This document shows, in pieces, positions 1-64,000 of a stretch of 64,000 nt of DNA. Below the pieces are notes generated by a model. The model was not told the origin of the DNA. It did not search any database and worked only from the letters and a program-made list of their open reading frames with translations. Position numbers and translations under genes: made by a program. Source of the stretch: Telopea speciosissima (taxonomy: Eukaryota; Streptophyta; Magnoliopsida; Proteales; Proteaceae); assembly GCF_018873765.1 (NCBI RefSeq), contig NC_057924.1, positions 124,001 through 188,000 on the forward strand, read 5' to 3'. How positions within the stretch are numbered: the first letter of the stretch is position 1; each line of letters begins with the position of its first letter.

Positions 1-395
1 CTTCTTTATTTATGATTGAGTCAAAATACCTAAAATAATCACTTTGCGAAATCTCCCTTTCATCAATTTTCACCACCTCATTATCCGCCCTAGTGTAATC
101 AAAGTTACACACCATATACTGTCTTTGTTCTACTTATCTTAAAACCTTTTGATTCCAAGGTTGATCTCCATAACTCTAATTTGACGTTTATCCTTGTTTT
201 TTGCTTCATCCACCAAAACAATATCATCAGCAATAAGCATACACCAAGAACCTCATCTTGAATGTTTCTAGTTAAATCATCCATGTTAAAACAAATAAGG
301 GCTTAAAGCTGATCCTTAATGTAACCTAATTGTAGTTGAGAATTCACTATCTAGACCCCCCACAGTTCTTAGACTTGTCACAGCATCATCATATA
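1..395 (-). mobile_element. RTE-type LINE reverse-transcriptase fragment, degraded
   Basis: Read on the minus strand this stretch gives recognisable pieces of the RTE reverse transcriptase: a block like YDDAVTSLRTVGG, then a QGSA-like block, then MDDLTRNIQDEV, then an ADDIVLVDE catalytic block around 200-240. The same blocks occur in the better preserved copy at 23612-24690, which supports the family call. Several stops and frame changes interrupt it and the 5' part of the element runs out of the window at base 1. It is a dead copy with no expected product. Confidence 0.75.
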
Positions 396-475
396 ACAAC
401 AACAACAACAACAACAAACTCAGCCTTATTCCAACTTAATGGGGTTGGCTACATGGATCCAAACAAAACTAAGTA
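396..475 (-). mobile_element. 3' tail of a second RTE LINE copy
   Basis: On the minus strand this reads as the conserved RTE 3' end (ATGTAGCC-type block, then GGAATAAGG) followed by a TTG trinucleotide tail, seen on the + strand as repeated AAC at about 397-416. The trinucleotide tail is typical of plant RTE elements. Only about 80 bp of this copy remain. Confidence 0.6.
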
Positions 476-596
476 GGGAAAACTGAGATCTAAACAAAAA
501 AAAGGGGGATGAAAAAATGGGGAAAAGAGGGATGGGACATGAGATGAAAAATGAAAAGAGGAAGATGACAAATGAAAGATGAAGGATGAAAGTATG

Positions 597-762
597 AGGG
601 CGGTCCTTGGTGCAACGGTTAAGGTTGCTCCATTATGACCAAGTGGTCATGGGTTCGAGTCTAGAAACAACCTCTCTGCGAAGCAGGGGTAAGGATGCGT
701 ACATTATGACCTTCCCAGACCCTGCAGTGGCGGGAGCCTCGTGTAGTGGGTACACCCTTTTT
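597..762 (+). mobile_element. Au-type SINE
   Basis: About 165 bp. It starts with a tRNA-derived head (GGCGGTCCTTGGTGCAACGG) and a B-box-like GGTTCGAGTC near 652-661, then the conserved body (CCTCTCTGCGAAGCAGGGGT, later GGGAGCCTCGTG), and ends in a T-rich tail. Related copies lie at 10412-10576, 12040-12155 and 13278-13438. It does not code for protein and depends on a LINE partner for movement. Confidence 0.85.
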
Positions 763-1149
763 TAGTTCTTTTTTTATATATTGTTTAGTAGTTAAGACAC
801 ATTAGAACTCCCCCATGGTGGAGAATTCCTTTTTTACTTTTCTTTTCAGTTTCTTAGTGGCTTTTAAATTTGTATTTCAGTTTTCTAGTTGGTTAACTCA
901 ATTCTATTTGTAAATTGTAAGAGCCTAAGAGCTCCCAAATGTTTTGTTGCTGGTGCAGATTCATCATCGAAATGGGCTCATTTCTTTAGAAATAAGTCTA
1001 GGGTTGGGTTATATACATGTTGGGCATTTGATCCCATGGGTTTTCTATGTAATAGGCCACTTTAATGGGCCTAAAATATGGGTACATAGGTTGCATACGG
1101 GATTAGCCCTATACTTACTCTATTTTCATGTTTTTAATGTTTTAAAGTG
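763..1149. other. Unassigned AT-rich plant sequence
   Basis: No coding region, RNA gene or repeat I can name. A short open frame at 944-1150 has no recognisable features and looks like chance. Confidence 0.4.
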
Positions 1150-2560
1150 AACCGGTCCAAAGCTGGTTTGAACCAATGGTTTAGTTTAAGTGATTTTAGT
1201 AGTTTGTCCTTTACTTGTTTAGTTAGGCTGGATGATGACTCTATTTTGAGTCTATTTCAGTTTCCTAGTCAGTTTAAGTTACCTAGTAGGTTAAGGAATG
1301 GGTTAGGCCTTCCCTTGTTAGTGTAGAAGTCTAATTTTGAGTCTTTTATATAAGATTGTAAGGGGGGCCAAGTATGGAACACGAATTTGATTAATGAAAA
1401 ACTTTTGTTGGCTGCCATTGCTGCTGCCCTGCTCTGTTGAGTGTTGCCTTGTGAATCATATCAAGGTGAAGGGACTGGTGGATCTCCAGTTGACTCTTTG
1501 CGTCTGGTAGTACCGGAAGGATCTTCTACTCATCTCCTTGCATCCTGTAGATCGGGAGACCCTATCTTCTTCAAGCTACTGCTATTGTTGAAGATCTAAT
1601 TTTCAAGTAAGTAGTTTACTGTTACAGCATCCATCCTTCTTCTTCTGATCCTCCAACCTAAGCCTACCTATCTCCAATCGATCCTCTAAACCCTGGTTCA
1701 ATCTACACCCTGTCCAGCCTACCTTCCTCATCCACCATTAATACCATAGATCCATTAGAACCCTAAAACCTGCAACTATTCTTCTTCCCTTCTAGAAGGT
1801 CATATGTAAGGTGATTTTCGCGAGAACTCTGCCCAGCCAAATCTAACCGTTAGAACCTGCTAAAATTTTGATTGAATCTTCCTCAAACCCTAAGAGAAAC
1901 TCGATCCAAATTTCAGTATTATCCACCCACCCGATTGTCTGAAATTACACTTTTACCTCTCTCTCCTACTTTTACTAGAAAACCTCCATAACTCCAGTTC
2001 TAACTGTCTGATTTAGCTGTAACTTTCAGCATATATTCCCCTCCACCCTACCCATACGCGACCTAAAGCCCTTGCCCTAACTCCATCTCTAAACCCTAGA
2101 TTCCATCACTTCCCAATTTCCCAAAACCCTAACCCTAGTTGCTGCCCAATTACATTTAAACTACTTCTACTCATCCAAAACCAATAAAACCTAGTTCATT
2201 AGACTCCCCTAAATCTGTCTAGCTTTACCATATAAGATACCTATCCATTACCCTAACCCTAAACTTGACCTACAACTCCAATTATGTCCAATCGAACCAG
2301 CAGCTCAACAGGTCTTGGATGTGTGGCTCCTAATAGGTCTCCTACCTATCTAGGACTACATTAGTTGCTTCAATGGAGCTGCTGTGAGATTTAATTTAGG
2401 GTGGGAAATCCTTGGTATTTGTGGGATTCTGATTCAGGCCTGCTGGAGGGAAGCCAATGGTCATATCCTTCGTCCTATACTCTGTTTCTTCTCTCAACTT
2501 AGTGTTGTTTCATCTGTTGTTATTAAAGCTTGCTGTTCATACTAGAAATTAAATTGCAGC
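1150..2560 (+). repeat. Dispersed repeat, copy A (related to 21345-22690)
   Basis: The same order of landmarks is found here and at 21345-22690: an ACCGGT..TTTAGTTTAAG-like start, a TGCTGCTGC stretch, a block ending CTTGCATC..GATCGGGAG, a long CCCTA-rich run, a CGAACCAGCAG block and an ATCTAG.ACTACATTAG block before the end. In the second copy this material sits between the end of L1 coding sequence and the L1 poly(A) tail, so the family may be an L1 3' region or a non-autonomous element inserted in one. By-eye similarity only. Confidence 0.5.
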
Positions 2561-2619
2561 AAAAACCCTCTCAAATGGGTTGTTAGATTGACACATCCTT
2601 TAAAACTTAAAGGAAGTTT

Positions 2620-2990
2620 TTATAGGACAGTCACATGACGGATATGATGTATGGTGCAGAATGTTGGTTACTTGAGAAGCTTCATATAGATAATCTCGTT
2701 GTAGCTGAGATGAGGATGTTGAGATGGATGTGGGGCAAAACTAGGAAGGATATAGTAAGGAATGATCAAATATGAGCTGATTTTGGAATAACTCCGATTC
2801 ATAACAAAGCTATGAGAAAGTTATTTGAGGTGGCATGACCATGTTCAATGGAGGTCTTTAGATGCTCCAGTATGGAGAAGTGATTTGATTCAGATTAAAA
2901 TAGTCAAAAGAGCCAGGGGCATACCTAAAATGACTTTGGGAGAAGTGGTGTGGAAAGATGTGCATAGCTTAGGCCTTGTATCAAATATGT
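2620..2990 (+). mobile_element. RTE-type LINE 3' coding remnant
   Basis: Matches the C-terminal part of the RTE copy at 23612-24690: MMYGAECW-like, then AEMRMLRWMWGKTR, then RLRWFGHVQW-like blocks, ending near GCATAGCTTAGGCCTTGTA, a usual RTE 3' motif. At least one frameshift (near 2830) and one stop are present. The 5' two thirds of the element are missing. Confidence 0.75.
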
Positions 2991-3164
2991 AATATAAAAA
3001 TATGGCAATGATGTCCTAACCTATAGTAAGGATCAAGGTACTGACAACCGGCATAATAGAAAGTAATACCCAAATAAAAAAAAAACTTAGATAATAACTG
3101 CCCAGATTTAATAACTACCAACTTGGATGGGGATGATGGTTCAGTTGAAGGTAGGGTACTAGGG

Positions 3165-3905
3165 GTAGATGCATTGTTCGAGAACTCGTTTCGTTTCGGT
3201 ATTTCGGGCTGACCGAAATATTCGAAATTTCGGATATTTCGGTCGAAATATTGTATTTTTCTGGTATGTTTCGGTAGGTCATTTCGGTGGGTTTTAGGCC
3301 AAGTTAAGGCCTGAAACTTCATGGAAACCCTATTTTAGGTTATATAAACACATTTAAATGTTCAAATTGCAAAAATAGTCACCCAAAATAGTGTTTTCGA
3401 CACCGTGAAGTTAGATCGGCTTTCGGGGTCTAACATATATTTATTTCATCACAAACAAATATATTGATCATGCATTTCCCTAAAAAAAACCAATTTTGAG
3501 AATATGGTTTTACCTGGAATAGTGGAAAGGCTTCACAGATGTGCTAAGAAGTTTGAATCTTGTGTTCTCCAAGTGGTTCCGGAGTAGATGCGGCAAGGAT
3601 TCAAATGGGAAGTGGAAGAATGGAGAAGAAATGAGCAAAAACCAAGCAAAAACCAAAAAACTAGAGCTGTTTTGAAGTCTCGTTTCGATCGAGACTGACG
3701 AAATGTGGTCTTTTATATAAAGGGGTTTGACGAAAAATTCGAAATCTCGCTAGATTTTGAAAAAAACTCGAGATATCACGAAATTTCGAGAATTTCGCTC
3801 GAGATATTGTATTTTTTCGATTCGAAGTAGCATTTCGTTTCGAGCAGCTCGAAATATCCAAAAAATTTTTGATCGAGATTTTGCGAGATTTTGAACTATG
3901 GGTAG
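3165..3905. repeat. TTTCG-rich MITE-like element, copy 1
   Basis: Begins near GTTCGAGAACTCGTTTCG and ends near GAGATTTTGAACTATGG, whose reverse complement resembles the start, so the ends look like degenerate inverted repeats. Both ends are packed with GAAATTTCG, CGAAAT and TTTCGGT variants on both strands. Related stretches lie at 10683-11001, 11090-11210, 11890-12030 and 24930-25085. No transposase is seen. Probably a non-autonomous DNA transposon, class uncertain. Confidence 0.5.
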
Positions 3906-4408
3906 ATGAACTCTCAAATTTACAGCCAATACTGATGGCTGGATTGAAAGTTATGACGGGGTCTCAAAATTAGAAGGTAGGAGTCCAAATTAGTAAATAT
4001 GGTCTATAGCCCAAATTCAGCCTTTGGATTAGGCTGAAAATAATATCGAAGGAAGGATCCAGTGTGAGTACTGTTGTGTTAAAACAAGGGCTGAAACCAT
4101 CAATCTGATCCGGAGTTTCAGAGGCTTGAAATCTGCTGCAATAAATCACCAACACAGTAACCACAAGGTTGAGGATGACTTTCCAAGGTCGTCTTCAGTT
4201 GTAGCTCTATTGGTTGGTCTTCTATGAATAGAACAGCAACACAGCAATGTTAACAGACATTTGAATGGTTCTTGGAAACTTGATGATTGCAGAACAATCA
4301 AAATAGTAACAAAGGATTGAAGAGAAAGAAGAATAATCCTTAACAGGAGATGATGACCATTAAGGTACCCACCGAAGTCCAAGATTCATTGGAATCTTAA
4401 GAGCATGT
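3906..4408. repeat. Degraded dispersed repeat shared with about 12700-13200
   Basis: Shares a CAGCCAAT(A/T)CTGATGGCT block followed by an AAATTAGAAGGT block with 12700-13200, and both copies continue into a similar tail. No coding potential. The Ty3/gypsy element at 4409-10109 is inserted at its right edge, and the sequence from 10110 is presumably its continuation. Confidence 0.4.
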
Positions 4409-4917
4409 TGTCACGGCCTTAGACCTTACTAAGCAACCGCGCCGGCACTTAGCACTCACACTAGCACTAAGTCAGCCTTTCCACAACTCTAGCAAGGGAT
4501 TTGGGAAGGGAACTTAGAGAACACAAGAGAGTTTGAGTGAATGGAACTTGTATTGCACTAGAAAGCTTGAGTACAAAGCTTGAATGCTAACTTGCTTGAT
4601 GCCTTGGCCAAATGAGGCCACCTCTATTTATAGGCAACCAAGCCTATAATGAATGGCTATGATATTTACATGTGTCCTCCATCCAACGGTGGAGAACCTT
4701 CTAGAATAGAGTCTAGAATAATCCTAGATATTTACAAGAATGCTCTAGAAGCTTGCTAGAACTTTCCTGGCTTCTAGAGGTTCTTCAATACTTCTAGAAT
4801 GAGTCTAGCCTCTTCCAGTATGGAGAGTTCTAGACCTTGGTTCTTCCTTGGCCCAAGGTCCATGTCAATGGGCCTTGCAAGTCTTAGCCTTGGGCCATAA
4901 TTAGGCGGGCTGTGACA
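4409..4917 (-). repeat. 3' LTR of the Ty3/gypsy element
   Basis: 509 bp with TGTCACGG and CTGTGACA ends. I saw no difference from the partner at 9601-10109 when reading them side by side. The neighbouring polypurine tract at 4918-4931 marks this as the 3' LTR of a minus-strand element. Confidence 0.95.
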
Positions 4918-7900
4918 TTCTCCCCCACCTAAGTTGGCGACGTCCTCGTCGCGTCCTCCTCGTGGAACCTTCGTATTTGCTCCTGAAACTGCCATAGAGA
5001 GTCCGCATGTTCCCAACTTGCTTCGCTCTCCGGTAGCTCTTTCCACTTGACTAAGTACTCCCTACTAGGAGGTACTCCTCGCTTTCGCACAACTCGGTCT
5101 GCGATCATGTACTCAGCCTCCTTATCGTAGGAAGTTGTGACACTCATTGGTGCCCTCGTTGACGTTCCACGGCTTGGGTCTTCCATGTCTCCATGATAAG
5201 GCTTTAGCATGCTTGCATGAAAGACTGGATGGATCTTGAGCTTAGGAGGTAGGCTCACCTCATAAGACACCTTGCCTACCTTCCTTGTGATTTCAAATGG
5301 GCCCTCGTACCGACGAACTAGCCCCTTGTGTACCTTCCGTAGGGACTTGAATTGTTGAGGTAGAAGCTTCACAAGTACCATGTCCCCAACTTCAAACCTT
5401 GCTGGCCGCCTGTGCTTGTCTGCCCACTTCTTCATCTTCTTAGTGGCTTTGTCTAAGTATGACTTAGCCACATCCACCTTCTCTTGCCACTCCTTGGCAA
5501 ACTTGAACGCCGATGGGCTCTTCCCTATGTAGCCTGTCATCATCGTATGTGGCGTTAAGGGTTGCTGTCCCGTGGCAATCTCAAATGGACTTTGATTGGT
5601 TGCCTCGCTCCTTTGGAGATTGTAGGAGAATTGGGCTACATCAAGCAACTTAGCCCAATCTCGTTGGTTAGCACTCACGAAATGCCTCAAGTAAAGCTCC
5701 AACAAACTGTTGATGCGCTCCGTCTGTCCATCGGTTTGTGGATGGAAGCTTGTAGAGAAGTGTAGTGCCGACCCCATCAACTTGAATAGCTCCGTCCAAA
5801 ACCTCCCTGTGAAGCGAGGATCTCGATCACTGATGATCGATCGTGGCACACCCCAATACTTGACGACGTGCTTCAAGAATAGTCTTGCTGCCCCTTCCGC
5901 CGTGCAGTCTCTTGGTGCCGCCACAAACGTGCCATACTTAGAAAATCTATCCACAACCACCATGATTGACCCACACCCTCTCGACTTGGGTAGGGCATCG
6001 ATGAAGTCCATGGAGACACTCTCCCATGCTCTCTCGGGTATTGGGAGTGGCTCCAACAATCCCCAGGTGGTTCTTTGCTCCACCTTTATCTTGTTGGCAC
6101 ACAAGACAAGTCTTCACATAGGCCTCTATGTCATCACGCATCTGAGGCCAATAGTACGCCGCTTCCAACAATGCTCGCGTGCGCCGTTGCCCTGGGTGAC
6201 CAGCCCATTTGGTGTCGTGGCATTCCCGAACCAAATTTCTCCTCAAGTTGTTCCATTTAGGAACATATAGTCTTCTCTTCTTGGCGTAGAGCAAACCATC
6301 TTGCTCCCAAAACCTCCGTGTCTTGCCTTCTTTGGCAAGTGCAAGTAAGCTCTTAGCCACCGGATCATGTTGTAGACCTTCCTTGATCAAGCCCATGAGC
6401 TCTCCTTCCGGTTGGCTAAGGGAAGCTAACTCCGCCTTTCTACTTAGCGCATCAGCCACCTCGTTGGCCTTGCCCGGCTTGTACTCGAAGACGAAGTCAA
6501 ATTCCGCCAAGAAGTCTTGCCATCTAGCACGCTTGGGACTTAGCTTCTTAGGTCGAAAGTAGCTAGTGGCAACATTGTCGTCTTCACCACGAACCTCGAC
6601 CCCAACAAGTAGTGTCGCCATGTTCTTAGGCAATGCACCACCGCGGTCATTTCCTTCTCGTGGACGGTGTATCGCCGCTCCGTGTCATTGAGCTTGCGGC
6701 TCTCATATGCAATGGGGTGTCTTTCTTGCATCAATACCCCTCCAATTGCAAAGTCGGATGCATCCGTATGCACCTCGAATGGCTTGCCATAGTCTGGCAA
6801 GGCAAGCACTGGTTTCTCCATGACGGCCTTCTTCAGATCATCAAAGGCATCCTGGCATGAGTCTGACCATTCCCATGCCTTGTTCTTCTTTAGAAGATCG
6901 GTGAGTGGAGCTGCCCTCTTTGAATACCCTTGAATGAACCGCCTATAGTAGTTCACTAGGCCAAGAAAAGACCTCAGTTCAGTAACCTTTGTAGGTGCCT
7001 CCCACTTCTGTATAGCCTGCACCTTACTCTCGTCCATCCTTAGTGTTCCACCCCCAATCTTATGCCCTAAGAACATCACCTCCTCTTGGGCAAAAGAACA
7101 TTTCTCCTTTTTAACATATAACTGATTGTCCTTCAGCACCTTGAAGACAATCCTCAGATGTTGCACATGTTCCTCTAGGGTGTTACTATAGACCACGATG
7201 TCGTCTAAGTACACCACCACGAACTTGTCGAGGTAGGGATGGAAGACCTTGTTCATCAATGTGCAAAATGTGGCAGGTGCATTGGTGAGGCCAAAGGGCA
7301 TAACCAAGAACTCATATGAGCCATACCGTGTCACACATGTAGTTTTGGCTTCATCTCCCTCAGCGATGCGGACTTGGTAGTAGCCCGACCGCAAGTCTAG
7401 CTTAGTAAAGTACCTTGCCCCACCAAGTCTATCAAATAGATCAGCTATCAAAGGAATGGGGTATTTGTTCTTGATGGTTACCTTGTTTAGCGCCCGATAA
7501 TCGATGCATAGTCGAAGTGACCCATCATGCTTCCGTTGAAAGAGAACTGGGGCACCATATGGAGCTTTGGACGGGCGGACGAACCCAGCATCAAGTAAGT
7601 CCTTTAGCTGCTTCCTTAGTTCCTCTAACTCTGGCGGCGACATTCGATAAGGTGCCATGGCTGGTGGCTTGGCACCGGGCTCCAACTCGATCGCATGATC
7701 CACCTCCCTCCTAGGTGGAAGTCTCTTTGCGCTACGGTGGCATGACATCCTTGAACTCCTCAAGGACCTTCTCCATCAGCTGCAACACCTCCGTGGGGCT
7801 ATTCTCCTTTTCCTCAAGTAATGCCGCAAGGTAGGTGTCTTCCCCCTTTTTGACCCCTTTCTCCAACGCATAGCCGAGAGTAGCTTGGGGCCTTCTTTGG

Positions 7901-9600
7901 TCCCTTGACCTTGTTGGGACCATGCATGGTGCACCTTCTTCTATGATGCACACGGTGCTGATGAATGGCATGGGTATAGCCTTAACTCTCCTTAAGAACT
8001 CCATACCCAACACCACTTGAAAATCATCCATAGGCACCACCGACAAGTCCACGGTGCCTTTCCACGTCCCGATGCTCATCTCGACCCCTCGAGCGACACC
8101 TTCAATGGGACGAGCTTGGGAGTTAACCGCCTTGAGCCATCCTCCCTCCTTGGACACCTTTAGTCCAAGCTTCTTTGCCTCCTCCATTGAGACAAAGTTG
8201 TGTGTGGCGCCCTGTGTCGACCATAGCTCGCGAGGGCTTCCCGTTGATGTGCACCTCCACATACATAAGCCCCTTCTGAGAGGTAGTGGCCTTGACCTCC
8301 GTCGCCTTGGCCTTGATAGCACCCAGTTGTTGCAGAGACCCCACGTGTGCTTCCTCTTCACCCTTCTCCAATAGGGCATTGAGAGCTTTCCTCTTGGGGC
8401 AATCCCTAGCCCAGTGTGGCCCGTCACACAAGAAGCACTTGTCCCTTGGAGTGAACTTATCCTTCTTGTCAAACTTGGCCTTACCCTCCTTGCTTGTGGT
8501 AGCCTTACTACTTCCTTCCTTGGGAGGGTATTTCTTGGGACCTTTCTCTCCCCCACCATTTCCTCCATTGCTCTTCTTGGCCTTAGCAGTATCTTCTCTC
8601 CTGAACTCCACCAATGACTCCGCTGCTGCTATGGCCGAAGCAAGATCTTGCACGCCTCGGCGTTGTAGTTCTTGCGCGGCCCAACCTTGGAGACCATCCA
8701 CGAAGTTGAAGAGAAGTTCTTCATCGGTCATACTAGGGACCTCAAGCATAAGTGTTGAGAATTCCTTGACATAATCTCTAATAGACCCAGTGTGTTTCAG
8801 CCTTTTAAGGCTCTTTCTAGCCAAGTAAGCAGCATTTTCTGGGTAGAATTGCTTCTTTAATTCCTTCTTGAACTCATCCCAGGTGTCTATGGTGCACGTA
8901 CCTCTTTCTATGTCGGCATGCCTCCTTCGCCACCATAGAGTTGCTGTGTCGGTGAGGTAAAGTGTTGCGGTCCGCACCTTAGTCGCCTCGTCCTCGAGTG
9001 CCATCGCCTCGAAGTACCTCTCCATGTGCCATACAAAGTTGTCGACTTCCCGCGCATCTCTCTTCCCATCAAATGGCTTGGGCTTTGGTACCTCCACCCT
9101 AGGTACCTCACGCGAGGTAGTGGCTCCCCCGGCCGCTGCCCTCCTACACATTGCCCAATCCGCTTGTACCTCATCGATGCGAGCGTCCATCTTGGCCAAT
9201 GCTTCCCATACTTGAGCCTTGAAGCTGGCAAACTCTTCCTGTTGGGCGTGCATTATGGTGTTGAGAGTGGTTTGTAGGGACTCCTTGAGCTCCCCCATTT
9301 GGCCCACTAGCTCCTCCTTGAGCTCCATCATGTGGCCTTCGAGCTCCTCCCCACTTTGCTCCACAACATCGAGGCGCTCCTTCACCTCGGCCGTTGCTAG
9401 CTCCACCCGAGCTAGGCGTGGCTCCATAGCTCCACTAACGTCCACAGACTTGTCCTTGCCTCTTCGCCTCTCCTTGGTGGGAATGGCCTCCCTCCCACGG
9501 GCATGCTCACTCACCATCATGTCTAGCACTTCCGATTCGTTAGCCATGATGTCGAATCCACAAGTATCTTCCCTCGCAACCGAAGCTTTGATACCACACT

Positions 9601-10109
9601 TGTCACGGCCTTAGACCTTACTAAGCAACCGCGCCGGCACTTAGCACTCACACTAGCACTAAGTCAGCCTTTCCACAACTCTAGCAAGGGATTTGGGAAG
9701 GGAACTTAGAGAACACAAGAGAGTTTGAGTGAATGGAACTTGTATTGCACTAGAAAGCTTGAGTACAAAGCTTGAATGCTAACTTGCTTGATGCCTTGGC
9801 CAAATGAGGCCACCTCTATTTATAGGCAACCAAGCCTATAATGAATGGCTATGATATTTACATGTGTCCTCCATCCAACGGTGGAGAACCTTCTAGAATA
9901 GAGTCTAGAATAATCCTAGATATTTACAAGAATGCTCTAGAAGCTTGCTAGAACTTTCCTGGCTTCTAGAGGTTCTTCAATACTTCTAGAATGAGTCTAG
10001 CCTCTTCCAGTATGGAGAGTTCTAGACCTTGGTTCTTCCTTGGCCCAAGGTCCATGTCAATGGGCCTTGCAAGTCTTAGCCTTGGGCCATAATTAGGCGG
10101 GCTGTGACA
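9601..10109 (-). repeat. 5' LTR of the Ty3/gypsy element
   Basis: 509 bp, the partner of 4409-4917. A primer-binding site one mismatch from the common TGGTATCAGAGC lies just inside it on the minus strand, at 9585-9596, making this the 5' LTR. Confidence 0.95.
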
Positions 10110-10392
10110 ATGTGCACCGAAAGGCGCTCCTCACGAGATCCAATGCAATCACCCCTACTGAATTAAATAAATCCACTGGGACAGAGGATGGCTTCCAACC
10201 AATGGAATCATACCCGAAACCTCCTCTCTTTCTAACAAGGATCAGTTCGGATATATAAAGAAGAAGGATATGTTGTTATCTCAACTACTGTAGAGAAGGT
10301 ATCCCACCTATCTCCACAATGGCATCTCACCCAAGCTCTCTCACAGCAAACCAGCATAAAGCTATTCTTTTTTTTTTCTTAACCTCAAGCCG
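10110..10392. other. Unassigned plant sequence between the Ty3 element and a SINE
   Basis: Probably the continuation of the repeat interrupted at 4408. No open frame or RNA gene is visible. A poly(T) run lies at about 10368-10379. Confidence 0.4.
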
Positions 10393-10411
10393 TGGCCTTT
10401 GTCCAGTCATT

Positions 10412-10576
10412 AGGGCATACCCAATGCACAAGGCTCCCGTCACTGCGGGGTCTGGGGAGGCGTCATAATGTACGCAGCCTTACCCATCCTTTCACAAAGA
10501 GGCTATTTCCAGACTCAAACCCATGACCACTTGGTCACAATGGAGCGACCTTACTGTTTTACCAAGGCCCGCCCTC
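10412..10576 (-). mobile_element. Au-type SINE with 19-bp target duplication
   Basis: A 165-bp SINE on the minus strand. It is flanked by a perfect 19-bp direct repeat starting TGGCCTTTGTCC at 10393-10411 and 10577-10595, the mark of LINE-type target-primed insertion. The body matches the copies at 597-762 and 13278-13438. Confidence 0.9.
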
Positions 10577-10682
10577 TGGCCTTTGTCCAGTCATTCTCTT
10601 CATTGGAAACTTCAAAAGTAGAAACTAGTCAACTACTCCTATTCTCAGATCTCTTCTCGAAACATTACAAATTCGAAACATA

Positions 10683-11001
10683 GTTGTCACCCAGGTTTAA
10701 AATCTCGTTTTGTTTCGGTGTTTCGGTCTGACCGAAATTTCCAAGATATCGAAAATTTCGTGGAAATATGTTATTTTTTCTATGAGGTTTGCTTGGCCAT
10801 TTGTGGGTGTAAATTGCCAAAATGACCGAGATTTCCGAAATTTCTGAAATGAGATGACCGAAATTATTGAGATTTACGAAATTTTCCAAATGAGATGAGC
10901 GAAATTTCCAAAATATTGCATTTTTTCAATTTGATGTTGCATTTTGTTTCGACTCGATCGAAATACTTGAAATATTCAAAATTTCGAACTATGGTTGTCA
11001 C
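10683..11001. repeat. TTTCG-rich MITE-like element, copy 2, with 8-bp flanking repeat
   Basis: About 303 bp (10691-10993) between two copies of GTTGTCAC (10683-10690 and 10994-11001). The ends, GGTTTAAAATCTCG and CGAACTATG, are partly complementary and match the ends of copy 1. An 8-bp target duplication would fit a hAT-like element, but no transposase is present to confirm it. Confidence 0.5.
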
Positions 11002-11889
11002 GACATGTAGGTGAACCAAGGCGTTGGAGAGGGTCTAAAATACAGGTGGCACAACAAGGCGCCTGGACGCTAGGTGACGCATTGACCATAGTACTCGCTG
11101 CAATTTCTGTAATTTCGGTGAGGTCGAGACGAAATGCACCATCGAAATGGAAAAGACCATATTTCGGTCGAAATTTCGGCCAGTTGTGACATTTCGCTGA
11201 AATATCGGCCTACTAATACAAAGCCCAGTTATAAAAGGGCAGAAACTCGTGGGTCTTAGTTGAAATTTTGACCAAGACCTCACCAGAATGTTCTTTTTGC
11301 TCCCATTTCGACTCCAAAGGCTGGTTTTTGCTATTTTAAGGTTCATTCTTCGAATTTTCGTCGCATCAACAACGGAAGTACTTGGGAAAGACTGCATTGA
11401 AGCTTCTTCTCCACATATTTGAAGCCTTCTCCACTGTTAAAGGTAAAAGTTTTTTCTCCAAAAGTATTTTTTTGAAAAAAAAAAATATGTTCAATGCATG
11501 TTGGTTGGTGATAAATTTATTATATGTTAGACACCGGAGCCCGATCTTCTCATTACCTTGGATCGTCTTTTGGGGTGGACATCTTCTCATACCCTAGCTA
11601 CCCAACCCACCAGCCGTACATGCTGCCAGCAACATCATATCACAGTGGATCAGTGGGTAATCGTGGTTCTTCACAGTATGGTGACCCATATCCTAAGATA
11701 GGTTACCTTCAGTATGTCGATGATGCAATTTAAATGGCAACTGTGGAGGATTATATTCGTTTCTTCTCCCAGACTATGATGTTGCATTCATGTCCTTCAG
11801 TCAGAGAACAATGCACGTCGACTCCAGCGGACCATGAGTGGGGTCAATCTAGGAAGGCGCAACAGTTATTACTAGTATACAGTAGTATT
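11002..11889. other. Mixed repeat debris without a recognisable gene
   Basis: Contains a GGCGCCTGG..CTAGGTGACGC piece like the ends of the element at 14138-15143, more TTTCG-type sequence (11090-11210), and a short frame at 11524-11733 rich in Tyr, Pro, Ser and Gly (SYPSYPTHQPYM-like). That last frame could be an exon scrap of a transposase or a captured gene, but I cannot identify it. Confidence 0.35.
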
Positions 11890-12039
11890 CATGGTTCAAG
11901 AACTCGGTTTCGGTACAGGTTTCGCCTTGGTCAAAAACCGAGTTGGGGTAAATTTTTTTTTTCGAACTCAATGGCTGGTTTCGGTGGGTTTAGACCTAGT
12001 TTGGTCATGAAAGTTGGTATATAGCCTATTTTGGGCCAT

Positions 12040-12155
12040 TTAAACAGCCTGGAAACAGCCTCTCTGGAAGCAGGGGTAAGGCTGCGTACATTTTTGACCC
12101 TCCCCAGACCTTGCTAAACGTGGGAGCCTTGTGCACTAGGTACAGCCTGTTTTTT
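12040..12155 (+). mobile_element. Au-type SINE, 5'-truncated
   Basis: Carries only the SINE 3' body (CAGCCTCTC..AGCAGGGGTAAGG, then TGGGAGCCTTGTGCACT) and a T-rich tail. The tRNA-like head is missing. Confidence 0.8.
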
Positions 12156-12224
12156 TAAAACACAATGACACTATCAGATTTTGAAAAATCAAAGTCCAAA
12201 TAGGAGTTTTACTTATGCCAGAGA

Positions 12225-12350
12225 CCAGGATAGACACTTATTTATGCCTAATATCATTTAAGTAAATGTTTTTATCATTTACTTAAGATAGTATTCATAA
12301 ATAAGCAAATATCTCCTATTTGAATCCAATAAAAATAGTTAAAAATCAAA
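12225..12350. repeat. Short inverted-repeat unit, copy 1
   Basis: An imperfect palindrome built on CTTATTTATGCC..CATTTAAGTAAATG facing CATTTACTTAAGATA..CATAAATAAGC. Two further copies lie at 14245-14350 and, in reverse, at 24770-24895. It could fold into a long hairpin. Confidence 0.55.
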
Positions 12351-12399
12351 TTCCAAAAGGATAAAAAGTCAACCCCCCCAGGTCAAGAACAAAAACTGA

Positions 12400-13265
12400 A
12401 TTTTCGTTTGTGGGGGTGGATAATAATTCATTACCAAAAGGAGAAGAAAAAACAAGGACCCCAATGGGGAATGAAGAAATACAAGGGCGAGCCCAAAAGA
12501 AACAAAAGCAAGATCACACAGACACTAGAAAGAGTGGGGGAGGTTCGCTGGAACTCAAAACTCGACCAAGTCATGGGGCTGCAACTAAGGACCCTCCAAG
12601 TTGGGACTAAATTCGATGGTCAGAAACACAAGTAGTAGCAGGTCACCAAATTAGAAGGTAAGGAATAAACAGATATTTGACTGTAGAAACCAAACCAGCC
12701 AACAGGTTGCAACCGAACTTGGATCGAGTGGAGTAGATGATGGAGAGAACCTGTGCTCCAAAACTCAGCCAATTCTGATGGCTAACAACTCAGTTATGAA
12801 GCAGATTCGAAATTAGAAGGTTATGTGAGATCTTGCAAACCAGTTGGAATTTGGACTCCAAACATGGGATTGAGTGGAGCTCTCCTTGACAGGGTTCAGC
12901 CCTCCAAATCTCTGTTGATCCTGAGTTTTAGTTACATAGATATTGAAGTTTGAAGTTGCTGGAGAAACAAGGCTGGGAAGCAGAGCCGCAGGGTGATCAA
13001 GGCCTCCTCTTGGTTGAATGTAGTAGCAGCAGTCTTTGGAGTGATAGGAGGATTGATTCTGGTCTTCAAGATGTTCTCCAGTAGCACCTTTGCAGTCAAT
13101 AAGAAACAACACAGGTTGGGCTCGATGGAGAATAGGAGAGATAATGAAGAAAGAAGAAAGCAGAAGATAGGAGAAAGGGGGGGGGGGGTAGGGTTGGGCT
13201 TTCTCAGCCCTGGGTTTCTCACCCACAGCTATCCCAGCTGTGGATCAGGGAATTCCCTCCCATAG
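12400..13265. other. Degraded repeat, no intact gene
   Basis: Shares blocks with 3906-4408 from about 12700 on. Open frames on both strands (for example 12813-13226 minus) show no domain and overlap one another, as in non-coding sequence. A G run occurs at about 13180-13190. Confidence 0.4.
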
Positions 13266-13277
13266 TTGAGTGCAACA

Positions 13278-13438
13278 AAAAAAAGGCCGTACCCAGTGCA
13301 CAAGGCTCCCACGTTTAGCAGAGTCTGGGGAGGGTCAAATGTACGCAGCCTTACCCTTGTTTCCAGAGAGGCTGTTTCCAGGACTTGAACCCGTGACCAA
13401 GCGTTCAGCAAGTGAGCACTTGACCAACGTGCCAAGTC
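13278..13438 (-). mobile_element. Au-type SINE with 10-bp target duplication
   Basis: Minus-strand SINE of about 160 bp between direct repeats GAGTGCAACA (13268-13277 and 13439-13448). Reverse-complemented it shows the same body as the other Au copies, with a T-rich tail next to the left repeat. Confidence 0.85.
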
Positions 13439-13448
13439 GAGTGCAACA

Positions 13449-14137
13449 ATTGGCCTCAAAATTTCTGTCAATATTTCATTACCAATCTCTTACAAAAGGC
13501 TGCCTATTTATTAACTTAGGCTAGCTTACAAAATAGAAAGTAGAAAATAGCGACTGCTTAAACTTTGCAACTAATGACAATAGCAACTAACTGAAGATTG
13601 AAACTACAAAGGCTTTGTAATCCAGCCACATGCCAGAATAATCAAATTAGTGACTACTAAATTTAGAAACTAAGTAACTAGGATTTGACTGGTCAAAGAC
13701 CACCAACCTTATCAAAGTCATGGGCAGTATCTTGGGTCTTCTAGAAGGCCTGCTGGGCTGGTTCGATCTGGTCCTGCTACGCTGGCTCAAGCTGGTCCAG
13801 TAGAAGCTGGTTCGATGGGCCAGATACTTGGTTCTTCTTTTTCTTCCTTTGGTAATGCTTGCCAGTCATGGGATCTACATCATAAACACAAGTTTTCTAC
13901 TCGGTCCCAAACTGAGGAACCTCCAAATGTCATATCCACCCAGATCCACTCCCGTTGATAAGGCAAGATTCTTCTTTCACGGGGCCAGCATCGAGCAAGG
14001 AGCTAAGTCCAAATCCTTGAGGAGAAAGGACAACTGAAGAACAGCCGAAGAGGTGATTAACATCTTCAATGGCATTCCAACAAAGGCTGCAAGAAGTAGG
14101 GACAGGGATGTGCCTCAAGATGAGGAAGGCTTGGTAT
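13449..14137. other. Unassigned plant sequence
   Basis: No gene or named repeat recognised. A CTGGTTCGAT..CTGGTCCAG low-complexity stretch lies near 13750-13815. Confidence 0.4.
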
Positions 14138-15143
14138 GTTGTCAAGGCGTCGCCTAGTGGTCCAGGTGGATTTCTAGGGGTCTAGGCGACTGTCGTCTTA
14201 GTGCAGGGTGCCTTGCATTGGTTTAATTGGGGTATCAAACCAGGTTCTGGTACTTATTATGCCAAATATCATTTAAGTATAAAATCATTTACTTAAGATA
14301 TTATTCATAAATAAGCATATACCCCCCCTATTTGAATCCAATAAAAATAGTTTAAAAAATCAATCTCCAACCCCTAGTTCAAGAACAAAAGCTGGATTTT
14401 GGCAGTACGTGAAATTTTCAACTTTCTAATGCTGGGGTAGTTTCTTAAATCTAAAAATTCCATAAATCTTAATATGGTAAAACATTGCTAAAATAAAAAA
14501 GTGCGTTAAAATATTCATTTGTTTTCAGATCTAAAAAAATATTTTCATCCAGAGTGATTTTGATCGCATTTTCACACACCAAATAAGGTTTGTTTTGTGC
14601 TCTACCTAATACGAAAAGTCCCATGTAAAAATAAAATCATTTGATCAGTCAAACTTCTTAGAGAACAAGAACATTTCTCTAAATCGATAGCAGTTTAAAT
14701 ACTTATTGATAAGATCATATTTTCTAAGAAACAGTATAAAACCAAATGTAAGACTAGGTATACCTGGACAGTAACCACTTCCAAGAACAATCTAAACCAA
14801 ATGTATGTTTTGATTGTTTTAAACTTCCACTAGCTTACTTCTTCAGTTCTGCTGTCTTCTAGTTCTACGTTGATTTTTTTCGACTTTATGTGGCTTACTA
14901 TTGATTTTTGATGACTTTATGTGACTTAATGTTGTTTTTTGATGACTTGATGTGGCTTAATGTTGATTTTTTATGACTTGATGTGGCTAAATGTTGATTT
15001 TTGATGATATAAGGTACATATTGTAGTGTACTAAATAATGTTTTAGATAAGAAGGAAAATAAAAAATAACACTTGGGCACCTTGGTTGCCTAAGCGCTTA
15101 GGCACCCCTCCACAGCCTTAGGTCGCCTTGCCGCCTTGACAAC
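14138..15143. mobile_element. Non-autonomous DNA transposon with GTTGTCAAGGCG termini
   Basis: About 1.0 kb bounded by a 12-bp perfect inverted repeat, GTTGTCAAGGCG at 14138 and its complement ending at 15143. Just inside both ends are GGCG/CCTAGG-rich blocks. TAT flanks both sides, too short to assign a superfamily safely. The inside is AT-rich and codes for nothing. It includes a copy of the inverted-repeat unit (14245-14350) and a run of GATTTTTGATGACTT-like repeats near 14895-15005. Confidence 0.65.
14245..14350. repeat. Short inverted-repeat unit, copy 2
   Basis: Same orientation and sequence order as 12225-12350, including the following CCAATAAAAATAG block, so the homology extends beyond the palindrome itself. 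Confidence 0.55.
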
Positions 15144-15539
15144 TATGTTCATAATGTTTCTCCACCCTACTTTGTTAAAAGTACTGGTAGTTCTATTGCC
15201 CTACCTAACTTCGTTCAGCATTACCACAATAAAAAGGTCAACATTGGCTTGGCTCCACTTTGCATTCTCATTCACTCCTTGAGAACTAGTCATTTTTTAA
15301 CTGTTCCACCAAATAAAAAGTAAAAAAAATGAAGGAAAGGAATTCAGGCAGAAAGCTACATGCATGCATTCGCAATAACACCTTTTGAACTAGTAATTTT
15401 TTACTATTTACATATTGCATAATATGATGGAATATTACAAAAACTAAAACATCAAATCTTATTGCATGCATTCTCTTCAATTCTGATTTCATAACCTCCA
15501 TCATGAAATCAGAATAATAGTTGGTTTTTGCGGGGCGCA
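15144..15539. other. Unassigned AT-rich plant sequence
   Basis: No recognisable gene. A minus-strand frame at 15286-15540 has no domain and looks like chance. Confidence 0.4.
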
Positions 15540-18500
15540 CGTTTAGCTCTGATGGCGCATGTTTAGGGTTTGGTGTTTGCGTGGGTTTTGCGCATGGCGG
15601 CTCCTCCTAGAGAGGATCGGCCCCTGATCCTCCACTTCGTTTTGGGATTGATGAAGGTGGGACTGCTTCCTATGCTTCCGTGGTGACTAGGTCGTTGACT
15701 CTACCACCTGTTGCCTTGGAGATTAAAAAACCCTCGACTTTCTTTGGGTGTCCTGCGGTCTTCTTCTCCTGAGAGGAGTTGGAACTTTCGGAAAGGGCTT
15801 TTGCAACTGCTCTTGTTGCCAAGTGCAGTTATGGGAAGCCATCGTTGTTTGTGATCAAGGAGGCCATTCAAAAGAATCTGCACTTGCATGGGGGTGTGGT
15901 TGTATAGACTCTCGACCCTCGGCATGTACTCTTGCACTTCACTGATCAAACAGATTTCGTCAAGGTCTGGATGAAGGAACAGATGCATATCCAGGGTTAT
16001 CTTTTTGGCTTTATGAAGTGGACATCGGACTTCGTCTCGGGTTGGGAATCTCCCTTGGCGCCGGTGTGGATTTCTTTGCCGAGGCTTCCGGTGAATCTAT
16101 ATCAGGGAAACTTCTTGAGGTCCATCGCAGGGGTTGTTGGCTGGGTCTTGAAGGTGGATGGGGCTACAACGAACTGCACGCGCACGGTGGCAGCCCGTGT
16201 GTGTGTATAGGTGGATTTGCGAGTTTCTTTGCCGGCGAAGGTTTGGGTTGGCTGTGGTGCTAGTGGTTTTCACCAGGCTGTGGTGTATGAGAGGCTGCCC
16301 TCTTACTGTGTTGCTTGTTTGAAGATTGGCCATTTGAAGGAGGTGTGCAGGAAGACACAGAGGCAGAGGCCTACCGGAGCTCGTGTTGATGCTGCGTCTC
16401 TGGGAGCAACAGTTACGACCAACGCTGTAGGAGCAGCGGCGACACAGGTGCTTGGGGAGGGTAGGAATCGCGAGGGGGTTTACATTCCACGTGGAGAGGG
16501 AACATCGTCAGGGGGTGCCAGAGAGGGTTGGAGGCCTACGGACCAGGGACCTGCTGGGATTCCTCGACGGAGGAGTGGTCGATGGAGACCTGTGGAGCCG
16601 TCGGCTGTGGAGGAGCAAGCCTTGGGGTGCACTGGTACAGATGAGACAGTCCCAACCATTACCAGCGGCGAGATAGTTGTTGCGGCAGGTGGGGGGTTAC
16701 ACCCTGTGACTTAGAGGAGGTTGAACTCCCAGGCATGGTGGCGCAGGTTTTGGAAGCCGAGGGGGAGGAAGTCGATGTGGGTAGGGCCGATGTGGAGAAG
16801 GAACTCCCGGTGGAGTCAGGTAGCGCAGTGGGTGCAGCTGGCAGGGGCAAGGAGTTTTGATCGTCTTCCCTTTGTGTTATTGTTGTGCCATTCTTTGAAG
16901 GGGGGATTGTTGCTACTGGCTCGAAGGACGACTTGAAGGCACCGGCCTAAGTGCCTGTGGAGACAAGCCTCGAGGCGATGGTGGAAAGCCTCAAGGCCTT
17001 TAAGGCCACACTCCCTGGGAGGGTTAACAGATTGGTGGAGAGACTTTCAGAGGCGCACATGGGGTTAACACTAGATGTTGAGAGGCTGCCAGAGACGCAT
17101 ACAGAGTCAGCACCAGGTGCCCGTGGTGCCAGGAGGCGGCTGCAACCGCGGGCTGCATATCTCAGTGCAACCTTAGTGTACAGGCTAAAGAAGATTAAGA
17201 AAGCCAGGGCTGGAAGGAGGGCCCCAGCGGCGTGTCACGAGATCGATGAGGTCGACAGTTGACTCCTTAAACTCTGATCAATGAGTAGCATTTTTTGGAA
17301 TGCTCGAGGGATTGGGAACAAGCCTACGAGTAGGCGGTTAAAAGCACTGGTGAGCTTGCATAAGGTGGACATGGTGGCGGTGGCTGAACCAAAAGTGCAG
17401 GTCTCTAAGGCGCAAGTGGTGATGAGGCGAATTGGGATGGACTCGGTTCACACTTCAGACAAGCTTTGGATTTTTTGGAGATCGTCAGTTTAGGCGAGGG
17501 TGGTGGAAGAACATGGTCAATACATCACAGTGGAATGCATGGGCGGCGGTGCAGGCTCCTATGTCCTTACGTTTGTCTATGGCCTCTGCTCGAGGGTGGA
17601 GAGGATGGAGCTGTGGGAGAGGCTTGAGGCGTTCTCTCATTCTGTCTCGTTGCCTTGGGTTGTGGGGGTGACTTCAATGCTGTGGCGGCTTCTTTGCAAA
17701 AAGCGGGTAGTAGACCGGTGTACTCCTTATCGCTGGAGGATTTTGGAAGTTTTTTAAACAGGGCAGCCCTTATTGATGCGGGTTACACTGGCAGCATTTT
17801 CACTTGGTCCAACAACCAGGCTGGTGCGAGCAGGGTGATGGCTCCGCTTGACAGGTTTTTGGTGAACGCGGCTTGGGTGAGTTCTTTCAGCAGGTACTCG
17901 GTGACTCACTTTAATAGGTCCTGTTCAGATCATGCTCTGATTGGCCTCTCCTTCGGGGTGGATGCCCATTGCCCTGTGCCCAGCTTTAAATTTCAGCAGA
18001 TGTTGCTTCGGCACCCAGAGTTCCAGGATTTTGTCAAGAGCCAATGGGAAAAACTGGTGTTGGGCACGCCCCTGTGTGCTTTGTTCTTGAAGCTCAAAGG
18101 GCTTCGTATTGCTCTTCACAGATGGAATAAGGAGGTCTTCGGAAACATACATCAGCGAGTTAGGGATGCAGAGGATGCGGTAAGCAGGGCTGAAGCAGAG
18201 TTTGATATGTGAGTTGATGATGACTCCAGGGCTTTTCTTGGGGCGGCTTAGGAAGCTCTGCAGGAGGTCTTGTTGCAGGAGGAGATTTTTTTGGAAGTAG
18301 AAATCCAGAGTCACTTGGCTAAAGGAGGGGGATTGTAACACAAAGTTCTTTCATTCCACGGTCAATGTCAGGAGAAGGATGGCAGGTGTGCAGAGGATTA
18401 GAGGGGCAGACGGCGGCTGGATTACTGATGTAGAGGGGGTGCAAGAGGAAGCGGTGCGGCACTTTTTGGGCATTTTTGCCTATCAGGGCAGTATGGTGGA

Positions 18501-21500
18501 CGAGGGGCTGCTCTCTTTGATCCCATCGGTGGTGTCTGAGGCTCATAATACCTCTACTGGAAACCCCCTTGGTAGAGGAGGTGAAGGGAGCGGTCTTTGC
18601 TTTATTCAGTGACTGTGTGCGAGGCCCTGATGGCTTCTCGGGGCATTTTTTTTACGTCCTGTTGGGATGTGGTGGGTAATGAGGTGTGGGCTGCTGTTAA
18701 GGAGTTTTTTGAAGGCAGTGCTCTGCCTAGAAGCTTTACCTCTACCAACCTGGTTCTGATTACAAAGAAAGATAACCCAGAGGTGATGGCGGACTTGAGG
18801 CCCATTAGCCTGTGCAACTTCTCCTATAAAATTATTGCCAAGATCATAACATCTAAGCTGGTAGGACTTCTGCCATCCCTGGTGACAGGGGAGCAGGGTG
18901 CCTTCGTACAGGGTTGATGCATTCATGACAACATCTCCATTGTACAAGAGGTCACTCATGAACTGAACAGGAAGACTAGGGGTGGAAATGTGATTCTCAA
19001 GCTGGATATGGCTAAGGCCTATGACCAGCTCGAATGGAACTTCTTGTGGAGGGTTCTCTCCAAGTTTGGGTTTTGTAGAGACTGGATCAACCTGATCAGG
19101 AAGACGGTTGAGAATTGTTGGTTCTCAATTGTTCTGAGGGCAAGCAATCTGGTTTTTTCAAGTCTTGCAGGGGTGTGAGACAGGGGGATCCTTTATCGCC
19201 GGCTCTTTTCATCCTGGCAGAGGAGGTTCTGAGTAGGGGGATCAAGGAGTTGTTCGCTGAAGGGCATGCCTCCTACTTCAGGCTTCCAAGAAGGTGCCCG
19301 AGGATCTCTCATTGCCTTTTTGCAAACGATACTATAATCTTTTCCAGGGGGTTAAAGAGCTCGCTAAAACAGATCATGGGCTTTTTCGGCAGGTACAAAG
19401 GTTTTTCTGGTCAGCTGGTTAATAAGCAGAAGAGTTGTTTTGTGGTAGGAGCCAGGACCTCGCCGGCTCAAGCCAGGATGGTGGGGATGGTAACTGGGTT
19501 CTCGCAGAAGGCCTTGCCTATCGCTTATTTGGGGGCCCCTCTTCACTGTGGAAGGTTAAAGATCAGCTTCTTTGATGCCCTGGTTGAAAAGATCTGTAGC
19601 AAGGTTATAGGGTGGAAGGGGAGGCTCCTCTCTGCTGGGGGATGGGTCACTCTCTTGAAGCATGTTCTCTCCTCCATCCCGATCCATGTTCTTGCTACGT
19701 TGGACCCCCCTAAAGCTGTCTTGTGAAGGCTATATGGCATCTTCGCTGACTTTCTCTGTGGAAGCACAGCCTGGGGAAAGCGGAAGCACTGGGTTTGTTG
19801 GCAGAAGGTGTGTAGGCCGCTGGAGGAGGGGGGCCTAGGGGTTAGGCTGCTAGAGGATGTTGGTCTCTCGTTGAGGCTTAAGGGTTTGTGGAGGGTTCTG
19901 GCGGATCAATCTCTTTGGAGCGAGTTTTTTCAGAGCCAAGTTCTTCAAAAGCCTTCATGCATCTTTGGCTGATTCGAAGGGGGTAGGCTCAAGGTCGTGG
20001 CAGAATGCTCTGGCCTATAAGGGGCTGCTATTGGACAGGTCCTGGTGGTTGATTGGCACTGGGAATGTCTTCTTCTGGCTGGACAATTGGTCTGGGGCTG
20101 GTCCGTTGATTGATGCAGTGGACAATGGCCTTTTGGTTGATGTGGACTTGCGCTTAAAGGATGCGCTGGAGGAGGACAGCTCGTGGAAGCAGGGTTTACT
20201 GGACCACATTGATGAGATGGCTATCAGGAATGACATTACTATAGGTAACTTTCATCTTTCTGATAGGGAAGACGTTCTGGTGTGGGCCCCGGCAAGTGAT
20301 GGCTGCTTTTCGACTAAATCAGCCTGGAATGAAATAAGGAGACTGTCGCCATCTGTTTCCTATGCCAAAGTGGATTTGGAACCCATCCCTCCCTGTGAAA
20401 GTGGCTTTTTTCTCTTGGCAACTGATGAATGGTAAAATATCAACAGATGACTCCTTAATGTCTTTGGGGATTCCCTTGGCATCCAGGTGCTTCTGCTGGG
20501 GGCCCTAAGAGAGAGACAACATACCATTGTTTGGTTTCTGGTGGTACAGCCACCAAGGTTTGGGCCTACCTCTCCCGGTTACTTGACATTGAGTCACTCC
20601 CCTCCCAGGACGTCAGAAGTCGGATTGCTTACTGGCAGGGTTTGGCAAGTTGCCACTGCCTCAGTGCTTTTATTACAGGGTTACTTCCTTCTCTGATTGT
20701 CTGGGAACTCTGGAAGCAAAGAAACAGTAGGAGGCATGGGGAGCCTAGGCGCACGGCGGTCACGATTATTGTGCACTTTATATCCTGGGTGAGAGAGCTC
20801 CCATTACTTGTTAAGGTTAGCTGAGGGGGGTCTTCTAGAGATAGGTTAATCCTGCAGTGCTTTGGCTTTGAGGCTGCACCAACCAAAATTGCCCGCCCCC
20901 CTTTCTTTTCGGTTAAGCTTAATGTCGATGGGGCTTGTCGGGGCAACCCTGGTGATGGAGGGGGGGTTGGAGTTATCAAGAATATAGGTGGTGCTGTCCT
21001 GGCAGCTTTCTCAAACCATTATGGGGTGTGCACTAACTCAATAGCCGAGTTGAGGGCCTTGAGAGATGGCCTACGCCTGTGCCAGGACCTGGGTTTCAAA
21101 GATGTGGTGGTGAATTCAGACTCTGCCTCCACGGTTAGACTGGTGAACCAAAAGAGGTGTAGTCTGTGGAAAGGGTGGTCTTGGTTTAGTGAGATACTGG
21201 TGCTGATTGCTGCGACACGGGGTGGTTTTTGCCTTTAGGGAGAGTAACAGGGCAGCTGATTGTTTGGCCTAGCGAGCTTGTGAAACTGGGTCTTCTGTCA
21301 CTTTCCAGCAGGACAATTTGCCACTGGGTGTCTGATGCAGCTCCAAGTAGGAAGAAGAAGAAGCCCAGAACTTAGGGCTTGATTAAGGAGCCATAGATTA
21401 GGATTATTATTTTCCATACTTAGTTTATTTTCCTGTTTTTAGATTGAACCGGTTTAGAATTGGTTGCACTCAATTGGTTCAATTGGTCTAATTTAAGTGA

Positions 21501-22790
21501 AGTGTTCCTATTGGTTAATAGGTCCTTAAATCCTATTGGCTAGTATGGAGTCTTCTTTTAAATTAGTTGTTTTAAGTTAGATGTCTTTTAACTTAAGTTA
21601 GTAGGGTTAAATAGGTCTTTTACTGTTTTAAGTTATTAGTTTTAGTTTTAATTCCTTCCCTTCCACGATTTTGTGAAGGAGAAGTCATTAAGTTGTATTA
21701 GGATTTGGCATAAAGCCATATTATAAATAAGTAAATCGTGGAGGCTCCCCCACATTGAATTTTGAATTAAAAAAAGACTGTTTTGCTGCTGGCCGATTGC
21801 TGCTGCTGCTGTTCCTGCTCCTTTGTGAGTGTATATCCTTGTGGATTTCAAGGTGGATAGGGTGGGTGGATTCCTGCGACTCCTTGCATCGAGAAGATCG
21901 GGAGGTTCCTTCAATTATCAAGCTGCTGCCGGTGGATTTTTGTGGTAAGTTTGAAGTTTAATTTTCTGTTCCATCCATTCTTCTCCCCCCCATTCGATCC
22001 CTCTTATTTTCTGTTTGAAATTTTAAAACCCTAGATCATCTAGAACCTGTCCAGCCTTCATCCTTCATCTGTTTTTCATAAAAATCAGACCACAGCCCCT
22101 TCATACCAACCCCTCCACTCGACCAGACCTGCAGTCTTAAATATCCACCAAAACCCTAGATTCCCCTACCACCATTAAAACCCCAAAAAACCCTAAATAG
22201 CCTAATTTCTGTCTAGAGCTAATCACCCATCAGAATCTGTACATATTACGTTCGAACCTCCCTCCTACACACTTGAACACTCGACCCTAACCCCTGGGTC
22301 AGATTCCCATTATAAACCCTAGTTTTGACTACTTGGCTGTTTCCCTAAAACCCTAACTCTAAAAATTCTGGAAATTGAATTTTGATTCAAAACTTGTTAA
22401 AATCTGTTTTAATAGCTTTCCCCAAGCCTGCCTATTAAAATCAGATATTACTTACCCCATTCCCCCATACCTAACCCTACAATTTAGCCTAAAACCCCTA
22501 ATTCTGCCTATTCGAACCAGCAGTCCTTTTAGATCCTATTGCTTGGCCTCTAGTGGGATTTTTCTCCTATCTAGAGCTACATTAGTGTCTTTCAAGGTAT
22601 TATTAGGGTGGGCTAGGCTCGTCCTTGAGTGTGAGCTTTTTTCTTGGGTTGGGGTTAGGTGGAATGTCTCCCCCTGTATTCTTTATTCTTTGCTGAATTA
22701 ATAAAAGATTTGGAGCTGGCCCAGGTCCCAGGTAAGTTCGGGTTTATAAAAAATAAAAAAATAAAAAAAAATAAAAAAAACCCTCCATCA
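15540..22790 (+). mobile_element. L1-type LINE with RNase H, degraded
   Basis: Domains appear in normal L1 order. ORF1 with a DUF4283-like region (about 15700-16230) and a CCHC zinc knuckle (CVACLKIGHLKEVC, about 16303-16345). ORF2 with AP endonuclease (from 17281, FWNARGIGN, to about 18210), reverse transcriptase (about 18700-19700: LRPISLCN, KLDMAKAYDQ, GVRQGDPLSP, FANDT at the catalytic site), a zf-RVT region (about 20280-20570) and RNase H (about 20915-21270: NVDGACRGNPG, AELRALRDGL). The catalytic block reads FANDT where active LINEs have (Y/F)ADD. Many stops and frameshifts break both ORFs, for example within ORF1 near 15907 and 16209 and in the endonuclease near 17491. The 3' end at 22700-22790 is an A-rich tail preceded by a block resembling the L1 end at 62735-62800. 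Confidence 0.85.
21345..22690 (+). repeat. Dispersed repeat, copy B, inside the L1 3' region
   Basis: Lies between the end of the L1 RNase H domain and the L1 3' terminus, and matches 1150-2560 in landmark order. The minus-strand L1 at the right edge of the window has only about 190 bp between the same two points. So this copy is either inserted sequence or an unusually long 3' untranslated region. Confidence 0.5.
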
Positions 22791-23611
22791 TGAAAGGGTT
22801 ACAAAGCAAGTTGATACCTAATTGAACGGCTGAAAATTTATTACCCACCCTTAGTTCAACTCAAAGCCTTGTCGATCAATGACAAAGAAGCAAAAACAAT
22901 CACCAATCAAGTTGAGGTTTGCTCAATTGATTCCTATCTCTGCTTAATCCAAATTTAATAATTTTGATAATTGATCAAAGTTACTGGGTTGGGGACTAAG
23001 TTTTCATCACCTAAGTGGGTTATGTAGATATTTGAGTGAAAGAGATGATCAAAGATATTACCGACACATGTCAACTGGACTCTAATGTGTTTGCACCTTT
23101 TGTTTTTTCAGCTAACCAATATCTTTACCAGAGGCATTAGTCTCCCACTTTTTAATAGTATTTTGGGTTTTGGTAGGCATGTTCTTGGACACCTTCAACT
23201 TGAAACAAGTGGGGGCAAAAAATAAATGCATCCCTTAAAGTAGGTTGTTATCATAGCTATGGATTGAGTCTCTCATCTCAGTCACCATTCACAAGAAATT
23301 CTATCCCATTGGAACTAAGGATGACTTATGAATTTGTCATACAGTGCTAAGGGAAAATACCAAGAAAATAAATATAAACATCTTATTTTTAAGTAACAAG
23401 TTGTTATTGTGGGGATCTCCATTGAAGAGCATTTGTCTTAAAGACACACATTAGTGATTTACATGAGTCATCCAGATAGAATTCAAGTTATTCAGGGACA
23501 AAAACAACAGCCTCGTGAGTTAATCCACTAATGGTATAATAAGGCTGCATGATTAGTTTACATGAGTGCATCCCTTGAGAATTCAAATATTTACATGAGT
23601 ACGTCCGGATA
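22791..23611. other. Unassigned plant sequence
   Basis: About 800 bp without a recognisable gene, RNA or repeat. Stops are frequent in all frames. Confidence 0.4.
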
Positions 23612-24690
23612 CATGGTTTTATGCTAGGTAGATTCACGACAGAAGCTATCTACCTACTGAGGAGGCTTATGGAAAGATGTAGAGCTTGCAAGAAGGATCT
23701 CCATATGGTCTTTATTGACCTGGATAAAGCCTATGATAGAGTCCCTAGAGATTTTATCCGTCATGTTCTTGCAAAGAGAGGGGTGTCGAGTGAGTATATA
23801 GAGGTAATTACAGATATGTATGAGGGTGTGGTGACTAGTGTGAGATCTGTGGGAGGCCAGGGCAAGGAATTTCCTATTACGTTTGGGTTACATCAAGGAT
23901 CAGCCCTAAGCCTTTATTTGTTTGTGCTTATCATGGATGAATTAACCAAGAACATCCAAGACGAGGTGCCGTGGTGTGTGCTCTTCGCCGATGATATCGT
24001 TTTGGTGGATGAGACTAAAGCAAGGATTAACGCTAAGTTAGAGTTGTGGAGATCGACCTTGGAAACAACAGGCTTTAAGATTAGTAAATCAAAGACGGAG
24101 TATATGATGTGTAACTTTAGTCACACTATGATGTATGATGACATGGTGAAAACTGAGGAGAGAGGGATACCGCCAAGTGACTATTTCCGATATCTAGGGT
24201 CTATTATACATAAAGAAGGTGACATAGATGATGATGTTTCACAAAGAATTAACGTGGGATGGATGAAATGGAGAGCTGTAACTGGAGTACTGTGTGATGA
24301 ACACATTCCTTTAAAGCTTGATAGAAAGTTCTACATGACTATTGTCCAACATGCTATGATGTATGGGGCAGAATGTTGGGCAGTTAAGAAGTGCCATATA
24401 GCGAAGTTATGTGTTGCAGAGATGAGGATGTTAAGATGGATGTGCGACAAAACTAGGATGGATAAAGTAAGGAACGAAAGTATTAGAGCTGATGTGGGAG
24501 TTGCCCTGATCAGCGACAAGCTTCGAGAATGTCGTCTGAGGTGGTTTGGCCATGTACAATGGAGACCTTGGGACGCCCCAGTAAGGAGAAGTGATTTAAT
24601 GCTGATTGAGAGAATTAAAAGAGCTAGAGACATGCCTAAAATGACCATAGGTGAGGTTGTGAAGAATGACTTCATAGTCTGGGTCTTGTA
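23612..24690 (+). pseudogene. RTE-type LINE reverse transcriptase, 5'-truncated
   Basis: A single open frame of about 360 codons covers the reverse-transcriptase palm and C-terminal region of an RTE element: TTEAIYLLRRLMER, then DLDKAYDRVPR, then LHQGSA, then the catalytic FADDIVLVDE, then FRYLGS, then YGAECW, MRMLRWM and LRWFGHVQWRP. The endonuclease and first palm motifs are missing upstream, and the 3' end runs into a G run and other repeats near 24700. The catalytic residues are intact, so this is the youngest of the RTE pieces here, but it cannot act alone. Confidence 0.85.
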
Positions 24691-24769
24691 CCAAGTCCGC
24701 CCTTCTTTAATTGGGGGGGGGGGTTTTATTTTTTTATCTTTTTGTAATTTTATTTTTTAACTATTTTAT

Positions 24770-25085
24770 TGGATTCAAATAAGGGGTATTTGCTTATTTA
24801 TGAATAATATCTTAAGTAAATGAAATATAAATACAAAAACATTTATTTAAATAATATTTGGTATAAATAAGTGTGTGGCTTGATTTTGGCATAAATGTCT
24901 GTCTTGGGATCCACCCAGGTTTCCTCAAGTTTCGATAAGGATAAGTGTCACTTATATAGTTATTTAGGTCGAAACTGGTCGAAACCCACCAAAACCATGA
25001 ACTTTAAAATTCCCTGCTTAACTCGTTTCGGTTTCTTGCGAAACTGAAATATCTCGATGGTTTCGGTTGGTTTCGACCGAGTTCT
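24770..25085 (-). repeat. TTTCG-rich element with inverted-repeat unit, copy 4
   Basis: In reverse orientation this carries the inverted-repeat unit (24770-24895, matching 12225-12350) and the TTTCGG-rich end (24930-25085) in the same relation as copy 3. That shows the two blocks travel together. Confidence 0.5.
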
Positions 25086-25089
25086 TTTT

Positions 25090-25180
25090 CCATGCTCTTC
25101 ACGATATCCTCATCTCTTACCAACACTTTTCCGTCATCACCCTTGATATACCTCACTTGGTTGAGATCTCTACTCTTCCT
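25090..25180 (-). mobile_element. RTE LINE fragment
   Basis: On the minus strand this reads DLNQVRYIKGDDGKVLVRDE, the conserved linker upstream of the RTE reverse transcriptase. It is 90 bp long and cut by the copia LTR on its right. Confidence 0.6.
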
Positions 25181-26982
25181 TTCTTATATATATATATCAC
25201 TACTATACATACAAAGCTTGGGATCTGTCATTGATCATCCTAGCATTATTCTCTAATTCAAATCTGCTAACATGGTATCAGAGCAGGTTTCGAATTAGGG
25301 CCCTCTCCTCTCTTCCATTCTCGATTTCTTCTTCCCCTCTCCTTTTGTTCTTCATTCTCCCACTAGGGCAGCACTGATGAGGTGATCTATAGATCCAGAT
25401 GCTGCCCTACATCACCTCATTCGATGTTCTAAAAAATTTTGCTCGATAGAGGATTGCCCACTGTTTGCGATATTTGAAGACTTCAAGTTTTTTTGGATTG
25501 ATTCTCTCTATAGTACAAGGAATCGATTCACCTTATTGAAGTACAAGAATTGCAGAAGATTTATTGAGCAAGACTCTTATCCCCAGCTATTCTGAAGATC
25601 TCCTCATTGATCGATTTTTCTTCAAACTCTGGTTCTTTTCAAAACCTGAAAATATCGATCTTGGAGTTGCTGATTTTTGGAAGGGTGATTCACCAATCAT
25701 ACAGGTACACTCGGTCCCAGTTTCAGCCTCATCCATCAAGTTTTTGGCACCATTCCCCCTATATTGATCTCACCAAAAACAAGGTTTTCTCAAAACCCTG
25801 ACAAAATCGATCTAGGGGATTGACTTGTCTGATGCTGCTGATTTTTTAAGACATATATCCTCATCTTTAAAGGAATCTCTTCTTAAATTTCTGGAGTTTC
25901 TCTTGGAATATTTATTGAGTTTCTCATCACAACAGCCCTTCTTTGCATTTCATAAGATGGTCCAAACTCAATTCCAGGCTACTCTCAAAATTTTGAGAAG
26001 TGATAATGGAACAAAGTATAAGGAATCTCACTTCCAAAAGTACCTTGCTGATCATGGCATTATTCACCAAACTAGTGGTGTCGATACCCCAACCTAAAAT
26101 GGTGTGGCTGAAAGGAAGAATCGCCACTTAGTAGAAGTGGCCAGAACATTGATGTTTGCTCGACATGTTCCTTCACAATATTGGGGGGATGCTGTTCTCA
26201 CAGCAGCCTATCTCATTAATCGGTTACCTACTCGGGTTCTTGACTCTCGTAGTCTGGCTGAGGTTTTACTTAGGAATTTCTCCTTTGTGGTTTCACCTAA
26301 TGTGTTTGGCTGTGTATGTTATGCTAGTGATACAAAATCCCCTGGCAACCTTGAACCCCGTGGGTTACGGTGTATTTTTTTGGGTTATTCTCCAACCTAG
26401 AAAGGTTATAAGTGTTACCATCCCCCTTCTCGTCGTACTCTGGTCAGTATGGATGTAATTTTTCATGAAAGCCTTTCCTATTATTCTTCACCACTTCTAC
26501 AGGAGGAGAGTTCTAGTGAAGATGTGTTTCCTTCTCTTGAGATTCCTACTCCTTTGTTTGTTGCCCCTACTCCTTTTACTGTTGTCCCTACTCCTGTGGC
26601 TGCTGCCCCTAATCCTTTAGCCAAAGAGAATCCTATACAGGGGGAGATCATGGAAAATAGTGATGGTGAAGTTCCTACTCAGGGGGAGTTGACTCCAGTC
26701 CAGAGATCCATTGGTGAAATTCAGAAGAGAATTGACAACTCCAACATTATAACATATCAAAGAGGATGTTCCAAAAAAGGGCAGGTTCAATCCACTGTAG
26801 CACCAATACCTATCCAGTTGTCGACTCTGGATCCAGACCCTACTTCTCCTGGTAAGTCTTCTTCTTCCGACCTACCTATTGCTCGTCGCAAATGTACTAG
26901 GACTTGCACTCTGCATCCCATATCTTGTTTTGTTTCTTATAGGTCTCTTTCTCCATCCTTTCGTGCATTTGTATCCTCCGAC
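25181..26982 (+). mobile_element. Ty1/copia LTR retrotransposon fragment
   Basis: The last part of a 5' LTR ends at about 25272 and is followed directly by a perfect initiator-Met primer-binding site (TGGTATCAGAGC, 25273-25284). Integrase-core sequence is recognisable at about 25950-26400 (RSDNGTK, HGIIHQTS, GVAERKNRH, YWGDAVLTA) and the linker towards the reverse transcriptase at 26450-26980. Most of gag, the reverse transcriptase and the 3' LTR are absent. It is broken in many places and old. Recognisable copia sequence stops about 45 bp before the mitochondrial segment and is not found to its right. Confidence 0.8.
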
Positions 26983-27026
26983 GAGGACTTAAAAATAACT
27001 TTATCATTCTGGACTTTTAAGCCAAG
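26983..27026. other. Unassigned 44-bp stretch at the left insertion junction
   Basis: Belongs neither to recognisable copia sequence nor to fungal rRNA. It could be older plant sequence or filler DNA made during the join. Confidence 0.4.
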
Positions 27027-29700
27027 AACTTATTAGCAGGTACAGCACTTGAATTCCATAATCTGACATTCAGCAAAATAAGCGAAAGTGAGATTTATAT
27101 TGGGGGGTCGTGAAGGCTCTATCATTGGAAATTAACCTCGGAATGGCAAATAAGAATAATGGACAATCAGACACCTGGTGCTAAGGTCATGTGTCAAAAG
27201 GGAAACAGCCCACAACAAGAATATTAAGGCTCCAAAATCATTGTTATTTTTATTTGTAAAAAGTTTCTTTTAAATTACAAATAAATCTAAAAGTTAAGTG
27301 AAATAAAGGGAGTTATTCACCTTGTACAGCCATGAAGTGAGCTTAGAGGCAGCTATCTTTTAAAGACCGCGTAATAGCGCAGTGGTCCAAATTATCAATC
27401 AGGGAGAATAGCACCGAAAATTTATCGGATCTAAACAATGTGCCGAAATCTTGTCTTTACTAATCTAACAGATTAATAGAGGGTAGCGGAACATTCAGTA
27501 AATGTAAGAAGAGTAGTGTTTCATTACTTGGACATAACTGAAGAGAGAATGCTGACATGAGTAACGTTAAAGGTGGTTAATTTTATTATAAAAAAAAAAA
27601 AATTTTTTTTTTTTCTAATAAAACTATAATCCACCTCGCCTTAAGCAGAAGGGTTTCAAGGCAATGCTTAACAGCCTTGAGTAAAGTAACGGCCTCTAAG
27701 ATAATAACCGAAAGGGTTAAAACGATGAGAAAATAAAATTTACTTCTTTCTGAATAAAAACCTTTTATATTAGTGAAAGGGTTCAGGAAAAAACATAAAG
27801 AAAGAGGTCTAGGTAATCTTAGACTTCTGATTAAACCGTACCCTAAACCGACACTGGTTTGCTGGTAGGGAATACTAAGGCGTATGAGAGAACTATCGCG
27901 AAGGAACTCGGCAAAATTCCTCCGTAACTTAGGGATAAGGAGTACCGTTGGTTTACATCAACGGCCACAGAAAATCGTGTTGTACAACTGTTTACTTAAA
28001 ACATAGTACTTTGCAGAGACGTAAGTCTAAGTATAAGGTATGAAATCTGCCCGATGTCATAGGCTAACTAACTTTCTATTATTTAGGAAAGAAAGGAACC
28101 CCTGATCAATGGCGGCCTTAACTATAAGGGTCCTAAGGTAAGCTTTGAAATAAAAGCTAGTATTAAAATTTAAATACGCTGCCTAATCGACTTTTATATG
28201 TAATATAATAACGATTTAAACTTCACTGTATGCTGGGATATCCTTAAATAGGACAATCAGCAGGAAACTTTTATAGTTTATACTATAAAAGGATCTTCAG
28301 AGACTAAACGTGAAGAACAAAAAAAAATAAAATTTTTGTTAAGATATAGTCCAAGTTTACTTTTTTAGCGTTAAAAGCGATTTAAAAGTAAATATAAATA
28401 TTGAGCGAAATTCCTTGGCCGTTAAATGCGGTCCAGCATGAATGATCCCATGATACAACAGCTGTCTCAATGATTGACTCAGTGAAATTGGAATAACTGT
28501 GCAGATACAGTTTACCTCTAGTTAGACGAGAAGACCCTATGCAGCTTTACTGTAACTAGTTATTGCTTGCGTTCGGATTAGGTTGTAGAGTATAAGGTAG
28601 TCGATTAGACAGGTATTTTATTACCATGAAACACCTTTAGTTAATAGGTCGTAAGCTGAAAGGAAGCTTTGCTTTCCTTTCCTTTTCTTTTTTTTATATA
28701 ATTGAGAAAGTAAGTATGCAGTTATGTAATAACAAAACTTATATAAATTCAATAATTATTGTTCACAATAATTATTGAATTAAGAAAAGAGCAATTATTA
28801 GTTTTTATTTAAAAACGTAATTGTAACAGTGACTAGCTGGCAGTTTTTGTGGGGCGCAATTCTCAAAAAAAGTATCTGAGTAAGTCCGATTAATTTAATT
28901 TTTTCTCTAGTTTATATTAGAGAAAAAAATGGAAATTTAAAACATAAAGGTTTGGTTAAACTCTAAAGAGATGGGGGGATTAATTCTAATCAGTTTATAT
29001 AATTTATATTATATAAATAGTAGAACTCTAAATAGAGAATATAAAAGAATTTAAGTGGCTTTTTAAGTTAATTAAAGATAATCTAACAACAAGTGTAATG
29101 GCATAACCAAGCTTAACTGTAAGACCTACAAGTCTAACAGACACGTAAGTGGGGCATAGTGACCAGATGGTTCATCATGGAATGGCCATCGTTTAACGAA
29201 TAAAGTTACGCTAGGGATAACAGGCTAATGGCGCAAGAGAGTCCATATTGGCCGCGCAGTTTGGCACCTCGATGTCGACTCGACCTATCCTCCCGGTGTA
29301 GGTGCTGGGAAGGGTTCGGCTGTTCGCCGAGTAAAAGGTCACGCGAGTTGGGTTAAGTACGTCGTGAGACAGTACGGTCCCTATCTTCTATGGGAAATTA
29401 GAGTCAAAAAAGAATCTGTCCTTTGTACGCAAGGATTTGGATGGACTAACCTCTTGTTTACCTGTTGTTTATTTTTTATAATAGTAATTCTATTTACACT
29501 AATTAGAATTACATAAATAAGCACGGCAGGAAAGCTACGTTGGGAATGGAGAAAGGCTGAAAGCATCTAAAGCCTGAAATCATCCTTTATATACTCTATA
29601 TATATACGTAATAGACTATTACGAAATCTATATTACTGTAGTGGTAATATATAGGTAAGAGCTGTAAGTATGGTAACATATTAAGGCATCTTATACTAAT
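27027..29700 (+). rRNA. rnl: Mitochondrial large-subunit rRNA, 3' part (domain II to the end)
   Basis: Starts inside domain II at GGTACAGCACTTG (the counterpart of GGTAGAGCACTG in bacterial 23S rRNA) and continues through conserved blocks: AAAGACCGCGTAATAGC, then ACTATAAGGGTCCTAAGGT, GACGAGAAGACCC, GCTAGGGATAACAGG, CCTCGATGTCGACTC and CGTCGTGAGACAGT. It ends soon after CTGAAAGCATCTAA, with the exact 3' end uncertain. A group I intron interrupts it at 28140-28403. AT-rich hairpin expansions occur near 28660-28830 and 28905-29050. The 5' third is at 58190-59122, so this fragment alone could not make a normal rRNA. Confidence 0.93.
28140..28403 (+). other. Group I intron in rnl (site L1931 by my count), no ORF
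   Basis: 264 nt inserted within the conserved CCTAAGGTAGCGAAAT motif. The upstream exon ends in T and the intron ends in G, as group I introns require. The core has AATCAGCAGGAAAC followed by GGATCTTCAGAGACT. The same two core strings occur in the atp9 intron. It is too short to encode a homing endonuclease. Confidence 0.85.
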
Positions 29701-29853
29701 TTATTATAAACTTGATTAGATCTTATCGCAAAAAAAAAACTCTTTCTTATTGATTTAGACTCGAATAATTAATTATATTTTATATCACATGTTTTAGACT
29801 TATTTCTTTATAAAAAAAAATATCTATAGATAAAGACTAGTAATATTAAATAA

Positions 29854-29925
29854 AGGAAATTAGCTCAGTTGGTAGAGCGATCGCCTTACAAGCGATTTGT
29901 CAAGGGTTCAAATCCTTTATTTCCT
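29854..29925 (+). tRNA. trnV: tRNA-Val (anticodon TAC)
   Basis: Full cloverleaf with acceptor AGGAAAT pairing ATTTCCT, D-arm GCTCAGTTGGTAGAGC, and a 5-bp anticodon stem ATCGC/GCGAT around loop CTTACAA. It follows rnl and is the only tRNA between rnl and cob. Confidence 0.95.
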
Positions 29926-30681
29926 AGATAACAAAATATAAAAATAACATCTTATTAGTTTAATAAACAGCTATCTTCTTTATTCATTCTAATCAATAAA
30001 CATCTTAAATTTATTAGATATAAATTTATAAATTTAAATAACATCGGTTAAATTAACCCGAATAAGATGAAATGTAAAATCTTAAATCATTTTTATGTTT
30101 TAGAAGCTGTTAAATCTTTAAAGATATTCAAAAATGAAACAATTAAAAAACTTAAATTCATGTAATAAGTTAAGTCTTTTAATAACATTTAATCAACTAA
30201 TCTATTTACAGGAATCCATTAGTGTAAATATTACCTTATTAAAAAAAAAAAGAATAATATAGAGTTCAAGTTATTGAACTAAAGCATTGTTTAATAAACT
30301 TCTTTCTATTAATGGAACAAAGCTTTAAGATAAAACGAAAAAGGCTTAACTTCTTACAAGGTCAAAAAAAGTTAAATTAAATTTAAATGTTTTCTTTATA
30401 AGAAAGGGTCATAAAAAAAAACATAGAATCCAATCTAATTAAGAAACTAAATTAATGTTAGCTCTATCTAAATAAAGTTAAAGGTTTTTTTTTCAAGATG
30501 TAATTAATGCTGTAGGAATATATGTCTGTAAAATAGGTAAGATAATATATCAATCTTCTGTCTAAATCTAATTTATTATTTTATTTAAATTAGATAAAAA
30601 GATATGAAAATATACAATTTGGTTGCCTTTGCCTTTTATTGTAAAAATGATATAAAAAGGTTCAAATCCTTTATATTCTAA
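29926..30681. other. AT-rich intergenic region, trnV to cob
   Basis: About 750 bp without a gene. It has many short A and T runs and only very short frames. Some fungi keep rps3 in such a gap; nothing like it is visible here. Confidence 0.6.
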
Positions 30682-31983
30682 ATGAAATTATTAAAAAATC
30701 ACCCACTTCTTAGCTTATTAAATAGCTATCTTATCGATTCACCACAACCGGTAAACATCTCATACTTATGGAATTTTGGTTCTTTATTAGGAGTATGTTT
30801 AGTAATTCAAATTATAACAGGAATAACATTAGCAATGCATTATACACCGTCAATAGACGCAGCTTTTATAAGTGTAGAACACATTATGAGAGATGTAAAT
30901 TATGGATGGTTAATAAGATATTTACATGCAAACACAGCAAGTTTCTTCTTCTTATTTGTTTATGCTCATATGGCTAGAGGACTATATTACGGATCATATA
31001 GATCACCTAGAGTATTAGTATGGAGTATTGGAGTAGTAATCTTTTTAGTTATGATTATTACAGCTTTCTTAGGTTATGTGCTACCATATGGTCAAATGTC
31101 ATTATGGGGAGCCACAGTTATTACAAATTTAATGTCAGCCATTCCATGGATAGGGCAAGATATAGTTGAATTTATTTGGGGAGGTTTCTCAGTATCAAAT
31201 GCAACTTTAAATAGATTTTTTAGTTTACATTATCTATTACCATTTGTATTAGCTGCATTAATAATTATGCACATGATTGCTTTACATGAAAGTGGTTCAA
31301 ATAATCCAGTAGGAGTTACAGGAAATTTAGATAGATTAGCAATGCACCCTTACTTTATTTTTAAAGATTTAGTAACAATTGTAGCGTTTTTCTTAGTATT
31401 ATCTTTATTTGTATTTTATGCTCCAAATGTATTAGGACATAGCGATAATTATATTCCAGCCAATCCAATGCAAACACCAGCTTCTATTGTACCAGAATGG
31501 TATTTATTACCTTTTTATGCTATTTTAAGATCAATTCCTAATAAATTATTAGGAGTTTTAGCAATGATAGCTGCAATTTTAGTTTTATTCTTAATGCCAA
31601 TTGTAGATTTAAGTAGATTAAGAGGAAATGCATTTAAACCATTTAGTAAAATAGCTTTCGCTATTTTTGCTGTAAACTTTTTACTATTAATGTGGTTAGG
31701 TAGTCAACATGTGGAATCACCTTATGTTGAAATTGGTCAAATATGTACAGCTTATTATTTTGCTCATTTCTTAGTTATAATTCCAGCTATTTCTATTTTT
31801 GAAAATACATTAATGGATGTAGCTCTATCACAAAAGAGCCAAGAGAATAAGGTAGCTGCTACCCTATTCAAAAACAATAATCTATCTTTGAATAAAATCG
31901 CTGGTACTCGATTTTATTCAAAAGGGACAAAACCAAACAAATCCTTTGCTTCTTCTAAATTAATGGCTATAAAAAAGTTTTAG
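30682..31983 (+). CDS. cob: Apocytochrome b
   Basis: 433 residues. It is the central subunit of respiratory complex III in the inner mitochondrial membrane and carries haems bL and bH and both quinone sites. Visible marks are [18 protein letters not shown] (first pair of haem histidines), [16 protein letters not shown] (second pair), [18 protein letters not shown] (Qo site, PEWY) and eight hydrophobic segments. The start has no close in-frame rival and the family alignment begins with it. The protein is about 45 residues longer than usual: after [12 protein letters not shown] the tail is hydrophilic and rich in Lys, Ser and Asn. There are no introns, which is unusual for a fungal cob. Codons are strongly AT-biased. 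Confidence 0.98.
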
Positions 31984-32374
31984 TTTTACAGAGATCTGTC
32001 TAAAGAAATTAAATTTATTTTTTTATCCGCTAATTAGTTTAAAAAACTTTTTTAATATTTTAATTTTGAATGTAAAATATATTTTTATCTTCAAAAATTA
32101 TTCAGTGAGCCTAATAATAGTAAGTTTTGCCTCTCGATTAGCTAGCTACTGTTCACCTTGTGCATCTGATTCTTTAACAAATTCACAAGAATTACCAAAT
32201 GGAATATCATTGTTTATCTTTTTGCTTTTATTGGAGATTTATTATTTGCATTAACATTATGTCAAGCAATATTACTAATCTTGTTTGCATTTAAAAAAGG
32301 AACAATAATTCAAAAAGGTTTATTAGTTATTTATTTATTTATTATGAACTAATTTTTTTTTTATATAGGATTTA
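31984..32374 (+). other. Intergenic region with an unidentified 62-codon frame
   Basis: The frame at 32066-32254 encodes a Ser/Leu-rich peptide ending LFIFLLLLEIYYLH. A second frame just downstream (to about 32349) gives a hydrophobic stretch ending KKGTIIQKGLLVIYLFIMN. The pair could be a frameshifted remnant of one small membrane protein. I do not recognise it. Confidence 0.35.
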
Positions 32375-32536
32375 AATTGTTATTATTTAAAAGGAAAGTC
32401 CGGGACTTATTTACCAAAATCTTTATAGATCTTGTATAAACAAGGGAATTCTAAAGAAAATAATCGATTATTATATTATAATAAAATAGTATTGTAATCG
32501 GCGAGCTAAAAATCCTTTGGTTAGTCCTTAACATAA

Positions 32537-32578
<42 letters not shown>

Positions 32579-32665
32579 ATGCTAAAGATATAGATCCTAT
32601 CTTCAGTAAAGTGTAATTAACAAATTAAACATAATCCGGCTTATTTAAATCTATATTCTATAAAA
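32375..32665 (+). ncRNA. rnpB: Probable mitochondrial RNase P RNA
   Basis: Two conserved blocks of RNase P RNA frame this stretch in the right order: AAGGAAAGTCCGGGAC (CR-I, 32391-32406) and ATAATCCGGCTTAT (CR-V, 32631-32644). They can pair to form the P4 core helix. The region between is AT-rich, with a TA repeat at about 32543-32571 filling a variable stem. It would process the 5' ends of mitochondrial tRNAs. The gene ends are estimates. Confidence 0.75.
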
Positions 32666-32874
32666 TAAAAATTAGAAGAAAAATGCGTTAGATGATTTAA
32701 TGTCAAACATTTTTTCTTAAAAGAAAGTTAGATCTGTTAAAATATATTAGCTGATTTCTATAATATATTAATAAGTTATTGTTATATTAGATAAAAAAGA
32801 TTGAATAAAAAAAAAATTACAATGGCAATGACAATGCAAACAGAATAATAGAAACTAGAACAAAAAAAAATTAA

Positions 32875-34518
<1,644 letters not shown>

Positions 34519-34815
34519 TAATATAATTATATTATAACGAAAAAGAGCGTTTTAGCTATTGCATGTAAAAAGATTTTAATATATACTGCCCCTTTTATTT
34601 ATTATAACATTACTACTTGGTAATGGTATAGCTATATTAACCTCTTTATTATAATAGGGTAGCTGGCAACTAGATTAGAAATAAATCTAACAGCATAAAA
34701 AGATTAGAAAATAGAATGCACTGCCAATAAAAAAAAAAAGAATAAGAAATAAACTGTTGCAATAGACTGTTTATTTCTTTTATTAAAAAAAAAAAAAAAA
34801 AAAAAAAGAATAAAA

Positions 34816-36306
34816 ATGTTAACAATATTATTAGTTACTCCTTTAATAGGTATATTAATTATGCTATTAAAAAATCAATCAGTTAAACTGAACCTAAATA
34901 AAAAAATTACAAAATCAGTAGAATCAATATATTATAAAGACATAGCGTTAGTATTTTCTGTAATAAACTTCCTATTATCGTTAGTATTATGGGCAAATTT
35001 TGACAGAAATAGCTCTGCAGCACAATTTGTAACAGAATATAATGAATTAAGTTTTTGTCATTTTACATTAGCAGTAGATGGTATTTCCATATTTTTTATA
35101 ATATTAACATGTTTATTATTTCCAATAATATTTTTAGCAGATTATAAAGCAATAAAAGATAATGTAAGAAGATATCAAATAATAATGTTATTACTAGAAA
35201 CATTATTAATTGCAGTTTTTACAGTAAAAGATATACTACTTTTCTACATCTTTTTTGAAAGTATATTACCGCCATTATTTTTATTAATAGGATTATTTGG
35301 ATCTAGTAGAAAAGTACGAGCTAGTTTTCATTTATTTTTATATACATTGTTTGGATCATTAGCAATGTTATTAGCTTTTTTAACTATGTATTATTTAACA
35401 GGTACAACAGATATGGAAATATTAACATCTCAAAATTTTAGTTTTGATTTACAAAAAATACTTTGGTTAGCTATCTTTTTTTCATTTATGATAAAATTTC
35501 CATTAGTGCCTTTTCATTTATGGCTTCCATTAGCTCATTCTGAAGCCCCTTTAGGTGGTTCAATTTTATTAGCAGGAGTAGTTTTAAAACTAGCATTATA
35601 TGGTAGTTTAAGAATATTAATTCCATTATTACCAGAAGCTACTATATACTTTACTCCATTAGTTTATACTATTGGACTTATAACTATAATTTATGCTAGT
35701 TTAACAACATTAAGACAAATAGATATGAAAGTTATTATTGCTTATTCTAGTATTGGACATGTGGCTATTATTCTTATGGGAGCTTTCTCTAATAATATTC
35801 AAGGAATTGAAGGTTCAATTTTATTAGGTATAGCACATGGATTTATTAGTCCAGCATTATTTATCATTACAGGTGGATGCTTATATGAAAGATATCATAC
35901 TAGAGTTTTAACTTATTATAGAGGATTAAGTACAACTATGCCATTATTTTCAACAATATTTATGCTTGCAACATTAGGTAACATAGCTGTTCCTTTATCT
36001 TCTAATTTTGTAGGTGAATGGTTATGTTTAGCTGGTGCATTTGAAAGATCGGCTGTAGTAGCTTCATTAGCCGCATCAGGTATTTTCCTTTCAGCTGCTT
36101 ATTCTATATTTTTTTATAATAGAGTAGCTGGTGGTACATTTAGTGCTCATTTATCAGTAACTGCTGATTTATCACGAAGAGAATTTTATGTATTACTTCC
36201 TTTAATTGTCTTTGCATTTGCATTAGGTATATTCCCAAATGTTATCTTGGATTCTATTCATTATTCTGTTTCACATATATTATATACAATTAATACTATC
36301 CCATAA
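34816..36306 (+). CDS. nad4: NADH dehydrogenase subunit 4
   Basis: 496 residues, a proton-pumping antiporter-like subunit of complex I. Marks include FYIFFESILPPLFLLIG with the conserved membrane Glu, PLVPFHLWLPLAHSEAPLGGS, and VVLKLALYGSLRI with the key Lys, within about 13-14 hydrophobic segments. The length is normal and the frame unbroken. It is preceded by a long A run and lies between cox1 and nad2 on the same strand, consistent with long polycistronic transcripts. Confidence 0.98.
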   Translation: MLTILLVTPLIGILIMLLKNQSVKLNLNKKITKSVESIYYKDIALVFSVINFLLSLVLWANFDRNSSAAQFVTEYNELSFCHFTLAVDGISIFFIILTCLLFPIIFLADYKAIKDNVRRYQIIMLLLETLLIAVFTVKDILLFYIFFESILPPLFLLIGLFGSSRKVRASFHLFLYTLFGSLAMLLAFLTMYYLTGTTDMEILTSQNFSFDLQKILWLAIFFSFMIKFPLVPFHLWLPLAHSEAPLGGSILLAGVVLKLALYGSLRILIPLLPEATIYFTPLVYTIGLITIIYASLTTLRQIDMKVIIAYSSIGHVAIILMGAFSNNIQGIEGSILLGIAHGFISPALFIITGGCLYERYHTRVLTYYRGLSTTMPLFSTIFMLATLGNIAVPLSSNFVGEWLCLAGAFERSAVVASLAASGIFLSAAYSIFFYNRVAGGTFSAHLSVTADLSRREFYVLLPLIVFAFALGIFPNVILDSIHYSVSHILYTINTIP

Positions 36307-36420
36307 TCATCTCTTTATCAAACATGATAAAGAGATAACGCTAAATGGTTTTTTTAATTAATCTTGAAAAAAAAAAAAAAAACTTAAAGAAAAAAAAGAA
36401 AAATATTCAAACAAAAATCA

Positions 36421-38064
36421 ATGTTAATATCAGGATTATTTATATTATTATTTATATCAGCAATTTCAGCTCAAAGAATTAATGGAATCAATATAAACAG
36501 AGCGGCTGCTTTAGTATTACTTTATTCGTTTATTCTATCTATAGATACATTAAATGTATCAGTAATAGGATCAGGTATAGGAGTATATGGAGGGCTTTAT
36601 CAAGTAACAGTTTTATCTAAAATCGTTGAAAGTTTTATTTATATATTAGCAGCTATGATTTTAGCAAACACAATTTCTACTGAAAATAAAAGTGCAGTAA
36701 GATCAGAATATTCAATTATAGCATTATTTACAGTAGTAGGTGGTATTCTATTAATTAAAAGTAATGACTTAGTATCTATGTACTTATCAATTGAATTACA
36801 AAGTTTTGGACTTTATGTTCTAGCTACAATATATAGAGATAGTCAAGCAGCAACTTATGCTGGTTTAAAATATTTTTTATTAGGAGGACTATCATCAGGG
36901 TTTATTTTATTGGGATCATCGATTATATATGCTTATACAGGTGTAACAAATTTAGAATCAATATATCTGTTAATGTCAGAACAGAGTCTAATTCAGTTAA
37001 ATAATATAGCAACTGAAAATGGTAAATGGCTAGAATTATCATCAAATTTTTTTTCATTTGTACAAATAGGATTATTAGTTATGACAGTTGGATTTTTATT
37101 TAAAGTAGCAGCAGCACCATTTCATAATTGGGCTCCAGATGTTTACGACGGAGTTCCTGTAAAAGTAACTACTTGGTTAGCTATAATGGCAAAAATTTCT
37201 ATTTTAACTTTTTTACTAGATTTGGTTATAGCATCATCAGTATCAAAAAAGATTATTAGTCTAGAAACATCTTTATCAAGTTTAACTGAATCTAGTGCAG
37301 CCGCCAATTTAACTAATTTACTGTTAATAGCTTCACTTCTTTCATTATTGGTAGGAACAATAGTAGGGTTAGCACAATCTCGAATAAAACGATTGTTAGC
37401 TTATAGTACTATTTCACATGTTGGGTTTTTATTATTAGCTATAGCTATAAACACACAAGATTCTACTGAGTCATTTATTTTTTATTTAATTCAATATAGT
37501 TTAACTAGTGCTAATGCATTTTTTGTATTAATTGCTTTTGGACAGCTACGTTCTTTATCAGTAAAAAGAAATAATATATCAACTAAGCTTGAAGATGATT
37601 ATAATGCAGAAACAGAATATTCACCTATACAATTTATAAGTCAATTAAGAGGTCAATTTAATGCGGCAGAACCTTCACCATTATTAGCTTTAGCTATGGC
37701 TATTATTTTATTTTCTATGGCTGGAATACCTCCATTAATAGGATTTTTTGCCAAACAGGCAGTATTATTAGCTGCAGTGAAAAATGGATTTATATTTTTG
37801 GCCTTAATTGGTATTATTACTAGTGTTATTAGTGCTGCTTATTATTTAAAAGTTATAAAAGTAATGATATTTGATCCTTATGAACTAAATGAGTCTATTA
37901 CAGATCTTGACTTAAAAACAGAACCAGCTACTGATAAAAAATTATCGAATAGTTTAAGTTTCTCTATTTCTATTTTAACCGTTTTAACTTTATTTTTTGT
38001 TTGGAAACCTACTTTAATATTAAACAGCGCACATATTATGGCATTAAGTTTATTTTATCTTTAA
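36421..38064 (+). CDS. nad2: NADH dehydrogenase subunit 2
   Basis: 547 residues, an antiporter-like complex I subunit. Conserved stretches are LGGLSSGFILLGSSIIY, FHNWAPDVYDGVPVKVTTWL and MAGIPPLIGFFAKQAV, with about 14 hydrophobic segments and a hydrophilic loop near residues 380-410. The stop codon is followed after only three bases by the nad3 start, a pairing typical of fungi that implies co-transcription. The frame is intact and of normal fungal length. Confidence 0.97.
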   Translation: MLISGLFILLFISAISAQRINGININRAAALVLLYSFILSIDTLNVSVIGSGIGVYGGLYQVTVLSKIVESFIYILAAMILANTISTENKSAVRSEYSIIALFTVVGGILLIKSNDLVSMYLSIELQSFGLYVLATIYRDSQAATYAGLKYFLLGGLSSGFILLGSSIIYAYTGVTNLESIYLLMSEQSLIQLNNIATENGKWLELSSNFFSFVQIGLLVMTVGFLFKVAAAPFHNWAPDVYDGVPVKVTTWLAIMAKISILTFLLDLVIASSVSKKIISLETSLSSLTESSAAANLTNLLLIASLLSLLVGTIVGLAQSRIKRLLAYSTISHVGFLLLAIAINTQDSTESFIFYLIQYSLTSANAFFVLIAFGQLRSLSVKRNNISTKLEDDYNAETEYSPIQFISQLRGQFNAAEPSPLLALAMAIILFSMAGIPPLIGFFAKQAVLLAAVKNGFIFLALIGIITSVISAAYYLKVIKVMIFDPYELNESITDLDLKTEPATDKKLSNSLSFSISILTVLTLFFVWKPTLILNSAHIMALSLFYL

Positions 38065-38067
38065 ATA

Positions 38068-38475
38068 ATGGACGCAATTAACACATTATCAGTTTTATTT
38101 ATTCTTGTACCAATTTTAGGTGCATTATTATTAGTTTTAAATTTACTTTTGGCTGTACATAATCCGGACAATCAAAAAATTCAAAGTTTTGAATGTGGAT
38201 TTAGTGCTTTTAGTCAAACTAGAAGTCGATTTAGTGTAGCTTTTTATTTAGTAGGAATTTTATTTTTATTATTTGATTTGGAAATTATTTTAATTTTCCC
38301 TTATGCTGTATCTGCTTATAATAACGAAGCTTATGGACTTTGGATCGTAGTTATTTTTATTTTAATCTTAACTTTAGGGTTCATTTTCGAATTTGGTAAA
38401 GGAGCTTTAAAAATTACTACTACAGGATCAGAAAATAACTCAGCAAATGGAAATAAAAACGATTATATTGTTTAA
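38068..38475 (+). CDS. nad3: NADH dehydrogenase subunit 3
   Basis: 135 residues, a small membrane subunit of complex I near the quinone channel. It shows SFECGFSAFSQTRSRFSVAFYLVG, including the Cys of the flexible loop that switches complex I between active and inactive forms, then FLLFDLEIILIFPY. Three hydrophobic segments. It starts three bases after the nad2 stop. The C terminus is polar (GSENNSANGNKN), slightly longer than in many fungi. Confidence 0.97.
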   Translation: MDAINTLSVLFILVPILGALLLVLNLLLAVHNPDNQKIQSFECGFSAFSQTRSRFSVAFYLVGILFLLFDLEIILIFPYAVSAYNNEAYGLWIVVIFILILTLGFIFEFGKGALKITTTGSENNSANGNKNDYIV

Positions 38476-38888
38476 CATATGTTTTCTAATTTTAACTAAT
38501 TAGAAATACAACAGAGTTATTTTTGCTTGTATAACAAGAGCAATGAACAGTTCTCCCCTAAAAAAATAATAAAGATTAGAAAAAAAAAATAACAAGATCA
38601 TTAGTATATTATCCCATTATATCTTAAATAAATAAGAGTTATTGTCTTATTAACTAAAAAAAAACTAAACTGCTTAAGACACTTTATTTAAACTGTTTAC
38701 AGTTTTATTCTCTTTTAACTTTAATTTTTAACTTAATTGCAATTTTAATGTAAAAAAGAGCAGCTTAGAAGTTTTTTTTCAAGATTTCCTTTCTTTAAAG
38801 AAATGAAATATTTTTACCTTTGGCAGCTTGTATAAATTAAGCTATTTTCTTAAATGAAAAAAAAAAATAAAAAAAAAAAAAAACAGTT
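38476..38888. other. AT-rich intergenic region, nad3 to cox2
   Basis: About 410 bp without a gene. It has A runs and scattered AGCAG/CTGC-type short motifs that recur in other gaps of this mitogenome. Confidence 0.6.
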
Positions 38889-39653
38889 ATGTTATTAAAC
38901 CTAATTTTTAACGGATTAAACCCTCTTTTAACAGATGCTCCTACACCTTGGGGATTATATTTTCAAGATGGGGCTAGTCCTTCATTTGAAGGAATTGTTG
39001 AATTACATGATCAAATTATGTTTTATTTAGTAGTAATTCTATTTGGTGTAGCATGGATTATGGGTTCAGCAATGAAAACTTTTTCAAGTAAACAAACACA
39101 AATAGTACATAAATATTCAAATCACGGAACTTTAATAGAACTAATTTGGACTATTAGTCCAGCATTAGTTCTAGTAGCTATTGCTTTTCCTAGTTTCAAG
39201 CTATTATATTTAATGGATGATGTATTAGATCCAGCAATGACAGTAAAAGCAGTAGGTCACCAATGGTACTGGTCATACGAATATTCTGATTTTGTAAATG
39301 ATGATGGTGAATCAATTGAATTTGATAGTTATATGATACCACAAGAAGATTTAGTTGACGGACAATTGAGACAATTAGAAGTTGATTCTAGAGTTATTGT
39401 ACCTGTTAACACTCATATTAGATTTATCGTAACTGGAGCTGATGTAATCCATGATTTTGCAGTTCCTGCCTTAGGTTTAAAAATTGATGCTACACCAGGA
39501 AGATTAAATCAAGCTTCAGTATTAATTCAAAGAGAAGGAGTATTTTACGGTCAATGTTCTGAAATTTGTGGAGTATTACATTCGGCTATGCCAATATCTA
39601 TAGAAGCTGTTTCAGTTGAAAAATACTTAGCTTGGTTAGATTCACAAGCCTAA
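38889..39653 (+). CDS. cox2: Cytochrome c oxidase subunit 2
   Basis: 254 residues. It carries the CuA centre that takes electrons from cytochrome c. Two N-terminal membrane hairpin segments (about residues 42-62 and 82-105) are followed by the cupredoxin domain: GHQWYWSYEYSDF (electron entry), DVIHDFAVPALGLK (His ligand), and GQCSEICGVLHSAMPI (both Cys, Glu, His and Met of CuA). The N terminus has the short leader typical of fungal Cox2 that is cleaved after insertion. Length normal, frame unbroken. Confidence 0.98.
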   Translation: MLLNLIFNGLNPLLTDAPTPWGLYFQDGASPSFEGIVELHDQIMFYLVVILFGVAWIMGSAMKTFSSKQTQIVHKYSNHGTLIELIWTISPALVLVAIAFPSFKLLYLMDDVLDPAMTVKAVGHQWYWSYEYSDFVNDDGESIEFDSYMIPQEDLVDGQLRQLEVDSRVIVPVNTHIRFIVTGADVIHDFAVPALGLKIDATPGRLNQASVLIQREGVFYGQCSEICGVLHSAMPISIEAVSVEKYLAWLDSQA

Positions 39654-39984
39654 TATTATTAAACTTACTATTTTCAGTTTTTTAATTGGACTAAAAAACT
39701 GAAAAAATGAGTTATATTATAAATATAACTAAACCAGTGAAAAATAGTTAATAATACCCCATTTAACGTCTATAATTTCCCTAACTATTTTTTATTATAT
39801 GAATTTGTTAGTGTAATTTAAAATATAATAAATAAATAATTTAGCAGTGTAAAAATATAGCTAAAAATTCAAAAAGTTGTTTTTTCTTTAAAAGAAGTAT
39901 AGCAATATAAAAAACTATTACAGAAATAAATAAAGAATAATAAAATTATAATAATTAGATTATAAAAAGTGGTCATAGGTCACT
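39654..39984. other. AT-rich intergenic region, cox2 to rns
   Basis: About 330 bp. It has an inverted repeat close to the cox2 stop (CAGTTTTTTAAT..AAAAAACTG near 39675-39705) that could form a hairpin at the mRNA end. No gene seen. Confidence 0.55.
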
Positions 39985-41497
39985 AAAATAAGATGAGTTT
40001 GATGTTGGCTCCGAATGAACGCTGTCTAGAAGCTTTAACACATGCTAATCGAACGTTTAAAAAAGTGGTGTACAGGTGAGTATAAAGTAGGAAGACTAGC
40101 CAAAAGTAAGAGATAAAATCTCTTATAAAAAGAGATATAAATCAAATAAAAGAGTAAGAAAGGTTTTAACCGGTTTACTCGCTTTTGGATGAGCCTACTC
40201 GGGGAGGTAGTAGGAGAGGTAATTGCTTAACTAGCCTAAGATCCGTAGTCGTATCTGAGAGGATGATCGACCACATTGGCTCTGAAACAACAGCCAAGTC
40301 TACCCATAAGGGTAACCAGCAGTGAGGAATATTGGTCACTGACCGAAAGGTTGAACCAGCTATCTAGAAGGGTGTAAACTAAATAAGGATAAAACCCTAA
40401 AAAAGAGAGGATAATGACGTTATCTTTTTGACAAGTCTCGACCAAATCACGTGCCAGCAGTCGCGGTAAAACGTGGGAGGCAAGCGTTATTGATCTTAAA
40501 TGGGTCTAAAGGGTCCGTAAAACGGTAAATTAAGCGATAACGTAAAGTTAATAATTGAACTGATTTACTAGAGTCTTATAGAGGAACAGAGGAATTGCAA
40601 GAGTAAGGATGAAATCTTTTGATACTTGTAGGACCGCCAAAGGCGAAGGCATCGTTCCAGGTAAAGACTGACGTTGAGGGACGTAGGCGTTGGGAGCGAA
40701 AAGGATTAGATACCCCTGTAGTCAACGCTGTAAACGATGAGTGCTTAAGATTAGTAATAATTATAAAAATAATTTCACATTAGTCTCGAAATGAAGATGT
40801 TAAGCACTTCACCTGGGGAGTACTGTCGCAAGGCTGAAACCCAAAACATTAGACGGTCACGGAAACCAGCAGTGAAGCATGTTATTTAATACGATGATCC
40901 GCGTACAATCTTACCACTTCTTGAATGTCCTTTTCACTAAAAAGAAAAGGCCTATTTAATTAAACCAACATATTTTTTTTTATTAAAATAGATTAGTTAA
41001 ATTTGGAAAAATACAACAGGCGTTGCATGGCTGTCTTCAGTTCGTGTCGTGAGATATCAGGTTCATTCCGCTAAACGAATGAAACCCTTCTTTCTTAATT
41101 TTTATTTATTTATTAAGAAGATTCTTGGAAAACGAGGATATAATGGGGATTAAGACAAGTCGTCATGGCCTTTATGAAGTGGGCTATAGACGTGCCACAA
41201 GAGCTTTGACAATGGGATGCTAAGACGTGAGTCAGCGCTAAACCTTAAAAAAAGCTATGTTCGGATTGTAGTCTGCAACTCGACTACATGAAGCAGGAAT
41301 TGCTAGTAATCGTAAATCAGGACGTTACGGTGAAATATTAAATCTGTGATGTACTAACTACTCGTCAAGCGCGGAAAGGTGCGTGGCCCCGAAGAGGTTG
41401 TTCTAGACAATAAATCTGGAATGGTTTCGACTGGTCGGTGCTGATTCGTGTTAAGTCGAAATAAGGTAGGTGTAGGGGAACCTGTACCTGAAAAATT
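39985..41497 (+). rRNA. rns: Mitochondrial small-subunit rRNA
   Basis: Bacterial 16S landmarks appear in order: GATGAGTTTGATGTTGGCTC at the 5' end, GTGCCAGCAGTCGCGGTAA (530 loop, about 40450), GATTAGATACCCCTGTAGTC (about 40705), AACAGGCGTTGCATGGCTGT (about 41014), GAATTGCTAGTAATCG (about 41296) and AATAAGGTAGGTGTAGGGGA near the 3' end. About 1.5 kb and uninterrupted. The exact ends are set by homology and may be off by some bases. A minus-strand open frame inside (40236-40445) is a chance frame. Confidence 0.95.
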
Positions 41498-41685
41498 AAA
41501 ATCCAACTACCCCTTTATTGTTAATGATATGCTAATATAAATTTAGCTCTTTTTTAAACTATTAAACCTTATGACCTAGGCTTAAAAAAGGAACTATTCA
41601 TTTACTTTTGCAGCTAATATAATTTTTTATTAGTTCTCTTTGTAATATGAGCGGTAAACTCTTATTGTTTCTTCTTGCTGTTAAA

Positions 41686-41768
41686 GGGAAGGATTCCTAT
41701 GCTGGTCAGGAGATGAGCTGTAAATTCATTGGTTTAAACCGTCCAGAGTTCGATTCTCTGCCTTCTCA
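41686..41768 (+). tRNA. trnY: tRNA-Tyr (anticodon GTA), long variable arm
   Basis: Acceptor GGGAAGG pairs CCTTCTC with one wobble. Anticodon loop is CTGTAAA, followed by a long variable arm (TGGTTTAAACCGTC) and T-arm CAGAGTTCGATTCTCTG. A long-variable-arm tRNA-Tyr is common in fungal mitochondria. Confidence 0.9.
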
Positions 41769-41834
41769 TTAAAAAAGGTTCACTAAATAAGGCAAGTTTC
41801 TTGTCTTTTTAAAACCTCTTCCCATCATTTTTAA

Positions 41835-41905
41835 GTCGCTATGGCTTAACGGTAAAGCAGGACACTGTTAATGTCTAGATAGGGGTTCGATTCCTCTTGG
41901 TGACT
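41835..41905 (+). tRNA. trnN: tRNA-Asn (anticodon GTT)
   Basis: Acceptor GTCGCTA pairs TGGTGAC with wobbles. Anticodon stem GGACA/TGTCT holds loop CTGTTAA. T-arm AGGGGTTCGATTCCTCT. Confidence 0.92.
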
Positions 41906-42083
41906 TTATATAGGTCTAACTTTAAAATAATTAGAGTTGGAAGATAAATTATATTTTTTTAGATTATTTTTATAAAGAAAATAAATAAAAAGGTAGTTAT
42001 TAGTTAATATGATTTATATTTTCTAAAAAAACTATTAGTATATTAATACTTAAATCTAAGTAAATAAAATATGCAATATTTAA

Positions 42084-42803
42084 ATGACAAACTTAATGTT
42101 AATTGATGAGTCAATCACATCTGGGTTTTCGCCCTTAGGTTTAGATATTTTAAGTTTTGGAGCAATTGTGTCAGGAATATTAGTTATTAGTGCAAGAAAT
42201 CCAGTTATTTCAGTATTATTTTTAATAGCATTATTTGTAAATATCGCAGCTTATTTAATTTTATTAGGAATAAATTTCATAGGTCTTGCATATATAACAG
42301 TTTATGTTGGTGCAATAGCTATTCTTTTCTTATTTGTAATTTTCTTACTTGACATAAAATTAGCGGAATTACATCAAGATAATAGTGCATCTAAAAACAG
42401 TTTACCATTAGGTGCAATTATAGGAGTCGCTTTTTTATATCCATTATATTCAATAATTCCGAGTAATATCACAGAAATGAAATCATTTTCATTCTATGTT
42501 TTTAATTGGTTAAATTCTTTAATAACAGGATCAGTCTCGTTATTTAAAGCTAATGATCTTAACTCATCAAATAACTTAAATGTACAGTCTGATAGTAATT
42601 TACATAAATTAGAAGTAGAATCTGTATTTACTAATTTATGGGATGGTAATTTTGCAGCTTTTAGTCAAATTTCATCTATTGGTAATATAATGTATACTGG
42701 TTATACTTTATGGTTTTTTGTTGCTGGTTTAATTCTTTTACTAGCAATGGTAGCTGCTATTAGTTTAACATTTAAACCAGCATCTCTATCTAATTCACCT
42801 TAA
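42084..42803 (+). CDS. nad6: NADH dehydrogenase subunit 6
   Basis: 239 residues, a membrane subunit of complex I next to nad1 and nad4L in the complex. It has the conserved N-terminal half with NPVISVLFLIALFVNIAAYL and the pi-bulge helix region GLAYITVYVGAIAILFLFVI, a hydrophilic loop (about residues 155-190) and a final hydrophobic segment. The protein is poorly conserved in fungi, so the call rests on the VYVGAIAILFLF block. Frame unbroken; the start matches family alignments. Confidence 0.95.
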   Translation: MTNLMLIDESITSGFSPLGLDILSFGAIVSGILVISARNPVISVLFLIALFVNIAAYLILLGINFIGLAYITVYVGAIAILFLFVIFLLDIKLAELHQDNSASKNSLPLGAIIGVAFLYPLYSIIPSNITEMKSFSFYVFNWLNSLITGSVSLFKANDLNSSNNLNVQSDSNLHKLEVESVFTNLWDGNFAAFSQISSIGNIMYTGYTLWFFVAGLILLLAMVAAISLTFKPASLSNSP

Positions 42804-43172
42804 ATTATAGATTTTATCTAATCATAATAGTTTTTTTATTCTTAACTCCTTTTTTTTTAGGAAAAGGATTAATTTCAGATGATTTAACTAGCAACTGCTA
42901 ACGGCAATATACGGATTATTACAACAATTAAAAAAGATTATTAATTATTAAATAGAATAATTAATTAAATTATTAAAGACGGCCGCACAATAACTCGACC
43001 TTAATAAAAAGAGACAAGAAGACAGCACAAAGTCACCTTTAAAGTCTATTTAATTGTTAAAACTCAAATCTAAAAAAAAAGCAAGAACAAAATGCCATAT
43101 AAATAAAGCTAAAAATGAAAAAGGCTGTAAAATGGTTTGTTCTAAAAAGAAGAGTTACTATGGCATAAAGTT
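42804..43172. other. AT-rich intergenic region, nad6 to nad1
   Basis: About 370 bp without a gene. A GACGGCCGC string near 42978 is unusually GC-rich for the surroundings. Confidence 0.55.
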
Positions 43173-44234
43173 ATGAAATTATTATTTAGTTTGTTAGAGG
43201 TTCTTATAGTAATACTTCCTATATTACTAGCCGTAGCGTATGTAACTGTAGCCGAGCGTAAAGCTATGGGTAGTATGCAAAGACGATTAGGTCCAAATAA
43301 AGTAGGATATCTAGGAACATTACAAGCGTTTGCTGATGCTTTAAAATTAATTGTGAAGGAAACAATTATACCAGCGCATGCTAATTCAGTATTGTTCTTT
43401 TTAGGTCCAATAATCACACTAATATTTGCTTTACTAGGTTGGGGAGTAATTCCATTTGGTCCTGGATTAGCTATTTCTGACTATAATCTTGGATTATTAT
43501 ATTCAATAGCCATATCATCTTTAGGTGTTTATGGACTTTTAATAGCAGGATGGGCTGCAAATTCAAAATATGCATTTGTAGGTTCTTTAAGAAGTGCAGC
43601 ACAATTAGTAAGTTATGAGTTAGTATTAAGTTCAGCTATGTTAATTGTATTATTTATAACAGGTTCACTAAATATAACTACAATAATAGAGTATCAGCAA
43701 GCAGTTTGGTTTATCGTACCATTATTCCCTGTATTTATTATATTTTTTATAGGGGCTTTAGCTGAAACAAATAGAGCACCATTTGATTTACCTGAGGCTG
43801 AATCAGAACTAGTTGCAGGATTTATGACAGAACATTCGGCTGTTATTTTTGTTTTTTTCTTTTTAGCAGAATATTCTAATATTATTTTAATCTCAACTTT
43901 AACTGCCATTCTCTTTTTAGGTGGGTATTTATTACCATCAATACCACAGCAAATATACTTATTATCATCTACTACACAAGTTTCTTTAACTAATATCATT
44001 GGAATTACTTCTATGCCTTTAGTTAATGGAGCTATAAATGGTTTAGTATTAGGTTTAAAAGCCACTGCTGTAGTCTTTTTATTTATCTGGGTTAGAGCTA
44101 GTTTTCCTAGAATTAGATACGATCAATTACTACAAGTTTGCTGGATGGTATTACTTCCTCTTGTTTTTGCTATTATTATACTAGTTCCTTGTATAATCTA
44201 TTCTTTTGACTTATTACCATTTAATACTCTTTAA
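43173..44234 (+). CDS. nad1: NADH dehydrogenase subunit 1
   Basis: 353 residues, the complex I subunit that forms much of the quinone chamber. Marks are VAERKAMGSMQRRLGPNKVG, LQAFADALKLIVKE (acidic and basic residues of the E-channel) and ETNRAPFDLPEAESELVAGF, the strongest nad1 signature. Eight hydrophobic segments. The start codon at 43173 gives MKLLFSLLEVLIVILPILLA, the expected first helix. Length normal. Minus-strand frames over the same stretch are shadows. Confidence 0.98.
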   Translation: MKLLFSLLEVLIVILPILLAVAYVTVAERKAMGSMQRRLGPNKVGYLGTLQAFADALKLIVKETIIPAHANSVLFFLGPIITLIFALLGWGVIPFGPGLAISDYNLGLLYSIAISSLGVYGLLIAGWAANSKYAFVGSLRSAAQLVSYELVLSSAMLIVLFITGSLNITTIIEYQQAVWFIVPLFPVFIIFFIGALAETNRAPFDLPEAESELVAGFMTEHSAVIFVFFFLAEYSNIILISTLTAILFLGGYLLPSIPQQIYLLSSTTQVSLTNIIGITSMPLVNGAINGLVLGLKATAVVFLFIWVRASFPRIRYDQLLQVCWMVLLPLVFAIIILVPCIIYSFDLLPFNTL

Positions 44235-44538
44235 TAATATTTTATCCTAGTTTTTAACTAAAAAAAAAGACTGCTTTATGTTATGTTAAAGAACAAAAAG
44301 ATTAAAGCACAATAAAAAACAGCTATAACTTTTTATCTATTTAAATAAAAACTACCCTTTTATTTTGCAGATAGCTAGAGACTATGGGCCATGTATTTTA
44401 ACTTAAAGCCAGGCCTAATATAGCTGTTTTTTTATTCTTTTTTTTTTCTTCTCTTTACATGATAGAATATAAGAGAGAAAATTTTAAATAAGGCTAACCA
44501 ACTGTAATTAACTTTCCATTATAATTAAGACGTTTAAG

Positions 44539-44609
44539 GTGAATATAGTTTAATGGTAGAACAGGCGCTTGTGGCGCACCTTATCTCGGTTCGAGCCCGG
44601 GTTTTCACC
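44539..44609 (+). tRNA. trnH: tRNA-His (anticodon GTG)
   Basis: Acceptor GTGAATA pairs TTTTCAC with one mismatch. The base before it is G, the usual -1 nucleotide of tRNA-His. Anticodon stem GGCGC/GCACC (one C-A mismatch) holds loop TTGTGGC. Confidence 0.88.
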
Positions 44610-44756
44610 CTTTATGAGCTGATTTAATTTAGCAGCTGAACTACTGCCGTCTAAATATATTATAGAAATGACCCAGTAAAAGGGCGGAAATATAACTCTT
44701 TTTATAAATGAGATAATTATCTCATTTTTTATTCACTTAGATAGTGATCTAAAAAA

Positions 44757-44829
44757 GCCGGTATAGTTTAAATGGTTAAAACACTCATCTCATAAGTGGG
44801 TTATGTAGGTTCAATTCCTTCTTCCGGCT
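44757..44829 (+). tRNA. trnM: tRNA-Met (anticodon CAT), first of three
   Basis: Acceptor GCCGGTA pairs TTCCGGC. The anticodon loop CTCATAA sits on a wobble-rich stem (CTCAT/GTGGG). Three CAT tRNAs exist in this set; which is initiator, elongator or a modified Ile type cannot be told from sequence alone. Confidence 0.85.
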
Positions 44830-45091
44830 GTATATAAGTTCTTAAAAGCCCTTATATTTACAGCAGTAAACTAATTTAGATCTAAAGGCGATTTAACCTT
44901 AACTTAAAAAAAAACTAGCTTACAAAAATGGTTATTTTTAATGTCATATTATATATAAGAAAGATATCATCTAGAACATTAGAAAAAAAAAAAAGAAAAA
45001 ACACAAATAAATCTTTTAACTATTTGAACTTAAAGAAAAAAGATAAACGTAAATTAATTAGAAGCAGAAAGAAGGAAAAGGCTTTCATTTT

Positions 45092-45162
45092 GAGTTGTTG
45101 ACTAATGGGTAAGTCGCTGATTTTTGAATTCAGTTCATGAAAGTTCGAGCCTTTCCAACTCA
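45092..45162 (+). tRNA. trnQ: tRNA-Gln (anticodon TTG)
   Basis: Acceptor GAGTTGT pairs CCAACTC. Anticodon loop TTTTGAA, stem CTGA/TCAG plus a weak T-T closing pair. T-arm AAAGTTCGAGCCTTT. Confidence 0.88.
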
Positions 45163-45202
45163 TGTTAAAGGGCGACTTAATTTTTCTTTATGAGGTGTAT
45201 AA

Positions 45203-45274
45203 GGGAATGTAGCTTAACGGTAGAGCCATTGCCTTTTAAGCAATTTAATGTGGGTTCGATTCCTACCATTCTCA
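45203..45274 (+). tRNA. trnK: tRNA-Lys (anticodon TTT)
   Basis: Acceptor GGGAATG pairs CATTCTC with one wobble. Anticodon stem ATTGC/GCAAT with loop CTTTTAA. Clean cloverleaf. Confidence 0.95.
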
Positions 45275-45334
45275 AGAATCTAAATATAAATAAGGCAAGC
45301 AAATTTGCGCTTCTTATTTATCTAAATCTTTTAA

Positions 45335-45407
45335 GCCAGGTTAACTCAACTGGTAGAGTGTGCATCTTGTAAGTGCAATGTTAAGAGTTCAAGTCCCTTA
45401 CCTGGCA
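45335..45407 (+). tRNA. trnT: tRNA-Thr (anticodon TGT)
   Basis: Acceptor GCCAGGT pairs ACCTGGC perfectly. Anticodon stem TGCAT/GTGCA with loop CTTGTAA. Confidence 0.95.
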
Positions 45408-45558
45408 AGAAAAAAAAGTATTATAAAGATAGATTTAGAAGTTAATTTAGTATAGAGGAGAGGATCAGCTTGAGGCTGTTGAATGCTTATAGCCCTTTAC
45501 CTTTTAAATACACATATTGCCCTTGCCTTGTTTTTTATGGGACAAAAGCGATAATTAA

Positions 45559-45631
45559 GACCTTATCGTCAAACTGGTTAAGACACAGCATTTTCACTGC
45601 TGTAATCCTGGTTCAAGCCCAGGTAAGGTTA
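45559..45631 (+). tRNA. trnE: tRNA-Glu (anticodon TTC)
   Basis: Acceptor GACCTTA pairs TAAGGTT. Anticodon stem CAGCA/TGCTG with loop TTTTCAC. T-arm CCTGGTTCAAGCCCAGG. Confidence 0.95.
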
Positions 45632-45664
45632 ATATTGGAGTTTATATATATATATATATCTTAA

Positions 45665-45734
45665 GCGGGTTGGTGTAACTGGTAACATAATTGGCTCATG
45701 ACCAATAGTTAAACGTTCAAATCGTTTGCCCGCA
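45665..45734 (+). tRNA. trnM: tRNA-Met (anticodon CAT), second; initiator candidate
   Basis: Acceptor GCGGGTT pairs TGCCCGC. Anticodon stem ATTGG/CCAAT with loop CTCATGA. The GCGGG acceptor start resembles initiator tRNAs, so this may be the formyl-Met species; the T-stem end is slightly irregular. Confidence 0.85.
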
Positions 45735-45825
45735 CTTAAATTTATTGATTTAGATCCAAAAAGTAAATAGGCATTGCACAACTAAATTTTTGTTGATTAA
45801 TTTAGTTTATAAAAGTCAATTATAA

Positions 45826-45896
45826 GGGGCTATAGCTTAACGGTAAAGCAGGCCATTCATGATGGCTGGATTAGGGTTCAATTCCTTGTAGCCTTA
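45826..45896 (+). tRNA. trnM: tRNA-Met (anticodon CAT), third
   Basis: Acceptor GGGGCTA pairs TAGCCTT with wobbles. Anticodon stem GGCCA/TGGCT with loop TTCATGA. Could be an elongator Met or an Ile type with a modified first anticodon base. Confidence 0.85.
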
Positions 45897-46184
45897 CATT
45901 TAAATGTAAATATTATCTTCTGTTCTGTAAAAATAATGATTCAATTTGCTCTAAAGTTAAGTTATAACTATAATATGAATCTATATTATCTTTTGGTATT
46001 TCTAAAATTGCTGTTTTATTATTACTTCAAAATATATCAATAGTGAATCAAATATTCATTTAAAATTAATCTAAATGGTTTTTCTATCTGTAATAGTGAA
46101 AAAAAAATATTATAGTTGAATGTATGTTTTTTTTCTAATAAAAGTAAATATTGTTAAACGTGTTATTATAGAAAATTATAAATC

Positions 46185-46267
46185 ACTTGCGTGCTGAAAT
46201 GGTAGCCAGAATAAACTTAAGATTTATTGTCCTAAAGGGCGTCAGGGTTCAAGTCCCTGCGCAGGTA
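46185..46267 (+). tRNA. trnL: tRNA-Leu (anticodon TAA)
   Basis: Type II tRNA with a long variable arm. Acceptor ACTTGCG pairs CGCAGGT; anticodon loop CTTAAGA on stem AATAA/TTTATT; T-arm CAGGGTTCAAGTCCCTG. Confidence 0.92.
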
Positions 46268-46562
46268 TTATATAATAATTTTATCTATGTTAATAGCCGC
46301 AGTATCTTCTCTTTTTTTTTTTCTTTTTTTTTTTTTTTGCTTCAGATTGTCTTTTCCTATTATTTAAAGTTTTAAGGCATATATAAACACTATATTAGAT
46401 AAAAGCTTGATCTTTATGATATTCTAATAAAAGGGTAAATTAATCTAATCTAAAACTCTCTAAAAAGGCACAGATTGCTCTTTTATATAAAAAAAATAGC
46501 GACTGTTCAAACTCTTTTAGCTTAAAAAGGCCAATATTAAGACGTGTTTTTTAAGGTTGTAC

Positions 46563-46635
46563 CGGATAGAAGCACGATTGGAAGTGCGTCCGCTTTGGGA
46601 GTGGGAGTCTGATGGTTCGAATCCATTCTATCCGA
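46563..46635 (+). tRNA. trnP: tRNA-Pro (anticodon TGG)
   Basis: Acceptor CGGATAG pairs CTATCCG perfectly. Anticodon loop TTTGGGA on stem CCGC/GTGG. Last member of the ten-tRNA cluster between nad1 and cox3. Confidence 0.94.
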
Positions 46636-47365
46636 AAGGGAAAATAAACCAGAAGCAGTTAAAATATATTTTCTAATTAAGCTAAAAAAAAAAAAAGAGA
46701 AGATACTGCAGCTATTTCTTTTTATTTATTTTAGGTTTTGTTTTGTTTGCATAAAAACCGTTAAATATCGCTATTTTAATAGATAAACAACAACTAAGCA
46801 ACTTTTAATTGCACAGAAAAAAAAGGCAAGCAAATTTACGGTAATTGCAGCTCTTTTTTTTTTTATCTTATATATTATCTGTATTTTATATAGATCATAT
46901 TTTCCAACTTCTGTTGTTTCTTGTATTACCCTAAACCTTTAAATAGCTTTAAACCCCTTTTTTTTTTGTCTTTTAACCGGTTCTTTGTGGTTAATCTCAT
47001 CTATAAAGAAGGGCTTGCATTACTGTAAAATTATCTTTTTATCAGAATCGGCAATAAAAACAGTAATGAGCGCAACAGAACTACAAGATTAAAGGTCTAA
47101 TACCTTATTAAGGAGCTTCTCCTTAAAAACAAAATATTTAATCTATCTTTTATCTGCAAATTTGCCCTGCTATATTTTTAATGATCACTTAATTATTAAA
47201 TATAATATAATTTGACTAGCTCTAAAAAAAAAGAAACAAAAAATATTTTTACTTTTTAAAGAAGTAAAATAGGCCTAATTATAAGGGAGTATCTAGTTAT
47301 CTAACCCCACGGCACTAGAAACTTATTACGTATATCGTGACATATTATATAAAAAAAATGGAATT
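46636..47365. other. AT-rich intergenic region, trnP to cox3
   Basis: About 730 bp, the longest gap between trnV-cob and atp9. No gene seen. It contains several homopolymer T runs and short AGCAG/GGCAAG-type motifs. Confidence 0.6.
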
Positions 47366-48175
47366 ATGACTAATTTAGTAAGAGCACAATTTCAGGCTCA
47401 TCCATTTCATTTAGTAGAACCATCGCCTTGGCCATTAGTTACTTCGTTTGCTTTATTGACATTAACAGTATCTGGAGTTATGACAATGCATGGATATGCT
47501 TTTGGAGGATATTTAGCTTCAATAGGTTTATTTTCAGTAATTGGAACGATGATTTTTTGGTTTAGAGATATTATAGCAGAAGGAACATATCAAGGAAGTC
47601 ACACATTTGCAGTACAAAAAGGTTTAACAATAGGTGTGGCTTTATTTATAGTTAGTGAAGTCTTTTTCTTTTTATCTATATTTTGGGCCTTTTTTCATAG
47701 TTCATTAGCTCCAACAGTAGAATTAGGAGGACACTGGCCTCCTAAAGGAATCGAGGCAATTAATGCATTTGAATTACCATTATTAAATACTGTTTTACTA
47801 TTATCATCGGGGGCAACAGTTACATATGCTCATCATTCTTTAATCGAAGGTAACAGAAAAGGAACTATAAACGGACTTATTTTAACAATTATCTTAGCTT
47901 TAATTTTCACAAGCTTACAAGGGTTTGAATATTACAGTGCTCCATTCACTATTACTGATGGAGCTTTTGGTTCAACATTTTATTTTGCAACAGGTTTCCA
48001 TGGATTACACGTTATTATTGGAACTTTATTCATAGCTACTATGTTTTGGAGAATTTTAGCTTACCAATTAACTGATCATCATCATGTTGGATTTGAATCA
48101 AGTATTCTTTATTGGCATTTTGTTGACGTTGTTTGGTTATTTTTATATTGTGCAGTATATTGGTGGGGAAGTTAA
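47366..48175 (+). CDS. cox3: Cytochrome c oxidase subunit 3
   Basis: 269 residues, the third core subunit of complex IV, with seven hydrophobic segments. Signatures are HPFHLVEPSPWPL at the N terminus, FWAFFHSSLAPTVELGGHWPP, and ATGFHGLHVIIGTLF followed by YWHFVDVVWLFLYCAVYWWGS at the C terminus. An ATG eight bases earlier (47358) is out of frame and stops at once. The start used matches the family. Intact. Confidence 0.98.
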   Translation: MTNLVRAQFQAHPFHLVEPSPWPLVTSFALLTLTVSGVMTMHGYAFGGYLASIGLFSVIGTMIFWFRDIIAEGTYQGSHTFAVQKGLTIGVALFIVSEVFFFLSIFWAFFHSSLAPTVELGGHWPPKGIEAINAFELPLLNTVLLLSSGATVTYAHHSLIEGNRKGTINGLILTIILALIFTSLQGFEYYSAPFTITDGAFGSTFYFATGFHGLHVIIGTLFIATMFWRILAYQLTDHHHVGFESSILYWHFVDVVWLFLYCAVYWWGS

Positions 48176-48709
48176 TTTAACCGCATTCTGCTGCTTGTTC
48201 TATTTAATTAAACTAAATTGTTGTAAATAGTGCACAATATATCTATTTATCTTCGCCTTGCTTTTTTCATATTGATATAAACCAAACCCCTTTTGCTCTT
48301 TTACTTAAAACAAAAGCAGAAAACTGTTTTTTTTATCATTTAAAGATAAGCTAATTCTTTTATATAAATTAAATTTACTAATAAATCTGCGGCTTTAAAA
48401 TCAATTAATGGTTTAAAATGTTATATAATTTTTCTCTATTCTTATATTAATTTTTTTTTTAAAAGAGGGCAAGAGCCAGAACAGCAAATATACAATTAAA
48501 ACTTTGCACTAAATTTAATTTTAGACAAAAAAAAATATATCTTTATTATATAGAGAGTTTATAGAACATCTATATTAAATTCATTAATTGAATATGCAGA
48601 AAAAACTAAAAAGTAACTAAGATAAGATAAGCTTAGTTATCTATAAACATAGTTAAGAAACTAAAGTATTACTTTAGCCAAAACAACAAATATAGTTTAC
48701 ACAACAACA
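48176..48709. other. AT-rich intergenic region, cox3 to atp9
   Basis: About 530 bp without a recognisable gene. Short frames only. Confidence 0.6.
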
Positions 48710-49394
48710 ATGTTAGCAGCAGCAAAAATAGTAGGTTCAGGATTAGCTACAATTGGATTAGCAGGAGCAGGAATAGGAATTGGATTAGTTTTCGGTAACT
48801 TAATTACAGCTACATCAAGAAACCCAGCACTTAGAGGGCAATTATTCTCATACGCTATTTTAGGATTCGCTTTAGCCGAAGCTACTGGTCAGACATTTAT
48901 AGGCCTATATTTTTATCCCTATCTTTAATAGCTAATTAATAACTAAAAAAAAAAGACAAGTTTATTTAAGCTTACATAAAAGTAGCAGGATAAAAATATT
49001 AAATTCCTCTATATGCTGAAACGTGCAGCAACTAGAGACGAAATTACTTTGCTTGGCCATTAAAAGGTCACATTTTTCGTTTATATGCATAATCAGCAGG
49101 AAACTTTTTATTAATAAAAAGGATCTTCAGAGACTTTACGAGGAATTATTATAACTTAGATTTTATGTTTTTTATTAATAAAATTAAATTTAGTGGTAAC
49201 AGCAAAAAAAAAAAAAAGCGCTGTGGACTAAGATCTGATTTTTATTAATATCTGACTTGTTTTTCTATCAATGAAGTTATAATAAAAGATAAAGTCCATT
49301 TTCACACCTAAACCTTTAAAGAAAAAAGGCCAGGAAATGTGATAAGCAGCTATTCTGTTTAATGATGGCTTTTTTATTATTATTTGGAGTTTAA
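48710..49394 (+). CDS. atp9: ATP synthase subunit 9 (subunit c), two exons: 48710-48889 and 49350-49394
   Basis: Encodes the proteolipid of the rotary c-ring of ATP synthase. Exon 1 gives 60 residues, [21 protein letters not shown] to FALAEATG, including the Arg-Asn-Pro loop and the essential acidic residue in the second helix. Read straight on, the frame leaves the family at once ([12 protein letters not shown]) and stops at 48928. A 14-codon exon 2 at 49350 reads [14 protein letters not shown] and stop, which completes the conserved second helix. Joined across 48890-49349 the protein is 74 residues, exactly the usual fungal length. The exon 1 end in T, intron end in G and a group I core between support splicing. 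Confidence 0.93.
48890..49349 (+). other. Group I intron in atp9, no ORF
   Basis: 460 nt. It starts after a T and ends in G. The core contains AATCAGCAGGAAAC (about 49091) and GGATCTTCAGAGACT (about 49122), almost the same as the rnl intron at 28140-28403. It has no homing endonuclease, so mobility would need help in trans. Confidence 0.88.
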
Positions 49395-49556
49395 TAAAAA
49401 AAAACAGGAATTTGTTATCTTATATTATTAACTAATTATTACCCCATTAATTCAAATTATTTTTGTTTATTGCTAATTTAAACAGTAAAAATTAATTATA
49501 ACAATTAGAAAAGGAAAAAGAAAAATAAATATAGAGGAAAAATAAATTAATAAATT

Positions 49557-49823
49557 ATGAATTTATCATTAATATTATTTTTAATAGGAATATTAGGATT
49601 TGTTTTAAATAAAAAAAATATCATTTTGATGCTTATGTCTATCGAAATAATGTTACTGGCCGTAACCCTTATGATATTATTAAGTTCATTTAGTTTTGAT
49701 GATATTTTAGGACAAACGTACGCTATATATATAATAGTAATAGCAGGTGCAGAGTCGGCTATAGGATTAGGTATTTTGGTCGCTTATTATAGATTAAGAG
49801 GAACAATAGCAATTCAATCTTAA
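49557..49823 (+). CDS. nad4L: NADH dehydrogenase subunit 4L
   Basis: 88 residues, three hydrophobic segments, a small complex I membrane subunit. The pattern [25 protein letters not shown] with its membrane Glu and [20 protein letters not shown] is diagnostic. Its TAA stop shares the final A with the ATG of nad5 (base 49823), the classic fungal nad4L/nad5 overlap that couples their translation. Confidence 0.97.
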
Positions 49824-52800
49824 TGTATTTAGCTATAATAATTTTACCATTATTAGGAGCAGTAACTGCTGGATTATTAGGTAGAAAAATAGGAACAACA
49901 GGAGCACAAGTAATAACATGCGCATCTGTTATAACAACTTGTTTTTTAGCATTAGTCGCATTTTATGAAGTAGGATTAACAATTAGTCCAGTATCTATTA
50001 AAGTATTAAGTTGGATAGATTCAGAATCATTAACAATTGACTGGGGATTTAATTTTGATGCTTTAACTGTATCTATGTTAATACCTGTTTTAATTGTTTC
50101 AGCATTAGTTCATGTATATTCTATAGGATATATGAGTGAAGATCCACATCAACAAAGATTCTTTAGTTATTTAAGTATGTTTACTTTTTTCATGTTAATA
50201 CTTGTAACAGCTGATAATTATTTAGTAATGTTTATAGGTTGGGAAGGTAACCATTTATGCCTTAAATGGTTAGACTTAAATTTTAATATTGTTGATCAAA
50301 CATCTCTCATGGTTTTGCCATTAATTCTTTCAACTAGAACTGTTTCTCTTATTAGTCGTAAATCAACTAATAAGATTAGATCAGACAAACGTATTGGTCC
50401 ACATAATATAGACATCATTTCTTTAATAGTTGGATCTATATTAGGTGATAGTCATTTAGAAAAAAGAGATAGTGGAATAGGAACTAGGGTTATTTTTGAA
50501 CAATCTAATAAAAACGTTGAATATTTAATGTGGTTTTATAATTATTTATCATCTAGAGGATATTGTAGAAAAGAAAAACCAATTCTTCATAAAAGAATAA
50601 AAGAAAAGGGACAAGTTTTTTATCATTATCGAATAAATAGTTATACTTTTACCAGTTTTAATTGGATAAGAGAAATGTTTTACAAAGAAAATAATAGTAA
50701 AGTTATTCCATTTGAAATAAAAGAATATCTTACTCCTTTTGCATTAGCAATTTGGTTTAGCAATGATGGTTCTAAATTAGCAAAAGGAGCAAAAATAGCA
50801 ACTAATGGTTATGAACTAGATAAACTTAAATCTATTATAATTGTTTTAAAAGATAAATATAATTTAGAAGTTCTATACCATAAAGGAGCAATTAATAAAG
50901 GACATACTATTTACATTCCAAGTAAATCTATGAAACTATTTTCTAGTATTGTAAAACCATACATTTTACCTTCAATGTTGTATAAATTAGGCCATTATTA
51001 ATAAAAATAAGTTTAATTATAGTGAAAATCTGAAATGTTGTTTAGCAATTAAAATAAAAAATAAACAACTTAACTTAATATAATTATTTAAGTTAAAAAG
51101 ATTTTTGCGATGTTATTGAAAACGATCAAAGAAACAGGTTTTAGTTTCAAGATCGTCGGTTATATTTTTGATCGCGATCGACTGGTTCAATAATGGGTGG
51201 CTGAAATGCTGCTTAATGCACAGTCAGAATCTGTTCTTATTTTAAGATAAAAACATCTTTAAATAAAGAATCCAAGGCCTTATGTAAATCCTCGTTTAGG
51301 TAATAAAAGGTACAGGGAAATAAATATAAATAAAACCAATCGTCAGATTTGTTTATTTCTAAGATTTGGTAGGAATTTCATCATATTTATTAGTAAGTTT
51401 TTGGTTTACTAGAATTCAAGCAAATAAATCAGCTATATCTGCCTTATTATTTAATAGAGTAGGAGATATGTTTTTAACAATAGGATTATTTGCTTTAATT
51501 TTTGCATTAGGTAATATTGATTATGCAGTAGTATTTTCTCTAGCACCTTTATTAAATGAACAGATAATAACTATTGTTGGTATTTGTTTTTTAATCGGAG
51601 CTATGGCTAAATCAGCGCAAATAGGATTACATGTTTGGTTACCACAAGCAATGGAAGGTCCGACACCAGTATCAGCACTAATTCATGCAGCTACTATGGT
51701 AACAGCAGGAGTTTATTTATTAATGAGATCTTCAGCATTATTAGAATATAGTCCGTTAGTGTTATTATTAGCTTTATGGTTAGGAGCAATAACAACATTA
51801 TTTGCAGGAACAATTGGTTTATTCCAAAATGATTTAAAAAAAGTTATTGCTTATTCCACTTGTAGTCAATTAGGTATGTTGTTTATAGCTGTAGGTTTAA
51901 GCCAATACAATGTAGCCTTATTTCATTTAGTAAATCATGCTTTCTTTAAAGCTTTATTATTCTTAGGAGCTGGTTCAATAATACATGCTATGGCCGATGA
52001 ACAGGATATGAGACGATTAGGAGGATTAGTCAAATTATTACCATTTAGTTATGCTATGATGCTTATAGGTAGTTTATCATTAGCGGCTATGCCTTTTTTA
52101 ACTGGTTTTTATTCTAAAGATCTTATAATAGAATTAGCCTATGGTCAATTTGAATTTGGCGGGCAAGTAGTTTATTGGTTAGCTGTAATTAGTGCTATAT
52201 TTACTATGACATATTCACTAAGATTATTATATTTAACATTCTTATCCAGTCCAAATGGTGCAAAAATACATTATTCAGGTTCACATGAAGGGCCATTAAC
52301 TATGGCTATACCATTAATTATTTTGGCTATTATGAGTATAATTTTTGGTTATTATGCTAGAGATTTTTTTGTAGGGTTAGGTTCTGTTAGTTTAGCTCAT
52401 AGTCTTTATGTTCATCCTAATCATATAATATCCATAGAAGCAGAATTTGCTGTTCCAACTTTATTTAAGTTATTGCCTGTTGTTGCATCTGTATTAATTG
52501 GGGGAATAGCATTAGCTATTTACCAATTATCACCTAATTTTTTATTAGCAATTACTAAAAGTAAAACGGGTAGTTCTATTTATGCTTTCTTTAACCAAAG
52601 ATATTGGCTAGAACTTCTTATTAATAAATTTATTGTAACTAAAGGTTTATCAGTTGGTTATATTTTCAATAAACAACTGGATAGAGGAGCTATAGAATTA
52701 ATTGGACCTCATGGTCTTGTTACTGGATTGTCTTCTATTAGTGGTTTAATTGCTAAACTTGATACAGGAATTATAACTAATTATGCTCTTTATATTTTAT

Positions 52801-52925
52801 TAGGATTAATTAGTTTTATTTCTTTAGTCTTTTTTGCTCCTGTACAAGAGTATGGACAATCAATTAAAGCAGTACAATATAGTCAATTAATTATTCTATA
52901 TATTTTTGCTTTAACTATTTTTTAA
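49823..52925 (+). CDS. nad5: NADH dehydrogenase subunit 5, two exons: 49823-50248 and 51369-52925
   Basis: The largest proton-pumping subunit of complex I, about 660 residues after splicing. Exon 1 (142 codons) ends at VMFIGWEG. Exon 2 resumes with [20 protein letters not shown] and continues through [36 protein letters not shown] with the conserved Lys/His region, [20 protein letters not shown] and a long lateral C-terminal helix. The junction was placed where the protein alignment is seamless, exon 1 ends in T and the intron ends in G (51368). The intervening 1,120 nt hold a LAGLIDADG ORF. Both exons are intact. Confidence 0.96.
50249..51001 (+). CDS. LAGLIDADG homing endonuclease encoded in the nad5 intron
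   Basis: About 250 codons that continue in frame from nad5 exon 1, so the protein is probably made as a fusion and processed. Two LAGLIDADG-like helices are visible, [14 protein letters not shown] and [13 protein letters not shown], the pattern of the LAGLIDADG_2 family. The second helix reads SNDG where most relatives have M-D-D-G, so the first acidic residue is replaced by Asn; the following Asp remains. Such enzymes cut intron-less nad5 alleles and spread the intron, and some act as maturases. It ends at TAA before the intron 3' core. Confidence 0.9.
50249..51368 (+). other. Group I intron in nad5
   Basis: 1,120 nt, inserted after a T at the end of the GWEG codons and ending in G. The 3' part (about 51180-51230: GGTGGCTGAAATGCTGC..CACAGTCAGAAT) has a group I P7-like core. 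The core differs from that of the rnl and atp9 introns, so it is a separate lineage. Confidence 0.88.
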
Positions 52926-53320
52926 TTTATAAAGATAAATATAACAAGGTTGTCATCTAAACATTAGCTGCTTGCCTTGCCCTTGCTTAAAAGAACAGTT
53001 TGCCACTACTAAAAAAAACCACTAATTCGGTTTTTTTTATTAGTTATTTATTTATTTATTAGTCAGCTACCTGTCAAGAGTATTTTGAGTTAGAATAATT
53101 ATTATTATTTAATAAATAATAGTATTAAAGCCAAACCCAGGCGATATAAAGTACTAATTTTATGGTTATAGACTGCTCTACTAAAAAAAAAAAAAATAAA
53201 TTATTAATTTATTGCTTCAGATCAGGGATAAGAACGGCTAAAAGCCAAATCATTTCGGCTCCTTATCCTTCAAACAGCTAGAGAAAAAATAGGGCTCTAA
53301 ATTAAATTTAGTATATATAC
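52926..53320. other. AT-rich intergenic region, nad5 to atp8
   Basis: About 395 bp without a gene. TTATT and AAAAA runs dominate. Confidence 0.6.
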
Positions 53321-53467
53321 ATGCCTCAATTAGTACCATTCTATTTTGTAAATCAAGTTACATTTGGTTTTGCAACTTTATTAATAATGCTTTACTTATT
53401 TTCTAAATATATCTTACCAAAATATTTAGAATTATTTTTAACTCGAATATTCATAACTAAATTATAG
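53321..53467 (+). CDS. atp8: ATP synthase subunit 8
   Basis: 48 residues and easily missed by length filters. [12 protein letters not shown] at the N terminus is the hallmark of fungal Atp8, followed by one hydrophobic helix ([16 protein letters not shown]) and a basic C-terminal tail ([12 protein letters not shown]). It sits in the stalk of the ATP synthase membrane sector. It precedes atp6, the usual fungal order. Length normal for basidiomycetes and many other fungi. Confidence 0.95.
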
Positions 53468-53820
53468 CTTTACTTTAGTTGTAAAAAGGTTAAAAACTCT
53501 AATTATTTTAAATTAGTTATACTGGCAATGAAACCAGCATACTTTTTTACTTTAAATTCGCTTTTTACAGCTTTTTTTCTTCTTTTTAGAAGTCTTCATA
53601 GAATATAAAAAAAAACTTTTATTTCTAATCTAGTTCATAATTAATAAAAAAAATCTAGATTGCAAATTAAAAACTTATTTTCGCTTGTTTATTGATAAAG
53701 AATAGTAGTCTTGTTTTTTTTTTTTTACTAATTGTTAGCACTAACTGCACTAAATAAAAAAAAAAAAACAGTTTTATATTTAAGTCAAAATAACAAGAAA
53801 AAAAATTTTTGGTAAAATTT
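53468..53820. other. AT-rich intergenic region, atp8 to atp6
   Basis: About 350 bp without a gene. A and T homopolymers near 53719-53730 and 53757-53768. Confidence 0.6.
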
Positions 53821-54591
53821 ATGACATTTACACACATTCAAAGTCCATTAGAGCAATTTGAAATTAACAGTTTAATGGGTATAAATGCTCCTTTATTAGG
53901 ATATGCAGAATTATCTTTAACAAACATTGGTTTATATTTTATATTAGCATTATTAATTACAGTATTCTTTAACGTAATAGCAAACAATAACAACAAAATT
54001 ATAGCAAACAAATATTCTATTACTGCTGAGTCATTATATACAACAATTTTAAGTATGGTACAAAGTCAAATAGCTAGCCCTAAAGGTCAATATTACTTTC
54101 CATTCATTTATTGTTTATTTATGCTAGTTCTAGCTGGTAATTTTATTGGAATGGTACCTTATAGTTTTGCTATTACATCACACCTAATATTTACTTTATC
54201 AGTAAGTATGACAATATTAATAGCTGTGACTATTATAGGGTTTAGTGAACACGGATTAAAATTCTTTTCATATTTTGTACCTGCTGGAACACCTTTAGCA
54301 TTAGTACCTTTATTAGTTTTAATTGAATTAATTTCATATATTGCTAAAGGTCTTTCACTAGGTATTAGATTAGGTGCAAATATAATGGCAGGACATATGC
54401 TTACAAAAATCGTAGGAGGATTTATTTACCAAATTATGGCTGCTAGTCCTTTAATGTTTGTTGTAGGAATTATTCCTTTAGTTCTATTAGTAGGTATTAC
54501 AGGACTTGAATTGGCTATTGCATTCATTCAAGCTTATGTTTTTGCTATCTTAACTTGTAGTTATATTAAAGATAGTTTAGATCTACACTAA
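53821..54591 (+). CDS. atp6: ATP synthase subunit 6 (subunit a)
   Basis: 256 residues from the first ATG. The open frame runs on upstream to a TTG at 53809, but family alignment supports the ATG, which gives MTFTHIQSPLEQFEIN, a short leader that fungi cleave. The proton half-channels are recognisable in IELISYIAKGLSLGIRLGANIMAGHML (with the essential Arg) and ELAIAFIQAYVFAILTCSYI. About six hydrophobic segments. Frame intact, length normal. Confidence 0.97.
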   Translation: MTFTHIQSPLEQFEINSLMGINAPLLGYAELSLTNIGLYFILALLITVFFNVIANNNNKIIANKYSITAESLYTTILSMVQSQIASPKGQYYFPFIYCLFMLVLAGNFIGMVPYSFAITSHLIFTLSVSMTILIAVTIIGFSEHGLKFFSYFVPAGTPLALVPLLVLIELISYIAKGLSLGIRLGANIMAGHMLTKIVGGFIYQIMAASPLMFVVGIIPLVLLVGITGLELAIAFIQAYVFAILTCSYIKDSLDLH

Positions 54592-54745
54592 TAAATAAAT
54601 ATATTAGACTGTTGATGTTTATTTATCTCAAATCTTTAGACTCTTTTTGCCCTTTTTTATTATATTAAAAGGCTTAACTATTCTAAAATGATATTACCAT
54701 TTTCCTTTTAATATAATAAAAAAGATTATCTTTTATAAAGGAAAA

Positions 54746-54817
54746 GCTTTCTTTGCTTAATCGGTAGAGCGTGATACTTCTAATATCTTAGTCTAGGTTC
54801 AAATCCTAGAGAGAGCT
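54746..54817 (+). tRNA. trnR: tRNA-Arg (anticodon TCT)
   Basis: Acceptor GCTTTCT pairs AGAGAGC. Anticodon loop CTTCTAA on stem GATA/TATC. Reads AGR codons, which dominate Arg use in this AT-rich genome. Confidence 0.92.
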
Positions 54818-54871
54818 TAAATATAAAGATATTATTGAAAAAAAAATTTTTTTTTTTTTTGTATGTATGTG

Positions 54872-54944
54872 AGGGTAGAATTGCATAAGGTATGCATTTG
54901 GATTGCAAATCTAACGAAGTGGGTTCGATTCCCTCTCTGCCTTA
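54872..54944 (+). tRNA. trnC: tRNA-Cys (anticodon GCA)
   Basis: Acceptor AGGGTAG pairs CTGCCTT with wobbles. Anticodon stem TTGGA/TCTAA with loop TTGCAAA. T-arm GTGGGTTCGATTCCCTC. Confidence 0.88.
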
Positions 54945-55016
54945 GCTTTCTATTTGTTAATTAGATGAATAATAAGAAAAAAAAAAAAACCTAATTATTG
55001 AAGATTTAGCATATTT

Positions 55017-55106
55017 GTTTTGCTTTGCTTTGCTTTGCTTTGCTTTGCTTTGCTTTGCTTTGCTTTGCTTTGCTTTGCTTTGCTTTGCTTTGCTTTGCTT
55101 TGCTTT
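55017..55106 (+). repeat. Pentanucleotide tandem repeat (TTTGC, about 18 copies)
   Basis: A perfect array of the five-base unit between trnC and trnW. No coding meaning. A useful strain marker if the mtDNA can be matched to a fungus. Confidence 0.95.
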
Positions 55107-55326
55107 TTCTTTAAAAGAAGTAATCTGAAATGTAATTCATTATTAGCTTTCCTTAAAGAAAATTTAAATTAACATCATTATAAATGAAAGTTCTAAAAGG
55201 TTGATCTATTGGAAAAATACAAAGTAGAAATTCAATTAGTAAGGCTAAAAAAGTATAAAACGAAAAATAGCCGCAAAAAAAAAAAAAAGTTTGCTATTTT
55301 GTATAATCTTTAGCTTTACTATTCAA

Positions 55327-55397
55327 AAGAGTGTAGTTTAATGGTAGAATAAGTGGTTCCAAACCATTTGATGAGAGTTCGATTCTTTCCATTCTTG
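55327..55397 (+). tRNA. trnW: tRNA-Trp (anticodon CCA)
   Basis: Acceptor AAGAGTG pairs CATTCTT. Anticodon stem AGTGG/CCATT with loop TTCCAAA. CCA reads only UGG, unlike the TCA anticodon found where UGA also means Trp. It is the only Trp tRNA seen. Confidence 0.92.
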
Positions 55398-55551
55398 TTA
55401 CCTGTTTATAGATCTAATCTTATTTCTATATTTCTATAATATAGCTAGTAATAAAAAAAAAAGACTAAATGATAAAAAAGATGCAGCTGCTAAATAGGCC
55501 CTTTTGCGTTGCGTTTTTAAGGTTGTTCTTTTTTTTTTTCTCCCTCAAAAT

Positions 55552-55623
55552 GGTTTTTTAACTTAACGGTTAAAGTGCAAACTTGATAAGTTTGAAATGT
55601 TGGTTCGATTCCTTCAAAAATCA
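55552..55623 (+). tRNA. trnI: tRNA-Ile (anticodon GAT)
   Basis: Acceptor GGTTTTT pairs AAAAATC. Anticodon stem CAAAC/GTTTG with loop TTGATAA. Confidence 0.94.
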
Positions 55624-55898
55624 AGTCTTTTATTTATATCAGATGGTCTTGTCTTTTCTTCTTTTCCGTTTATTAGTCTTTATTTAGATGTTAATCTAGA
55701 AGATAAATTTAGTCAATAATTCTAGGTTTAATTAAACTAATATAAATCTGTGCAGCTTGACAGAAGGAAAAAAACTGCACAAACCAACAGCTAAAAGGTT
55801 ATTTAATTAAATCAAAAGGCAAGTTAAATTAGATGTGTAAATATTTCTAAGGGCTATTGTATCTTTATGATATAACATAGCTTTAACATACAAAATAA

Positions 55899-55983
55899 GG
55901 AAAAGTGGCTGAGTCTGGTTTATAGCGTAATACTTGAAATATTAAGGGTTTTTCCCGCGCGGGTTCGAATCCTGCCTTTTCCT
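55899..55983 (+). tRNA. trnS: tRNA-Ser (anticodon TGA)
   Basis: Type II tRNA. Acceptor GGAAAAG pairs CTTTTCC, anticodon loop CTTGAAA on stem TAATA/TATTA, long variable arm, T-arm GCGGGTTCGAATCCTGC. Reads UCN codons. Confidence 0.93.
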
Positions 55984-56161
55984 AGTTTATAGTGGCATAA
56001 AAAAAAGATTCTAATAATAATATATGTCGAAGGCCTTTTAGGCCTAATTATGTTGCATTTAAACCATAACGTTTCTATTCGAATAGATTCAAGCGAAGAG
56101 ATCTAAGAGTTATGATTGGCCAAGACCAGCAATCTAAAAATTAAATACTGTTAAACGTAAA

Positions 56162-56233
56162 GGGGATATAATTTAGTTGGTAGAATATTGACCTTGCACG
56201 TCAAAGAGATGGGTTCAAGTCCCATTGTCTCCA
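56162..56233 (+). tRNA. trnA: tRNA-Ala (anticodon TGC)
   Basis: Acceptor GGGGATA pairs TGTCTCC. Anticodon stem TTGAC/GTCAA with loop CTTGCAC. T-arm ATGGGTTCAAGTCCCAT. Confidence 0.95.
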
Positions 56234-56425
56234 TTATTAAGATCGTCATTAGTGCAGTAGCTGTAAAAAAAAAACAATGTTTTTGCTGTTTTGTTTTAAT
56301 AATAAACTGTTAATATGGTATATTGTAATAGTTAAATTTATGTTTGCTTATTTGTTTTATTTAGCAACACTCTTTAATAAAAAAAAAAACAAAATAGCGC
56401 AAAAGAATATATATTGGAGTAATAA

Positions 56426-56496
56426 GCCCGGATAGCTTAACGGTAAAGCACAGCCCTGAAGATGCTGTGATAGAGGTTCAATTCCTTTTCTGGGCG
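56426..56496 (+). tRNA. trnF: tRNA-Phe (anticodon GAA)
   Basis: Acceptor GCCCGGA pairs TCTGGGC. Anticodon loop CTGAAGA on stem CAGCC/TGCTG with one mismatch at the loop. Confidence 0.9.
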
Positions 56497-56587
56497 CAGA
56501 AATAAATAAAAAGTTTAGCAGATTTCGATATTAGCCGATTTATGTCATATTATGAAAGAACTGTGTTATAAAAAGATAGTTCTGAGC

Positions 56588-56670
56588 ACGGTTGTGGCGA
56601 AATTTGGTATCCGCGATTAGTTTAGGTCTAATTGTCTTTAGACATGAGGGTTCAAGTCCCTCCAACCGTA
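56588..56670 (+). tRNA. trnL: tRNA-Leu (anticodon TAG)
   Basis: Type II tRNA with acceptor ACGGTTG pairing CAACCGT perfectly. Anticodon loop TTTAGGT on stem TTAG/CTAA. T-arm GAGGGTTCAAGTCCCTC. Reads CUN codons as Leu. Confidence 0.94.
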
Positions 56671-56751
56671 TATATTTATCTAATAAAAAAACCTTGCCTT
56701 TTGCACAATAAAATAAAGACTAGACTTGATAATGTTTTAAATTCTCTTTAT

Positions 56752-56785
56752 AATAATTATAATTATAATTATAATTATAATTATT
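56752..56785 (+). repeat. Short tandem repeat (AATTAT)
   Basis: About five copies of a six-base AT unit in the gap after trnL. No function seen. Confidence 0.85.
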
Positions 56786-56970
56786 TTAGAATGACGGTTA
56801 ATCCTTCAAATATAAAATCATTATATTATACTCTTTTTTATTTTTATTTTTATTTTGGGACTAGAGTTATATTAAACCTTCTATTATGCTAACTATTTAA
56901 ATTAATTAATAGAACCTGTAGAGTTATACTCTAATTACCTTATTTATAAAAAGAAGGTTTAAAGCTAAAG

Positions 56971-57043
56971 GCACCTTTAGCTAAATGGTTAAAGCGTCGG
57001 TCTTCGAAACCGCATATTGTGGGTTCAAATCCTACAGGGTGCT
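56971..57043 (+). tRNA. trnR: tRNA-Arg (anticodon TCG)
   Basis: Acceptor GCACCTT pairs AGGGTGC. Anticodon stem CGGT/ACCG with loop CTTCGAA. Reads CGN codons, so two Arg tRNAs cover both codon boxes. Confidence 0.92.
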
Positions 57044-57171
57044 ATATTTTAGATGTCCAAAAGTGGTCTAACTAATGTTTCTTTTATTATACAATAATAA
57101 AAATTTTCGTTAATTAATTTTTTTTTGGTTAGGTTTTATAACCTATTTTATTAGTCAATTTACTCTAATCT

Positions 57172-57236
57172 ATACCACTCTACTCTACTCTACTCTACTC
57201 TACTCTACTCTACTCTACTCTACTCTACTCTACTCT
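57172..57236 (+). repeat. Pentanucleotide tandem repeat (TACTC, about 12 copies)
   Basis: A near-perfect five-base array followed by a long A run. It lies between trnR and trnG. Confidence 0.95.
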
Positions 57237-57354
57237 AAAAAAAAAAAAAAAGTCGAGTTTGTATACTATGAATTTCTGGTCAAGGGCACCCGATTATTGT
57301 TTGTTCAAAAAAAAAAAAATTTTTTTTTTTTTCTAGTAACTTTAATAAAATAAA

Positions 57355-57426
57355 GCAGGTATAAGTTAATTGGTAGACTCACTGATTTCCAATCAGTTCG
57401 TGCTTGTTCAAGTCAGGCTACCTGTA
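57355..57426 (+). tRNA. trnG: tRNA-Gly (anticodon TCC)
   Basis: Acceptor GCAGGTA pairs TACCTGT. Anticodon stem ACTGA/TCAGT with loop TTTCCAA. Confidence 0.94.
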
Positions 57427-57632
57427 TATATGTAAATGTTATTATGTCCTTTGATGGGCCAGCAAAATATTATTGATAATGCGTAAGCTTATATCTACTA
57501 AAATTATCTCTAAACCAAAAAATGGTCTATTATTTTACTGGAAAAACAAAATACTATTAATCAGTGATTTTATTCCATAAGAGTTTATAATATAAAGATC
57601 TTTAAAAGACAGCTAAATTTAAGTATCTTTAA

Positions 57633-57703
57633 GGGCTTGTAGCTTAACGTAAAGCTCCAGCTTGTCACGCAGGAAGATGCCCGTTCGCGCCGGGTCAAGC
57701 TCG
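57633..57703 (+). tRNA. trnD: tRNA-Asp (anticodon GTC)
   Basis: Acceptor GGGCTTG pairs CAAGCTC. Anticodon stem CCAGC/GCAGG with one A-A mismatch, loop TTGTCAC. The T-arm (GCCCGTTCGCGCCGGGT) is GC-rich for this genome. Confidence 0.9.
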
Positions 57704-57838
57704 AAACTATTTAATCTCGTCGTCTAGGCTCTTTAAAAAAAAAAATTATTGCTCTTTTGTAATAGTAATATGGAATTATATAATGGCATGAAATAGTCTA
57801 GGAACTATTTACCGTTATAGAGAAAAAAAAAAAAAAAA

Positions 57839-57926
57839 GGAAAAATTTCCATGGGTAAGGTAAAATACTTGCTACGTATTTGGAGGCGGTTAGCTCTCCT
57901 TAAGGGTTCGACTCCCTTTTTTTCCA
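57839..57926 (+). tRNA. trnS: tRNA-Ser (anticodon GCT)
   Basis: Acceptor GGAAAAA pairs TTTTTCC. Anticodon stem AATAC/GTATT with loop TTGCTAC. Long variable arm, T-arm AAGGGTTCGACTCCCTT. Reads AGY codons. Confidence 0.9.
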
Positions 57927-58189
57927 TTAATAATTTCGGTTCAATCGTAAAGGTTAAAACTCAAGATGTTTAAACCTTTTTAGACAAAAAAAAAAGCCGA
58001 GGTTACCTGTCAAGTGATTTATTTATTTATATGTGATTAAAATTATAAGTAATTGGCCAGACTGTGGGGTTAACAGGAGAGCTTTGGATTAAAAATTCCC
58101 ACCACAATAAAATAAAAAACTTCAAATTTTATTTATAAGTAGTATTGCGATATGAAATATATAATCAACTTTATCTTATTTTAAGATAA

Positions 58190-59122
58190 AGAATGTATAA
58201 AAAGGGACTATTATGGATTACTAGCTAACATATCAAGGAGGGCAAATAGCTCAAAATCATAGTTAAAAAATAATCTATGTAACTCCAAAGGGAAACCAAG
58301 AAAAAAAAATAACAGAGTGAAGTGAAACATCTAAATAACTCTAGGAAAAGAAATCAACCGAGATTCCATTAGTAGTGGTGAGCGAACGTGGATTAGCCTA
58401 TAATATATAGTTGTTTTTAACAGCAAACCTATCTAAGCAGTAGCTAGAAAGATCAGGTTTAATTAAGGGATTAATAGATTTTAAAATCTAGCCAAAGATG
58501 GTAATAAGCCCAGTATCAACCTTAATATATATTTAAACAAGTAGAACGGCAGAAAACCTGTTTGAATTGTTTCTCTCTTTTACTGTTCACGTAAAAGTAA
58601 AAGTAAAAGATATGGGGGAACCATCCTCTAAGGCTAAATATGATATGTTAAGCGATAGAGAAAGTACCGTGAGGGAAAGTTTGAAAAGATTAGGTCTTTT
58701 TGCCAGTCTTTATCGACTGAGAAAGATCTGTAGCCTAAGGCATAGTGAAAAAGAGATGAAATAGTAGTTCTATAAGCAGCCGGAATAAAGCTTTTAATAG
58801 CAAATAACGGTGTACCTTTTGCATAATGGGTCAGCAACTTAATCGGTGGTGCAAGCAGAAATGCCTAGATAAAACGACTGTATAAAAGATGATGGTAAAT
58901 CTTTTTTATTGGCTTTGCCTTTTTGAAAGATATAAGTACCCTCGATTAGACCCGAAACCAAGTGATCTTACCATGGTCAAGTATATAAATGACTGAACGG
59001 GTGTTTGTCGCAAAAAGCTCCGATGAACTGTGGTAAGTAAGTGAAAGACAAATCTGACTTGGAGATAGCTGGTATTCCGCGAAACCTATTTTAGTAGGTC
59101 ATCCATTACAATAACTTATTAG
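58190..59122 (+). rRNA. rnl: Mitochondrial large-subunit rRNA, 5' part (domain I to mid domain II)
   Basis: Begins near TATGGATTACTAGCTAACAT (counterpart of the GTGGATGCCCTGGC region of bacterial 23S rRNA). It continues through GAAGTGAAACATCTAA, GAAAAGAAATCAACCGAGAT, TGGTGAGCGAACG, GAGAAAGTACCGTGAGGGAA, AGACCCGAAACC and TTGGAGATAGCTGGT, and breaks off after GAAACCTATTTTAGTAGGTC plus 22 bases. The remainder of the molecule starts at 27027. The 5' end is an estimate. A 65-codon frame inside (58567-58764) is a chance frame. Confidence 0.93.
59113..59122. repeat. Right copy of the 10-bp junction repeat
   Basis: AACTTATTAG, identical to 27027-27036. The base before differs (T here, G at the left) and the bases after differ, so the shared tract is exactly ten bases. 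Confidence 0.9.
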
Positions 59123-59220
59123 TCTTTTTTAATATAGTTATAGAACCATATCCCTGAAAACAGATCTGAACTTTGGAACGCGACCCAACCTTGCTGGGCT
59201 AGTTGAGAGAGTGAGCGGCA

Positions 59221-59313
59221 AGCAACGGCTAGATTTTGAAAAGCAAATTACTTTTTTTCTCTTTTTTAAATGCTGCTCCAACGGCTCTCAAATTACATCA
59301 GGTCCAACGGCTA
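59221..59313 (+). promoter_or_regulatory. Cluster of three MSA (mitosis-specific activator) elements of the KNOLLE promoter
   Basis: Against the MSA consensus YCYAACGGYYA: TCCAACGGCTA at 59303-59313 is a perfect match, TCCAACGGCTC at 59277-59287 matches 10 of 11, and AGCAACGGCTA at 59221-59231 matches 9 of 11 with an intact AACGG core. MSA elements bind three-repeat MYB factors and give G2/M-phase expression, known for KNOLLE and cyclin B genes. A TATA-like ATATTTTA follows at about 59313-59320. Confidence 0.85.
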
Positions 59314-59378
59314 TATTTTACATTCAGATTTTAAGCAACGTCCTCAGCATCAATTGGCTCAGTGTTTGCGTTGTGGAG

Positions 59379-59486
59379 CACTATACCAAGAACCAAGGTC
59401 TGGTTGAAGCCAAAATTCAGAAAGGTATCTCTCACTATACCAAGAACCAAGGTCTGGTTGAAGCCAACATTCAGAAAGGTATTTCT
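59379..59486 (+). repeat. 54-bp tandem duplication in the KNOLLE leader
   Basis: Two head-to-tail 54-bp units, starting at 59379 and 59433 (each begins CACTATACCAAGAACC), differing at about two positions, followed by a CT microsatellite (about 59483-59500). It lies between the promoter elements and the start codon, so it is probably in the transcribed 5' leader. Confidence 0.9.
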
Positions 59487-59557
59487 CTCTCTCTCTCTCT
59501 GAAAAAGAAATGGCAATATTTTGCTGATCCAATTGGTTATGTTGATGAGCAGGCAAG

Positions 59558-60508
59558 ATGAACGACCTGATGACAAAGTCCTTTACCAACTATGTGGACC
59601 TAAAGAAAGAGGCCATGAAAGATCTGGAAGCCGGCCCCGACTACGCCCAGAACGTGGAGATGACGAGCGCAACCCAGAATCAGATGGCCCTATTTCTGAG
59701 AGAGGCAGAGAAGGTGAAGGGAGAGATGGGTTCCATTCGAGATATATTAGGTAGATTGCAGGAAGCAAACGAGGAGAGTAAGTCACTGCACAAGCCGGAA
59801 GCGCTGAAAGCCCTACGCAGTAGGATTAATGGTGACGTCGTAGCCGTGCTCAGGAAGGCCAAAAGCATCAAATCCCAACTTGAGGATATGGACCGAGCCA
59901 ATGCCGCCAACCGGAGGCTCTCGGGTTACGGAGAAGGGACCCCAATTGACCGGACGCGTACATCCGTCACCAATGGCCTGCGGAAGAAGCTCAAAGAACT
60001 TATGATGGAATTTCAGGAGCTGAGACAAAGGATGATGACGGAGTACAAGGAGACGGTGGGACGTCGCTACTTCACGGTGACAGGAGAGTACCCGGAGGAG
60101 GGGGTGATTGAGAAGATCATATGGAATGGTGAGGGAGGGGGACTGGGAGGAGAGGACTTGTTGCAGCAGGCGGTACAGGACCATGGAAGGGGGAAAGTGA
60201 TTGAAACAGTAGTGGAGATACAGGACAGGCACGATGCAGCCAAGGAGATCGAGAGGAGCCTGCTTGAGTTGCACCAGGTGTTCTTGGACATGGCGGTGAT
60301 GGTGGAAGCTCAAGGGGAGCAGATGGACGACATCGAACACCATGTCATGAACGCTGCTCACTACGTAAAGGACGGTACCCACAACCTCAGGACGGCCAAG
60401 GACTACCAGAGGAGCAGCAGGAAGTGGATGTGTCTAGGCATAATCCTTCTACTCATCCTAATTCTTGTCGTCGTCATCCCAGTAGCCACCAGTTTTAGTA
60501 ATTCGTAG
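59558..60508 (+). CDS. KNOLLE: Cytokinesis-specific syntaxin KNOLLE (SYP111)
   Basis: 316 residues, intronless. It is a Qa-SNARE that drives fusion of Golgi-derived vesicles at the division plane to build the cell plate, with SNAP33-type and VAMP partners and the SM protein KEULE. The N terminus MNDLMTKSFTNYVDLKKEAM is the SYP1 signature; an Habc bundle spans about residues 35-165; the t-SNARE helix spans about 218-282 (LLELHQVFLDMAVMVEAQGEQ, with the central-layer Gln); a single C-terminal membrane anchor follows (about 292-312). By memory it matches Arabidopsis KNOLLE more closely than SYP112, for example RRYFTVTGE and GKVIETVVEIQDR. Upstream MSA elements agree with M-phase expression. The frame is intact, so the gene is probably functional unless the 32-kb insert upstream disturbs it. 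Confidence 0.93.
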   Translation: MNDLMTKSFTNYVDLKKEAMKDLEAGPDYAQNVEMTSATQNQMALFLREAEKVKGEMGSIRDILGRLQEANEESKSLHKPEALKALRSRINGDVVAVLRKAKSIKSQLEDMDRANAANRRLSGYGEGTPIDRTRTSVTNGLRKKLKELMMEFQELRQRMMTEYKETVGRRYFTVTGEYPEEGVIEKIIWNGEGGGLGGEDLLQQAVQDHGRGKVIETVVEIQDRHDAAKEIERSLLELHQVFLDMAVMVEAQGEQMDDIEHHVMNAAHYVKDGTHNLRTAKDYQRSSRKWMCLGIILLLILILVVVIPVATSFSNS

Positions 60509-61780
60509 AATCCAATTTTTTTTTCTACTCTATTCTTTCTTTTTTGTTTCTCCCCTCCAATTCTCTCCTTTCTTCGCTCTATTTCTGAGGCTTGAGGGAG
60601 TTGTGCTCAAGCTCCTCTGAGAATTTGGTTGATTTTATCATTTATGATTCTTACTTCAGTGAGCCTCCGAGTTTTGTTTTAGTCTTTCTATTTTTACTTG
60701 GTTTTGTTTTGCTTTGCTTTGCTTTGGGTACATTATTTCAGCTTCCAACTTCCAACTTCCCTAGGAACGACTTGCCGACAGCATTAAGTTGGGGCTAATG
60801 ACAGATTACCAGAGTGCAAACCCTGAAGCCAAATTAAATTAAATGGCTCATGCAACCCTCCACCTAAGTCACATTTACCATGCAACCAAGAACCCCTTTG
60901 AACCAAATTAACCCAATTCCACTCAAATGAAGCCAAATTAAATTAAATGGCTCACTAATTGATGTGATTAACCCATTGTTGTAACCAACCCATGCCTATA
61001 TCCTATACATTATTTAAATTTACAAGATGTGGTGTGTTACAAGTTACAATTGTGGGAACACATTGATGGATTAGTGAAGGTTTTAGTCCAGGTGAAAAGA
61101 TACATGGGTTCATGAGTTTGTAAGGAGTGATACGGCTTGAAATCAAAAGATACATGGGCATTCAGAGAATGGGGAGTTTTGAGTGGATTTAATGTAGTCT
61201 CAAGAGGAATTCATGAGTCTGTAAGGATTGCGTATTAACCTTGTTGAAGATGAGACGATTATGCTCTTCTAGCAAAATAAAATAGGATGTGATAACAACT
61301 CCTAAGATGGTTTTTACACCGGAATGGGGGATCAAGAATGATTTGGGACCAAAAAAGAATAATCTGAGAATGACCTTTCTGAAGTTGACTCTGTTCTTAA
61401 ACCTAGGGGGACCTGCTGCCCAAATCTTTTTGGGAGATTATACAGGACATTCGATGTTGGGACTCATAAACTGACTCAGCTCGGTTCTATCTTACATTCA
61501 ATTTTTATCATCAATAAAAATGCAGAGGGGAATTGAACTTTCATACTGGAAGTTCATGAAGCAAGGGTGGAAGTTTGATGGGGTTTGGAAGTTCTGGTCT
61601 TAACCATACCTTCTTTATTACAAGGCATAAATGTGGAATATTGCCTAGCATTAGTAGGAAAGAAGCTAGCTGAAAAGTTTGGAAGGCTAAAAATCAATTT
61701 TGTTCAAGAAATCCCTAAAATCCATACCTTTGGGGCTGATTCCTTCGAATTTTAGTGATGGTGATCCAATTTCTGAAACA
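60509..61780. other. KNOLLE 3' flank and unassigned intergenic DNA
   Basis: The first 200-300 bp probably hold the 3' untranslated region (T-rich, with ATTTATGATT and TTTGCTTTGC stretches). Two related short blocks, GCCAAATTAAATTAAATGGC, occur at about 60829-60848 and 60931-60950. No further gene seen. Confidence 0.5.
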
Positions 61781-61852
61781 AAATGGGAGTAAATGGAACG
61801 ATTTTGTCATATCTTGGCTATCCAAAACCAAAAACAAAAATTCACAACAGAG

Positions 61853-61975
61853 ACCGAGAGAGAGAGAGAGAGAGAGTTGCAAAGAATGAGGGACAAACCC
61901 TTGAGACTGCGACAGAGAGAGAGAGGGAGAGAGGGAGACAGAGAGAGACAGATAGAGAGAGAGAGAGAGAGAGAC
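61853..61975 (+). repeat. GA-rich microsatellite
   Basis: Interrupted (GA)n with GAGAGG and GACAGA variants over about 120 bp. The open frames crossing it on both strands are compositional and not genes. Confidence 0.9.
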
Positions 61976-62730
61976 ATCAGTGGACATGGCCTCATCTTGA
62001 GAGACTGAGAAGCTCCGCCTTGCTTGCCGGTCTCCTTCTCTTCCCCTTCTAACAGCAGCGCCCTCTAAACTTCAGAATGTTGAAAAGCAAAGAAATCACG
62101 GGTTTTACTCCATTTTTTTCCCCAATAAGTTGTTCTCGTTCTTTACATAACGTGTCTGAGGCAGTTTATATAGAACGTTCTTTTCATCAAGAGTCCCGCC
62201 GGTTCGTGACCAAAAGAACGAACCTATTACCCAAACAAGATTTGGTGTTTTTTCATTCTTAAATAACGAAAAAACGCCAAAAAAGGTTCTTGAGATCGTT
62301 ACCAAATGTAGCCAAGATTCTCGTATTGGTTACGCGTCCCCTGGACCCCTTCCATCTACCCACCCCCGTTATCACTGTCAAAGAAGGGCAAGTTAGATAG
62401 GTAGAATTGGTATCTATTTTCTTTCGTCACTGACTCTTATATATCTTTGAAGGAAACGAAACAATGTCAGATATTTTCCATTGCACATCGGCGAACCGCC
62501 ACCCACGAATTCCCTTTAATCTAATATACATACAATATTTTATCCCAATGAAGAAGCCCTTTGGGTCAAAGTTTTTAAAGGAAAATACTTCCCTCACTCA
62601 TCATTCTTAGATGCCAAGCTAAAACAGGTTTGCTCATGGGCTTGGAGAAGCCTATTAAGAGGTAGATCTCTCCTTTTTGAAGGGTATGCGGAAAAAAATA
62701 GGGGATGGAAAATCCACATCCATCCGACTT
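61976..62730. other. Unassigned intergenic DNA
   Basis: No gene recognised. Between about 62110 and 62330 there are GTTCTCGTTCTTT and AAAGAACGAACC blocks in opposite orientation, which may be the ends of a small MITE. Confidence 0.4.
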
Positions 62731-64000
62731 TTTTTTTTTCTTTCTTTTTTTAACCCGAATATTCTCTGGGACCCCGACTGGTCCCTAAGATTTTATTAAT
62801 ATAAAACCAATGAACCCGAATACAAATGGGGGGGGGGGGATGCCCGCCTTACCCCTTGCCCCAATCTAGTACTCAAAAAACCACTCAAGCGCTCCACAGC
62901 TCACTCCCACCCTGTACACAATACTCTAGCATCTAATCACCGGCCTCCCAATTGCGTCTTCGTGTGCAATTTGTTGAAGTTCTTGGGGCAAGTGTGACTC
63001 CCCATGGAAGATTAAGTCCCTTTTCCTTTCGCAGGCTAGCTTTGCCAGATAATCTACAGCCCTGTTCCCCTCGCGGAATGTGAAAGAAATAATTGGATCC
63101 AGTAAGCTTACCAAGCCCAGAACTTCCTGGAACCAATACCAACATTCCCAGCTGCCATGTGTTTTCTTCGCAATGCTCAACACTGTTGTCTTCAAGTCAG
63201 AATTAACCTGGAAATCCTTGTATCCTAAGCTTTTGCATAGCTTCAGACCGTCTCTCAACGCCCTTAGTTCTGCACTGGTGTTCGTACAATCTCCATAAAA
63301 CTTTGTAAAAGCTGCTACCACCACTCCCTCCCTGTTCCTAATGACCCCTCCTCCCCCTCCTACACCCGGTTACCCTTGCACGCCCCGTTCATATTAAGCT
63401 TAATGGACGAGGGAGGGAGGATCCAAAACACAGGAATCGGAGTCTTATGCACTTTGGGGCAATATGCAATGCCAAAGAATTGAAGGGTGAGTGCTTCCTT
63501 CAGCGAGGGGGTGTTACCTTGTGAAACGTTGAAAGATGTTTCCGCTATCCAGCTCCTAACCGCCATGACAATGCTACTGGCTGAACGCCCTTTCTCCCCA
63601 TGCCTGCGACTGTTCCACTCTTTCCATAATTCCCAGACTATGAAAGAGGGTAGCGTACCTAATATCATCCCATATAAATTCTTGTCGCTTGCCTTGTTGT
63701 GCCAAAGATGAATGTGGCTTCGCACCATCTGCAGCCGAACCAGCTCCACATCACACAGCTGTGAGAAAAAACTCCAAACCTTCCACGCTGTTCCACTTGA
63801 AACCAGCACGTGACATGTCGTTTCGCATCTCGGTTGTCCACAACACTGGCACTTCGAGGCTAGAGGAACCCCCATGTTCATTATCGCCTCATCCGTAGGG
63901 ACCCCTCTGCATAAAATCTTCCAAGAGAAAAATTCAACTTTTGTAGGGAGAACCCCGTTCCAAAGCCACTTTGCGAACGACTTTCTTGACGCATGCTGCC
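62731..64000 (-). mobile_element. L1-type LINE 3' part with zf-RVT and RNase H, extends past the window
   Basis: On the minus strand from 64000 downward: a zinc-binding RVT region (CQCCGQPRCETTCHVLVSS, about 63855-63800), a linker with FIVWELWKEWNSRRHG (about 63620), the start of RNase H (LNMNGACKGN, about 63390) and its remainder (TSAELRALRDGLKLC, VNSDLKTTV, FREGNRAVDYLAKLA; about 63290-63030). The tail at 62731-62760 is A-rich on the minus strand and is preceded by GGGACCAGTCGGGGTCCC. It belongs to the same LINE group as 15540-22790. At least one frameshift separates the two RNase H pieces near 63340. Upstream domains lie outside the window. Confidence 0.85.

Follow-up and report, generated by a model that had tools for sequence, protein, structure and literature searches.

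The window, a stretch of 64,000 nucleotides from a nuclear scaffold of Telopea speciosissima (waratah), holds between plant sequences a single complete unit of a circular fungal mtDNA, 32,086 bp in length and extended by a 10-bp end repeat. On sequence comparison, the donor is a relative of Taphrina, a fungus of leaf-curl type. In the most likely reading, this DNA was probably joined into the plant scaffold during assembly, and we infer that the join originated there and not in the plant. A Taphrina-clade fungus on or in the sequenced plant would have contributed high-copy mtDNA to the library. In the assembly, the circular molecule would then have become a single linear unit overlapping itself by 10 bp, and this unit would have been inserted, without Ns, between a plant piece of 151 kb and the remainder of the 64-Mb scaffold.

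The original prediction placed both ends of the insert correctly. The 10-mer AACTTATTAG stands at either end and nowhere else in the window, scanned on both strands. In a Taphrina-type relative, the same 10-mer lies within the large rRNA gene (rnl) at the same site. When the two ends of the insert are put together, the sequence aligns across the 10-mer with both the relative and L032 and gives an unbroken rnl; the opening point of the circle is inside this gene. Immediately left of the 10-mer, the relative has a net surplus of 35 bases. Since these bases are absent from L032, we read the difference as an insertion in the relative, a small loss in the insert being less likely. The presence of the 10-mer in the rnl of the relative led us to reject a target-site duplication accompanied by loss of the fungal copy. 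A length of one unit and a 10-bp repeat at the ends are compatible with a linearised circular contig as well as with a captured circle. They argue against an assembly join made of two independent chimeric events, which by our own estimate would rarely fall within 10 bp of each other on the circle (about 10–20 in 32,086).

The gene set, the rRNAs, the tRNAs and the closed circle support the claim of a whole fungal mitogenome (Table 1). As predicted, 14 mitochondrial proteins are encoded by open frames with Pfam matches (cob, cox1, cox2, cox3, nad1–6, nad4L, atp6, atp8 and atp9). The matches cover most models nearly end to end, and that of atp9 covers only positions 2–50 of 60. Atp8 belongs to the fungal model PF05933, and the core fungal mitochondrial gene set of a Taphrina-clade mitogenome is thereby present with its fungal atp8. 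Both rRNAs were likewise recovered, with rns and the two rnl parts matching Rfam at E values far below chance. The expected 25 tRNA genes serving all 20 amino acids were found by ARAGORN, and Rfam at gathering score gives 22 tRNA rows. All protein, rRNA and tRNA genes of the insert lie on the plus strand, in keeping with the proposed single-strand layout. Two further proposals hold in part. Instead of several group I introns there is one intron, located in nad5 and carrying a LAGLIDADG_2 reading frame; with Rfam, no group I intron was recognised even when the threshold was relaxed to E 0.5. The probable RNase P RNA has two motifs about 450 nt apart, AGGAAAGTCCGGG and AACAGAATA, which we take to be RNase P RNA motifs, in a region where Rfam gave no match.

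Table 1. Features of the fungal insert and of its plant flanks (positions within the window).
Feature	Position	Strand	Evidence or remark
Plant Copia fragment	26401..26978	+	PF25597 below its cut-off; genomic-copy homology stops at 26978
Interval between Copia break and mtDNA, 48 bp	26979..27026	.	no other match in assembly
Fungal (Taphrina-clade) mtDNA	27027..59122	+	one circle unit of 32,086 bp and 10-bp terminal repeat
Left 10-mer AACTTATTAG, plant/mtDNA junction	27027..27036	+	also within rnl of relative
rnl, 3' part	27027..29719	+	Rfam
trnV	29854..29926	+	ARAGORN, Rfam
cob, without intron	30682..31983	+	PF00033, PF00032
Probable RNase P RNA	32385..32860, limits approximate	+	AGGAAAGTCCGGG at 32392, AACAGAATA near 32840
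cox1, without intron	32923..34518	+	PF00115
nad4	34816..36306	+	PF00361, PF01059
nad2	36421..38064	+	PF00361; homologues; tree
nad3	38068..38475	+	PF00507
cox2	38889..39653	+	PF00116, PF02790
rns	39987..41503	+	Rfam RF00177, 805 bits
trnY, trnN	41686..41906	+	ARAGORN
nad6	42084..42803	+	PF00499
nad1	43173..44234	+	PF00146
tRNA cluster H, M, Q, K, T, E, M, M, L(taa), P	44539..46635	+	ARAGORN
cox3	47366..48175	+	PF00510
atp9	48710..48928	+	PF00137
nad4L	49557..49823	+	PF00420
nad5 exon 1	49823..50248	+	PF00662
nad5 intron	50249..51368	+	LAGLIDADG_2 endonuclease ORF (PF03161) continuous with exon 1
nad5 exon 2	51369..52925	+	PF00361, PF06455
atp8, fungal type	53321..53467	+	PF05933
atp6	53809..54591	+	PF00119
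tRNA cluster R(tct), C, W(cca), I, S(tga), A, F, L(tag), R(tcg), G, D, S(gct)	54745..57926	+	ARAGORN
rnl, 5' part	58190..59122	+	Rfam; circle opened inside gene
Right 10-mer AACTTATTAG, mtDNA/plant junction	59113..59122	+	
KNOLLE-type syntaxin gene (plant), one open frame	59570..60508	+	447 bp right of junction

The comparison with fungal mitogenomes that the original prediction had called for yields Taphrina-type mtDNA as a match. The insert shares the order cox1-nad4-nad2-nad3-cox2-rns-trnN-nad6-nad1 on one strand with a Taphrina-type contig in the assembly of Streptomyces albospinus JCM 3399, as well as the 10-mer at the same rnl site. Over the part compared, from cox1 to nad1, both are colinear with 76–93% DNA identity. 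They differ in size (32.1 kb for the insert unit vs 74.5 kb for the contig), and unlike its Taphrina mtDNA relatives the insert has cox1 and rnl genes without introns. In a NAD2 tree of 57 rows, the insert falls into a starred 6-row clade within a starred 15-row set (100/100) that includes T. deformans and T. flavorubra, while the direct link with the 7-row Taphrina group has support of only 83/64. It groups with rows P0001–P0004 and P0008 and not with named Taphrina, and its NAD2 is 72% identical to that of T. flavorubra and 75% to that of T. deformans (84% covered). Viral contigs searched with the NAD2 alignment and with the rnl pattern gave no match, nor did a phage search and a plasmid near-match search.

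Insertions of plant organelle DNA are common in nuclei, and NUMTs, the nuclear copies of a species' own mtDNA, resemble the insert in being flanked gap-free by nuclear sequence. They differ from it in that its donor belongs to another kingdom and in that it is full length and intact. An origin of the insert from the mitochondria or plastids of a plant is hardly credible: it is refuted by the fungal Atp8 family, by the gene order and DNA identity from cox1 to nad1, by the placement with Taphrina in the NAD2 tree and by three nad5-like places elsewhere in the genome, which are only 67–72% identical.

The insert shows no clear sign of residence in a plant nucleus. In the 14 genes, none of the 253 codon sites that are one C>T or G>A step away from a stop has become one; as the frames were picked as open, this count only shows that every gene is uninterrupted from end to end. 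Insert-specific C>T or G>A changes in the rRNA genes occur at 0/177 CG, 2/170 CHG and 7/602 CHH sites, which is not the decay pattern of plant methylation. Over 3,150 rRNA sites, the insert has 26 changes of its own vs 49 in the relative, and the C>T and G>A share is 9/26 vs 2/49 (Fisher p 0.0008). Since none of these nine lies in a CG context, we read the excess as AT drift and set nuclear deamination aside as its source. At 0.29, the NAD2 end branch of the insert lies between that of P0001 (0.09) and the longer ones of P0004 (0.39) and P0008 (0.57), so there is no clear speed-up. Neutral decay after insertion, in the form of stops, frameshifts or CG deamination, was not found. The observed/expected CpG ratio is mildly low, 0.64 vs 0.78 and 0.82 in the relative; it could be read as some decay and to that extent counts against a join in the assembly. 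Absence of decay is compatible only with a very recent event, and an old transfer is ruled out because clear decay is lacking. The intact genes and the unchanged CG sites favour the assembly join and speak against a real integration.

The insert occupies C9:151,027–183,122 of a 63,990,770-bp scaffold (assembly total 822.9 Mb). It thus lies within 0.3% of the scaffold end, for which the random chance is about 0.6% by our own arithmetic after the fact. In C9:1–258,000, we could detect neither two adjacent TTTAGGG/CCCTAAA units nor a run of Ns. A position near the scaffold end without telomere repeats favours the assembly join and argues against a real integration. The missing Ns point the other way, since a simple scaffolder join would need later closing.

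Plant transposons on the left and a plant syntaxin gene on the right were expected, and both are there: Ty3-type, other reverse-transcriptase and Copia pieces on one side, a gene of KNOLLE type on the other. On the left, the flanking Copia copy breaks off 48 bp short of the junction. Each of 39 other Copia copies scored in the plant's own genome ends at or before the position of this break, and the right flank up to 59600 is outside the many-copy family. These flanks favour the assembly join. The genes left of the insert encode a BRI1-like kinase and a CLC channel, which are presumably neighbours of each other, and not of KNOLLE, in Arabidopsis. That the left 151 kb are a misplaced duplicate is not supported by one 5-kb probe of this piece, of which bases 1 to about 4,360 match this locus only (40 of 2,295 candidates scored), a result that counts against the join.

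Embedding in the plant chromosome, as originally predicted, applies to the assembly only: the insert is continuous with nuclear DNA at both sides, and the gap-free joins, the 10-bp repeat and the lack of a second copy of two searched stretches do not contradict it. These stretches (36421–38475 and 49500–58190) have no other copy in the assembly, from which a separate copy may have been screened out. The Fungal_trans domain PF04082 has no match in the assembly either, a weak result as 14 controls gave none. Both observations, the second only weakly, may speak against the assembly join. The false join is favoured in turn by the lack of clear decay, by the location close to a scaffold end that lacks telomere repeats and by the habit of fungi of the leaf-curl (Taphrina) kind, which live on leaves. 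It is also favoured by the one unit with its 10-bp overlap, which has the look of a linearised circular contig, and by the mtDNA of the relative, which already contaminates the S. albospinus assembly.

A chimera formed in the library is improbable. Here a plant fragment, the filled-in linear fungal circle and a second plant fragment would have been ligated and trusted by the assembler. If a circle broke at two nicks lying close together, end repair would leave the 10-bp repeat at its termini, and no result here ties the left plant flank to the right one. However, a lone chimeric molecule should not outweigh the normal plant reads in a long-read assembly.

Possible, though doubtful, is a real capture of the complete Taphrina-clade mitochondrial circle by a waratah chromosome, so recent that every gene is intact. 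The circle would have entered the germ-line nucleus and been captured 447 bp upstream of KNOLLE, where both strands of the chromosome had broken. In one version, nicks in the two strands of the circle, 10 nt apart, were filled in, which doubled the 10-mer, and end joining completed the insertion; in the other, a single crossover was guided by 10 bp shared between circle and target. The gap-free junctions, the single unit bounded on either side by the 10-mer, the single-copy stretches, the CpG ratio below that of the relative and, weakly, the unmatched PF04082 are in its favour. A match of at least 10 bases at a random plant/mtDNA junction has a chance of 3.75e-5 (400,000 trials), a figure that counts only if the extra 10-mer copy derived from the target. 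Against integration, a second full match to the junction flanks, as an empty site or a second allele would give, is missing from the assembly. To our knowledge, no whole organelle genome has passed from a fungus to a plant nucleus, and none stood out in the literature searched. If true, the case would be exceptional and the first of its kind known to us. It would mean that a plant germ line can take up the organelle genome of a fungus in its entirety, and it would provide a datable start for studying the decay, or the use, of foreign DNA beside a cytokinesis gene.

Orchid mitochondrial genomes hold about 8 kb of fungal mtDNA, 28–43 My old, with protein genes that are pseudogenes and a donor among Ustilaginomycetes (PMC11827590, citing Sinn and Barrett 2020). 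The orchid case resembles ours in joining fungal mtDNA, tRNA genes included, to plant DNA; it differs in being a piece within a plant mitochondrial genome, in contrast to a nuclear scaffold that carries an entire, intact circle from a Taphrina-like donor.

If the insert is an assembly join, a plant reference chromosome holds 32 kb of fungal DNA that misleads annotation and surveys of horizontal transfer, and the insert itself is the mitogenome of a relative of the leaf-curl fungi. Contaminant organelle contigs are similar in bringing foreign mtDNA into an assembly, as in S. albospinus JCM 3399 and the 'plasmid' pJPM35-3, which we judged to be foreign mtDNA by its rnl and cob matches. Those are separate records, whereas the insert runs into host sequence at either end.

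The fungal stretch stands out by its base composition, with a G+C content of 21–39% per 1-kb step between 27 and 59 kb compared to 34–57% in the remaining window. It indeed carries the fungal set named in the original prediction, with 14 mitochondrial proteins, both rRNAs and 25 tRNA genes serving all 20 amino acids, all on the + strand. Rfam detects the SSU rRNA with 805 bits and a split LSU rRNA, with its 3' part at the left end of the insert and its 5' part at the right end. Atp8 is of the fungal form (PF05933), and an origin from plant organelle DNA is extremely improbable. The standard genetic code is sufficient, as the frames contain no TGA read as tryptophan and the trnW anticodon is CCA. 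Of the several group I introns expected, one intron is present, in nad5, where joining of the exons yields a single frame of 660 residues; at E up to 0.5, Rfam called neither a group I intron nor an RNase P RNA. Two motifs resemble the two conserved regions of rnpB.

Features of the window
Feature	Position	Strand	Remarks
Ty3-type element	4408–9899		chromodomain; two 300-bp end repeats, 100% identical
Fungal mtDNA insert	27027–59122	+	
AACTTATTAG	27027–27036; 59113–59122		both ends of insert
Candidate rnpB motifs	AGGAAAGTCCGGG at 32392; AACAGAATA near 32840		cob–cox1 spacer
nad5 intron	50249–51368	+	single, 1,120 bp; LAGLIDADG frame runs on from exon 1
TTTGC array	55014–55106		18.6 copies; fungal mtDNA spacer
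TACTC array	57161–57237		15.4 copies; fungal mtDNA spacer
54-bp unit	59379–59487		two tandem copies (96% match), just upstream of KNOLLE start codon
KNOLLE (plant syntaxin)	59570–60508		open frame

Among the matches listed, NAD2 shares 81–82% identity with four environmental proteins, 75% with Taphrina deformans (84% covered) and 72% with T. flavorubra. The NAD2 tree comprises 57 rows: besides the window, 56 proteins picked among the 120 matches listed. Here, the window groups with environmental rows in a starred clade of 6 rows, nested in a starred 15-row set (100/100) that holds Taphrina; support for joining it directly to the 7-row Taphrina group is 83/64. For COX1, the second-listed match is an environmental protein with 97% identity. 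The relative used for comparison is a Taphrina-type mtDNA present as a contig of 74,524 bp (NZ_BMRP01000034.1) in the Streptomyces albospinus JCM 3399 assembly; its stretch from cox1 to nad1 is colinear with that of the window. The Proteus mirabilis 'plasmid' pJPM35-3 (NZ_CP053901.1, 26,385 bp), which carries no annotation in the collection searched, has matches to rnl and cob of fungi and resembles a mitochondrial genome of the yeast type.

The 10-mer AACTTATTAG has no further occurrence within the window. In the relative it lies inside rnl, flanked by the same conserved sequences. From its presence at both ends and its place in this rnl we conclude that the insert represents the complete circle once, 32,086 bp long and opened within rnl, possibly with a small loss at the site. 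Directly left of AACTTATTAG, the relative's rnl (L040, its contig, 2279–2318) has 35 net extra bases that are absent from the more distant pJPM35-3; they adjoin the opening site, with AACTT-like sequence on both sides. Random plant/mtDNA junctions share at least 10 bases in 3.75e-5 of 400,000 trials. The second copy need not be of plant origin: such ends would also arise if nicks 10 nt apart on the two strands of a circle were filled in, or if a circular contig had been linearised with a 10-bp overlap.

The insert is probably explained by an assembly error, in which the fungal mtDNA circle was attached to the plant scaffold. Window-specific C>T/G>A changes in rRNA affect 0/177 sites in CG, 2/170 in CHG and 7/602 in CHH context, and 0/253 one-step nonsense sites are used in the 14 genes, whose frames had been chosen as open. 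Over 3,150 rRNA sites shared with pJPM35-3, the window has fewer changes of its own (26) than the relative (49). All these counts are compatible with the mtDNA of a living fungus, or with an insertion that has not had time to decay. That neither the rRNA changes nor the nonsense sites clearly point to residence in a nucleus favours the assembly error. So does the location: on a scaffold of 64 Mb, the insert lies only 151–183 kb from one end, where no telomere repeat is seen. By arithmetic made after the fact, a random place would be this close to an end with a chance of ~0.6%, whereas such a position is expected if assembly added a small plant piece together with the circle to the end of a chromosome. 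Taphrina-type fungi are leaf dwellers, and transfer of an organelle genome between kingdoms is far rarer than contamination. Against an assembly error, two independent chimeric reads are by our estimate hardly likely to have opened the circle within the same 10 bp. A library chimera is improbable.

A real, recent nuclear integration is a possible but rather doubtful alternative. In its favour, both joins are gap-free, exactly one unit is present with AACTTATTAG at both ends, and the two fungal stretches searched (36421–38475 and 49500–58190) are single copy in the assembly. The fungal family PF04082 has no match in the assembly, although none of 14 control genomes gave one either, which makes this point weak. 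The CpG observed/expected ratio of the insert is mildly low (0.64); two mtDNA stretches from the relative give 0.78 and 0.82. We know of no precedent for a whole intact fungal mtDNA circle in a plant nuclear chromosome, which, if true, would be new in kind. Among the titles listed by the literature searches, none reports the insert. A known interkingdom case (PMC11827590) is ~8 kb of fungal mtDNA with protein pseudogenes in orchid mitochondrial genomes, whereas here the circle is whole and intact and stands in a nuclear scaffold of the assembly.

The assembly has 822,943,500 bases in 1,287 contigs; the scaffold, C9, spans 63,990,770 bp, with the window at C9:124001–188000. C9:1–258,000 is free of Ns, and nowhere in it do two telomere units stand side by side. 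The left-flank Copia fragment matches 39 other scored copies in the assembly (40 of 2,585 candidates were scored, including the fragment), and every match ends at or before 26978; the 48 bp from there to the mtDNA start are matched nowhere else in the assembly. The right flank, 59090–59600, has apart from itself a single weak match (75%) in the assembly and therefore lies outside this many-copy family. KNOLLE, whose ATG follows the mtDNA right end after 447 bp, shares 88% identity with Macadamia and 87% with Protea among the 120 matches listed of 1,555. Given its identical end repeats, the Ty3-type element is probably a young insertion. Left of the insert lie pieces of a BRI1-like receptor kinase and a CLC chloride channel (C9:21.4–25.2 kb and 88–93 kb), genes that are neighbours in Arabidopsis.
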